Shown: in pieces, positions 1 to 64,000 of the stretch | Numbering within the stretch: the first letter of the stretch is position 1 | Layout: the number at the start of each line of letters is the position of its first letter | Assembly: GCA_963575645.1 (NCBI GenBank) | Contig: OY754465.1 | Coordinates: 43,798,401 to 43,862,400 of the forward strand | Reading direction: 5' to 3' | DNA length: 64,000 nucleotides | DNA from: Xanthostigma xanthostigma | Taxonomy: Eukaryota > Arthropoda > Insecta > Raphidioptera > Raphidiidae | Made by a program: the position numbers and the translations under genes | Notes under the pieces: generated by a model | Told to the model about the DNA's origin: nothing | Seen by the model: the letters and a program-made list of their open reading frames with translations, nothing else | Databases searched by the model: none

Positions 1-503
1 CGTCCCTTGTACCGTATGAGCTATGTGCACGGAGGCGGGGTTACAAATTTTTCGATGCGAGCGTTTGTGGTGAGCACTAGGGAAAACTTCGAACTCCAAT
101 TTTCCGTATGTCAGTGAGCAATATTTATTAAAAGTGAAAATAATTATAATTTTATGAAGTTTTTTAATTACAAAGAAAACATAGGACAACTAAGCGATCT
201 GGAAATGCTTGTTGTGTTTCGGGCTGTTGCGCTGATGGCGATTTAAGTAAAATAAAGACCATTGGCGTCCTAATTTGACGTTCCGCTGTCAGTGTAAACA
301 AATTAACATCAGTTTTCCTTATTACATTTTTTTTGACACATCATGGCCAACTAAAGTTTTTGACTTATCACCTTAGAAACATGTCGCGATTTCCATAAAA
401 AAGTTAGTTCAATAAATCCCTATTACCCACTAGCGGCGCTAGTAGGCTTGGTGCACACAGCCTATACGGTGAAAATTGTCGTTTTTGGTCAAATTCCTAC
501 AAT
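1..503. other. Non-coding flank
   Basis: No gene or element boundary could be supported here. The sequence is AT-rich with short homopolymers. Confidence 0.4.
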
Positions 504-1345
504 CAGTGGTGGTTCCTTTATGAGCGCAGAAGAGCTACAGATCAACCAAAATTTAAGCTACTTCATAATTTTTGTCATAGCTCCATAACCAACACTCACT
601 GGCAGACCACAAAGCTAGTACGTATTCTGTGTGACAAATTTTCTTGCGTTCAAGCGCTATTTTAAAACGTCATCATCAGATACCCCCGGTGTACACCTTG
701 CAATTACTAACCCACAAGTTAGATTGTGTTATTTAGATCGGTTTTGTGCCCCTCATAATTTCAAAACTACTGCACCGATTCTTTTGAAATTTTAAACACT
801 ACTTCTGTACATAATTTACGAGGTAACGCTGGAGAGTTTTTTTCAAATTTGTCAATATTTTTTATTTTATAATAACAAGTTGTCCGATTTTTTTTTGCAA
901 AAATTACGTTTTTCACTTCAAAGTGTTCCCAAAAAATGAAAAATTGAAATTTCGAAAAACCCTTCCAGCTTTACCTGGGGAAAGCGATTATCTAACGACA
1001 AACATTTCCTTTCTGATTTCAGATGATCCAGCACCGAGTTATGAGGGGCACCGCAATTCTACTTTTTTCTGAGACGCTTCCAAATAATTGCTGCCATTGC
1101 CGTATTTTTAAATATTTCTACATGAAAATTTTACAAACTATTCTTCAAATGTAATATTTTGATGTACCATTGGTTTTAATAAATAGATTTTAACTGTGTT
1201 GGGGAAAAAATTCACAAAAATGTGCCTTTTTTTGTATGAATTAACCTTAACCTTCCCCTAAATTATCCTCCCCCGTCATTCCTAGGCCGTGTTAGGAGGT
1301 ACGTCTGATGGACCCTGCAGAACACCCATTTAAAATGTTCAACTG
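504..1345. mobile_element. Non-autonomous hAT element, family R1, copy 1
   Basis: Begins CAGTGGTGGTTCC, a hAT-type terminus, and is flanked by a near-perfect 8-bp duplication (CCTACAAT at 496, CGTACAAT at 1346). The internal sequence (TTCTTGCGTTCAAGCGC, CATCATCAGATACCCCC) is shared with copies at 15051, 20651 and 62309. No transposase is encoded. Confidence 0.7.
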
Positions 1346-1482
1346 CGTACAATATAATTTTACCTCATAGTTCCTTAAAGGGTAGATGTTTGGCTACTTT
1401 CACAGTTGTCGAGCGTCTATATTTCACGAACATTAATCTTTAGTTACATTTGTTTTCAACTGGTGTAGCCACCTTTATAATA

Positions 1483-1760
1483 TTATACTAACCGACGACT
1501 GATGTAAAACTGTTTTGTTAGCGAATTCAAAAATTCACGTATAACAATGCAACTGGCGACGGACGTAACAAAGGCGAAAACGTTCCAGAAATGGTCGAGC
1601 CAACTTTTGTTTTCATTGTCTATGGTGCTTAAATGAAAATCAGAAGATGTTGATAAAACAATCTGAGATTTCTTCTCATTGTCAACAAAATCTGTATTGT
1701 AATTTAATTGTTCTTCCACTTGCGGTAGATCGCCAATTTCTCCAATTTGTTCGGAATTTT
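1483..1760 (-). CDS. 3' exon of small two-transmembrane protein gene (exon 2)
   Basis: Last coding exon of a minus-strand gene whose first exon is at 3365-3485. The reading frame is open from a TTTAG acceptor at 1761-1765 to a TAA stop at 1483-1485 and encodes 91 residues plus two bases of a split codon. It starts with an acidic, polar segment (Asn, Glu, Gln, Asp rich) and ends with a hydrophobic stretch (WNVFAFVTSVASCIVI) followed by a short basic tail (SRRLV). The exon needs one base from its predecessor, and exon 1 leaves exactly one, giving a Glu codon at the junction. The family is not recognised. The phase match and the hydrophobic helix argue for a real gene; a missing middle exon cannot be excluded. 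Confidence 0.5.
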
Positions 1761-2185
1761 CTAAATGAAATGATCGATATAATTAGACGTATTTAAGTCG
1801 AAAAATATTCGAACCAGACATAGACTTAGATGTGGACATATTTCAGTTGACTAGTGAATGTAACGATTAAAATCGTACATTTTACATGTATTAAAACGTT
1901 GTCAAAGCCGTGAAATACGCAGATACGAAACATTTTGAGATGTGCTGTGTACTTAGATCTGCAATCTTTTGGAGTTGTGAAAAAATCTAACTTTTAAGTC
2001 TACGCAATCAAAAGATACGGCCGTTTATGCTGCATATTTTGACACTCGCAAGACCTATAGGATACTTCCCGTTGACCTAGAATCATGAAATTTGGCAAGA
2101 AGTAAAGGGAAAAATCTAAAAACCGTAAATTTGTAGTTACATCTCAAAAAAAAAATGTATACTGACGCACTTATATAATCTAGAG

Positions 2186-2653
2186 CAGTGATTCCCAAAG
2201 TAGTCCCTTCGGACCCCAAGGGGTCCCTGGGATCATTCAGGGGGTCCTTGGAAAATTTAAATCGATTTCGGGGGTTCCGCGCAAGGTTTAATATAAAATA
2301 AAAAAAATGTAACACATTTTTATTAACACAAAAAAAAAAGAAATCGACAAGAAACTAGTACTCGTGGGGATTTGCGGTTGCTACTCACAAACATTGAGCC
2401 GGACATAAAAATACAGTCAAAGCAAAAGTTATAATTTCAATAAATACTTCTTCAACAAAATATATTATTTATATTTTATTTTTACGTCACCATTTACCAT
2501 TCAAGACATCAAAGTTAATTTTTCGATTGTGCATTTACATATGTAGTTTTTTACCTAGGTCCGTGGGAAAGTTTCGACTATGAAAGGGGGTCCGTGGGCA
2601 AATTTTGATTATGAAAAGGGGTCCGTGGGCCAAAAGAATTTGGGAGCCACTTG
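2186..2653. mobile_element. Non-autonomous hAT element with 8-bp TSD ATCTAGAG
   Basis: Starts CAGTGATTCCCAAAG and ends TTTGGGAGCCACTTG, with perfect duplications ATCTAGAG at 2178-2185 and 2654-2661. It is rich in GGGGTCC words; related to the copy at 20082. It lies in the intron of the two-TM gene. Confidence 0.85.
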
Positions 2654-2935
2654 ATCTAGAGAGTACTTCTCGGTAACCTTTAATCTTGAAATTTAGCATG
2701 AAGGAAGGTTTCATAGCATAAGTGAAGGAAACAATCCCAAAATCAATAACTTCTAATTACAAGTGGAATTATTACGAGTCAAACTTAACTTTTATTAATT
2801 CATTATGATGGTATGGAATTGTTCCAATCGTATTGACATGGCTGATTATTTCAGAAGATGTAGAGGCCAATAATCCATATATTAAAAAAAAATGGTATGG
2901 AACCCTCAGGGCGCGAGTGTTACTCGAACTTGTCG

Positions 2936-3191
2936 GTTTTGACGTGATAACGTCTTATAAATTGATGAAACACCGGCTGCACGCACGAAAAAGTGTCACG
3001 TTCCGCCTGAGCCTGAGCGTGCAAGCGAGGGCGCGGTATAAGCGATAGAGAGGCACGATCGGCCCAAGCGTCGGCTTGTACGCATTTCTCTCTCTTCTCG
3101 CGTGACGTCAGAGAGTTCATCAATGTTTCTTTATGACGTTATCACGTAAAACTATCGTCCGTAAACCGACTTTACAGACAACCAATTTTTT
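2936..3191. repeat. Interspersed repeat R6, copy 1
   Basis: Contains TGACGTGATAACGTC at the left and TTATCACGTAAAACTATCG followed by a TTTACAGACAACC end at the right. The same blocks recur at 41070-41608 and, inverted, at 60498-60705. Class not determined; small open frames here are shadows. Confidence 0.7.
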
Positions 3192-3364
3192 TTTTTAAAT
3201 ATCAAGTTACGTTACGGGGACTGTGTGTATCCTAGTCACAATCAACAGCACAAGAGTGAACATGACACACTTCCAAGTCCGTCTCTGGTTTTTAACGTTT
3301 TTAACTGAAATAGGATTTATTCACAGTTATAGAAATTTGTATGTAAAAAGTGTCAAATTCTTAC

Positions 3365-3485
3365 CTATTTGGGCTGTTCTAAGAACGGAATAATAATTAT
3401 TATTGACGTACCAATCCACAAATAGAAGAGCTCCCCACATGATTGCGGCACACGATATTAATAACTTCCATTTGACATAAGCCAT
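3365..3485 (-). CDS. First coding exon of small two-transmembrane protein gene (exon 1)
   Basis: The ATG at 3483-3485 sits in a good context (ACAATGG) and opens 40 codons ending at a strong donor (ATAG|GTAAG). The peptide begins MAYVKWKLLISCAAIMW and contains one hydrophobic helix followed by an Asn/Tyr-rich segment, so it could be a signal anchor. Joined to 1483-1760 it gives a 132-residue protein with a membrane segment near each end and an acidic middle. The 1.6-kb intron holds a hAT element (2186-2653) and another repeat (2936-3191). No upstream ATG is in frame; an out-of-frame upstream ATG at about 3525 gives a 40-codon ORF without membrane character. Function unknown. Confidence 0.5.
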
Positions 3486-5279
3486 TGTATATTGGCGATT
3501 CCATTGGAAAATAATTGGACATAATAACACGTAAAGACGTTATTTAACAAAAAAACGTAAGAAATTTATAGAACATTCCCGAATCTTGGAAATACGAAAT
3601 GAATTTAGAATGAAGGTACACTCACCAGTTTTTTATTTTTGTTTTGACATTTTGTTATTGATTCCCATAGGTTGCTATTTAAAACGGAAAAATCGTAATG
3701 GACAATGACTTTGAAATGTATACGCTAGGAAAGTATCTTTTGACACGCGATTTTGCGCCCTCTCGTGGTTTTTTTTCGGAATTAGTGTTGTGTTGTTGAT
3801 TGTAAAGGTACACCAACTAAAAATCCAAAATTACAATTTCAGCGTTTTCCTGGATTTTCTTATGAATTAGAGAGAGAAATGTACTACTTTACGTCTGCAG
3901 TAATCATTATTAAATACATGAAAAATATCAGAATTGTTATTTTGTTAACAAAAATAAGATTTAAAAAATCTTGAAATAAAAAATGTAGGTATATCATTTA
4001 TGTAGTTTTTTAACTGACATTGTGCGTAAATATTTTTTATGGTTAAGAATAAAGCTGGTTTCCATAATATGTGTTTATAAGTTTTGAGTGAGCCAGATTT
4101 TAAAAAATCAAACACGAGGTGGCGCAAAGATCGCATATCAAAGATACTTTCCTAGCGTAATAATCATTTTTAAAAATAATTTTTTATATGAAATTCTTTT
4201 TCAAATTTCGCGAACAAAACAAATCATATATTACTTCGACATTATTGTTATAGGTATGAAAATGCACAAAACCATTGGTCGGATTTTAAATCGGTACATT
4301 TTTGCAGTCAAATCCGTATCTAGGGTCTGGCAACCGAAACCCGCGTCGCAGGGGCGCTAATCTGGGAGAGCGTAATCATCAACACGATTATCGATATACG
4401 GAAACCTATATTACACAAGTTCTAAAATAGCAATTAAAAATAAACTATAATAGTCTGCGATCTCGAAATTAAGTTTCATTATTTTTAATAAATGAAATGT
4501 TCCGCAGCATTAAGATTTTTTTTTGTTTTATACACCAAAAACTATGTTATGCAATGCAATGCTGATGATTTAAATACATGTTCTTATTTTTTAATTAAAT
4601 GGTGAAAAATGGCACTTTTTCGTCGTTTTTAATTCTTTCTGCCAACAATTTTCAGCCGATTTAAAGTCGACAAAGCTCATTTTTTTTGTCTTTTTAAACA
4701 CTACAACGTGATATTTTTTATGTTCTCGGAAAAAATTTTTTTAACTGCTTAAATCTTGAAATATCACTTTTAGGCCACTTAATGAATTTTTTTACCTACC
4801 TTGCCCAACCAGATTTTTTCTACTGTATTTTTCTTCGATTACTACTATTTTTCTGCTATTTATCACGTTGAGAAAATCGACGGTTGATTTATTTTAAATT
4901 TTAAATTAAATACCCTGGGCTAATAGGAAATCTCCCAAATCGTTTCTATCTTTATATTTAAAAATTATTTTTCACTTTTTAGTCTACCTTGGTATAAAAG
5001 AGTGTTCTTTTTGAGTTTTTTAAACTCTAATTTTCATTTACAAAAAAAAAGGAACAACAAATTCAGCTGCAAAAACAATTCAAAATAGTGACGTTTCAAT
5101 CAGGAGTTATTTAAAAATAACATTATTATTAAGTATAAACTTATAAAAAAAGTAAATACGATGTTATACAATATAGGTAGATACATGCGATGGTCGAATT
5201 GTATAAGAAAAATATTGAGCTGAGTTTATTGTGTTAAAATTATTCAACCATGTGATTCGACTCACTGTCATATTTATAA

Positions 5280-5690
5280 AAATACATCCTTTGCATCTGC
5301 TGCCGTAGCAGAAAGCACCAAAAAGCAAGACGGAATGCTACAAAGATTCCAGAATCGCCAAAATATACAAATACACATACACTTTGAATTAATGTTTCAA
5401 CGCGATAAACTCAAAAACTACCGAACGGATTTTCATACGGTTTTCACTAATAGAAAGAGCGATAAACGAGGAAGGCTTTTGTATATAATTTGTAAATATT
5501 TTGTACAGAATGACTGAACAACGACGGTGTTTTGTCAAAAAAAACAAACTGTTTTTTACGCTTACATGGCTAACGCTGGTCAAATCTTTTCATCAAAACA
5601 ATGTACTTTGATAGATGGGAAGATCAATATAATATTTACAGAACAGTTTTGCTTCCGGGTGAAACAGCGACGGGTCGCTAGTATAAGATA
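5280..5690 (+). mobile_element. RTE-type LINE 3' fragment
   Basis: Contains CTCAAAAACTACCGAACGG and GTTTTCACTAATAGAAAG, and ends near GGGTCGCTAGTATAA. These are the usual words of the 3' end of insect RTE elements and derived SINEs. No coding part remains. Confidence 0.55.
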
Positions 5691-7076
5691 CAAAATTTTT
5701 TGATTTTATATAAATTGAATCCAAGCCATAATGCAAAAAAAAGTTTAAAAGAATTGAAAAAAAATTAAACAATCTGTTTTTAGTTCGACATCTCAATATT
5801 TGTGAATTAAGCCCGAAGAAAAAGCGCTGTTTGGCTGCTTTATCGGCGTGCGTTGCCCAAATGGTCGGGTATACGTGAATAGATAGAAAAGTTTAACTGG
5901 GAAAATACTCCATACCTACTTAAACGAAAACTTCGGGTTCGAATTTCAGTTTGGGTTATTTGAAAAAAAAATACAATTTTGACTTACGAGTCATTAATAT
6001 TGCCTTTATATGATGTGATATGGAACATTTAATGCAACTTAGAGAATATTTTGTCTACCCGCGTCTAATAATATAGCGTAGTCGAACTCGAAGGCTCCAC
6101 TAAATGTTGCTGTTCCACGAAGCAAGACTGCAATGGAGTGAAGCGATAAGCTTCCTTCGAGAATCGAAGGTTGTCCAAGTTTTTAATACGTTTAAAATTA
6201 TATATTCGTTTTAAAAATTATATGATCGAGCTTCTGCTAATAAAAAACCGAAAAAAAAAACGCGAGCGAGCCCACAGGTAATGTAACTATAGATACGCTA
6301 ATGACCACGATAATGAAAGCAAGACCTTCTTCAACAATTATGACAACCACAGCAGCAAATTGAAAAATGCATCTTTTAGCCCAAGATGTACCTGAATTAA
6401 ACAATTTATGTAAGTGCGAAAGAATATTATGACGTCTTTTCTTTATCTTCGGCAGGATAATACTAATCCTCGTTCATTCTATTGTGGCGCATTAATCGAC
6501 GATGCGTGACAAATGAAGGTCGACACTACGCATCATTGTAATGGCGGCTGTATTTAAAAGTTTACATAATATTACTGATACAGGACTTTTGCGAAATCAG
6601 TTAACAGTTCAAATATGAACCGTCTGTTTGAAAATACTTATTTCTGTTATATGGTATTTATATTTATTGTTATTATTTATTTATTAATAATTTTTTATTA
6701 CTTATTATTTTCATTGTTAGCTACCAGGTAAAAACACAAAATAAAAATAATCTATCACTTCTTAATTTTTACATGTGACATGGCCTTTGCTTAGTCATCG
6801 TCTAGTGGTCGCATCCATATACTGTGTGTGTTTAGTGTTTACGTTCTTCTCGTGTTGGCCGGTTACACGCGTCCACTCGTGTCATTGGTCAGCCGCATAT
6901 CACGTGGGGAAGTGCAATACACTTTTGGACACAAAATATCACCACAACTTGTGTACAGTATGTGCACTGCACCTTTATTACATTATAATATATAATAATT
7001 ACTAATTTTTATGAATCATAATTGTTACAATAATATAATTTTGTTTCGTCGACCTCCGCTAGCGCTTCAACCGGCC

Positions 7077-7235
7077 ACAAAATTGGTTAGCGTCCGTAGC
7101 TATGTTTCACCTTTCGTTCAAGATAGTTTCTACAGAGGCGTTTGATGCCATCATCTGTGAGATATCCTTATTACTACGGTAGCGGAAACTGCGTAAACTT
7201 TACTGAACGTTACTTCCGTCCGAAAAAAAAGTCGA
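7077..7235. repeat. Short repeat with a second inverted copy at 57283-57407
   Basis: One end has AGCGTCCGTAGCTATGTTT and the other CTTCCGTCCGAAAAAA. The copy at 57283-57407 carries the same ends in reverse orientation. Probably a MITE; duplication not resolved. Confidence 0.4.
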
Positions 7236-8159
7236 GCATAAAGAATTTTCAATAAACCATGACAAATTTTTACTTTCTTCCGCAGGTATACTAAAACTGG
7301 TGAGTTGTTTTAGTTCTACTTATCAGATCATCCTGTAGACGTAATATTTGTCTCAACCATCTATGAAATCTGGCTGTACATTGTGTGTAAACAAACCCCC
7401 GATACGGATTGTCATCATTGCTCAATGCTCATCATTGCGTGAAATCTGGTAAAATACACATAACGCTTTATCTGAAAGGGTTTGTGTCAGATTATTGTTC
7501 ACAAACCGATGTCTATCAAAAACCTTAAAGAAACAGGTACGACTACGAATGCAGAATTGCACCCATGCGAGCTCTAAAAAATTCTGACATCTATCATTTT
7601 CAAGTACGGTTATAATTCGAAAGAAAATGCTGTAAAATTTAATCGGTTATCGCTACTAGTGCAGGCTCCATGGAGAACTTCTGTCTGCAAAATAGGAGAA
7701 CCGCAAACTGTTCTGTGTCCATTGTCAAGGTCAGGTTTTAGGCCGGCCGTACACGGACTCCATGACGAACTCCAAATTTCCATTGAAAATATTCCACTGA
7801 CATACACACGACTGCCCGAACGGTCGCTACCGTACGAGCAGTCAGAGCTACGGCGAAATTTTGACACGTATTCAAGCAGTTGCAACACATCTACTGACCA
7901 CTCGGGCTTTTGATTGTTCGTGAGCAACGCGACACAGATTAAGGAAACGCTTGTTTTATCACCGGTCTCATTTTATTATTGAATTCAGAATTTTCTTTGT
8001 TTTTATATATGTAAAATGGCGAATTCATGATTGCATTTGACCTAAACTCCGCCCATATGTCAAATTTCAGATGTATAAAAAATTCACCTTTTGTAAGCAA
8101 TACATTTTTTTCATACTGTAACGAGACGCCACTGGAGGCGGCGGCAGTGCATTGTTGTC

Positions 8160-8260
8160 GGAAACGCGTAGACAACAATACGCGCATTGCTGTTGAAACC
8201 GCATAGACAACAATACGCGCATTGTTGTCGAAACCGCATAGAAAACAAAACGCGCGTAGA
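8160..8260. repeat. 35-bp tandem repeat, about three units
   Basis: Units begin at 8160, 8195 and 8230 with the core GACAACAATACGCGCATTG. The GC-rich unit contrasts with its AT-rich surroundings. The overlapping minus-strand open frames come from the repeat. Confidence 0.75.
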
Positions 8261-11200
8261 ACAAGTACTGAGGTAACTGCTAGAAATAAATAGTTGCGAC
8301 TGTTAGAAATAATTACCCGTATATTGTTGTTATACCAAATAGGCATTGACTTTGTAAATAAATATTTTTACCATCAACAAAGAACAGTTTTTTCAGTTTT
8401 GTTACAGTACTTTCTGGTTTTCATTAAAATACATTTTTCTTTCTTTCGATGCTTCTTTTATTAGCCGCTTAGTGGATATTGACTTTTTTAAGATTTTCAA
8501 CAATATGACTAGTCATTAATGAATAAAATCAAGATGCCTTGATTGTTTATATGAACAGCGTAACTATATTATGAAAAATAGTAACTATAATTATTATGTT
8601 ATAGTGTTGATATAATTTGTTTCATTGACATTTTTCTTTTTTTTATTAATAATAATATAGTCCTTGTTTTTTTTCCGTTGGCAAATGGCACGGCGGTGTG
8701 CTGGATAAATCGAGTGTGAAAGGTTTGCTATAAGGAATATCAGTGTCCGTATTACGCTTTAACTGGACAATGGCCGGCTTGACCAAAGGTGTGAAATGTA
8801 TGTCTCAGTGGAAAGCTATCATATAAATAATTGTAAGGTAGGTAGAAAATCATAGTCGGCACGTCAGATCATACATATATAAACATTAATCTCTACTATA
8901 AAAAAGAACCTGTGTGCCTCCCCCACATAAGCTCATGCGGGGGAAGTGAAATTTTTTTCGAAATTATTTAATGTACATAAATTATTAATCAACACATACT
9001 CTTTCTATTATATAGTACTTTGACAGTTATGCAATATTATAAAACCCACACAAAACTATTGAATAAATCAATCTTGCCACATACGTGTTATAGGAATATA
9101 CACATGTAAATGTGTATATGTATACAATTGCCTCTTCCTTTCTCCGGCTAAAGGCTCCTCGTATAATTTCTCACATTTTCTCTGTAACGTCACCAAAGTT
9201 TTAAAACAAATGCGTCATACTACGTCAAAGAAGTTTTGCTTAAAAAAAGAAATTCAGCGTATCGTAGGGTTGCCATCTTGTCAACATCACGACGATGCTG
9301 CTCCGAAGAAATATTATTTAAAAAAAAAAAACCCGCGTGAGACTCTCGCGTGTTAGAAAGGAAATTTCTTAGGTTCTAGCATTTGTTAACGATTTTATTA
9401 TTTCTGGATTAGGAAATGGTTAAACCGTGACTAGAGAAAATGCTACGTATACACACAGTTCGAACTGCGCATAGCGCACTTGACAGAGGTAATTGAAACG
9501 ATTCTCCCACTGTTTTCTTTCAACTGCCGGATGAAGTCGTAGAAGGGAAAGCGTTTCATTTCTCGTTTGATCCAGGATAATTTGCCTACAACGCCTAAAA
9601 AAGTTTTACACGAAGAAAAGTCAGACAGGATAAACTACATTAATATTTTATTTCAATAATTTTATAACAATCGCGATAAAAATGCGCTAATGACCTCAGT
9701 GATCGAGCGTCCATAACTACAAGATTTTACATTAAGGAAAATTTCCAACATATTTAGTTTAGGTGGGCATTTACGAAACGAGAGTAAGCCCCTGAACTTA
9801 GGAAACTGTAACTCTAGTTTGTTCAGATGTCCATATTGTCCAGTTTTAATCCTTGTCGTCAGATAAGATACTGCTTCACTTTAACATGCGTTAATCCGCC
9901 GACACAATACAAGAGAGCTGTGAACGCGAACACAATATATTGTGCCTTTACCGCCCTCAATAATGCGTCATATTGTAGTTTTGCAAACACAAATCTTAAC
10001 CAACGGAAACAGAACTATTGCTATTACTTCAAAGAGTGCACCGATTTTAATCAATTGAAATACCTCGGCCTTTTTGCACAGTATCACTGGTCGTTAAGTA
10101 ATGAATAGCGAATTGCGACCATTGTTGAAACTTCGATTGTACACTCAGATATATCATATACCTCAAGTTCAATCGACATCGTGTAACCAACACGTTAATG
10201 CAAATCGGGTCAGTCCTGATTAGACGCGCAGACGCATACTTACGCAGCTCCCTAAATTTTAATTTATAAATATTGCAGTGCTTGTAAATATCTACATATT
10301 TAACATTCAATATTGATCATACTGGGAAGTTTTTTTTTTTTTAATATATAATGTTTATTGGCTTCTTCGCCTATATGCGTAATTATCCACGCCAAAATCT
10401 AATTTATATTTAAATCTATGAGTACTACACGACCAATCATTCTTCATTCATCCTTCACCATGCACATACTGGGAAGTTGGTCGTGCGGACTTCAAGGAGT
10501 CAAGGGTCACACGTATATAGAATCCCAATAAACGACCCACCTCGCGGCTTGTTGCATAACCAGTTTGACCTCCCATTATTATCCATTACTAGCCGTTACT
10601 CGCGACTTCGCACGCGATGAGACGAAACACGGATGCGTTGCCATTATTTGGCATACAGTTACTCCTTTCTTGACGTAGACACCCCTAATAAATTTCAAAA
10701 TTGATGACATTCACGTGATCAACGTCCTGATAAACCTTGAAAATGACATCCATGTTGATTTTTAGACTATTTACCTCTTTTTACCATCTGAAGGTTTTTT
10801 TTTTTTAAAAGCATGAAACACGTGTTATTTATTTGTTGACAGGGGCAATCCTGCGCATATTCGAATACATCTTTCTTATACGATTTCTCCACGCAAACTT
10901 TGAATTCCCGTTACACCCTTTTAGGGATTGAATTTCCAAAAATCTGTTCTTAGCCCAATCCGTCCAGTGCTTTGAGCTTTGCGTAGCCAGATCAATCAGT
11001 CAGTCGGTCAAGGTTTCCTTTTATATATTTAGATTATCCGAATTATTTATCCATATCTAAGCCACAGCATTGGGTTATAACAAGATTTAACTCTTGCATA
11101 TACTAATAATGCTGATTTAACTGTATTTATTACTCAGATTTATAGCACATAGTTTGCTATTGTAATCGTATGAAACATATACATTGTTACAGTTACAATG

Positions 11201-11945
11201 CAATCAGTGGCGGTACTGATTCAGTGCCTAGAGCGCTTGCTCTGTTCGCTCTACCCTTGGACCGACATATTTCTCAAACAATGTCACTGTCAGGGCTTAA
11301 ACGCGAAATTTCCACTATCGCAAAGAATTAGTTATTTTCATAATAAAGCATGTTTGCAAGTATTTCATGTACACCGAGCAGTGCTGTTAGATTTTCCAGG
11401 CGAGAAATCCATATATTTGAAGCGTTGGAGGGGGAGATAGCGCTTCATAATTCGTAGAAATCTGTATAGCCTTGTTTTAATTATTTTTATACGTAAAACC
11501 GATTTGGCAAGCTAATTTAACGTTTAATGTGGCCACGTTACAGTTTTGAACTGTTTAAATGTAAAAATATAATGAATATGTCAATACTGGAATGGATTTC
11601 TTTAAAAGTAATTAATGGCGACAGAGTTAAATGACTAAGATAAAGTTCTGTAAGTACATAGTAAAACCGATATCAGCTCAACCCAGTTAAAACGAACGTC
11701 CTGTTAGTTTTATTGCCAGGATACCTGATTGTGTGCCGTAAAGTGCTTCGATTTTTAAACTATAATTTTGTGTTTTTAACCCAAGATTTAAGAATGTAAT
11801 CTGTCTGTTTTTAGTATTTCTTCTAATAAGTATGTGAAATTTATGAGATATAATTGTATCAAATCCGCAAAAACGCATGCGATTTGGTTAAATCCGCATT
11901 TCTTTCCTGCATGCCTAAAATCCGTACATCTGGCAGCACTGACAC

Positions 11946-12319
11946 TAGGGTTGCCAACTCTCGAAAGGACCAACCCTTGAGAATTTTAAGAAATCGAGAA
12001 GGGGAGGGGGGTTGAAAGAAAATCTCATTTATTAATTTTTAAATTTATATTTATACTTTGCTTCGAGCAGCATCTAATATTTGACGGTTTTTTACCACAA
12101 AATCATATGTTTTTACGTGAAAGATCCAAGTTTGTTAGTATTAATTGTAACTCTACTTTTACTAAAGAAATATTCATTCGGTTTCTTTCCTTGTTCCATA
12201 AAATATACGGATGCGTAAGATTTTAGAAAAACCGGAGAAATTATTGCATCCCTGGAGATCGGGAGGTTAACCATTATTACCGAAGTCTCCCGGGCAATCC
12301 GGGAGGGTTGGGAACTCAA
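11946..12319. mobile_element. Non-autonomous hAT-like element, TSD ACTGACAC
   Basis: Bounded by ACTGACAC at 11938-11945 and 12320-12327. The ends read TAGGGTTGCCAACTCTC and GGGAGGGTTGGGAACTC. Terminal repeats are imperfect, so the superfamily is inferred from duplication length. Confidence 0.55.
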
Positions 12320-13339
12320 ACTGACACCGAGATCTAATTTTTACACTAGGCATCGTAGAATATGAACCTTCACTTGAACGAGAGCTACTTTGTAAGTGTG
12401 AATCAAAGGTTTAAGTCCCGACAGTGACGTTGTTTGGAAAAAAACTTTTCGTTATATTGCCATTGTAACAGTGTTTGTATCATACAACAAAATAGCAAAC
12501 CATGTGCCATACATTTGTATAATATGAGCTTACGTCCTTAATTAAAATTTTTATTGTATTTATTACTGTTTACCGAATTCGATTGTCTTTGAACTACTGT
12601 AGAATTGAATTGATTTAAACAACATTCGAACAAAATCTGCTATTCTCAAGCAAAGTAGGGCGTAGGCAACAATTTGTTTCGCTTCTGATTTAAATTAGAT
12701 ATCCTCTGAAAAATTGCAAGTTCAATTTTGAGAAGTGATTTATAGTGCCCTTTACTAAATAAACAAAGAGTTGACTTGTTGGTTATTTTGAACAGAATGG
12801 ACATTTTACTCACTTTATAAATGCGGACATATAATGCGCTTTTAAACTTTTTAAGAATGCCAAATGCGCAGCTGTTGGTCGCCTGCAGAGTACATTAGAT
12901 GTGTAATATACCCTATATGGACTATAAATAGACTTCAAATAAATTTCAAATAAAAATACATAATATACTTCAAATCGTTTCCATTATTGTATACCTACCT
13001 ATCTGTATGACTGCACCAACCCAAATATAATGTATCCTATAGTAGTTTGGATATTTTATTTAATATAGTGACATATTTGCTACTTTCACACTTAAAGAAC
13101 TCTCAATGATGATGGATGACATTAAAAAATACCGACAGACAGCGCCGGATTTAACTTTTTGGTACCCTAGGTTTTTATAGTGAACAGTACCCCAGTTTCT
13201 TTTACCATTCTCAACATCACAAGTATTGGAATGGTACTAATTTAGGTCAAAATTCACTTTTCAAAATGTTATAATATTTTATCGGTTTGAGCCCCTCCAC
13301 CCGAATCCAAAAAAAAACTTATTTTTCGAAAAAGTCGTT

Positions 13340-13612
13340 CAGGCGCGGTCCGAAGGGGGGTCACAGGGGACATGACCCCCCCCCCAAAATCTAAGGTCAA
13401 ATTGAAAAATCTCAAAAATTTGCCAAATAATAAAAGGAAATTTTTAGCTATCCCCTATAACAGCGATAAATTTATAGTTTCCATTTGTTTTATAGGTAAT
13501 GTATAAAATAAAATTGTGTCTCGTGCAATAATGTTTATTTCACTCCAGATACCTATTTTTTATTAGTGTAGTGAGTGACCCCCTCCAAAATTTCAGGCTG
13601 CGACCGCGCCTG
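13340..13612. mobile_element. Short hAT MITE, TSD AAGTCGTT
   Basis: 273-bp element with termini CAGGCGCGGTCCG and GACCGCGCCTG and perfect 8-bp duplications at 13332-13339 and 13613-13620. It contains poly-C and GACCCCC-type runs near the ends. Confidence 0.85.
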
Positions 13613-14065
13613 AAGTCGTTGTGTCTGTGTGTCTCTTTGTATGAAATAATGGTTAACCTTAACTCCCCTGAAAAAAATCAGTTGTGTAACTTCACTAGCT
13701 TCGGTGACTGAGAGGGGCGAAAAGAGGCTCGAAATGGTTCGTGTAAATGTAGCAATGCTTTATGAGGTCGCACTATCTTGGTACACTGGTAGATACATAG
13801 ATAGTGCGTATAACATCTCTAGCTACGCGAATTTGTTCCTTCGCTTTGGACTTGAGACGAAATTTCACGCTAACATAATATACGATTTATAATTATAAAT
13901 TATTATAGAAAATATTGCTTTCACTTCGATTTGCGTATTATATTGCAGTAAGATTAAAGTAAAGCTATAACTCCCGTGCAAAAATGTCATTTTTAATCAG
14001 AAATCTAATAACATAAATAGTTCAAACTGGGAAAAAAAAATTCTTTTTGTGGTACCCCCTCTGTG

Positions 14066-14154
14066 GCAGTGTTGGATTTATAATAAGGCACTCTAGGCAC
14101 CGGCCTAGGGCGGCCGGTGCCTATAGAGTGCCTTATTATAAATCCAACACTGCC
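14066..14154. repeat. 89-bp palindromic MITE
   Basis: GGCAGTGTTGGATTTATAAT on one arm is answered by ATTATAAATCCAACACTGCC on the other, with a GC-rich centre. The terminus CAGTGTTGG resembles the hAT at 37827 (CAGTGTCGG), so it is probably a collapsed relative. Confidence 0.65.
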
Positions 14155-14355
14155 GACAGGATCGGATTTAGTATAAGTTTTGTTAATTTCGCGAACGGGC
14201 AACTCCTTCATACTTAGTTCCACAATGGACAACTCGGTTATTTGCCATCACGAAAGCTTGTTACGTTTTTGCGCGGCCTATACTCCGTTTATGTATAGTT
14301 TGGTATTTATACATAATTTAATAAAACTGTAATTCTTTGTATATATTATAACAAG

Positions 14356-14436
14356 GGAAAATAGTTCCACGTAAAATGCATACGAATTTTCCTTGGGCGC
14401 CCGGTCTATGTTGCATTTTATGTGGAACTATTTTCT
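14356..14436. repeat. Short inverted repeat
   Basis: GAAAATAGTTCCACGTAAAA and TTTTATGTGGAACTATTTTC are complementary arms flanking a GC-rich loop of about 30 bases. Confidence 0.6.
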
Positions 14437-15050
14437 GTAATGAATTATGAACAGTTGTTTTCAAATTATGTATAAGTAGCAGCTGGTAAAGGTAGGTAGA
14501 GTTGAAAATTTGCCTCCCCCCCCCTGGGATAAAATTGCCGCTACGCCTATGTCAATAACTAAATATTGGTTGCTTTTTCAATTAATTTTTTAATGATATG
14601 ACCAAGGTGAACTTTCATCCGTCAACGTTTTTCGGTGAGCTTTAAAATCATCTTTAGTATAGTTCTGCTGTTAATGGAAACAAAATTATGAGCCAATCTG
14701 TATGTGTGATAAAACGATATTTAGAAATATATGAGTTGTTAAAATGCTTTAAATGACTCGAAAACATCTGGAAATGAACATCATTAAGCGATGCTTTTGG
14801 AAGTCACTTACCTGTGACATTATCAGTTACCTGCTGCCTGCACTTTTAAATAGTTTGGCTAATTCATACCAAATTTACACTTGAAAACATTTTCGTTGGT
14901 CCTTCAAATAAATAATCGTTTTTGTTGTTCATTTTCGACTTACTGACTGCAGTTGATTTAATATTTATATCCCTACTCATTATTATTTGATTCAAACATA
15001 ATTCAAATTCTTATTGCAAACTTCACGAGTTTCAGTTTAATAAACCAAAC

Positions 15051-16140
15051 CAGTGGCAGAACAACCAAAATCTTAGGGTACTTCATAATTTTAGTATGAA
15101 GTATATTTTTCATATTTAATCAATATTTAATGTTAGGAAATAGGGTAATAGGTACTTCAATAAATAAAATTATCGACCAATTTTTCAGACAATATATTAA
15201 CAAAAAATATATAATTAATACATTAACGTTTCAATCCGGATTTGGACCTTCTTCAGAATTGATCTAAAAAATATAAAAAATAATTAAAATTTAAAATCTA
15301 ATTCGCTTTTTCTAGAATCTTTCAAAATTATTACTGATTATGAAAATAGTGAAAAAATAATAACAAACAATAAAACTTAATAAATTATTGTTTGTTATTA
15401 TTTTTTCACTATTTTCATAATCAGTAATAATTTTAAAAGATTCTAGAAAAAGCGAATTAGATTTTAAATATTAATTATTTTTTATATTTTTTAGATCAAT
15501 TCTGAAGAAGGTCCAAATCCGGATTGAAACGTTAATGTATTAATTATATATTTTTTGTTAGTATATTGTCTGAAAAATTGGTCGATAATTTTATTTATTG
15601 AAGAGTTCTAATCAGACGTTAATCAAAGATTTAAATAGGGTAATAGTTATACAATCAACGTAAGGATTTCACAGCCATTGGCAGACCATAAAACTCGTGT
15701 GTGTTCTGTGTGGCAGACTTTCTTGCGTTCAGGCGCTGTTCTGCACTCCAAGCAGAACATGAAGTGTCATCATCAGATACCCCCGGAGTATATCGTGCAA
15801 CTCCTGGCCCACAAGTTATAGCGTGTTATTTAAATTGGCTTTGAGCTGCATTTACCATCAGTACATTAGTACAAATATGCTGTCATATGCTCGAAGTGTT
15901 CACTGATTCTATCTGATTCAGTAAACACCTTTGAAGGCTTAGACTCTGCGGTACGTATGTCGTACATACACTTACATGATTGGAACACAGCTCATGGCAG
16001 TAGTGACTAGTGTTACAGTGTATATTGTAGTTTGTCGTCAACAGTGTTTGAAAAAGTTAATAATTAAAACATCATAAACATGGATGTGATTGATAATTAA
16101 TTTAATTACCCCTTCCCCCTTCATTCCTATCTCTGATCTC
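15051..16140. mobile_element. hAT family R1, copy 2, interrupted
   Basis: Begins CAGTGGCAGAACAACC and continues after 15646 with GGCAGACCATAAAACTCG and TTTCTTGCGTTCAGGCGC, shared with the other R1 copies. The foldback element 15152-15632 is inserted in it. The right end and duplication could not be fixed. Confidence 0.6.
15152..15632. mobile_element. Foldback element with 14-bp TSD and hammerhead-like motif
   Basis: Two nearly identical inverted arms of about 215 bp flank a very short centre. A 14-bp direct duplication (AAATAGGGTAATAG) brackets it at 15138-15151 and 15633-15646. Each arm carries CTGAAGA, then GGTCC-loop-GGATT, then GAAAC, the order of a hammerhead ribozyme core. Its 3' end also occurs alone at 42570-42615. 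The long duplication and 3' fragment suggest target-primed insertion, as for Penelope-like elements; this is inference. Confidence 0.65.
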
Positions 16141-18112
16141 AAGATGAAATTTTATTATTGTTTGCAATCGGGTGAATTTTTTTAGGAACAAACTACATAA
16201 TTCCTAAACTATCTGAAAATTATTGTCTTGCTTAGATAATTTTTACAAATTATAATTAGATGAAAGTTGAAGACGATGTCTTCGTATGGTTAAGGGTCAA
16301 AATAAGAGCGCCGCATGAAGACACCGGTCTTAAAACTTATCATCTAATAGAAGATTCTGGATCACAGTGAAGTTTTTTTTTTTTATTATTCATTAATTCG
16401 AGATGCGAGAACACGATCAGAACAAAGCGACATTTTTCGTCTATTTTCTATACTATTTTAAACAGAAATTAAAGGACAGCCGCCTTTTCTTCGGATGATA
16501 ATATGATAAAAAACGTTTTCTTTTGATCACCTTCTCTTATTTTAAAACCGATTACCAAGACTACCAATTGTAACACTATCTATCTTACATAAAATTTGTC
16601 ATTTTGTCAATACCTTGTTTATTTATTTATTGCTTATCTCAGAATTTCGTTTATTTCATGTTTTCTTTTAAACAATAACATGTAGCCATGACGGCCAAAA
16701 AATTAAAAAAAATATATAAAAAATCGTAACACTAGTAATTACAGAACGCATTATTACAATGACATTTCAATTTGTCAAAAAACAATAACAATTGAATAGT
16801 AAATTTTTGATACAACAGAAAAGAAAAATCGAAATTAAATATTAGTTCAAAATTAGTAGTTGGTTTGCTGAATCAATGATTACAATTATCTGATCATCAT
16901 GCAAGACAAAGTTAAAATTGTAAAATAAACTGAATATGTCAGAGGTATGATTATCCAGTTATTGAATATGTGTTTAAATCATTGTTGCGTTTTTAAAGAA
17001 CGATTCGGGATATGTCAAATGCGATTTATTTCTATTTAACCTAAAAAATGGTTTTTAACTGTTTTTAAAAGCTTGTGTATAAAAATAAATATAAAGTTTG
17101 TTTATAAACAAATATCAAAATAACATTTGCAAAATTAATTAATATATTTTTTTTATACATCTTTCAACCCTCCAAATAATTTCTGTTAATATTTAAAAAT
17201 ATTTTTTAAAAACAAAACTGAATTACTTTCGTCGTGTGATACAGAAGTGATACAAAAGACACTGCAGAATGAAAAAAAATTTTTTTTTTTTGATAATTTA
17301 TTAGGGCTTATTTTCAAATTGATTAAAAACTGTTTAAATTTCGCATAATTAACTCTAATCAAGTATACCGTTTCCTACTATTTATTTTTATTAATTCTAT
17401 AAGTAGTCAAAAAATTTAAGAATTGCTCTCAAAAACAAGAAATTTCAAAGAAAAACCAACTTTAAAACTTTCACGATAACTGGTCAGTAACACCAAACAT
17501 TTTTGAATCTATATTGCAGAATTATTAAAATGTCTAACGACGCTTTCTAGAAACAGGCATCTCTCCAAAGAAATTTCCCTCAGGTGAAACATTGACAATG
17601 TAGTTAGTATCCCAATGTTATAAATGGAAATTAGCATTCCCAGGAACCCGATCTCGTACTAGCCACTTCGTGTACCTATACTGGCTGCGGCAGAGTTTTT
17701 ATTACACACATAGACCTCAGTTGTTGAGCATCCATAATCTGCAATCCACCTATCCAAAGAAAGTTGAACTAGAGTTGCAATGAACTGTAGGAATATTCGA
17801 CACCAAACTGAATATTCCTGCCCTTCCAAGTTGGGCAGGAAATCCTCTTTTATGTAAACTACATTACCTATATAAATTTCTATATTTTGACGAGGAAATG
17901 AAATAAATGCTGAATAATAGTTAAGTATACATTTTTGGGTCTAAATAGCTGAGCTAGAATCAATTCGTATTGAAAGAAAGCGCACTAATTGCCGACCACA
18001 AAATCCAAATAGACAAATTTAACTGATTTTTTTTCGCAATAACCAGCAGCATATCAGTAATAATTGCGTCCTGTTGTGGAGCTTGTATTTTAATCTATTT
18101 TCTTTACTCCAG
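16141..18112. other. AT-rich 5' region of the coiled-coil gene
   Basis: Probably holds the promoter and first exon(s) of the coiled-coil gene. Three phase-0 ATG/donor candidates lie at 16260, about 16901 and 16936. No TATA box can be singled out in such AT-rich DNA. Confidence 0.35.
16936..16944 (+). CDS. Candidate start exon of the coiled-coil gene (unconfirmed)
   Basis: Exon A has no in-frame ATG, so the start must lie upstream. Here ATG TCA GAG is followed by a consensus donor (GAG|GTATGA) in phase 0, matching exon A and giving a protein beginning MSE-EIDNRLKK. Two other phase-0 candidates are the ATG at 16260 (donor at 16284) and the ATG of an ATGCAAGAC string near 16901 (donor about 20 bases on). 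Sequence alone cannot choose between them. Confidence 0.25.
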
Positions 18113-18247
18113 GAGATAGACAATCGATTAAAAAAACTTGAAAATGAAATACACGTCTTGCTATGGCTCCATAATGATGGCGATCAACCTAATAGTGCAC
18201 AAGTCAAAAATAGCACAGAAGTTTTTACAAAAAAGTCTGACACAAAT
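18113..18247 (+). CDS. Coiled-coil gene, exon A
   Basis: The exon follows a pyrimidine-rich acceptor (TTTACTCCAG) and ends at AAT|GTAGGT. It holds 45 codons, phase 0 at both ends. It begins EIDNRLKKLENEIHVLLWLH, a short amphipathic helix, and then becomes polar (Asn, Ser, Thr, Lys). A donor four bases later is possible, but only the chosen one keeps frame with exon B. Confidence 0.65.
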
Positions 18248-21200
18248 GTAGGTACCTGATATATATATAGTATTACAAAAATGCTTCTTCAATCTGTAAT
18301 TATAGTCAGGGCCGAATTCAGGTTCCAATAATTGAGCAACTGCTTGAACACCAAGCGATAAAGATCATTAGGGTTTCTCACGAGACGAAGCGAAACAGAA
18401 TTTTTTTAAATATTGTCACGGTCTAGTTGGCAAAAAAATTAGATAAAAAAATAATAATTAAAAAAAAATTTTATAGCAATGTGGAAAAAAAAGTAAAAAA
18501 TAATCTTTATATTTTAAAATTATTTTTTATTTATTTATAAAAATTATTGTATAGTCATGGGTTCTTAATACGTGTGACAAAGGATCCCGCACAAGCCTTA
18601 TGGGGTTTGCTTCTCGATTAAATTGATCGAAAATGGTTTTATTTTATAGTTTAATAAGAAAAAGTGTCCATGGCCACATAATAGCCTAAAAATCAATAGA
18701 TTTTTAGCTACAGATATGTTTAGCGAGATTTTAGATATAGGGATTAGTGATGTGCCGGATATCCGTATCCGGATTGAAATTGAATTCACAATCTTAGGCT
18801 ATGTGCTCATGGACACTTTTTCTCAGTGATCTTTAAACTATAAAATAAAACCATTTTCGATCAATTTAACCGAGAACCAAATCCCAAGTGGGTTAAAATT
18901 AAATTGAGATTCCATCAATGCATACATGGAGGTGAAGTTAATAAAAAAGTGTTAAAAAGGATCGTATGACTTTTATTCATGTCCATCTCGTCTCGTCTCA
19001 TTTCATTAATAGTCGTCTCTTTCAGAAAGAAAGCTAACAATTTTGAAACAAAAAATCTTTTAAGAAAAATTTGTCTTCAAAGAAAGGTTAAGAGCACTGT
19101 TAGTTCCGTTGCACACATTTGCAAAAAAAATAGTTTTTGACATCAATACAATTAATAAATCAAATCTTACTTAGTCTATACCAACAATTTATATAGAAAT
19201 GTTTTTCAATTTGTTTGTTCCGTGTTAATTCAAAAACTACTGAGCTTATTTAATCGGTTTTTCATTGCTGTTAGAGTATAGGATAAGATAAAGGCGTACT
19301 TTCATAAGGGGGTTGGTCAAAAAGATCTTTGATGCGAACGAAGCCGCAGCCAAGGTTAGTGTTTAATATGGCCTGATAATTGTTTCCTGATTTTCTTGGC
19401 AAAAGAAGCTCTGTAGTCTGTAGTATATCGAAATTTATTCCGCAGATTTTATATCTAAGTTAATTAATTTAAATATTGTTTTTACAGTGTAAGTGTTCAT
19501 CAAAATCCACAGCGGACACCTATTATTCAACATTGAGAGAAATCGAACAAAGACGTGCGTCGTCGGCGCCATGTCCACCTCCCACATGCAAACCCTGCGC
19601 ATCATGTCAACCCTGCCTACCATGTAAACCCATTTCACCGTGTCCTTCCAGAAAACCGTGTCTTGATAAAAACTGTCCCGGAAAACCAGTGCGTCGCAAG
19701 TGTTCCTGTTCGCCTAAAAGGAAAAATCCTAGCCTGGTTGCCATCAACGCATGCTTGGACAATATCAAAGATAATTTAGAAAAAGGCAAATTCATTTTTT
19801 TATGTTTTTCTCAAGAATCCGATTATAAGAACTATTTGCAGCTTTTCTGTTTTTTCATGAGTTTAAACTCTAGAGATATAAGTAACTAGAGTACGCTAGG
19901 TCGTATGTTTGCCATAAGTGAAAATGCCCTCAGTTAAAAGAGAGAACGCTGCAGAAACTCAGCGATTTGTTTACTCAATTCAGAATTTTTTAAATCACTG
20001 GTTACCATAGAGATATGAAACTTCTCTCTCTTAATTGCAGACACTGTCACTGCTCTCTCGTAATATATGTATGGTTTAAACCAGTGATTCCCAAAGTGGT
20101 CTATATCGACCCCCAGGGATCGACGACAACTTGCAAGGGGTCCATGTCAGCGGGAAAAAAAATTGGGGGTCCATGAAATGAAAATGGGGGTCAACGATAG
20201 TGAATCTCCTAACAAAAAAAGAAACAAACTGGACATCGTTAACCGAAGAGATTTAAGATTAAATCTAACTAAATTGATGCCAAATGTTGAAAATTTATTA
20301 TTAAAGCATCAGGTTCATCCCTCAAACTAAAAGCATTTATTTTTTGCTTAGTTATTTTATGTAACAGAAAGTAAATTTTAATTTGATTCGTTTAATTTGA
20401 ATCTAATTAATAAATGTATAAAACTAAACATTTCACACTACATTTCACTACCGTTATAAATTTAAATCGTACAAAGTGAGTAGCACTATACCGGTTGTCA
20501 AAAATACATTTGAAATTAATGAATTTGCAAAAAATCAATATTAGATAAGCAGGGGGTCTACCCAAAACCGAAAAACATGGCAAGTGGTCTACGAGACAAA
20601 ATAGTTTGGGGACCTCTGGTTTAAACTTTAAACCAATGAATTAATCCTATAAGTGGCGGCTCCTGAACATTTTAAATGAGTGTTTTGCAGATTTAACCGA
20701 ACGTTCCTCTTAAACAGGGCTAGAAATGAGGGAAGGGGGAGAAGTGAAGTGTATTAAAAAAACATTTCACGTTAATTAAAATATGAATCACATCCATGTT
20801 TATTGTTTATGATGTTTTAATTATTTACTTTTTTCAAACACTGTTGGCAAACTACAAATACGACATACATTGGAGCACTACTGCAATAAGCCGAGTGTCG
20901 TGTATAATATGGCGGTACGTTTGTATGATAACCAACGCAACATACCGACGAATCAAATGTGATGACTGAATCATATGGTTAACACTTTTAGCATATGACA
21001 GTGATAGATGCTTTTATTTATACTAAGGGGTTGACGGAAACTGCAGTACAGAGTCGATCTATATAACACGCTATAACTTGCTGGTCAGGAGTTGCACGGT
21101 GTTCACCGGGGGTATCTGATAATGACGTTTCATGTTCTGCTTGGAGTGCAGAATAGCGTCCGAACGCAAGAAAGTCTGCCACACAGGACACACGAAAGTT

Positions 21201-24200
21201 TTGTGACTGTTATGCCGGCACTTCACATGGCTATTTGTATTTGGCATATTTGGCAAACAATTACCATGTGTGGACAGTCTATTTGACAAAGTGTTGTCCT
21301 TATTTGCCTATTTGACAAATAAGGCCAATAACAAATACGCGTTACCGTGCGCTTGTCGGTTTTTCGAGGCACATCAAATGAGTCATATAGGCAAATACGC
21401 ATATAAACCGTCCACACAATGGCCATCTTCAGAAGCGCACGCGCCGTGAACCTGTACGGACGTGCAGTATTTTTGTGTCTGTGCTGTGAGCGAGAACTGG
21501 AACGATTACTATTGAAAATGAATTGGGACAATGAAACAGTGCTAAAATTCCAGGAATTTTGAACCTTGCGTTCTGCTGTCAAATGTTTGTGTGTTTGTTA
21601 TTTGACTGCTATGTGTGGATGGTAGTATTTGCCTCTATTTGCATGTTTGCCTTGAACGTAATATATTTTGCCAAATACAACAAACACCCAATAGCGAACA
21701 CAAATAGCCATGTGAAGTGCAACCATTAAACTATATAGCGTTGGTTCTGTAACTATCACACTATTTCCTAATGTTAAATAATGGTTAAATATGGACAATA
21801 TAATTCTATCTAAAATTATGAATTATCTAAGATTTTGGTTGTTTTGCAGCTCTGCAGCACTCATAGATAATCTGCCATTGAATCATATTATTGAATATTA
21901 AAAATTGTGTACTTTTTAATACAGGATCTGAAGCTATTAAAAATGCATCTTTTCGAATGGCCGAGGATACTACTTGTCCGGCGAAAAAAATAAAAAACTG
22001 TATGTGCGACGAACTGGAAAAATTGGCGCGACAATTGAAAAATGAAAGAGATAAAAGAAAAGAGACGGAAAATCTTGTCTTGACACTTCGTACGACTCTT
22101 GCTTTGAACAAGAAACAGATCGAAGATATGATGAGAAGGAAAAGGATAGCGCTGGATGTTGCTAAGACGTTGAGAGACAAGTATGAGAACCTCAAAAAGG
22201 CCCGCGAGGAGATGTTGGAAAGACTCGACAGTTTTAAGAAAGAAAATGCTGCGTTATCGAGGAAACTTCTCGCAGAGGTCAAAAATCGTGAATGTTCCTG
22301 TAAGGAAGACAAGAAGAGATTGATGGAGCAAATGAAAATGTACACCGATGAACAGGTACGGCGGTGTAGATAGAATTTTGCTCTAAGAGGGGTGGGGTCC
22401 GACAAAAATTATGATAATATGTAGAAAAACCCAATAAAATTTTAAGGTAGTACCTCCACGACTGTTAAAAAGTTTACGCTTAATACCCCCCACAGTATGA
22501 GGTAGCTTTTCAATCCAAGTACTGACAGTCGAGCTACGATTTTTCAAATCTAAGATATGGCGATTTGAAAAAAAAGCAAATTTGAACTTTTCCGACCGCT
22601 TTGTTTACTTCTTCTCGTCCTGTTACCAACACACTTTAAAAACACAGACAAAGTTTTCGAAAGATCAGAGAATCGCAAGCACCGCTTGGAAGTACGAAAG
22701 AAATTGAATATCAGCCACTGAAAGCTGAAACTTTTTCCGGCAAAATTTTTACGATTTTTTCTCTCAAAGTTGCATTAGTTTTAAAAGTTACTGATGACGT
22801 TTGACATCATAAAAGTTGATTCCATAATTGTTTCGGCCAATATTATAAAAATGCCTTTTTTAAGAACGAAATACAAAGAAATCTAACTACAGTTGAGTCT
22901 AGTTTTGAACAGATGCATAAAATCGTTTATGTCCTTCTAAATATTTCTGCCAGATTTTTTGAACTTAATTTTGTGTATCTATGAAATTGTATAAAACGTT
23001 TCATTTCTTTGAAATCGATGCGACCACTTAACTAATAATAAATAAAAGCTCAGCGGTAGATATATTTTTCGCAAAAAAGAAAAAAGACCAAAGTGACTTG
23101 GTCACATGTTTCGAAGCTTCCTGCCACACAAGCATATTGCAAGCGCCGAGTCGTCAATGTTAATTAGGTACTATAACAGTACATTTTATGTTTATATACA
23201 CTCGCAAAAAACAATGTGGTTCCATTGGGGTTCCGTGCTATTAATTCAAGTTTTCGAGATTTTTTATGAATTAGCTTGAGCTTAAGATTTCAAAATTAGT
23301 ATATTAGATACGATTTCAAAATAACCATTTGATTTTTAAATATTTAATATGTCCTAAAATTTAATGTTATTATGAATACGAAAAAAAATTATAAAAAACT
23401 GTGATATAATTAAAGATAAAATTCTTGTAAGACAATTATGTATGTTTCTACAGCTGACGTTGAGAGAAGAAAATATAAAGCAACTTCAAGAATCGAATAA
23501 AAAACTGACAAGTGAGCTACAGGCAAATAAAGATCAGTTAGCCGCGATGGAAAATAAGTACGGATCAGCAATTAAAGAGTCGAATGATATCAAGGAACAA
23601 GTGAAACAATTGGAAAGACAAAATCATTGTTTGATTCACCAGTTGGCCGTAAATATGCAATTTTTCAATGATTATTTACAAAAAATACAACAAAAAACGC
23701 GATTACGCGACTAAATTTAATTGATTGTTTTGATTATTTAACATTTTCTTAGAGCTTAAGAACAGTCAAGCTCGTAGATTTTCCGTTGTTTACGTGGCTC
23801 GCCCATTACAAACCCCTAATTTCCGGATTCTGATTCGAGAACTTGTCAAATTATTAATTGGATTTTCAATTAATTATTATTGAAAATAGACATTCAAATA
23901 GCTTGACGTTTTTGCTAATTACTTAGCTTGACAATCAAACTTCTTAAAAATTTCAAAGTACGTGATATTACTTGATTATGAACCGATTAATTAATTATTT
24001 ACGAAAAATCACGAATCATTTCCCTAAGTTTATGTATGTATTAATTAATGAAAAAAAGATGCAAAATTCCCTGAGCTGGAAAATTGATTTTATTATTTTA
24101 TTTAGAAAAATATATTACGTCAATATGAGCTTGATAATAATTGACATAATATAATACTTGACTAATGCTTTGGTACTTAATATATAACTACTTCCGGCTG

Positions 24201-27169
24201 AGGGCCCGTGGCATTTTGCCGACTTGCCACCCTGTGGTTACGCCACTGCATATAAGTACCTAAATTTGAGGGTATCCATGCATTTTCGCTTCAACGTATC
24301 TCGGTGCGTCAAATTGCACGAAGCCTTGTAACCGCCCTATGCAGTAATATGCATCGTGCAGGGTAAATAGAAATAGCTATGTTAAAAGACATGTAAACCA
24401 TTAGAAGTGTTGTGAAGTATAGCACAACGAGCCACAATAAAACGTAAAATGATTACTGAACTTAAAAAAAAAAACTGTTTAGCACAATCGACGGTGTTAT
24501 GAACAACTGACAACCGACCATGAGCAGCTATCAGCCGCAGCTCAAAAAATGAAATTAGATTTGAAATCTGCTGAAGAACAGTTGTGTCATTGCAAAAGAG
24601 AAGCTTCTAAAAGTGACGATCTGAAGAATTTACTCGACGAAAGAACTTCGCAATACGACGAACTGCAAAGTCGGTGTGATGAATTGGAGCGAAAACTCAA
24701 AGAAGCTCAATTCGAAGATGAGAAGAGGTTAGCTATTGGGATGAGCACGTTTTTAAACAAATGCGCATGCGTCGTCAGTTTGCTGACGGTTTGGGATAGT
24801 AGATATAACACTTGTGCCGCGTGATGTCACCCGCGCCTAGGAAAACTGTTAAATTTAAAGTTAGATTAGTCAAAAAATGAGTTTCATGAGAAAAATAAAT
24901 AAAAGTATACAAAAAATATGAGCAATAGAGCATTAATAAAAAAGGTTCCATGAAGCAAAAAATTTATAGGCCAATTATTTAAACAATTTCTGTTGTTTTT
25001 AATGAAGACGGTTTTAGCTTCACTTTTTAGGCGCGAATAGCGTAAGCTAAAGCACCTATATATTGTACTCGCTTTGTCTGTGAATCTGTATGTCACGCTT
25101 TTCTGTGTCACGTGTACAGCTCAAACGCCTCAACCGATTTTAAAAAAATTTCTTTTGTTCGATTCGTCTCCGGGTAACTTAGTCCGATTTTTTAAAAATA
25201 AATTTAAAAAAATGATTTCCACAAAACTTTATTCTTTCAAGTGTTAAGATGACACCATAATTTCTGAGAAACATATTTTCATGCTCTCTGACAAATAGCA
25301 CACATGCTTGAATAAAGAGTTAAGGTACTGTAAGAATATCATTATTTTTAAATAAAGGTTTACATGCAGCCACATAATTTGATGCTGTTATTATTCTTAC
25401 AATCTTTTTTTGTAACAAAAATATAGAGTTCAGACCCGCAAACGATCCACCCCAAAATATAATGCCATAACTACATACGGATTGAAAATAGCCGTAGTAC
25501 ATATGCATTAAGACTGACTGGTTTACCAGCGGTCTACATTTTCTGAACATGTAAACTATTTGACTTAATTTATTGTACTTATTATTAATATGATCGTTCC
25601 AGTTTAGATTACTAGTAATATGAATGCCCAAAAATTTTGTAGTCAGAAGGTTCAATACTATTTTTGTCTAACAGTACTTTAATTTGCCAATCGTGAGAGT
25701 AACTAGATGAATGAAAATCTAACCGAACTGTTTTTTCAGTGTTTAAGACCAGACCGTTAAAACTACACCATTCCTATTGCTCATATTTTTTTGAAGACTT
25801 GGATCTATTTTTCTCATGACTCACTTCTTGACTAGGTTAAGTTTGCAGTTGGACACCGTTGTTGTTTCTAAAATTCTTTCGCCATTAATTTTGTAATAAT
25901 CTCTTTTAGATAACGTATTAGTCGTTGTTTCAATATAAAGTCGATCTTATGATAAATGAATTCTTATTTCCTGTGAATTTTTTACTTACACTTTTCCAAA
26001 AGTGTTGGTAAATCGTATTGAAACGGTTGCAATCTATATTGTTTAAGTGTCGAATCAATATTGTTAGATAAATATCGTTTCGACAGAAGAAAGTCTTAAT
26101 TCCTTGCGATGGCACAACTCATAGGTTTTAACGATTATTTATTTTTTATTAGATGTCAGGCAGTTGACGCAGAACTAAAGAAGTTTACCGATATCATGAA
26201 AGAAAAAGAATCTATACTCAAAGAAGAAAAAGAACAAATGAAAAAGTTAGTCGAAGACCTTAACAGAGCTGTTGAAATCCACAAAAAGAAGTAAACCAAA
26301 TCTTTTTTATTTATCACTGTCATAAAAAAATGATAACTGCCAAAAAAGCGGGGCAAACAGTTTATAGTAATTTTGTGTTTTATAAAATCGTTATCACCTT
26401 ATTTTTTAGAATCGATGAACTTATGAAAATTAATAAGCAACAAGAACTGAAATTAAAATCATACGCAGCCGACGCAGATTCTAAGGTACTTATTATTATC
26501 AATTTTTTGAAAGCGAAACCGTGTAAATCGGGGGATAAGTGTAGTTTATAAATAGGTGAACGGTACTATCTAGGCCAGCAACACTTCGACCGGCCATGAT
26601 CGCGTGGGCTTAGTCTGACTATGTATGAAAAATCCAATATACGCCTTTAACAATATTCAAGTTATAATCCAACGCATACACAAAGTAAGTGTCATGCGCT
26701 GTCATCTAACGAAATACTAGTAACTAAATTTCGCCCTGTTATCTAGACGTCGCTTTCTACTAAAGCAATGTTTAATCCAATGATCACAAACGTAACGTTC
26801 TCCCATAAAACTCCATTTCATGAAAGTGTCGTCCAACCAAACTCGCCATTAGATGTTTCACATCAAAAACGTTAAATTTTCGTGTTCTATACCGCCTTTC
26901 TACTTAATTTATTTTGACATATTTATAAGGACAAGAGAGTTCGTTCAGTTGAAGCTGAAAATGAAACTATGAAATGCAAGTGTCAACAGTACGAAGGCAA
27001 AATATGTGATCTGACACGTTGTCTGAAAAATACTGAAGATAAGAGTGCTGAAATAGCTCAACGGATTCCGTAAGCTACAATTTCTAACCACAATACTAGT
27101 CCATTGAAATGTTACTTTTTTTGGGATAAAATTATACCTACATTTGTCAGAGGACGCAATTTTATTTTT

Positions 27170-27200
<31 letters not shown>

Positions 27201-30200
27201 GTTTATTATCCCTGACATCAAAAAATCTGTGTGGAATCGTCATAGATTACAAATTACAATAAAAATTACAATAAAAATTACAATAAAAATTACACATCAT
27301 TAAAATTAAATGAAAAATATTCGTCAAGCGAGTATATCGTATTCCTTAGCAGTAGTGACATTATTTTATTTTTGAATGCTTTAAAATTTTTAATTTCTCT
27401 AATACACTTAGGAAGATGGTTAAAACATTTTATGGCAACAATTTGCTGGTTTTTAGCTGATAAGTTCAATCTGTGCTTAGGTATATTTAAGTAAGTATTT
27501 CTGCGATTATCGTCAAAATTATATAAGTTGTTTTTTTTTACATATAATAAAAGATTCATAATATATAAAGAGACTACAGTCAATATGTTTAAATTTTTAA
27601 ATAATATTCTGCAACTGTGTCTACGATCCTTAAAAGACATAGTTCTTATAACTCTTTTTTGACTGATTAAAACATCATTTATTCTGCTAGAGTTGCCCCA
27701 ACAGAGCAAGCCATATGTAATGACAGACTGTATATACGAAAAATAATACATTTTTAAGATCTGTGCATTGACTTTGTCCCTCAGCTGCCAGATGACGAAA
27801 TTTCTAGACGAGATTTTATTTATAACAATATCAATTTGTTCATACCAATTAAGCCGGTCATCCACATTTATCCCTAGAAATTTGACAACTGATTTTTGTA
27901 CAATACTTGATTTGTTGGCACGACAAAGTAAACTTTGACTATTTATATTTCTACTTGAAAATAACATTAATTCCGTTTTATCATAATTAAGTTTAAGTTG
28001 ATTTATTGAGCAGTAATTAATCATATCTTTTACACAGTTAGTTGCACTATCACTCACACCACTTATATTGATGTCCGTGACAACTGCAGATACATCGTCT
28101 GCAAACAGAGTTAACGAAGCATTGTTTACATTACTAAAAATGTCATTAACAAATAATATGAATAGAAGAGGACCTAGCACACTGCCTTGGGGCACCCCCG
28201 TTTTAATTGTGTGCACACTTGATTCATACACACAGTTTTCATGCTTCATTTTGACCATCTGGAGACGTCCAGTCAAATAAGATTCCAGCCATTTATTAGC
28301 AGTTCCTCTCATTCCATAATTATTTAACTTATGTAATAATAATTCATGATTAATCATGTCAAATGCGCGACTTAAATCGAAAAAAATACCTGCGACTTTT
28401 TTTTTTTGCTCTAAACACTTTATGACATTATTGATTAGGGATAAAACTGCATCTTCAGTTGATGATTTTTCAACAAAACCATATTGATTCTGTGATAATA
28501 AGTCATGTTTTTTAATAAACGACCATAATCTGGACTGATACACTTTTTCGTACACTTTAGAGAATACGGATAATAATGAAATTGGACGATAGTTCGATAA
28601 TAGAGCCGGATCATTTTTTTTGTACACTGGACATACAACTGATGTCTTCAATTTCGTTGGGAATATGCCTTCTTGCATTGACTGATTTATTAAAAATGCT
28701 AGTGGTTGTGCTATATGTTTAACTACTCTCTTCAGTAAAGAGCACGGTATCCCATCACTACCGCAAGAATGTTTATTTGCAATGCTACCAATAACGTCAA
28801 TAATCTCAATTTCATTAGCTGGGTATAAATATATTGAATCAGCACTAGCAATCCTATTATCTTTCATATTATTATCACTTATTGACAGATCATTAACTGT
28901 GTCTCTTACAGAATTGATAAAGTAGTTATTAAACAGTTGTGCAATTTCTTTAAAATCCGTATGTACGTGTCCCTCCACGTCACAGAACGATGTAGGATAT
29001 TTAGATTTGCTTTTGATGTCTATTGTGCCCCTTATAATATTCCAGGCCGCGATCGATTTATTGTCTGAAGTCACAAAATTATGCTCATTATAATTAGATT
29101 ACAAGAAGGGGTTATTGTAAAGTTAAATTCAAGTTTGTGTGGTCACAACCCTTGTCCCACGGCCGCCATCTTGGAAAAAGGGGTGCAAGTGGTTTCTATG
29201 GTTTATCTCACGAACTATAAGTCTTTAAATCTTTAAAAAATTTTTAAACATTTTTTGTAGAAAATAGAATTTCCTACAGCTTTGGTTCAGTAACTTTTTG
29301 TCGTAGATCCTATACAAGGCCAACAAGACCCTATAAATGTATACAATGTTGGCTTTCATATACAAAATCCTGAGCCGCAGCCTGGTCCATCAAAAAAAGC
29401 GAGGACAGAGTAATTATGTCATTTCGAAAATAACCGTGGATTAAGCTTATTGGAAATACTACGACGAAAAGTTACTGAACCAAAGTTATAGGAAATTATA
29501 TTTTCTACAAAAAATTAAAAATTTTTTTTTTGTGAGACCTATAGTTCGTGAGATAAACCATGGAAACCACTTGCTCCCCTTTTTCCAAGATGGCGGCCGT
29601 GGGACAAGGGTTGTGACCCCACAAACTTGAATTGCACATACCGCTAAACTAGCGGTATGTGCTTTATTATCGCTTTGTGCGTCAGAGCTGACTTTCGTTC
29701 ATATAAGAAGTTATATCTAAGTTAATTTCACACGAAATCCATTCAAATTGAAGCTTTTTGAAAAGAGGAGATTCTAATCTATAAAACAGAACCATTTTTA
29801 AATCAATTCGAGTTCATAAATACTATTAAAATTGTAATTGAAAATCACAAACAGCAGTTGTCGGTTGGTCTGTACGTATGTACGTATGTACGTACGTCAC
29901 GACTCTACAGATCGCAATTTTGGTCGGATTGCCTTGGGTTATATTTTATTCACTTTGTTTACTATCAGACCAGAACCCTATTTAAATTCACTAAAATGTG
30001 TTCAGTAGTTTAATTTTTATAAACAGTTTTATTTTATTATTTTTGACAGCTAATAGTTTAAAAAAACAATATAATAATTGCTGTGTAAATATAGTGTAAT
30101 CCATAAAACAAGTGCTACACTTCTATACCGTGATAACACCACTACATGTAGTAGGGCGCCGTGGCGTAATGGTTATGCCGTTGGATCCCCAAGAGCAAGG

Positions 30201-33200
30201 TCCTGGGTTCGATTCCTTACGAGATCATTGATTTTTTTCTTTTTTTTGTTTTTATTTTGTTTTATTTTATTCCACTTGATATTAATTATATATTATATTA
30301 TGTATAGTTCTTAATTTTTTTTATTTTGGCAAACTTAAAAAAAATATTTTTTCAATTTTTAATTATTTATTACTTTAAATTTTTAAATCTTTTTAAATTT
30401 ATTAAAAATATTTTTTAATTGTTATTTTTTTATCATACAGTGGAAAACTTGCGGGATGTGCACTTTTGGTTTTGCCAACTATTTAACTTTACACTAACCC
30501 CTTCTTGATATCTAAAAAATAAAATTGCGTCCTCTGACAAATGTAATTTCAAATGTAACTTTTCAATGGACTATACTTTATTCCATAGCCTTCACAAAAA
30601 ATCCAGCTATTGTCGGATTGATCAAAGTGACGGATTACAGTGTATACACAATGGGGTACATGCAACATGTAACTTATATTTAGTTCAAATATTATTTTTT
30701 GTAATCTTTATTTCAATTTATTAAACTCTAAATAGCTTTTTCTTTTTAAGTTTATGCTGAAAAATAAATATTAATTAAACAAAAAATTTTAAAAATACGC
30801 GCGAAATATAAAATATCGAAATGCAATGCTGTTGATTAGACCGTTGTGTGACGTCAAAATACACGTAAACATAATATGGTTGCCATAGAATAATTGGTTA
30901 TGACCAATAAACGATCATAGAGTTTACAACCAACGGTTTTATAATTATGAATCTAAATTATTAATGTTTTTCCTTTTTAGTACCTACATTTCTATAAAAG
31001 CCTGTCTTTAAAAAGTTTTTTACAAATATTTTATTTTGTTCTTCTTATTCTGTTAACATTTTTACTTAAAACATTAGTGAATTTAAATTAATTGATAATT
31101 AAATTCTAAAAAACGATTGCATTTTATTGCATATATTTTTTGTACAAAATTTTGAATCGATCGATAATGTGGCGTTCGCCATATTGGACGTACAGTGACG
31201 TCATATAGCTTACCGTATCCCACTCGTCAAACTCTTTCATTTGACACCCATGTCAAGGGGGTTGTGAAGAAAAAGGTATTCCGCCGTTTTGAGGTATCCG
31301 CCAATTTCGATTAGTGCATTATAATATATGAGTGCAAAATTCCAAAGCTCTCACTTAATTAGATATAGTCGACATTTTTATATGAATCAAACTGACACAC
31401 CGACAAACATGACAAATTAATACAGCAAATAATCGAGCGGCCGATTAAAGGCTGTTCACTTACCTGTGAGCAGCCTAGAAGGACACTTCACCCGCTACCA
31501 CATCGCTTTTGATAATGTCTACCGCAGTTGTAGACGAAACGTCAGGTAGAAATACCAATGGACCACGGCATACAAGCCCGGAAACCAAGAGGATTTGGAT
31601 CAATACCGGCCGTGAAAGCCTACACACTTGGATAAATGTCTTTTCTGTTACAGACTAGCATTAGAAGAAGCCAAAGATAGAGTGTTAGTTAAAGAAAAAA
31701 TAATTGAAGATCAAGAAAAAACAATTAAAGAGCTCAAAAAAGGTATAAAAGAACACAAATGCATGTGCGAAGAACTGGAGAAACTCCGTCGGGAACTCGC
31801 CCGCGAAAAAAGTCACAAGCAGCACATTGCCAACGAAGTCATAGTTTGTATTCGTTTTATAAAAAATCATATTGTATCACCTTTGAGATGCTTTTAATTA
31901 AATAATTGAATCTGATCATCTATTCAAATACTGACGCGCCTCTATATCTATACCATCTATTCATCTAAATATTGAAAAATAAATTATTTAAAATCAAGTA
32001 AAAATGACAAAAATAAAGGACCCCGCACAAACCTTATGGGTCTAGGTTAAATTGATCGAAGATGGTTTTATTTTATAGTTCAAGGGTCACTAAGAAAAAG
32101 TGTCCATGGACGCATAGCCTAAAATCCAATAGATTTTACGCTACAGATATGTTAGAGAAATTTTACGTATAGGGATATCCACTGAATTCACAAACATGTT
32201 CCATGTACTTTTGTGCTTTTTTTTAGAAATAAAAAAATAGTCGAAAACTAGGCAATGTTGGAAGGTGTATAAAATAATAATGTCATATTCGGATTTAGCG
32301 CACTCGAAAATATATATCTAGAGCTTATGATTTTTTAAGATTGTGAATTCAATGGATATCCCTATATCTAAAATCTCGCTAAACATATCTGTAGCCTAAA
32401 ATCTATTGGTTTTTAGGCTATGCGCCCATGGACACTTTTTCTTAGTGATCTTTGAACTATAAAATAAAACCATTTTCGGTCAATTTAACCGAGAACCAAA
32501 TCCCATAAGGTTTGTGCGGGGTTCTTTCAAAGTATTTTTAACATACAATCATAAAGAAAAAAATTAAATTTTAATTAGACTTACCGTAATTTTTTCAAAT
32601 CTCATGTCGTGCTGTAAATAAATATTGACAAATATCAGTGTTTTGTTACAAATTTTAGTTGAAAAAAAATGTGTTTTCATATTTTCACGCAACAAACTAA
32701 ATTTTGTGTTTCATCACAGCTAATACAAACAGTAGGTGGTAAAATGCCTTTTTGCAAATGTGAAGCAGTCATGATTTAAAGATTCCGTCACCTCAACAAC
32801 CCATTCCCAACACCTGATCAGGTCTGGGATACAGATTCCAGAGCCATCCTAGGCTTCATCAAAAGCTTTAACCTCACTCAGGAATAAACAAGTCAGGGCT
32901 ACACAATAGATCTAATAAGGTCGCAGTGTCAACGAGGCGCGCCTCACACCTTCATCTAATCTAATCTAAAAAATGCCTTTTGCCACCATAGTTTGAAATT
33001 TGTCGAGAGCATTTTTGACAACCCGAATGAGCAGTTCACTTTAACAATAATTAATCTGATACGGAATTAAAAAACTTTAAAAAATTGAACCTCCTTCGAA
33101 AGAGGTCACTAAAATGCCTAAAATAACCATTCTGCTTTGATGCTTATTGAATTACTATCACTTTTTATTTACTTATATATTATATTAAGTTGGTGCCGAC

Positions 33201-36200
33201 CTCAAAACTTTTTATTTTACGCCTTTTAGTGAGGTTCAATTTTTAAATTGATTTTTTACTTTTCGGTGGCTTTGCAATATGAAATTGGCTCGTTTTTAAT
33301 CACCTTCTTCCCTATTAAATAGAAAAAAAAATCGGCAAAATCGATTCATATTTACTGAAAAATTTCCTTTTTTGAAGTCAGTTAAAACGACTAAACCGAT
33401 TTTTATAAAAAAATTATGGTACCAATTCGAAAACATTCTGAACAAAATTGCATGGAAATTTTTCAAATCGGTTAGCCGCACGAGAAGTTATGGCTTATAC
33501 ATAAAAAAAATATAAGTGACCTCCCTTTTTTTGGATTCGGTTAAAAAGTGGGTTGCATATCAATTTGCTTTTGCAATTTATAGCAAGCTCAGAAGAAAAA
33601 AGAGCAGTTGACTCAGCGTGTGAACGAACTCCAAGAAGAGCTAAAAAAACGGGCGACGTCGAATGAGGAACTTGGAAAGCAAAGGTCTTTGATTGAATCC
33701 TTGGAGAGAACTGTGCACTCCAAACAGTGCGAATGGGAATTAAAACAAAGAGCCCTCACCAAGGAGAAGGAAGACGCAATGAACGCCGCAAAGTTAGTGC
33801 TTACAAAATATCGTATGATTTATAGTCGATCGAACGACATTTTCTTAGAACAGGGAGTCTTAGGCCCTTCTCACACGGAGCTACTCAAACGAAACCAATT
33901 ACTAACTCGAGTTACAAATCAGTCTCTAGCACTAGTATTTCAATGGAGGTTGGCACACGGAGCTATCGGTTAGTAATCAGTTTGTGACCAGTTAGTGATC
34001 AGTTTCAAGCGACGCGGCGTGCTGGTCGCCACGCTACTAGTTACTAACCAGTTACCAATAAAACAACAAAAATGGCTGATCTAATCCAAAATTTAAAACT
34101 GGTAGACGCTGTCAAAAGGCATCCTTGCCTATATAATTACACGTTAAGTGATTATTCTCGAAAAGATAAGACGGAAATTTACTTGATTTACTTGATTCTG
34201 AAATATTAAAACATTGTAAAAACTTGCCTGAGTGTTATTCAAATTCTCTCCTCAGCGCTGACACATTCACGCATTGTAGTATTCTTTTTGTGAATAAAAG
34301 GAGACAGTATTTCCAGTAAATTTAAAAATGTTTCTTTGGACATTCTATAGAATGCCAAAAATTTCGCATCATTTTCCTGTAGCTCTTTGGCAGCAACAAA
34401 TGCCCTACAATTTAAATTTTTTCTATATAAGGATGAATCCAATATTGGCGTTTTTTCATTCGTCGTTGCCTTTTTTGATTATAATAATATAAAATAATAT
34501 CCTCATCACTTGATTTAGATGCAGAAAACATTATGACAGCTCAAATGAAACAAGTGATTAAACAATGATTTGAGTAGCATTGTGTGCAAAGTTTGGTTAC
34601 TAACTAGTTAGTGATTTTAGTTAGTAATCAGTTTAGTTTCATTTGAGTACTTCGTGTGAGAAGGGCCTTAAACCTGTTTCGCCTACTCTACAATAGTAGT
34701 TTATGTATCTCGTACGTAAATTCAGGCAGTATGTTACGTGATATTACGCTTCACGAGCGTCAGCGTAGTCACACAATTCGTAATAGCATTACGTACAAGA
34801 TACATACTACTTTTTTGCACGTACCTCCTATAAAATACTTAGATGATTTTAACAGTATAATATGTACATTTGTAATATTTTTGACAATTAAGATGAAGGA
34901 AGGTTTTGGTTGAGGATCACAAAATAAGCTTTACCAGTGTTTCGCTAGTGGCCAACGTTTCGAAAATAATAATAATAATAATTATGATCATGTATACTGT
35001 TAGAACAATTTACCACTACTTGGCCAGCTTGAGGCCCTGAAGATGAAAATAAATTTTTCGAAACGTTGGCCACTAGCGAAGGTAAAGCTTATTTTATGAT
35101 CCTCAACCAAAACCTTCCTTCATCTTAATATTCTATTGGATCAACACTACTTTAACTGAAGACATCGATATTTTGGATATTTTTGACAATCCACGTTCGT
35201 TCATATTGGTATTTGTGAGTACTGTTTAACAGCGTCTATTTTGCTTCTCTGTCGCTCATATGAATTTAAATGGCAACCGACAGAGATATCACTATTGGAT
35301 TGTCGAAATCGACTTACTTTTGTCTTACTTTACGCACTAGTGCGAAAAAGGGTCATTTTACAACAGTTTTATACAGGCAAGAAAAACAGCTATCTTACGT
35401 CTATCTCGAATTTAATCAATGAGCTTTTAACTTTAAAAAGTAGAAAAATATCCATACATAATTTGTAAGTTAAAAGAAATATTGACGTATCTCTAAATTT
35501 TAATAGAATTTTGATAAAATTTTTCAAACTTACCGCATGCTGGTAGAAAAAAATACATCCTTATAACAATCGGCACACGCCCAATAATTTTGTCCAGGGA
35601 ACCCCTCAGTTAAGTCCTCGAAATTAACACACAACAAATTCATATTAGAAATACTACGAGATCACAACTATACCTATCACTCCAAAAGACTGAAATATCT
35701 GCTGCAGTGACATGATATTTCAACGGTTTTGACATTACGTAAGGTACATTAATTTATCTAATATTATGTAAGTTGTTCGGTAAAACCAGTGGCATGCACA
35801 GACGTAGTTTCCATAACACAAGCACAAGGAAAATATTGAACCGCGTAGTTTAAATTACATACTTTTGAAGTGAAACTACTAGTTGCGTTGATTGTAGACA
35901 CAAACACGTGCATCCAAACACCAACGGCACAGGGGAGTGGAGATGAAGCGTTTTGTACACGTTGTTTCGTTAGGTACATGTTCAGCCGTATGAATTCAAT
36001 CCACTCTATTCTGCGTAGAGAAGTTGCACTTTAAAAAAAGTGAATTAAAAGCTTGTAAAAAGAGAAATTTCGTCTCTGAAAATAGTATTGCCGGTAAAAG
36101 GTCACCATCAATTAATTTATTCCTAGGGCAAACAAATTTAAGAACCACTCGTCTAGACTCTAGAGCATATTATAATTTTTTGGACAAAGAGAACGAAAGG

Positions 36201-39200
36201 AAGAAATGAAAAAAAAAATTAAAGGAATTCAAAGAAAGACACCGTGACCGAAAAAACCTATTTAACTCCCCGAATAATTTATCAGTAGAGTCGTATATCG
36301 TTTAAAGAAGATAGTAGTGTCATTTCTGCGCACTAACGAGTTTCAGGCCGGACGGGTCAATGTTAACAATGAACATGGTCATTTAGGTGTTCGTTGCTAG
36401 TCGAGACGCACCATTGATAGCACATATTTTCTATGCTTGCCCCTGAAGTTAAAAATCACGCCGCTACTGGTCGCTTTTTCCACTCTTCTTACTACTCAAA
36501 TCCCTCCCTTGTTACTATCTTCTCTAAACAATACTGCCCTAAAAAGGCAAAGGGCAGTAAGTGACATTTGTTAAAAAATGAGAGCTGTTGAGCGTCTATA
36601 ATTTACAATCTCTCTCTCTAAAAAATGAGTTCATACTCCAACGACAGCAGTAAGTGCTGCAGCAATAATTTTATTGTCTTTAAAAAATGTTTCCCCCATG
36701 TTTTGGTTTCCATAATCTAAAATTCTGGACGGTCAATACATTTTTAGTAAATCTTGATTTACTCAAATTCATAAGTTGGTCACTTACTGCCTTTTGCCTT
36801 TTTACGGCAGAATACTACTCTAGTCTTTTCTAAAGTACCCCCGAAACGGTCAATTGCGATTGTCAATATTACTACGGGATTGGCAACAAATGATAAGAAA
36901 TTTGATTGACGGCAATTTCTCAACACAGTTCAGCAATTGACTGAGATGTGCGCAAATGGATAACCTTCAATCATGTAAATATTGACAATTATACAATTGA
37001 TCGTTTCGGGAACTCTTAAGATCCCCGGACTATGTTTAGATTGATGTTTTTAAGTTCTTTGGTAGCAATAAGCAGGACCGTGCATAGTATAAATTTGGCG
37101 CTCCTCATCCTTTATAATAATAATAATAAATTTATTCCCACTAATATATTTACAAAACAAAAACAAATTATAAATCTAATTGTTATCAATAATCAAACCA
37201 AAATTTTGAAAGATTTCTGACGCTCCTTATATCTGGTGTCCGGAGGCGTGGAACTGGGAGCTAGTGGAATGTGTGATAACCTCGCACTTACAGAACAAAA
37301 AAAAAAAAAAAAATAATATACATTTCGGCAATTAATTTGTGTCGTCACTATAAAATCGAAAAAAATATTTTTCAGATACGCATCTAAGAAACTATTTGAC
37401 ACAGTTGAAGAATTTCAAAAACAAATGGCGGCTCAAAAGAAGGTTCATCATGTTTTGTCATCACTGTTATCAGAAAAAGAGAAACAACTTAAGATCGCCA
37501 ATACAAAGGTAAATGCTGTAAATTGTAAATGCGATGTCCTGAATAAAATTAACGATCTCGTAATTATAAATACTTTATAAAGAAAGTTTAAATATTTTTA
37601 TTTTTGTAAATCGAATAACATTCAAAAAGAATTTTATTGATATGAAAAATTACATAAATGAAACATTTTTTCAAAAGCTAATTACAATTAATAAAAATAT
37701 TTTTAATGTTCTAACATTTTGGAGAAATTATAGATATTCAAAAGTTTCGGTTAACAGGGTCACTTAAAATGCACAAAATACAGGTACTTCTCGACTAACG
37801 AATTACCGACTTACGAACGCTCCGGACAGTGTCGGATTATACCAAGTGCCGCCTATACGCTAAAACAGGCTTGCCGCCCACTTAAGGCTAGCGTTTTCCC
37901 GACTTTCAAATCATTCCGCATATATTTGCTTTAGTAGCCCGCAAATACACCAAGTTTGAACTAGGTTCTCATTTATCCTACCAAGACTCATGTTCGAGGG
38001 AAAACGTTGCCTCCCGCCCCTGATAACGCGCTGTGTATATTAATATTATATCAGCTAGTAATATCTGATTCCGATTGGAGGTTCAAGACAGACCGTCATT
38101 TCGTTAGTTAGAAATCACTCCGACGAGTACCGCCTTACGCTTAGCGTAGTTAGCGTATAGGTTAATCCGGCACTGGCTCCGGACTTACGAACAGTCAGAC
38201 CAATGAAATTCACCCACAACCCACTTATGTCGGGCCCTGCAGGTGTGAGAGATGCATTGAGTTGCTATTCACTGATCCAGACGGAAAAGAGGAAAAATCA
38301 AGTTCAACCCTTAATAACTCAATATTTTCAAAAAAAAAGATCTTAGAGGAATGATCAAGGCAAAACAAATAGCCCTTTTTAGGGCCAAAAAAGTCAACAA
38401 TGACACAGTACATTTTTGTACATCGGCCCTTTTCAGGGGTAACAAAAATATACGACGAGTCAAAAAAACTGTTCTACATTGACCCTTTTCAGTGACAAAA
38501 CACCAAAAATATCCATGTATGTATTATATCCATAATTCCAAATCTCTACATATGACCGAATTACGAACAAACCCGACTTACGAACGAGTCCCGGGAACGC
38601 AAGGTGTTCGTAAGTCGAGGAGTATCTGTGCATGTCTCTATAAAAGATTCAAGATAAAAAATAGATGAGGCGCTTGCTTTGAATAAAAGAAAATTGGACT
38701 ATTAGTTGGGGGATGGCGACAGAAATGGTCAAGGAGCACTCGATTGCAGAAACGTTCTCTTTCGGGTAGTCTTGACCTCCCTCTACAAATCCACTTGGTG
38801 GAGCAGGGGTCTAGCGCGTTGCGATACACCGCTGAGGCGCTTAAAAAATGGCAAAATTCAAAAGTCCTCTACGAAATGGCAGAAAATGACTGAACAGCAT
38901 CAGGGGGACCTCCTAGTTGCAGAAAAAATTTGACCCCCTGCAGAGACTTTCAAACTCCTTTCAAAAAATCGAAAAAAAAGTCAAAAAAATAATAAGTAGC
39001 CCAAAAAGTTTGTAAAAAAATATCTGCCAATTTTGTCACTGCTAGATCACAATCTGCCAATTTAATGTACTTGTCATTAACGCTTTACCCGAATACCATG
39101 TTCACTTTCCGCGAACATGACGCGTTTTTTCAAGGTCGATTTTGGCAGAAAACTGTACCTCAGGATTCTCTACAAGAAGACGAACCGTTTGAGTTCGGTT

Positions 39201-42200
39201 TCACTCACCGAGCTTTCTTTTAATTTGTTCATTTTGTATTTATTTATTATACTGACAGTCTCAGCAAGGGATAAATTGGCAACTAGAAGGTCCCCCAGAT
39301 GCTGTTCAGTCATTTTCTACCATTTCGTTGAGGACTTTTGAATTTTGCAGTTTTTATAAGCGCCTCGGCGGCGTACCGCAACGCCCTAGACTTCTACTCC
39401 ACCAAACGGATTTGTAGAGGGGGGGTTCAGACTACACGAAAGAGAGCGTTTTTGCCACCAAGTGCTCCTTGACCATTTCTGTCACCATCCTGTAACTATA
39501 TGGCTAGTCACGCATGATTGATAAATCAATCGGCTGGTCCGATGTCTACCGACATCGAAGAAAAGCAAACACCAAGGTGTAGGTGCCTATATTGGAAGGG
39601 AAATCGGGCTCCCTTTGCCTACAGTATAATCCTGATGTTTGCTTTTTTTCTGACGTCGTCCCGCGTTGAATCTGGATGAATACGGATCCAGTATAGGTGC
39701 AGCCGTATTAGGCGCTTGAAAATAATAAAATATTTGGCCAGCCTTGGGAATAATTAGTATAAAGATGAGACCAACGGCATTCGTTTGTGAAAAGAAGTTG
39801 AAAAAAAAACCTTGCAAAATTTAAAAAATTTACATTTACTTATTTTCTGGTCCAGGTAAACAATATCCTACGTACTAACTTAATGATTATGGACAATATC
39901 AATTACAAAAAAAAATCATCTAAGCCTCGCCCACATAAGCTCGAGGGGGAAGTGAAACTTTCTTAAAGTTATGAACTCGTTTCAGTGATGCGTTATTCAT
40001 TTTGCGGTACCAAAGGTTTCTGTTATATTTCCCCGGTATAAGAGGAAAGGGATTCCTCGCTGATGAATAAGTTTCCCTTTAATTTTGCATTACCAACGTT
40101 CCTCTTATACCTATAGAAGTATCACTCCAATAATATTACATTTCTAAATAAATTTAAATGCATGATTATTACTTTAATCTTTTCAACACATCCTAAATAT
40201 TTCCACTGCGATCCTTTTATTACTTACCTTCGGTTACATTTGGCATCAGCAATAATGATCAGAGGCAAAGTTTTACCAACCGTGAAAGGGAAAAGTAAGT
40301 TTTTTTTCAATAACTAACAGTAAAAGTATCGTAATTGAAAAAAAATATGTTTTTCCACCAATCAAATTTGATATACTTTGGATGCCTATGTTTTTTTATG
40401 ATACTTTTCAAAAATGGATGCCACTGGTTTCACCTTTGTACTAATTATTTCCAGGTCAAAAAACATATTCGAGTGCCTATTTGCGTTTGTACGTGCGACT
40501 GCGCAAGGTCCCGATAATTTAGTCGGCCAGGTGAACTCAAGCGAGCAGTACATTGAATTTTGTGCCTAAAAAGGATGACATCGACTCCGAAAATTCTTTG
40601 GTAGAAGCTTATCCCGCGCTTTATGATAAAAAGGTACCTCAATAACAAGGTCTTTTAGTAAAGATACAGTCATTAATGATATTTTGACGCTCGTTTTAAG
40701 TCATTTACTCGCCATCATAGATTTCAGCATGATGCCAGTGCGCGCGTCTATATCTGTCTGTGAAAGGATCATGCACAAACCTTATGGGATTTGGTTCTCG
40801 GTTAAATTGATCGAAAATGAGTTAATTTTATAGTTTAAAGGTCATTAAGAAAAGTGTTCATGGGCGCACAGCTTAAAACCCAATAGATTTTTAGCTACAA
40901 ATATGTTTAACAAGATTTTTGATATAGGGACATCCATTGAATTCACAATCTTAAAAAATTCTAAGCTCTAGAAATATGTTTTCGAGTGCGCTAAAGCCGA
41001 ATATGACATTATTATTTTATACAGGGTGGCACCTTCCAACATCACCTAGTTTTTGACTATTATTTTATTGACGTGATAACGTCTTATAAATTGATGAATC
41101 ACCAATATTATAAATTGATAAAACACCGGCTGCATGTACGAAAAAGTGTAACGCGTAACGCATAACGCGTAACGTTCCGCCTGACGCTTTTTGCTAATTT
41201 CTCGCTCAATTTAAATCAGATCGGTTTGAAACCAGTCTTAAACGAAAGAGGAGAACATTTTACATAGATTTCGTATAACAGAGTTTGCCTAAACAGTTTT
41301 TTTATACAAATTTATATAGAAAAATATTTTATACAAATTTATATAGAAAAATAGCTGTATAAATGCATTCAATTTTTTGACATTAGTATATTGTGAAATG
41401 CAAGGCCTTCTAAGTTAAGTATTGGAATAACTAATTATTATTAGAACATAATACTTTGTAAGTTGCAAACGTCACTTTTGACATTTCTTATCATTCCGAC
41501 ACCAAGGATAAGCGGATTGAAACCAAATTTTGGGAGGTTTAGGTTATGTATTACGGAATACGTTATCACGTAAAACTATCGTCCGTAAACCGACTTTACA
41601 GACAACCATTTTTTCTAAAAGAAAGCACGAAAGTTGAACATGGACATGTTTGTGAATTCAATGAATATCCCTCTATCTAAAAGCTCGCTAAACATATATA
41701 TGTAGCTAAAAATCTATTGATTTGGACATTTTTTCTTAGTGACTAAACCACTTTCGATCAATTTAACCGAGAACCAAAATTCATAAGGTTTGTGCGGGGT
41801 CCTTTTCTTTCAATCACAGTAACTTCTGCAAAAACGCATCGCTTTGTCTCAGGATGCCGGAATGGTTGATTTTGGTGCTTATGGGATTAGTAGTTTAAGG
41901 TCATTAGCGATAACTCAAAAAAATAAAGCTCAGCATCCGATTTTCTTTATCATAAATGTGACCTAAATTCAACGGAAATTGATTATAGCATCTTCATTTT
42001 ATAAGGACGGTAACTTCTCTTGAATGAGACTTAGGGGCCTAGTCAGAGGGGGTGCCAAAGTGTATTGTATAGAAAAATAGTAGATGCGTGTACTTATGTA
42101 CACGCGTTATACTTCTTTGGCGTGCTTAAAAACTAATTTTAATTTGCATGCAAATAATTTATTGAAATAAAATAATAAAAGGACGAGTGAGATTAGTTTT

Positions 42201-45016
42201 TCATAACGCCAAAAGAAGTATAATTTCAAAAATTGAAAGGTATATTAGCTTCGCAAAGAAAACGGTAGCTTCGCAATTTTCTGCGCCATGAGAGTTGTAT
42301 ACGAAGAATAAATTTTCTTCTCGATTATTGAGGAATTTTGTTAAAACTCACAGTAGATTGTGGTCCGTACACTTGTAAAGACTGCCGATTCCTGATCTAG
42401 AATTATAAATCGAATTTTGTTTATTGTAGATAAAGATGTTACACACTCAGCAAACTCTTGATGAAGATGAAAATGTCAGATATGTACACAGTAGGACACA
42501 TTATTATTGTTTACGTTAAAAAAATCTACATTGTTCTTGGTTTTCACGCTTCGCATACAGGTAACAAAACTCAATTTTATTTATTGAAGAGTTCTAATCA
42601 GACTTTAATCAAAGATTGCAATTTTATTTAACCACACAAGTATACTACATTATGCAATAGACTTACCTCAACTGTCCCGTCTATGGGACTATAAAAATAA
42701 ACACTATAATCCCCTCTCTGGGCTCCATTCTCGTTCCTTATGCAACAAATTTTATAACTGCATACTCGGTTATTATCAAACTAAGCATTTGAGCGCGCCT
42801 GAGCGATTTACGCTTATCAAAATTAAATTCGTACACGCTTTTTCGATCATATAATAAAAACAAAAACGTGTGAATCTCCGCCCATAGAGATATTACAATA
42901 GAGCACGCGAGAGAACAGTGAAAGTGTCTGCAATTAAGAGAGAGAGAACAGTTCCTTATCTACAGCGTGTCCACGGAAGTTCTTTACAAATGGAATTTTT
43001 TTTTGTTAATTATTGAAGCAAAAATTTCTTTTTGTGGAAAAGTTCTGCTTCGTCCAAAACCTTTAAAACACCAAAGAAAATTTTCTTCGGCCTAAAGTTA
43101 TACGAGGGAAATCAAAAAGTTTTATTTGACTAAAAATAAAAATTATCTGTGATATTCAAGATTTTCATAAAATTAGTTACATAATCAAATTTAATTCAAA
43201 ATAATAACATAACTAACTTCTAAGTAATTATTTATTCAGAATTATAAATCAGAATTCAACATATCCTCCATCTCTCTCCATACAAAGAACGGTTCTCCTT
43301 CCAAAATCCGTCACTGAATTTCGAATCATTGTAGAAGGAATTTGATGGATTTTTTCGGTGATAATCCTTTCCAATTGATCAATATTTTGAAAAGGTCTTT
43401 CAGAGTACACCATTTTCTTTAGATAGCCCCAGAGGAAATAATCTAGGGGTGTCAAATCGGGTGATCTAACTTTAGTAAAATAAAACTTTTTGATTTCCCT
43501 CGTATAACTTTAGGCCGACAAAAATTTTCTTTGGTGTTTTAAAGGTTTTGGACGAAGCAGAACTTTTCCACAGAAAAAAAAATTTGCTCCAATAATTAAT
43601 TAAAAAAATTCCATTTGTAAAGAACTTGCGTGGACACGCTGTATATGGTAACTAATGATGCAAAACAATTCTGATTTCAGTAAAAAATATTGTTTTTCTG
43701 CAGCGTTCTTCTCTTAACTGAGGAGACTTTCACTTATGGCAAGGATACGCACTAGCGTACTCTAGTTACTTATATCTTTATGTCTACCCCACATAAGCTC
43801 ACGGAGGAAGTGAAACTTCTTTACAGTTATGAACTCGTTTCATTGATGTTATCCATTTAGCATTACCAAGGTTTCTCTTATATTGGCGTTTACAGAACAT
43901 TTCAAACAAAATAATATAGTTAGAGGACGATGACAGAAATGGTCAACGAGCACTTGGTGGTAGAAATGCTCTCGTGGCGCTGGGGCACTTAAAAAAAACA
44001 GCAACATTCAAAATTCTTCTACTTACTAAATGGCAGAAAATGACTGAAAGGCATCTGGGGGGGGGGGGGTCCTCCTAACTGTAGAAATAATATTTTCTGC
44101 CAATTTACTCCCTGCAGAGACTTTCAAAATCATTTCAAATTGAATTTAAAGTTGAAACTTGACGGAATGGTTGATTGGTGGCCCGGAATACGAGAAAAAA
44201 TTTTCGTGGCTCCAAGTGATCTCACTTTCTTTCGATGATTCTTCAAAATTTGCACAGGCAAAAATTCTTACCAGGCTTTCTATTAGTATACCCAAAAAGT
44301 TTGAAAAAAATATTATCCGCCAATTTTGTCACTGCTAGATTACAATCTGCCAATTTAATGTAGGTACTTGTCATAAATGCTTTACCTTGATACCATGTTA
44401 AACTTTCCGCGAACAAGAAGCGTTTTGCAAGGACGATTTTGGCAGAAAACTACCTCAAGACGAACCGTTTGAGCTTGGCTTCACTCACCAAGCTTTTCTT
44501 TTCTTTTTTTTTGTATTTATTTATTATATTGACAGTCTCTGCAGGGAGTAAATTCATAGAAAATATTTTTTCTTCAATTAGGAGGACCCCCTAGATGCCT
44601 TTCAGTCATTTTCTGCTATTTAGTAGAGGAATTTTGAAATTTTGCGTTTTTTTTAAAGTGCCCCAGCGTCGTTTTGGAATGCGCTAGGCCTTTACTCCAC
44701 TAAGCGGATTTGTAGAGGGGGACTCAGACTACACGAAAGAGGGCATTTCTGCCACCAAGTGCTCCTTGACCATTTCTGTCACCGTCTCTTTCACTAATAA
44801 GTCGCTGAAGAAGTTTCACTTAAAAAATTCTTAGAAATTCTCGGAGTGACTACTAGAGACGGATTTTTCTTCCACCCCCCCCCCAAAAAAAAAACAAAAC
44901 AAAAAATACTTACCCAGGACTAAATTTTGTTTCAGATTTCTGCAATAACGTCTGTTTTAATGAAACAAAATAATTTTGTGAATATTCAAGCCGGTGGCGA
45001 CAGCAACATAATTTAA
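18113..45016 (+). CDS. Coiled-coil protein with recurrent CxC motifs and a Cys/Pro-rich block (gene span, exons A-L)
   Basis: Twelve exons join in frame on the plus strand: 18113-18247, 19488-19785, 21925-22355, 23454-23648, 24483-24727, 26153-26290, 26410-26485, 26930-27069, 31654-31843, 33584-33792, 37376-37508 and 44936-45016. Every junction is phase-compatible and the sum is about 756 codons plus a short unlocated start. The product is mostly charged heptad-type coiled coil (Glu, Lys, Leu, Gln), interrupted in exon B by C-x-P-C repeats and elsewhere by C-x-C pairs in exons B, C, E, H and I. Two of these share the pattern CMC[DE]ELEKL. No enzyme domain is visible. Composition resembles sperm-tail structural proteins (Cys-Pro repeats of ODF1, insect Mst proteins), suggesting a disulphide-linked fibrous role; this is inference. 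The family is not recognised by name. Confidence 0.75.
18578..18893. mobile_element. Foldback family B, copy 1
   Basis: Arms carry ATTAAATTGATCGAAAATGG and CCATTTTCGATCAATTTAAC in opposite orientation, with the GTCCATGG...CACTTTTTCT block in each. Further copies are at 32014-32529 and 40763-41806. Confidence 0.7.
19488..19785 (+). CDS. Coiled-coil gene, exon B (Cys/Pro-rich block, GC donor)
   Basis: The exon starts after TTTTTACAG with CKCSSK and carries about 14 cysteines in 99 residues. The centre is a run of C-x-P-C type repeats (CKPCASCQPCLPCKP), then PSRKPC, DKNC and KCSC, before returning to helical sequence (INACLDNIKDNLEK). No GT donor fits. AAAAAG|GCAAAT at 19786 does, leaving one base that completes a Gly codon with exon C, so this is a probable GC-AG intron. 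The open frame continues past the donor to a TAG, which would be a truncated product if unspliced. Confidence 0.7.
19872..20073. repeat. Repeat R3, copy 1
   Basis: Shares GTAACTAGAGTACGCTAG, GAGAACGCTGCAG and TCTCTCTTAATTGCAGACAC with an inverted copy that is split by a mariner remnant at 42885-43770. Confidence 0.65.
20082..20618. mobile_element. Non-autonomous hAT element, TSD GTTTAAAC
   Basis: Starts CAGTGATTCCCAAAGTGG and ends AGTTTGGGGACCTCTG; perfect GTTTAAAC duplications lie at 20074-20081 and 20619-20626. It is a relative of the element at 2186. It lies in intron B-C of the coiled-coil gene. Confidence 0.85.
20651..21880. mobile_element. hAT family R1, copy 3 (inverted, with nested MITE)
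   Basis: Termini AAGTGGCGGCTCC and AATCTGCCATTG; flanks AATCCTAT and AATCATAT agree at 7 of 8 positions. Reversed R1 core sequence is recognisable at 21060-21200. A 500-bp MITE splits it at 21219-21720. Confidence 0.65.
21219..21720. mobile_element. Nested MITE with long terminal inverted repeats
   Basis: The left end reads GCACTTCACATGGCTATTTG and the right end CAAATAGCCATGTGAAGTGC. It interrupts the R1 copy. The minus-strand open frames inside show no transposase motif, and the target duplication is unclear. Confidence 0.65.
21925..22355 (+). CDS. Coiled-coil gene, exon C
   Basis: This is the longest exon (144 codons with the split Gly), from TTTTTAATACAG to CAG|GTACGG. It encodes a near-continuous coiled coil of Lys, Glu, Leu and Arg. 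It contains CMCDELEKLARQLKN near its start and RECSCKEDKKRL near its end, two of the recurring C-x-C motifs. A 1.2-kb hAT copy ends only 44 bases upstream of the exon. Confidence 0.75.
23454..23648 (+). CDS. Coiled-coil gene, exon D
   Basis: The exon follows TTTCTACAG and runs 65 codons in phase 0 (LTLREENIKQLQESNKKL onward), a clear heptad coiled coil. The chosen donor is GCC|GTAAAT at 23649. The frame stays open to a TAA at 23712-23714, so a truncated read-through end is possible, but splicing to exon E in phase 0 restores the coiled coil. Confidence 0.65.
24483..24727 (+). CDS. Coiled-coil gene, exon E
   Basis: The acceptor is CTGTTTAG before CACAATCG. The frame reads HNRRCYEQLTTDHEQL and continues as coiled coil with EEQLCHCKREA (C-x-C motif), DELQSRCDELERKLKE and FEDEK, to the donor GAG|GTTAGC. 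It leaves two bases (AG), completed by the first base of exon F to give Arg. Confidence 0.65.
25320..25860 (-). mobile_element. Degenerate LINE reverse transcriptase C-terminal fragment
   Basis: The frame at 25320-25655 reads TKFLGIHITSNLNWNDHI, then YYGYFQSVCSYGIIFWGG and LQKKIVRI, the conserved post-RT region of CR1/jockey-type LINEs. Upstream, a different frame continues (GLVLNTEKTVRLDFHSS), so it is frameshifted. It lies in intron E-F. Confidence 0.75.
26153..26290 (+). CDS. Coiled-coil gene, exon F
   Basis: The exon lies between TTTTTTATTAG and AAGAA|GTAAAC. It encodes CQAVDAELKKFTDIMK and further Lys/Glu-rich helix ending in HKK, phase 2 at both ends. A 118-base intron separates it from exon G. 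Confidence 0.7.
26410..26485 (+). CDS. Coiled-coil gene, exon G
   Basis: The acceptor is TTATTTTTTAG and the donor is AAG|GTACTT. The exon encodes IDELMKINKQQELKLKSY and ADADSK. It closes the AA-A split Lys codon from exon F and ends in phase 0. Confidence 0.7.
26930..27069 (+). CDS. Coiled-coil gene, exon H
   Basis: Open in phase 0 after ATTTATAAG; an acceptor six bases later is equally phase-compatible. It encodes VRSVEAENETMKCKCQQYE, then ICDLTRCLKN and a short helix, ending CC|GTAAGC and leaving two bases that form Pro with exon I. It carries one C-x-C pair (CKC) plus two further cysteines. It is too short for ordinary ORF listing, but the frame, codon use and splice sites agree. Confidence 0.65.
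27165..29095 (-). mobile_element. 5'-truncated non-LTR retrotransposon (CR1/jockey-like)
   Basis: Inserted antisense in intron H-I. It ends in a (TAA)n tail at the plus-strand left side, and its 5' side stops inside the linker that normally follows the endonuclease domain. Only the reverse transcriptase frame remains. Confidence 0.8.
27290..29074 (-). CDS. LINE reverse transcriptase (ORF2, endonuclease missing)
   Basis: An intact 594-codon frame. From the N-terminus: endonuclease-RT linker (NKSIAAWNIIRG), KTSVVCPVYKKNDPALLSNY and RPISLLSVFSKVYEK (RT motifs 1-2), GIFFDLSRAFDMI with the first catalytic Asp (about residue 235), GVPQGSVLGPLLFILFVNDI, LFADDVSAVV with the FADD catalytic pair (about residue 325), KFLGINVDDRLNW and a C-terminal region. 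Full-length elements add an N-terminal APE endonuclease, lost here by 5' truncation. The lack of stops suggests a fairly recent insertion. It cannot mobilise alone. Confidence 0.9.
   Translation of the reverse strand: MTSDNKSIAAWNIIRGTIDIKSKSKYPTSFCDVEGHVHTDFKEIAQLFNNYFINSVRDTVNDLSISDNNMKDNRIASADSIYLYPANEIEIIDVIGSIANKHSCGSDGIPCSLLKRVVKHIAQPLAFLINQSMQEGIFPTKLKTSVVCPVYKKNDPALLSNYRPISLLSVFSKVYEKVYQSRLWSFIKKHDLLSQNQYGFVEKSSTEDAVLSLINNVIKCLEQKKKVAGIFFDLSRAFDMINHELLLHKLNNYGMRGTANKWLESYLTGRLQMVKMKHENCVYESSVHTIKTGVPQGSVLGPLLFILFVNDIFSNVNNASLTLFADDVSAVVTDINISGVSDSATNCVKDMINYCSINQLKLNYDKTELMLFSSRNINSQSLLCRANKSSIVQKSVVKFLGINVDDRLNWYEQIDIVINKISSRNFVIWQLRDKVNAQILKMYYFSYIQSVITYGLLCWGNSSRINDVLISQKRVIRTMSFKDRRHSCRILFKNLNILTVVSLYIMNLLLYVKKNNLYNFDDNRRNTYLNIPKHRLNLSAKNQQIVAIKCFNHLPKCIREIKNFKAFKNKIMSLLLRNTIYSLDEYFSFNFNDV
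30151..30250 (+). mobile_element. tRNA-derived SINE
   Basis: The box A-like GTGGCGTAATGG and box B-like GGTTCGATTCC are spaced as in a tRNA, but the T-arm and anticodon stem do not close and a T-rich tail follows. It is better read as a SINE head than a functional tRNA. Confidence 0.5.
31440..31640 (+). mobile_element. Penelope-like retroelement tail with hammerhead-like motif
   Basis: GATAAT is followed by a perfect 6-bp stem (GTCTAC at 31517-31522, GTAGAC at 31530-31535) and GAAAC, the hammerhead order. Downstream words GGACCACGGCATACAAGCCC and CCGGCCGTGAAAGCCTACAC are familiar from arthropod Penelope-like repeats. It ends about 20 bases before the exon I acceptor. Confidence 0.5.
31654..31843 (+). 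CDS. Coiled-coil gene, exon I
   Basis: The exon starts after TTTTCTGTTACAG and encodes LALEEAKDRVLVKEKIIE and then HKCMCEELEKLRRELARE, a near repeat of the exon C motif CMCDELEKLARQLKN. The donor ATA|GTTTGT leaves phase 0. A retroelement tail ends only about 20 bases before the acceptor. Confidence 0.7.
32014..32529. mobile_element. Foldback family B, copy 2
   Basis: Left arm AAAGGACCCCGCACAAACC and right arm GGTTTGTGCGGGGTTCTTTC, with about 190-bp arms sharing TGGTTTTATTTTATAGTT. The centre of about 130 bp is unique to the longer copies. Lies in intron I-J. Confidence 0.75.
33584..33792 (+). CDS. Coiled-coil gene, exon J
   Basis: After CAATTTATAG the frame encodes QAQKKKEQLTQRVNELQEEL and continues through SLIESLERTVHSKQCEWEL to MNAA, a heptad coiled coil with one Cys. 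The donor GCAAA|GTTAGT leaves AA, completed to Lys by exon K. A PIF/Harbinger remnant begins 70 bases downstream. Confidence 0.7.
33863..34667. mobile_element. PIF/Harbinger remnant, TSD TTA
   Basis: Termini GGCCCTTCTCACACGGAG and the inverted CTTCGTGTGAGAAGGGCC, flanked by TTA at 33860-33862 and 34668-34670, the PIF/Harbinger target. A minus-strand transposase fragment at 34239-34442 confirms the class. It is a deleted, non-autonomous copy in intron J-K. Confidence 0.85.
34239..34442 (-). pseudogene. Harbinger transposase N-terminal fragment
   Basis: The frame reads NCRAFVAAKELQENDAKFLA, then FYRMSKETFLNLLEILSPFI and SAEERI, the N-terminal helical region of HARBI1-like nucleases (F.MS...F..LL..L.P.I). 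It stops before the DDE catalytic domain, so it is inactive. Confidence 0.8.
34889..35176. mobile_element. Foldback element with 14-bp TSD and hammerhead-like core
   Basis: The duplication ATATTTTTGACAAT lies at 34875-34888 and 35177-35190. The inverted arms share AAGGTTTTGGTTGAGGATCA and GCTAGTGGCCAACGTTTCG. On the plus strand CTGAAGA (35037-35043), stem GAAAA/TTTTC and GAAAC follow in hammerhead order, with GGCC/GGCC able to form a stem just before. Same architecture as 15152-15632 but different sequence. Confidence 0.6.
35995..36304 (+). pseudogene. Lys-rich open frame broken by one in-frame TGA
   Basis: Inside intron J-K, one frame runs with coding-like composition (KKSELKACKKRNFVSEN, RTTRLDSRAYYNFLDKEN), meets TGA at 36210 and continues in the same frame (KLKEFKERHRDRKNLFNS) to TAA at about 36303. 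It could be a decayed exon or retrocopy, or chance in AT-rich DNA. Not recognised. Confidence 0.25.
37376..37508 (+). CDS. Coiled-coil gene, exon K (spliced form; read-through ends at 37580)
   Basis: After ATATTTTTCAG the frame encodes YASKKLFDTVEEFQKQMAAQ and then LSSLLSEKEKQLKIANTK. An AAG|GTAAAT donor at 37509 joins exon L in phase 0. If it is not used, the frame continues for 23 codons (VNAVNCKCDVLNKINDL and a short tail) to TAA at 37578-37580, with AATAAA at 37690. The read-through tail contains another C-x-C pair, so both ends look functional. Confidence 0.65.
37690..37695 (+). promoter_or_regulatory. Poly(A) signal for the read-through end of exon K
   Basis: AATAAA lies 110 bases after the TAA of the unspliced exon K. 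In AT-rich DNA this word is common, so its support comes only from its position. Confidence 0.35.
37781..38628. mobile_element. hAT-like element with nested hAT
   Basis: Termini CAGGTACTTCTCGACTAACG and TAAGTCGAGGAGTATCTG are inverted relatives, and the internal sequence has several ACTTACGAACG words. No clean 8-bp duplication is visible. The 349-bp element at 37827 lies inside it. Confidence 0.6.
37827..38175. mobile_element. Nested hAT MITE, TSD GCTCCGGA
   Basis: Termini CAGTGTCGGATTATACC and GGTTAATCCGGCACTG, with perfect 8-bp duplications GCTCCGGA at 37819-37826 and 38176-38183. It carries internal inverted GC-rich words. Confidence 0.85.
38711..39490. mobile_element. Foldback family A, copy 1
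   Basis: Long inverted arms: GGCGACAGAAATGGTCAAGG at left and CCTTGACCATTTCTGTCACC at right, with shared CAAATCC, CGCTT and AATGGCAGAAAATGACTGAA blocks in each arm. No coding capacity. Confidence 0.75.
39925..40110. repeat. Repeat R4 (CCCACATAAGCTC)
   Basis: CCCACATAAGCTCGAGGGGG and GAAGTGAAACTTTC, then TTATGAACTCGTTTCA, recur at 43788-43895; a shorter relative is at 8917-8960. Class unknown. Confidence 0.55.
40763..41806. mobile_element. Foldback family B, copy 3, with nested R6
   Basis: Outer arms match the copies at 18578 and 32014 (ACAAACCTTATGGGATTTGG at left, TTTGTGCGGGGTCC at right). R6 is inserted in the centre at 41070-41608. Confidence 0.7.
41070..41608. repeat. Interspersed repeat R6, copy 2
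   Basis: Starts TTGACGTGATAACGTC and ends TTTACAGACAACC, as in the copy at 2936. It is longer here, with a region of repeated TTTATATAGAAAAATA near 41310-41355. Confidence 0.7.
42570..42615. mobile_element. Isolated end of the 15152-type foldback
   Basis: TTTTATTTATTGAAGAGTTC and AATCAGACTTTAATCAAAGA match the last 40 bases of the element ending at 15632. Only this end is present, as expected from 5' truncation. Confidence 0.65.
42963..43643. mobile_element. Mariner-like element remnant (TA target)
   Basis: Inverted ends of about 170 bp, starting CAGCGTGTCCACGGAAGTTC and ending GAACTTGCGTGGACACGCTG, flanked by TA. Each arm contains TTATACGAGGGAAATCAAAA or its complement. Only the transposase C-terminus remains inside. 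Confidence 0.85.
43249..43455 (-). pseudogene. Mariner-type transposase C-terminal fragment
   Basis: The frame reads TPLDYFLWGYLKKMVYSERP, followed by IITEKIHQIPSTMIRNSV and CMERDGGYVEF. This matches the end of the DDE domain of insect mariner-like transposases (LTPLDFFLWGY, final NGGHFE-like motif). The catalytic Asp residues upstream are deleted, so it is inactive. Confidence 0.85.
43928..44786. mobile_element. Foldback family A, copy 2
   Basis: Arms CGATGACAGAAATGGTCAAC and GACCATTTCTGTCACCGTC match copy 1 at 38711. The shared block AATGGCAGAAAATGACTGAA appears in both arms, followed by a long G run at about 44060. Confidence 0.75.
44936..45016 (+). CDS. Coiled-coil gene, terminal exon L
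   Basis: After a good acceptor (TTTTGTTTCAG) the frame reads ISAITSVLMKQNNFVNIQAG and GDSNII, then TAA at 45014-45016; phase 0 matches the exon K donor. AATAAA follows at 45119. The intron before it is 7.4 kb and almost entirely foldback, hAT and mariner sequence. Its link to exon K rests on phase, splice sites and the polyadenylation signal. Confidence 0.55.
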   Translation: MSAITSVLMKQNNFVNIQAGGDSNII

Positions 45017-45118
45017 ATGAATCAAATTATTTGCACTACTTCACAACAATTACGTACAAATAGCTCTGTATGTCTTACAGTATTAAGTTTAAATTATGTG
45101 ATGATGTTTTAATCGAAA

Positions 45119-45124
45119 AATAAA
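45119..45124 (+). promoter_or_regulatory. Poly(A) signal after exon L
   Basis: AATAAA 103 bases after the exon L stop codon, at the usual distance for a short 3' UTR. Confidence 0.45.
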
Positions 45125-45960
45125 AATATTTACGTGATTCTGTTTTTTACATACACGATTATTTGTCAAATTTTAGTTCATGATTAAATTCAAAGACTCA
45201 CTTTAGTGCTGCACAGTCTGAAATTATAAACGAAAAAAAATGTCTTCTTCAGCAAAGGAAGACGAAAAATAAGTTAAAATGTTTCTATGTTTCCGATAAT
45301 TGCTGAATTTTTGTTAGCGTTTCATTTTGTCACATATTGGGTTCATGTAAAAACGGTTACTCATTTCCTTGCTTATCTTTCACATTATACGGCGACGGTA
45401 AAATGCCGCTGCCGTGTCGTGCAACAGCCGTGTCTTGTCTTTAAACTTGACGGTCGCCGCAATGTGCTTACCTATTGGATTAGATAGGCTAACCACTTTG
45501 AAGTTAATCGCGAATAAGCTTACCAATTTAACTAAGAATGTAAAACATTACATTTTGAGCTAGATTCAACAGGCTAACTGCAGGGTCGGCAGAGCAGGCT
45601 CAGCCCGAGTGGGTAGTTTGATTTTGAAAAAAGCCCCCCCCCCCTCTTTCGCACCAACAAAAAATGAAAAATAGGAAACAAGTAAATGAACATAGGAATT
45701 GGTAAAATTGGAACATCGGATTAATCTCGTTTTTGCTTTCAGGCGATATATACAGGTATTAAAATTTCCGAGTGGGTAATTACCCATTCGGGATTTTTCC
45801 GAGTGGGGAGTCCTCTTTATACCCTCTTATGGTGATGCCGGCCCTGGTTAACTGAGTTTAATCCTAATATGTAAAACGGCTCTTAATATTATGTATACAA
45901 TAAACTATAAAGAAAATTGTTTCCATAAATTTCAAGCAGTATATTATAATATATTTTCAG

Positions 45961-46015
45961 AGAGATCTTGGAAAATTGTTCCAAATTACTAATACAGGAC
46001 GCCTATTTACTTAAG
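45961..46015 (+). other. Possible orphan exon on the plus strand
   Basis: After ATATTTTCAG, 55 bases read EILENCSKLLIQDAYLLK to the donor AAG|GTAGTT. The splice sites and peptide look exon-like, but no partner exon was found and it lies beyond the polyadenylation signal of the coiled-coil gene. Confidence 0.18.
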
Positions 46016-46507
46016 GTAGTTGGTCCGAGACAGTCACGTTCAAAAGTATTTTGGGCAAAAAATTTGGGTGAGCTTATACTAATAGACCTGTTACTACAGA
46101 GAACTTACGCAAATAATATACACAATACTAATAAACAGTACGTGTCATCGCATTCGCGAATATTTTTCCCACTATTTTTCAAAAACGAGACGATCAATAT
46201 TTGACTTAGGTATATAGCACATAAAATTTTTATCAAATTCCTTTGAAGCGTTTTCATTTTATTCGAAAAAATGTCCATTTTTCATAAGAACCCATGTTAA
46301 TGTTTAAAAATTTGATACCGTTTTTCTCAAAATTGGGATAGTCAATTTTAATCGGAATAGGCTCATATTATTTGTTTTTGATTAAATAACAATCAAGAGA
46401 AGTTTCTTTAAAATCCTTTGAAAAGTCATTTCACGGAACAACTGCCTTAAAAAAATATTTCCGTCACAACTCATTAACTAAAATGATACATTTGGTTTGC
46501 TATTTAA

Positions 46508-46717
46508 CTATCTTTTTTGAAACAGTCTTTGTACGTTTATTCTTAGAGCTAAAATTAGTAGTTTCATATTTTTCTGGTACCACTGAAAATTATATTTAAC
46601 ATGCGTATGCCAGTGTCGATCTAAAAAATCTTTATAAAATACACTCATTTCATCAGCTGTCAAATTGCTTTCATCCGAGTGTTTTCGTTCTTTTGATTTT
46701 ATGAACTGTTGTCGGTC
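46508..46717 (-). CDS. COA8: COA8, exon 3 (C-terminal)
   Basis: Last exon of the cytochrome c oxidase assembly factor 8 gene. After the acceptor TTTACTTCAG it encodes 69 residues: DRQQFIKSKERKHSDES, then LTADEMSVFYKDFLD and KYNFQWYQKNMKLL, ending QRLFQKR and a TAA stop. The family C-terminus has this layout: a basic region, an acidic 'EM..FYK.FL' helix and a WY-containing helix. An AATAAA (minus strand) lies at 46258-46263, about 245 bases after the stop. Confidence 0.9.
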   Translation of the reverse strand, partial: DRQQFIKSKERKHSDESNLTADEMSVFYKDFLDRHWHTHVKYNFQWYQKNMKLLILALRINVQRLFQKR

Positions 46718-46789
46718 CTGAAGTAAAAAAAAAACAGCAATGAGCACGTAAACTTTTTCATTTATGGCGAGGTTATGCTAAAGGATTCC

Positions 46790-47310
46790 ATGTCTTTATC
46801 CCCGACGACATTATCCCCGCGTCATTATCCTCGAACGACAATATCCCCGACAACAATATCCACGAACGATATTATCCACAACGGCAAAATTTTTAATTGA
46901 AAATAACTCATTATATTCGCTTGATTATAATTATATAATAATATAAATGTAATTACACAAACAAATAATACATTTTATTCAAAACTTGAAAAAAATAACC
47001 CTATAGTAAAAAATAACCAAATCCTATAGATTACCGACAGAATAATTACCGACCGCATCAGGTTACTAAAACCAGGCTTTTTAATTCCGAAAATCCAGAT
47101 AAAATCGTAATATAACCCGGAAAATCTAGGATATTGTTGCGAGGATATCGACATCGTGGATAATGTCGTTCGAGGATTAAAATCGGGGATATTGTCGTCG
47201 GGGATAATGTCGTTCGGGAATGAAAATCGGGGATATTGTCGTCGGGGATAATGTCGTTCGGGGATTAAAATCGGGGATATTGTCGTCGCGGATAATGGTT
47301 CGGGGATAGT
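46790..47310. repeat. Repeat with 44-bp tandem units inside COA8 intron 2
   Basis: Units at 47159-47202, 47203-47246 and 47247-47290 share GATAATGTCGTTCG and ATCGGGGATATTGTCGTC. The inverted counterpart (GACATTATCCCCG, GACAATATCCCCGACAAC) lies at about 46795-46890, so the whole is an element with tandem subterminal repeats. Confidence 0.75.
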
Positions 47311-47616
47311 GTCATGTCACCATGCTAAAGAACGCTGTTTTAATCAGTGTCCATTCGCATATTTCACAAACATTTTGTAGGACACACAGGTTTGAAATTT
47401 GAAGAACAGTAAAGACCTCCGAATCAATATAATATAATAATTTACAGTAAAGAACATGAGAAATTTAGTAAGAAAAACCGAACTAATTAAATTCAAACCT
47501 TTCCCAAGCAAAAAGTCCAATCTATTTTGATTAAACGCGAAAATAAAATACTCTTTTTTAATAATCTGACAATATTTTTATGTGTTTCGGCAAAAGTTAA
47601 AAAATGTAAAGCTTAC

Positions 47617-47838
47617 GTCAACGAATCTCTTATTGTGATTTTTCCAAAATTCTTGATTCCATTTTTCCAATTCGTTTTGACTTTCCCTTAATTCTTTCTC
47701 TAAAGGTGTTTCATTTTGGGATCGATATCGAACTATTGGCCGTAAATTGGAATCAGGATCTGGAGGACCTATCATGTCTTTTGTAACGAGTCCCATAGAA
47801 GGGCGTTTTGCACTTTTATTCAATTTTTTTGCATCAGA
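47617..47838 (-). CDS. COA8: COA8, exon 2 (conserved core)
   Basis: Seventy-four codons, phase 0 at both ends, from TTTTCAG to GAC|GTAAGC. It carries the COA8 hallmark DMIGPPDPDSNLRPIVRY and then ETPLEKELRESQNELEKWNQ followed by EFWKNHNKRF, a close match to the human protein (IGPPD..SNLRP, W.Q.FW..N). COA8 (APOPT1) acts in the mitochondrial matrix in assembly or protection of complex IV, and human loss causes COX deficiency. The reading frame is intact. Confidence 0.93.
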
Positions 47839-48000
47839 CTGAAAACAAATATATCAGTTTATTGTCCGTTTCACTACCATTCTATTTTCCATTAAATTTT
47901 TATTTAAGTTTCCGCTCAAAATATAGTTATTAATCTACATAACCTAAATCATTTCTCAGTACGAAAACTAAAAATATGCAGTGTTAACAGAAATACATAC

Positions 48001-48078
48001 CAGAAAACGCCGTAATACATTCACAGGACATAAATTAACATAAAAATAGTTATTGTTTATTTTTAGAAACGTAATCAT
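48001..48078 (-). CDS. COA8: COA8, exon 1 (mitochondrial presequence)
   Basis: The ATG at 48076-48078 opens 26 codons ending at CTG|GTATGT in phase 0, exactly matching exon 2. The peptide ends NVLRRFL and continues SDAKK in exon 2, a hydrophobic and basic leader with an Arg-2 style cleavage context, as expected for matrix import. It is too short for ordinary ORF listing. The complete protein is 169 residues, somewhat shorter than the human one (206). Confidence 0.85.
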
Positions 48079-48812
48079 TATATTATTTTACAAATTGTCT
48101 CGGAGGTTAGTTTTTACGTCAGTTGTCATTTGACACATTAGCACCAGTGTTTTCAGTTACACTTGCGTTACCTAGTGTCAATATTCGGTACTACACTTTA
48201 CAACACTATCCCAGATGTCGTGATTGCTAAACCAAGACCCAACAATTACGTAATAATAACTAATAAGGTCAGAATATTCGGTCAGATTGTTTGAATTCTG
48301 GCGACTGGATAAAATAGACATTGTTTCTAAACAGGGTTTTGCTTTCTAATGACAATCAGTAAAGGTCAAAGAACCTTAGGCCGAAATATATTTCTGTAGT
48401 TCAGAAACAAATTATATTAGATTTCAAGAGAGCATTTTAAACATTAATTTGTTATGCACTAGTTTACTTATGAACTTAATTAACATACTTTATAGCAATC
48501 TACTGTAGAAATGGTTATAGATATAAGGCTTCTGATAAGAGCAATGAAAAGTAAGATATTCGATTGGTGACGACTGACGAGAATTTTGGGTAATTTGAAC
48601 TTGACATACAGATTTGATAATTTTGCAATCTGATGGGAATATTCAATATTCATTTAGGGGGATACCATTTTTTAAAGAAGAATATAACTGAAATATTTTA
48701 CACAAATCACAGAATAGGGTTGCGTATTTTGCGGGCTCAATAAATTCCGTCGTTGTTTGGAGCTTTTTGTTATAGTTAATAATTTATATAAAGTCTATGG
48801 AGAATTATCGAT

Positions 48813-48981
48813 ATATATGTCACCGGGATATTGTCAAACCCGTGATATTATAATTTCACTTAGTGAAATTACAATATCACGACTCTTTTTCAATCGTGAT
48901 ATTGTAATTTCACTAGTGATATTGTAATTTCCCTAGTGAAATTACAATATCACAGATTTGACAATATCCCGGTGACATATA
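48813..48981. repeat. Palindromic element upstream of COA8
   Basis: Outer arms TATGTCACCGGGATATTGTC and GACAATATCCCGGTGACATA are perfect complements, and inside AATTTCACT and GTGATATTGTAATTTC repeat in both orientations. It lies about 740 bases upstream of the COA8 ATG. It shares GGGATATTGTC with the intron 2 repeat. Confidence 0.75.
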
Positions 48982-51900
48982 CAAAATAATTTATTATAAT
49001 AGCTGTTCCAAAAATGGTGACAAAATTTTCAGGAGGAAACGTCGAGAAATTTTGATGTGACCTCTAGGTCTCGCCATCCGACCGATGCCAATAGTGTATG
49101 TGCCATATTGCAAAGACACTAATAATTGTCTTTTTTGTGTAAATAAGCAGTATATAAATATCATTATTAGTGGTTTTATTTTCAATAATCTAAAACTACA
49201 TATTTTAACATTTTTTGGCTAGTATGTATGTAACAACATTCTTCTATATAGACAAACACGATCTAATAAATAATTAGCAGTTCCTCAACCATGGATGATT
49301 ATAAAACTATATACACTAAGCCTCTCACTGCACAAAACAATAACGTTTAATTAATTATTTACTATATTAATATGTAAAGTTTGTTTTTCTTCATCTTATT
49401 TCATCCAATTTACTCTAATGAAGATTAATATTTATGCTGTAATATGTATATTTTATTTATATACTGAAAGACGAATTAAATTTAGCATTTATATTAAGTC
49501 ACATAGCATTTATATTTTTGAGTACGTCTTAGTAAAATAGGCATTATTGAATTTGCAGGAAATAAATCTGAAAATTAAGTAACATTAGGCCACTTTTACA
49601 GAAACTGCAACTTAAATCGTTGAATGACTATTTTATTATTAAATATCCTATTTTTCTATCAATATTTTTAAAACAGGACTCGGAGTAATTATTTTATTAT
49701 AATAAAAATTCAAATTATCAAGTTCGTTTCTGATATTTCATAATAGCATATTATTCCCTAGGAAAAATTATTCCTACAAATTCACTAACATTGTGTTATT
49801 AGTAGACTCACGTCTCACATTAAATTTGCAATAACACGTATTGTTTCACAATAATTATCTGATTCATGAAAACTTAAATTTGTTATAATGTTTAAAATTC
49901 AATCGTTTTAACGGTTCTATCATTTTTATTTTGTTTACTTTTGTGAAAAAACAGTTCTACGCCAGTATGTATTTTTATATACATAACGACCAAATCATAT
50001 TTCTGATTATCTATTCGACTTTTTGTTGTTTTGACAAGTTTCTTAATCGCAGAAATTAACATTAAATTTTACTGCTTAAGAACGTCTTCTTAATGACGTT
50101 TTTTTTTTTTAAATAATGTATTTCCTACGTTTTTTTCATTTATTTACTTTACTATTGTATATTTTGGTGTTACATTTTATAAATAAATTGTCTTCCCCGA
50201 TTTTGATTTATAAACAGAAGAAGATAGTTAATTATGTTTTAAAAAGAAAAAAAAACAGAATTAATTTTACAACATTTTTTAGTTGTTAAATGTTTGAGCG
50301 CTGAATTACCTAGTCAATGATTTTTTTTTTGAGCAATTTTTATTTCGGAAAAATGTATTTCTTATGTTCTGTTTGTACCGAAGAATACGATTATTTTACT
50401 GTCAAATCAAATATTGAAGTGTTTACACCAGGGCTACCTATTTTACGAGTTTATACGATCATTGTTCTGGAGAATTGGTGCTATATAATATCGGTTGCGT
50501 CGGATATTAAGTTGAATGTAAGGAAATTGAGTTTTTGAGAAGCACAAATAAGTTAGATTAGTAATTCTGTAAAAATGTATTATCTATACAAACAAAAACA
50601 AAAAATTAATTCACCCATTCCAAAATTTGATCGTTCATAAATTACTTCGAGGGTCACTATAGCTACGCGGGGCCCCGGGAACCCGACATGTCCAGCCTAT
50701 CTCAGTAGTCACGTTACTGGTTAATAAGTATTTTTTTCTCTGAAATTTCTTTCTTTTTAAGTGCCATCAAAATTAAAAATATTTGTATTAATAATTATAT
50801 TACATCCTCTGGTATTAAAAAATGCAAAAATATGATTTTTTCTTTAGCAGTAAATTTTTATGTAGTTCGTAAGTACTTATACAAAATTTAGTTAATTAAA
50901 TGATAGATTACATAAAACGCACATTCAAGTTTATATAAATTTTCAAAATTGAATTAAAGATTAAAAAAAGCCATACTTTTTATATGTAGCTATTTTACAG
51001 TTGGACTTTAATAAAAAAAGGAAGCTACTTTAAAAGCATTATTTTCACTTCGCAACTAGCAAAATCTTTCGTCGATTTAATTACTTATTTGAACTTACTT
51101 GAAAAGTTCAAAATTTAAAACTAATAAAAAAGTGCCTACCTAATGTTGGTTTTAAGCAGCGCATGTTTTAATAAAAAAAAACTTGCATTTATACTAAACA
51201 AAGAGACTTCTCAAACCTTTTTTACATTGCATTTTTACATTATTGTACGATTATCTGATCTAAATTAGCAAACCTTCAACTATATATATATCTATATTTT
51301 TTAAATTTTTGATAAATTGCTGTTGATTGGAACATTATGAATCAGAAACAGTCAAACACATTAATATTATAATAACCAACATTTTATTGAACAATTTCCT
51401 GTTGAAAATCCACTTTAAATTAGCAAGCATTTGAAAGACCCGAAACAAGTCAAATTATGTTGGTAATGAAAAAAGTAGTCCAAGCGGCGGACGTAAGAAA
51501 AGGTTTCGAATTTATAGAGGACGAAACTTTCAGAAAATAATATGTAATTGGAAAAAAAACCGACTTGCCATTATGTTTGATCATTACTTAAGACGGCAAC
51601 CATATATTTTCTTAAAAAGTTCTCAGTGACCAATAAATTCATAAAAGTTCAAACCTCTAGCTCTATGGGACCAGTAACTATATTACAATAAATACCGGAA
51701 GTCCGAAGTGGTGTTTCCTGCTGTCGGATTAGGCTCTCGCAGGGTTGCCTAGGCAAGTGATTGAAGTCACTATATGTACTATCTTTCCTGAAAATTTATT
51801 CCTCATTTTGGTAGTCGCCATTCCCACTATAGATGTAGAACTGCCTTCAACAAACTAACGCTAATTGATCAAGAAAAATGTGTCTCTTGAACAGCCAAAG

Positions 51901-54900
51901 CCTAAATTGTAGAAATTCTGTCTTTAGGCTAATACTAAGTTTGTTGAATGCACACAGTTTCGACATTACTGTTCTGTGGTTTCGACATATTATGTCCATA
52001 TTTAATTTTGTATAATACCGTCTACTCTCTACTGTGAACGAAGCTGTGCTCTGTCCGCTTGCAAATCTGTAATTTATTATTTTTAATAGATAACTGTATT
52101 TTTGTACACCCCCTATTAAATAGCTGCTTTTCATGCGTGTAAAGCGGTCGTAAAGTCACCAATTTAACACTAGTGCGTAAAGTAAAATAAACGTAGGCGA
52201 TTTAACCAATTCAATAGAAATTTAGCCTAGCATTAGAAAAACAATAGTAGATGCGAATAGTAATTTTCATAAACAAAATAAAAGGAAAGTTTGCTACACT
52301 GTCAAAAAAATTACAAATATACTGAAAATTAAGTGAAAATCGGTTAATTTATAGGGGTAGGTGTCAAAAATATAGTATGTTTATGAATCGTACCATTTTC
52401 ATACACATAATACCTATATACCTACGTCTTTACGTCCTAGATACATAAACTAGTATTACCTCCAGTTTAGTGTTTTATGACTGTGATAGCAGCGGCACTG
52501 TACAGCTTTATTCATAGTAGATGATTCAATCTTAGTTTCGGTACAGTGTGCACACTTTTATTCAACACTTGCATAATACTATATCACCTGGCATTACAGA
52601 ATTTTTAAATCTGTGTAGTATTTTTTTAGAATATAACGACTAACAATATATGTATTACATCAAATTCACAAAAAATATATAGCTCTACGCACATTTTTCT
52701 ACTAATTTTAAAGGTAGCGGCTCCAGAAAAATCCATCATAATCAGATAGCCATGTGAAATATGGAATAGATTTACTCGTAATTCAAAACTTCAGATATAT
52801 ATTGCAGCTAATAGAAAGAAACACGAATAAAATTTTGCTGTTTACGTAGTATTTGACGAATAATTACGTGTATCTTTATTGAACATGTCACAAATTCTCC
52901 GAATTAAGTTGAATTTATAAAAAATGATTTCCTTTTTTAATTTTTATATACATAATAGGTACATAAAGATCCAAATGAAATTTTTTAATGTTTTTTGTTT
53001 TTCCTAGAACAGCTAAATATCTGACTATCTATTCGCTGTTTTATTCAAACACTAGCCCCTACCCGCGACTCCGCACGTGATTGACAACAGTTGTGGCGCC
53101 TTCGGCGCCATTCTATTACAGTTCTTCCTCGCGTGCTGCGCTCCGTTCTGCAGTCACAACAGTAAGTATTTTCCCAGCTCTTTGTACGTAAGTATATCCA
53201 ACCAACTTGGTCAGCGCATGTCTATAATGCAGCCATAAGCAGCGTTTTCTCCGTCTTGACTGACAAATATTGAGATTTCGAACTAAAAACTTATCTTTAT
53301 CAAAATAAAACACAGTCCATATTTCTCAGGGATAGTGTAGCTTTTCATTAGTGGAAGAGTTTTTAGAACCACTTTAGTAGTTCCAGATTACCCCCCACAT
53401 ACAAATACACAAACAAATTTTACCTCCTTATATATTCGTTAGGTATTAGATATTTCAATTCTTTTATCTCTGTTTATCTATCTTTTCTTTGTTGTTACTT
53501 TAGTCTGTTAAAATCCATTTTCATAAGTTTGAAATATGAATGAAGAAAAAAACAGCAAGTATTCAGTTTAAAAATAAGAAATTAACAAGTTCAATATCTG
53601 TAGTAATTGATTGCTCTGTGATTTAATAATTGCAAACTTTATCGTTTCTTAAATTGGCAGAATTTTTGTCGAGCGCTGCCTTTAATTAATTGTTACTTAA
53701 AATCTATGTAACTTTGTGTGTGCCTAGGTAATATAAAATATGTAATTTAATATGGATTTTTACAAAAACAGTATTCAATAACCTATGCTTTTTTAAAATT
53801 TAAAACACGCCAACGATCTGTTAAATTTCACGTATCATAAAATACACAATAATAATCTAAGCATTGTTCTTATTTTTTTTTTTTAATATCATTTGAAATG
53901 TCATTTTAACGTTCGTTTTTTATTCAGTCAACACCACATTTTTTAAATAAAATTTCTTGGATCACTGTAATCTTTTGATATGCACATCATTATATTCCTA
54001 TATTTTTTTAATTTCTTCTTCGTCATGAAATTTAATTTTTTCAAGTGCCAATAAAAATAATCACAAAATTAAAAGGTACGTGCAAGTCTGTATATTCCGT
54101 TAAACCGCGCAAAATTCTTAAAAAGAAACTTCTAAGGTTGTTAAATTTTAATTGTATTATTTAGATGTATTCCTGAAGATACATGCTATAAAAGGTCTAC
54201 ATTTCACAGCTTACCTTTATGACGTCACTATGGGCATATGCATATTTTATGTACCTACTTATATACAAATAATAATATAAAGGAGAGATATTATAATAAA
54301 TTCCAATTTAAAATGTACCATCCATTAGTATGCTAAATGCAGGTAATGTATAATTTAATAGTTATTAATTATTATATTTCGCGCTTGTTATATTACGAAA
54401 AAGATAAAGGCGCCAATCGTGTATTTCAAAAAAGTGGTACATTCTTGCAGATTTGGTTACGACGTCCTCCCGTATTGTAACAAATTACAAGTTACAATTT
54501 TTTATGCAGTACATATATGAAACACAAAATAAAGACTATTCGACACAGTTTCTGTCATTCATGAAATCAATCATTTATTCACGCCCGTCCCGTAATAACT
54601 AAGGTTAATAAGATCTAGAGAGCTGTTTATTTATGAGAAAGTAATAAATATTAATTTGAAAATGTACGTCTTTATGACTAGAACAACGACATAATTTGCA
54701 TAAATAAGTAAATATTTACGTGTTCGACATCTAATTATATAATTAACCATGCCTTTATCTAAGAAGATATCAGGTAATTATGCAAGTTTAAATAGTCGTA
54801 TATGTTCATACAAAGATTTTTATTTTGGTTTTAGGGCTTACTTGAACGTTCGTTGTCATCGTTCAAGTAAAAAAAATACTTCACCTCGCAATTAGTGTGC

Positions 54901-55402
54901 TGCAGCGTTTTCGAAAATACAATGTGTACATTTCAACATTTACCATAAAGTAGAATAAAATATAATCAGCTTGGTTATACGCTTTGTTCCGTTTATAATG
55001 ATAGCCTCACGGTTGGTTATAGATGTTTAAATTTCATATAAAATGAACAAAGCACTTACGTTTACTGAATGCCCAAGAAAAACAGAACATGCATTTTTAT
55101 TACATTTATTTATTTTTTTTTTGTTAGACATAAAGTATATTTTATACAATATGCCACGTTTTATTATTTTTAATTTTTTTTGGTTTGTTGACATCTACAA
55201 CATCAATAATAATAATACTATACGTTTAAAAACATTAATTCTACATTAATTGTTATTTCATATAATATAATATGATAGATATACGATATATTTTTGAATA
55301 ATATTTTGCATTATGCTTAATATCTTTAATAATATTGTTTAATAGCAATAAAGAGCTCTCAATAGATCCGCGATCGAATAATCGGTTGGTGGAGAAATAT
55401 AC
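48982..55402. other. AT-rich intergenic stretch without a supported gene
   Basis: Long AT-rich DNA with few element boundaries. An LINE/SINE-like word (CTACCCGCGACTCCGCACGTG type) occurs at about 53060. Open frames here lack recognisable motifs. Confidence 0.5.
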
Positions 55403-55490
55403 AAGGAAGTAAGCATCGAAGGCAAACCAAGGGCTCAGTTCAGCAAGCACTCCAATGGCAAATGACGTCGTATTGTTCTCCATGTCCAGC
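55403..55490 (-). other. Possible orphan exon (ENNTTSFAIGVLAELSPWF)
   Basis: Between an acceptor (GATCTTTAG) and a donor (CTT|GTATAT) an open segment encodes LDMENNTTSFAIGVLAEL followed by SPWFAFDAYFL, a hydrophobic, well-mixed sequence with higher GC than its flanks. It is downstream of the receptor stop and fits no gene here. It could be a stray exon of another minus-strand gene or a transposon fragment. Confidence 0.2.
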
Positions 55491-55986
55491 CTAAAGATCG
55501 CTTCGGTACAAATACTTACCTAATTAAATCTGTTTGTCTCGACGTATACCGTAGCCCGCGCTGATAATAGTCACTTCGAAACTATAATAAAGACTTTCAG
55601 GAAGGTTATAAAAAATAATTAACATGTAGGTAACTACCTATAATAATATTTGGATAAATTAAAAAGTTATACCACGAGTGTTAAACATTTCTTACGGGCC
55701 CTAGTGTAGTTTCATTTTAGTTTTTCGTAATGATATTGTAACTAACTATAACAAAACAATCGTTTATTAACTTGAATTTGGCAATACCATATTTGTCAAA
55801 AAAAAAAAAAAAGAAAAGATACAAATATTCAGCGAGTATCGAAATTAATCACATCATATACCGACTGCTTTTAAAGGCAATAGGCAATTATGTTTGTAAA
55901 GATTAATGATACATATCAAAAGAATAAGTGATTCAATACGTTGATCACTCAGTAATAAAGTACTGTAACATGTTAATAAGTCAGTC

Positions 55987-55992
55987 TTTATT
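55987..55992 (-). promoter_or_regulatory. Poly(A) signal for the receptor gene
   Basis: AATAAA on the minus strand, about 230 bases after the receptor stop codon. Supported by position only. Confidence 0.35.
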
Positions 55993-56222
55993 TAACATAT
56001 TATAAATGTATTGTGTGTGTGTGCATTTAGACAGATAGAGAAAGAGGGAGAGAGATATCTGCACGTGTCAGTTTTAAAGGTAACCGAGAGTAGCATATGT
56101 CTTCACAAATGGGGCATCCACTTTGCACGTGTCCCTGTACAACAAAAAGAGATACAGCACAGTGAGTTATTATAATCTAATTTAAACCACACAAGAGTGA
56201 AAGACCGAGCATCCTGCAGGAC

Positions 56223-57036
56223 TTACTCGTCTTCCCACGGGCATACGTCGCTCCTCTTTGGCGTTGCTGCCGTCGTGTGCTTTTGATCATCTTCTTCGCT
56301 TATCGCGCAATCCGGCGCCCGTTCGCTCACCGGAGAACCGCCGTCCGGTTCGGCTAAAGGCGCCAACGCGCCGGGAGGCGGTATGCGTTCCGCAATCTCC
56401 GTCGACGACGTCAATTTTACCTTCGTTGTACATTCTGGAATACATTCGGATTTAGGTGACGGTTCGTCGTTGTTCTCCGCCGATTCTTGCAACTGTTCTT
56501 CAACTTCTTCGGATTCATCTTCGTCGTCGATTGTTTCGTCAACAACCGAACTAACGCTTATTATAGGAGCACCCGAACCCGATGCAACGGAACTACTTTT
56601 TCGTAAACTATGAGCTTTCTTAAATACTTTTGTGGTTTGTTGTTGAGTGATGTTATTGTCACTGTCACTTGATGGCGCCGGAGCTGATGCAGTGGCCGAA
56701 CTGTCAAACGATTGCTGTCCTTCCTCGAGTGACGAAACAGACGGCCTCGTTATGGACGGCCGCCTCGACGAATGTTGTGACGTTTCTATTATACCCGACG
56801 TTGACGAAAGTTTACGGGTGCTTCCGCACGCTTTGCGCAATCGCTCTGAAACATCAACTGCCGCTACTGCAGTACTGATATCGGAAGATGAGCTGCCTGA
56901 TTCTAACACCGCGGAATTCTTTCTCGAACGCACTTCAAGCGTCTCCCAAGGACACGTCACGTCTTCTGATGTCGAGGCGGTGATGGCTGTCGGTGCCGCC
57001 GCTGCCTGTTGACGTCCTCCTCCGGTCGTCGCTTCT
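56223..57036 (-). CDS. C-terminal exon of a GPR158/CG31760-type orphan class C receptor
   Basis: The frame is open for 270 residues from an acceptor (AAATCACAG, 57037-57040) to TAA at 56223-56225, needing two bases from an upstream exon. It is low-complexity cytoplasmic sequence: an Ala/Thr-rich start, EDVTCPWETLEV, long Ser-rich basic stretches (KKAHSLRKSSSVASGSG), an acidic run (DETIDDEDESEEVEEQL) and a final SDVCPWEDE. Paired CPWE motifs in a disordered Ser-rich tail are characteristic of GPR158, GPR179 and insect CG31760-like receptors, where they serve G-protein/RGS scaffolding. GC content is clearly higher than in the surroundings. The seven-helix part was not found in the window; an upstream gap or long intron is likely. 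Assignment rests on the motif pair. Confidence 0.7.
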
Positions 57037-57040
57037 CTGT

Positions 57041-59560
57041 GATTTAAAAAGCTTGCTTACACAACTCATTTCTTTACAAACAACACTGTTCTGATATTCG
57101 AATATTAATGTTTGTAATAGTCCGCAATATAATAAGAATGGTTACGACAAACTTATTAAAACATATATTAAGTATTTTCAAATTGTGTATAAATTTTGAT
57201 GAGGTACTAAAATCTGCACTTTTTATTTTAATTTTGAAGAATTTTTTTGAAGTAAAACTTTAAAAGCGACTTGAGAGTAGCTCAGATGTTTTTTCGGACG
57301 GAAGCTACGTGTTTAGTCAGTTTCTGCTATTTAAAAACATCGACTGACAGATGGCGGCATAAAACGCATGCGCTGTAGGAAACATAGCTACGGACGCAAA
57401 CCAGTAATGCAGAGCCAACGTAATTTAATGCACGAGTCATTTAATTTGTGAGTGAATATAAGAAGTTTTACTTCAACCACGCGTAAATTATACACGCCCT
57501 CATTTTTTTAAATGTGAGATTAAATACATTTAGAATGAATTATTCAAATTAGCTAAAAAAATAACGCCGAATAAAATAAAAACTATTTAGTGATATTTTT
57601 TAATATAGTTGACTAATCTTTTGTTTTTATGGTTATGTAGCTCACGGAAAAACATAAATATTTGAATACCAGTGTGACATAATGATAATAAGGTGAGCTA
57701 TATAAACCATGCGAAAACAATTGTGTGGACTCCAACACGCAGTTTCAAATGTGACAGTTTCAATATAGGTACAGACAGATCATCAGATGGTTATAAAAAT
57801 GTGAAATTGCATAAGAAAAACAACATTTACTATATAGGTACTACGAAAAGATAATACGAGTATATAGAAAATAATGTACATAATAGGTATAACTGTAATA
57901 AACTACTTAGTGTGTGGAAAAAATATATTTTATATATACAAGTTGCGGAGAAAAAAACTGATTTTATTTACAATATTCTGTAACAGAGAAAACTGTAGAG
58001 AAAATACATAAGACAGAGGAAAATCTTTCAAAACATATCTTTTAAAATTGTAATAAAATGTTTTGCTTAATTTTTTTCGGCGACTTTGAGGGGTTGTTTC
58101 TCCGAAACTGCCCATCAGGATCGGATGGCAATTTTTTTCCAACGTTTGGTGGTGTCAATAAGTATGCTCACTAATTTTGAAGCGGTTGCCTTTTCAGTTT
58201 TTTTTTATTTTTTTTTATTCGCTAGTACAAAAACGGCCCGCGTGTTTCGGCTGGCAAAAAAAATTTATTATATAATTAGGGTATTTCCTTCAATGCAACC
58301 GAATTTTTATCCGGTTGCCTTTTCAAACATTTTTCGATTTTGCCCCACCCCCATATCGCCGCCCCGTCCATTTGGGGTCACTTTGGCCGGGGGGTTTTGT
58401 ACCACTCATAGGCCCAGATTACCACTCGCCATCCGGTTGCCTCTCCGACACCGGATATACGTGCCATTGCTTTGAATAATATGGAAGATCTCAAAATCTC
58501 ACACATATTAAGATGAAACACGTTTCTATAGGTTCCATTCTGACATTTAATACGTTTCGTGAAAGTGCTAATATTAGTAATTGGAATTCAAAATTCATTA
58601 TTTTGTAAAGATTTTCCTTTGTACTGTATTAAACAGGTACATGAACTACACTGATAAATTCCACATTTGTGAAGCGGAGACTGGCTGCACCGCCTTGAAT
58701 GGAGAAAGGAGCAAGTGAGAAAATCACACCATACAAATTTTACCACAACGAACACTTTGGAGCAGAAAACACTCTTGACCCGTTCTGTATTGCCCAGACT
58801 AATTAACATAATTCCATTATAGTAATAATAACAAATTACCGATGAATTTCAAATAAAGTGCAGTATTTTTTATGTGTTGTAAATGAACTTGTGACAATTT
58901 TCAATTACCTTACATTTTATATAGCCCGAATAAAAATAATTCCGGATTCGATGTTCATATTGTATGAAATTTAACAATACTTTACTTTTTCTAATCATGA
59001 AACGCTAGATACGTATGCAATTTATAGTTTCAAAAGACCGCGCACACTTGTCAAGCACGAACCTGCATGACCAGCACAGCACGGAGCAAAAAGCCTGTTC
59101 ATGAAAGTATCCTTGTTATTTATCGCAGTAGCGCGCCTGCAACCAGCAGCCAGCAATGACCCTCAGTCGGTCCCCTGCAAATTATTTTTGTCTAACCGTG
59201 CTGGATGTGTCGTTTTTTGAATAATTAATTTGCATATATACCTATATTTAAAATACAAGCCCTATTTCTCTAGCCAATCAGTCAGCAATCTCTACTCAAC
59301 CGATTGACACAAGTTTTTCTTTAAACTGGTGCTTTTAGTCCACAGATGTACCACTATTTCTTTTTTTGTGAAATTTCGATAAAAGGAGTGATTTCAAGCA
59401 ATAATAGTACAAATTACGAGGGGGTTGCGGGGCGAAGAGGGACGTAAACAGAGAAAATCCATCGATGTTTACGTAATATGAGTGTGAGAGAAATGCAAAT
59501 ATGTACGTATATCGAAGATTATGCAAATAGTTTGACAAGTCGACTTTGCCAATTGAAGTG
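57041..59560. other. Probable intron or upstream region of the receptor gene
   Basis: No further CPWE or seven-helix coding segment was found. Contains the inverted copy (57283-57407) of the repeat at 7077, and a segment with three GGTTGCCT words (58180-58445). A Cys-containing minus frame at 58588-58809 has no recognised motif. Confidence 0.45.
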
Positions 59561-59708
59561 TATATGTTGCGGTTAATACAAGAAAGTAGTTTATTCGCAA
59601 ATTAACCGGCTAATACCCGAATTAACCAACGTCAAGGATTGGTTAATTCGGGTAATTAGCCGATTAATTCGCGAATTAACTACTTTCTTGTATTAACCGT
59701 AACATATA
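59561..59708. repeat. 148-bp palindromic MITE
   Basis: GGTTAATACAAGAAAGTAGT at left and ACTACTTTCTTGTATTAACC at right, continuing through AATTAACC...CGGGTAAT to a few-base centre. It would fold into one hairpin. Confidence 0.75.
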
Positions 59709-59984
59709 TATTTAAATTAGTTAGTTTTTAGCGCGAATTTTAAAATATTAATATAGACAATTGAAAATTTATTTTATTTTCCAAATAATTTAAGATAGTG
59801 TAAGCTTATATTAATTTAAGGTCAAAATAGAGTTGTTAAATATTAGATGTAAATTTAATGCCTAAATTAAATATTACATAGACTGTTCCAAGTCTAAAAT
59901 TTGGTCTCAGATGATAGATTAGAAAAAAATAGTGAAATTTATAAACAGATCTCACATACATTTTCTGTGAATTAGAATGTATAA

Positions 59985-60370
59985 TAGTCAGTGCCCGTCG
60001 GCAAAAATTTTATTGACACATACTCTTCCCAAACTTTGTATATGGCTTCATTAGGCCTAGTCTGACACCTATTTCCTCTGTGACTTTTCTTGATTTTGGG
60101 GCGTTTTCCCCCTAAATTTTCCGAAAGATGTCGTTTTGACGACATGTGAAAATTTATAGATACTGTTTGTTTTTTTAATTGGATAGCTTAAAAGCTTCAA
60201 CCAAAACGCTAAAATAATGTTCTCTGACAAATAACATGAACCACTTAAAATGTCTGATACCTCGAATATGTCGACATATTCGAGGTGTCAGACTAGGTCT
60301 AATGATGCCATATACACAGTTCAGGGAGAGTATGTGTCAATAAAATTTTTGCCGAAGGGCACTCTGACTA
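59985..60370. mobile_element. Foldback MITE with about 90-bp terminal repeats
   Basis: Left end TAGTCAGTGCCCGTCGGC and right end GCCGAAGGGCACTCTGACTA; both arms carry CAAAAATTTTATTGACACAT or its complement, and a central palindrome TCGAATATGTCGACATATTC lies near 60265. Confidence 0.7.
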
Positions 60371-60497
60371 TAACAGGTCTGTACCAAAATATCGATTTTT
60401 AAAACAATATGAAGATACATGCAAAAAGTTTTGCACGGATACACTAGTGCCATGATTAATAAAAGATGACCCAAATAAAAATAAATTTAAAAAAATG

Positions 60498-60705
60498 GTT
60501 GTCTGTAAAGTCAGTTTATACGGACGATAGTTTTACGTGATAACGTATTCCGTAATACATAACCTAAATTTTAGTAGCTGTCAAACTTGGGCCGAAGCCT
60601 ACTGCGCTCTCGCTTGCACGCACAGGGTCAGGCGGAACGTTACACTTTTTCGTGCGTGCAGCTGGTGTTTCATCAATTTATAATACGTTATCACGTCAAA
60701 AGGAA
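60498..60705. repeat. Interspersed repeat R6, copy 3 (inverted)
   Basis: Starts GGTTGTCTGTAAAGTC and ends CGTTATCACGTCAAAA, the reverse of the copies at 2936 and 41070. Confidence 0.7.
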
Positions 60706-62308
60706 TTAAAAATATACCTGCTGGAACAATTTAGTTATTATTTAAAAGAAATACTGTAAATGTTTAATTATATGATGCTATTTAAACTTTGTGGTTAACC
60801 AAACAAAGAGTTTTATTATTATTATTATTAAACTACTTGAAACCTGCAAAATGTCTACCGCACATTACGAATCCTGCACAAAAATTTGCTGGTTTGTGCA
60901 AGTTTATGCTGAGCTGGTGCCCGACATCGCGCAGGTTGCAAGTTTGTGCAGTACTGGTTGCTCATGTTTATGCTTGACAGGTGTGCGCGTTTTTTAAAGA
61001 TCGAAATTCTCGCTTTTGCGGATGTGTAAATGAATATGTAAATATTCAATACCTATTTATTTGTAACCAATAATAATAATCTGAAATATTTTGCAGTAAT
61101 TTATTTTTCATTCAATATAACTACAGGCTGAAATGAGAAAATGAGATTACTGAAAATAAAGAAAATTTCGACGGTTTTGGAGGATCTTTATCTAAATTGG
61201 ATTAAAAAATTGTTTTTAGTTTTTACAAAATATCTGAGAATAAATCTTTAGAATCAAAAATAACCCGAGAAGAGAAACTTAGTTTAACAATTTTTTTTAA
61301 AAACAGCTTTATAAAGAATAGGAAGAAAAATATGTATCAATTACATTATTCTTACAGTTATTAGTAGTACATTAAAAATAGAGTGGGTAAAATAGAAAAG
61401 TTAACATTTTGTTTAAATGTACTTCTTTTCCTTTTTTGTAAGATCACAATATGTTTAATTATGTTTAAATGTGAATATAGATTTTGTTTGTAATTAGTAG
61501 GGATTTTTTCTTGGAGTCATAAAAAGTTTAGGACTCAAAAACAGGTCACAACAGAAAAATACAGTAAAGTTATTAGCTTTGATCAACATTAATAATACCT
61601 GATTAGAAAATATTAATAAAACTTGATCAGAGAAAACATAAATAATTAGAGCTGCCACGTTTAGCGTTTTTTTCTTTTCGCAGAACATTTAAACAAGCGT
61701 GTTAACCAATTAAAATGAATTTATTTGCAATTTTAAGTAATCATAAATGCACATAGCTTTCAAGAGTAAGAAAAAAAAAACAAACAACTCGAGTCTCGGC
61801 GCAAAACTCTGCCGACAATATAGCGCATTTTTTAAAGTTTGTTTTTAGACAAAAAAAAAACGTAAAACATTCTTTAAAATCCAACATCTACAGCTACGTC
61901 AAATTAAACACACCCTTCAGTAAGTAAATTCGTATCAGGGAATAGTGTTTTCATAAAATTTGTAAGCCCGGTCCTATCGGACCGATTTGATTAAAATTTT
62001 AGCAGCACATTTTAATCGTTAGTAAATGATTAAATTTCAAATTTGAAACGATTCTGACAATTTTTCAGTATATTTGAACCAAAAAATATTTCTTAATCTC
62101 CAAACACAATACTTAATTGGGAGTTATTGCCCACACATATATAAACAATATAAATAATTGTCAAAAATGGTGTCGAATTGTTCACAAGGGTATGAAACGT
62201 AGAAAAATTTGAAATGACCATATCGGCGACAATAGTGTGTGTCATATAACGAGCTTCCAATATGAAAAAGTTTGTTATTAAACATTATTACGCGTACGTT
62301 ATCTGATT
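60706..62308. other. Non-coding stretch
   Basis: AT-rich DNA with an ATT microsatellite at about 60811 and a GC-richer patch at 60850-61000 with overlapping open frames on both strands and no recognised motif. Confidence 0.4.
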
Positions 62309-64000
62309 CAGTGGTGGTTCCTTTATGTGAGCTGCAGAACAACCAAATTCTTAGAATCAATTATATTGTCCCATAGTAAATCAATGTTTAATATTAGAAA
62401 ATAGTGTTACTATAGTTACGGAATCAACGCTAACTGATAGACGTCAAAACACTTCTGTATTCTGTGCGAGTTGAGACTTTCTTGTAGTACAGGCGGTATG
62501 AAGATTTTTCCTATGTTAATGTGGAAACATACTCTACCTCGCAATCGCTTTTAGGCATCTCTCAATGTCCCAAATGCACAACAGTCTACAATTTTTGCGT
62601 TACGGGGGAGAAGGGGGGGAGAGATATGTTAATGTAACAATACTTGCTACAATACTTTTGAATTCGTATAGAAGTGTTGCAGTTCCGACTAAAGTCATGA
62701 GGGGCAAACTTGTAGTGCTCGGAGCGTCCTCTACATTGGTATAATTATTTTTGTCGTAGCTGTAATACAAGCCGAGAAAATTAGAAAACAAATTTTGCAC
62801 CTTTCAGACGCCCCCCCCCCTGACCACGGACACTGAGAGGGGACTAAAAGCGTTAGTGTCTGACCGAAATTTCGGTTTCGGCCTAGTTTCGGCCAAAAAA
62901 CTGGTTTCGGCTTAGTTTCGGTTTCGGCTACCCATCCGGCCGAAACTAGGGCCGAAACCGAAACTACATTCGGGAGGTTTCGCGCTGAAATGCGGTGCAG
63001 CTATATGAGCGACGAAGTGTCTTTTATGTCTGCGCCGTGCGCGCTCTGCGTCTTTTTTCAGTTTGAAAGAAAACTTTTTTTATTTTGATACTTTCGATTG
63101 AAGTATTATTTGCATTAAAAATTTATTTAGTTGTTGTATTTGGTAGGTAGGTACTTATTAATTTTAATTTTATTTTAGTTCGTTAACAAGAGTACCATAC
63201 AAAATGACCAAAGTTTAGAAGAAATAATTTTGTTCTTAAGATGAAAGAATAGTTTTATTTTTTTTTTTGTTGTGTGTACCTACCTAAACATATTTATTAT
63301 AGGTAAATACTTTTTATTAAAAAGTAATTTTGTTTTGTAGCTTTGATTTTATTTCATATAATATTAAAAAAAAGTATTTTTATTTGTGCTATTTGAAATA
63401 ATATGATATGACCAATTAATGATTAGTTAAAGTATCGGAGGCTGAATGATTAATATGTGATTAATTTAATAAATTAAAAAAAATAACACAATGAAGCCTG
63501 ATTATGATAATGTTTACTTTATTTTTCCCACGAAAACATGAAGTTTCGGTTTCGGCCGAAACTGAGACTGAAGCCGAAATTCGTTTTCGGTTTCGGCCGT
63601 AAAAACTAGTTTCGGTCGGACACTAAAAAGCGTATGTCAAATTCAGCGAGGCAAAGTATGTTTTAAGCTCAAACTCCCAACCGCCTGTATTATTGCGCTC
63701 AGGCGCTGTTCTGTACACCAAAGCGCCACATAAAACATCATCGTCAGATATCCCCACTGTACACCGTGGAAACCCTGACCCACAACCTACAGCGTGTTAT
63801 TTAGCTATTTTTGGAGATGGGTGTAACAGTGCCTAAATTCAAATAAGCGTTTATCTCTCTCATATAATAGAAGTGCTGAATGAATGTATCTCATTCGATC
63901 ATCACGTTTGACTCTAGTCTCGACGCGTACGTGAAATGTCGTACGATTTTGGTTGCATTGCGTTTAAACCATATACTTTTATTCTATACTGAGCATAGGA
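62309..64000. mobile_element. hAT family R1, copy 4 (interrupted, runs off the window)
   Basis: Begins CAGTGGTGGTTCCTTTATG as copy 1 does. After the nested element the R1 core resumes at about 63690 (GCGCTCAGGCGCTGTTCTG, CATCATCGTCAGATATCCCC). The right end is not in the window, or is decayed. Confidence 0.6.
62854..63625. mobile_element. Nested hAT element rich in TTTCGG, TSD AAAAGCGT
   Basis: Termini TAGTGTCTGACCGAAA and TTTCGGTCGGACACTA with perfect 8-bp duplications AAAAGCGT at 62846-62853 and 63626-63633. Subterminal regions are built of repeated GGTTTCGGCC words in both orientations, probably transposase binding sites. No coding capacity. Confidence 0.85.

Follow-up and report, generated by a model that had tools for sequence, protein, structure and literature searches.

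The dhMst101 axoneme proteins combine a Lys/Glu helix with cysteines and contain a short Lys/Glu/Cys tandem unit, and ODF1 is marked by Cys-Pro repeats. In Rad50, the best-known case of intermolecular zinc binding in the part of the literature sampled, the zinc hook consists of one C-x-x-C at the tip of a hairpin. A further family of interest is Mst(3)CGP, whose members are described in PMC10645079 as containing repeated Cys-Gly-Pro and as showing male-specific transcription, in primary spermatocytes; a passage of PMC3667087, consulted for Cys-Gly-Pro, concerns thioredoxin.

Here we describe a locus within a 64,000-nucleotide stretch of Xanthostigma xanthostigma DNA (hereafter, the window), whose product is predicted to be a ~750-residue protein with a long Lys/Glu coil behind an N-terminal Cys/Pro block. 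Its second listed exon, B, resembles the Mst(3)CGP proteins (Mst84D and Mst87F of Drosophila) in its Cys/Pro-rich repeats. However, a coil of ~580 residues is predicted here, and Cys-Gly-Pro, which is repeated in that family, occurs 0 times in the protein joined from exons A–K. The locus shares a Lys/Glu helix with cysteines with dhMst101 and Cys-Pro repeats with ODF1, but no short unit was found repeating through the coil, and the Cys-Gly-Pro difference applies here as well. With regard to a dhMst101-type unit, Tandem Repeats Finder, which overlooks arrays below about 70% similarity, gave only an 18-nt repeat of 2.9 copies inside the Cys/Pro block of exon B (19581-19631) and a 21-nt unit of about 2 copies in exon I. 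As in Rad50, cysteine pairs lie in a coiled-coil protein; Rad50's pair joins two chains through metal and is a single C-x-x-C at the tip, whereas here six C-x-C pairs lie along the predicted rod and no Pfam match was obtained. A long coiled coil is also common to this protein and BICD family-like cargo adapter 1, a non-significant likeness in the search of solved structures (E 0.14).

The exon chain and its two ends

The original prediction listed twelve phase-consistent exons, and this chain held up: all 12 (A–L, forward strand) were found with matching phases, no stop interrupts any of them, and joined in phase they give 2265 nt with a single terminal stop. The model draws on the splice sites, the phases and the character of the protein, and the gene is apparently split, nuclear and, by one search of its own genome, single-copy. 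Donors are GT in 10 of 11 cases, the exception being exon B, which ends at a GC (AAAAAG followed by GCAAAT). By rough, hand-entered matrices, scores are lowest for the acceptors of exons E (-4.4), H (-0.1) and K (0.8) and for the donor of exon I (-1.0); the acceptor of exon L was judged by eye.

At the N-terminus, exon A (18113..18247, splice scores 8.7/6.3) encodes a coiled-coil-like segment. Exons A and B contain no in-frame Met, and in the original exon list none precedes exon C. A candidate first coding exon lies at 16936..16944 on the forward strand: it reads MSE, ends in phase 0 at a donor scoring 7.7 and has an A at -3, and joined to exon A it would give MSE-EIDNRLKKLE. It is one way to begin the protein (MSE joined to EIDNRL) among 20 ATG-donor combinations listed across 16 kb; a donor above 7 together with phase 0 was seen in 2 within the nearest 5 kb, of which it is one. 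A home-made codon and splice score revealed no convincing upstream coding exon.

At the other end, the chain offers two possible C-termini. Exon K (37376..37580), when read to its own stop codon at 37578-37580, ends in NCKCDVLNKINDLVIINTL, and this tail holds the third copy of a motif otherwise seen in exons C and I. Searching all six frames of the window (127,996 positions) for C-x-C-[DE]-x-[LIVM]-x-[KR] returned three matches, namely exon C, exon I and the tail, and the stricter C-x-C-[DE]-x-L-x-K recovered the identical three sites. First-order simulation yields 0.1 expected matches per window (no more than 1 in any of 60 runs), and for a 23-residue tail the expectation is about 2e-5, figures that are optimistic since both patterns were chosen after the likeness of the tail to exons C and I had been noticed. 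An AATAAA follows the exon K stop at 37690. Exon L (44936..45016) lacks Cys, joins in phase from the donor at 37508, which is strong (8.2), and is followed by a second AATAAA at 45119. Taken from the sequence, the tail is probably coding and the stop at 37578-37580 probably the main end, with exon L a possible alternative ending; the span to 45016 would then probably not be that of the main transcript. The original prediction had noted a read-through C-x-C at the end of exon K while ending the chain at exon L; the pair is indeed present, but exon L is now doubted as the main end, as the tail itself, with its motif copy, looks coding.

The predicted coil and its cysteine pairs

To rank coil propensity independently of the exon list, we scored every six-frame stretch of the window that runs 21 residues or more without a stop, with Cys set neutral and a hand-entered coil matrix. 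Among the best 40 stretches shown, exons A and C–K account for 10 of the top 11, bearing out the charged coiled coil that had been proposed; exon E (24483..24727, containing CHC and preceded by the weak acceptor) ranks 1 and exon J (33584..33792) ranks 2. Exon A ranks 9 in this list with 21-residue windows and stays below a coil probability of 0.5 with 28-residue windows. Across the 751 residues encoded by exons A–K, coil probability exceeds 0.5 in 69%, and in 80% with Cys neutral. The predicted coil, of the Lys/Glu type, covers ~580 residues, interrupted by short breaks, between about residues 164 and 746, and by prediction, together with the helix model of exon C, a heptad repeat extends across this long stretch. 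It takes in exons D (23454..23648), F (26153..26290) and G (26410..26485), each placed by phase, coil prediction and the six-frame ranking, as is exon H (26930..27069), which bears CKC. Exon C (21925..22355; CMCDELEKL and CSC), modelled alone from its single sequence, forms one helix over residues 19-142 (mean pLDDT 89.0) after 18 non-helical residues. Exon B (19488..19785), modelled likewise, gave two short helices with an unordered Cys/Pro block between them, an unreliable model (mean pLDDT 49.9).

The C-x-C pairs are not random with respect to composition. The A–L protein contains 7 C-x-C pairs among its 32 Cys, against a shuffle mean of 1.3, with 7 reached in 0 of 5000 shuffles; without exon B, the remaining 655 residues hold 18 Cys and 5 C-x-C (shuffle mean 0.45; 5 reached in 0 of 5000). 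With the read-through tail included, the A–K protein has 8 pairs, placed where they had been reported: two in B, two in C, and one each in E, H, I and the K read-through. The Cys/Pro-rich block was likewise found in exon B, which contains 3 C-x-P-C, a motif exclusive to this exon, in addition to its 2 C-x-C. Successive pairs in the A–K protein are separated by 71, 53, 98, 120, 134, 67 and 145 residues and thus recur without regularity.

We then placed the six coil pairs in the heptad. Read from both flanks together, of either 14 or 21 residues, the heptad puts the second Cys at e, d, d, a, a and a, i.e., at a core a/d position in 5 of 6, which random, independent positions would give with a probability of about 0.009. 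Registers derived from the left and right flanks conflict at 5 of 6 pairs (170, 268, 388, 589 and 734), leaving pair 522 alone unambiguous; at pair 170, where the second Cys sits at e, the conflict arises with 14- and 21-residue flanks alike, and at pair 589 a and e are nearly tied.

The motifs of exon C and exon I (31654..31837; CMCEELEKL, placed by motif search and coil prediction, with the weak donor) had been called near copies (CMC[DE]ELEKL), and their match is in fact the best among 262,450 14-residue pairs within the protein; the region also leads when Cys is neutral and only the coil is compared (170,820 pairs). When compared whole, exon C against exon I scored 73, which 0 of 1000 heptad-preserving shuffles matched (highest 72), mostly owing to the shared motif. 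The score of exon C against the rest (86) was matched by 11 of 500 such shuffles, and the similarities of C to K and of I to K did not rise above shuffles (284 and 68 of 1000 reached them). Growth by internal duplication, as proposed originally, thus fares unevenly: the ~14-residue motif repeats convincingly, but beyond it the signal is weak. Duplication on the scale of exons was considered and rejected as unproven.

Readings of the proposed cysteine-paired rod

Modelled this way, the protein would be a structural rod with C-x-C thiol locks, forming a stiff fibre or linker of the cytoskeleton, a reading to which we assign a probability of about 0.5. Two chains would wind in parallel, so that each C-x-C pair would face its twin, and the four thiols at each site could lock the chains via disulphides or a bound metal ion. 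At the N-terminus, the Cys/Pro block would tie rods to one another at their ends or to other proteins. Such a rod might, as one possibility, sit in the flagellum or neck of sperm, as cross-linked cysteines are a known feature of flagellar fibres. The in-phase chain, the coil ranking, the C-x-C excess (0 of 5000), the core placement in 5 of 6 pairs and the single long helix modelled for exon C argue for this reading; the disagreement between flank registers at 5 of 6 pairs, the irregular pair spacing and several weak splice sites speak against it, and the C-x-C pairs might reflect lineage drift. A fuller version, in which the rod carries six four-thiol C-x-C sites (disulphide or metal), three of them sharing C-x-C-[DE]-x-L-x-K, and has two C-termini with or without the last staple, is improbable in all its detail. 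Were the pairs conserved and cross-linked, the protein would be a naturally occurring coiled coil that bears several thiol staples over its length.

The same features could be read otherwise. By analogy, the coil might run along the flagellum as a sperm-tail or axoneme-associated fibre whose cysteines are oxidised late in spermiogenesis, a possibility we hold tentatively and whose odds overlap those of the thiol-locked rod, as it is a special case of it. The Lys/Glu coil with its Cys/Pro block fits such a fibre, as does the lack of a relative in the libraries searched, since such a lack is common for fast-evolving testis genes; yet the Cys-Gly-Pro repeat is absent, Tandem Repeats Finder detected no repeat through the coil beyond the two or so unit copies in exon I, and no sperm-tail family is among the 3 that Pfam gave at E<=10. 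If expression proved confined to the testis, the gene would supply a further constituent of the sperm cytoskeleton. Alternatively, twin C-x-C pairs may form four-thiol zinc or copper sites in a reducing cytoplasm, e.g., in a centrosomal or trafficking scaffold, on a principle similar to that of the Rad50 zinc hook. The pairing of the cysteines, the core-side second Cys in 5 of 6 pairs and the four thiols that two chains would bring to each site are in keeping with such metal staples, but Rad50 differs with its lone C-x-x-C at the hairpin tip and the likeness to the adaptor BICDR1 is non-significant (E 0.14), and we consider this version unlikely.

That the protein is an ordinary long coiled coil, its C-x-C pairs having no special role, appears doubtful: outside the motif the internal similarity is generic, the pairs are irregularly spaced and many registers are ambiguous, all as such a coil would have it, but the excess of C-x-C over composition and the threefold occurrence of C-x-C-[DE]-x-[LIVM]-x-[KR] are at odds with it. 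A different concern is whether the chain joins two genes, with A–B belonging to another transcript and C–K starting at the ATG of exon C (FRMAEDTT). The GC donor at the B–C junction, the lack of an in-frame Met in A and B and the 18 non-helical residues at the beginning of the exon C model would agree with a split; nevertheless, the B–C phase fits, every exon is stop-free and, with Cys neutral, the coil segment 130-158 crosses the junction at 144/145, making two genes quite unlikely.

Relatives and neighbouring sequence

The A–L protein, in which neither the K tail nor the MSE start is included, served as the query in the searches of Pfam, solved structures and the species' own genome. No Pfam model reached its curated cutoff, including coiled-coil, filament and zinc-hook families; 3 families appeared at E<=10, the best being OVT1 (E 0.019), whose 15.8 bits fall short of its cutoff of 30.9. 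Among solved structures none was significant (7 distinct sequences fell at E<=1, the lowest value being 0.073), and no paralogue was found in the own genome, where all 12 matches at E<=0.01 were the gene's own exons (56 of 56 candidates scored). These results support the absence of a recognised family within Pfam, solved structures and the own genome, and the protein's description as unrecognised stands for the libraries searched. Relatives of exon C were confirmed in 0 of 6 pattern stretches from viral contigs and 0 of 40 from bacterial and archaeal contigs, where the gene is not expected, and among titles and abstract openings we found no paper naming such a Cys-x-Cys coiled-coil protein.

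As for the surroundings, scans of the window gave 0 Rfam hits and, with bacterial settings, 0 tRNA hits. Telomere-type repeats, sought as a hint of the order, numbered 0 for (TTAGG)6 and 0 for (TCAGG)5. Within the H–I intron lies a reverse transcriptase frame of 602 residues (27293-29098, reverse strand; RVT_1 E 9.6e-38), which we take to be of the non-LTR type. Downstream of the gene there is an exon of the cytochrome c oxidase assembly factor COA8 (47581-47853, reverse strand, E 2.2e-21), beside which tandem arrays occupy 46796-46887 and 47143-47313 with periods of 15, 29-31 and 44 nt (TCGGGGATA... type). Further along, a 277-residue Ser-rich frame (56226-57056, reverse strand) carries a CPWE motif near both ends and matches 0 Pfam families; it presumably resembles the tail of GPR158/smog-type receptors, and this acidic stretch is the sole outsider among the top 11 coil stretches, at rank 7. 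About 4-5 kb to the left of the window, a 337-residue open stretch (L009:4676-5686, reverse strand) looks coiled-coil-like by eye and has weak Pfam matches below cutoff (GAS E 0.0094, KIF21A E 0.025). Upstream of the gene, inverted-repeat stretches were noted by eye at about 14065-14155 and about 15170-15610, perhaps the remains of mobile elements.
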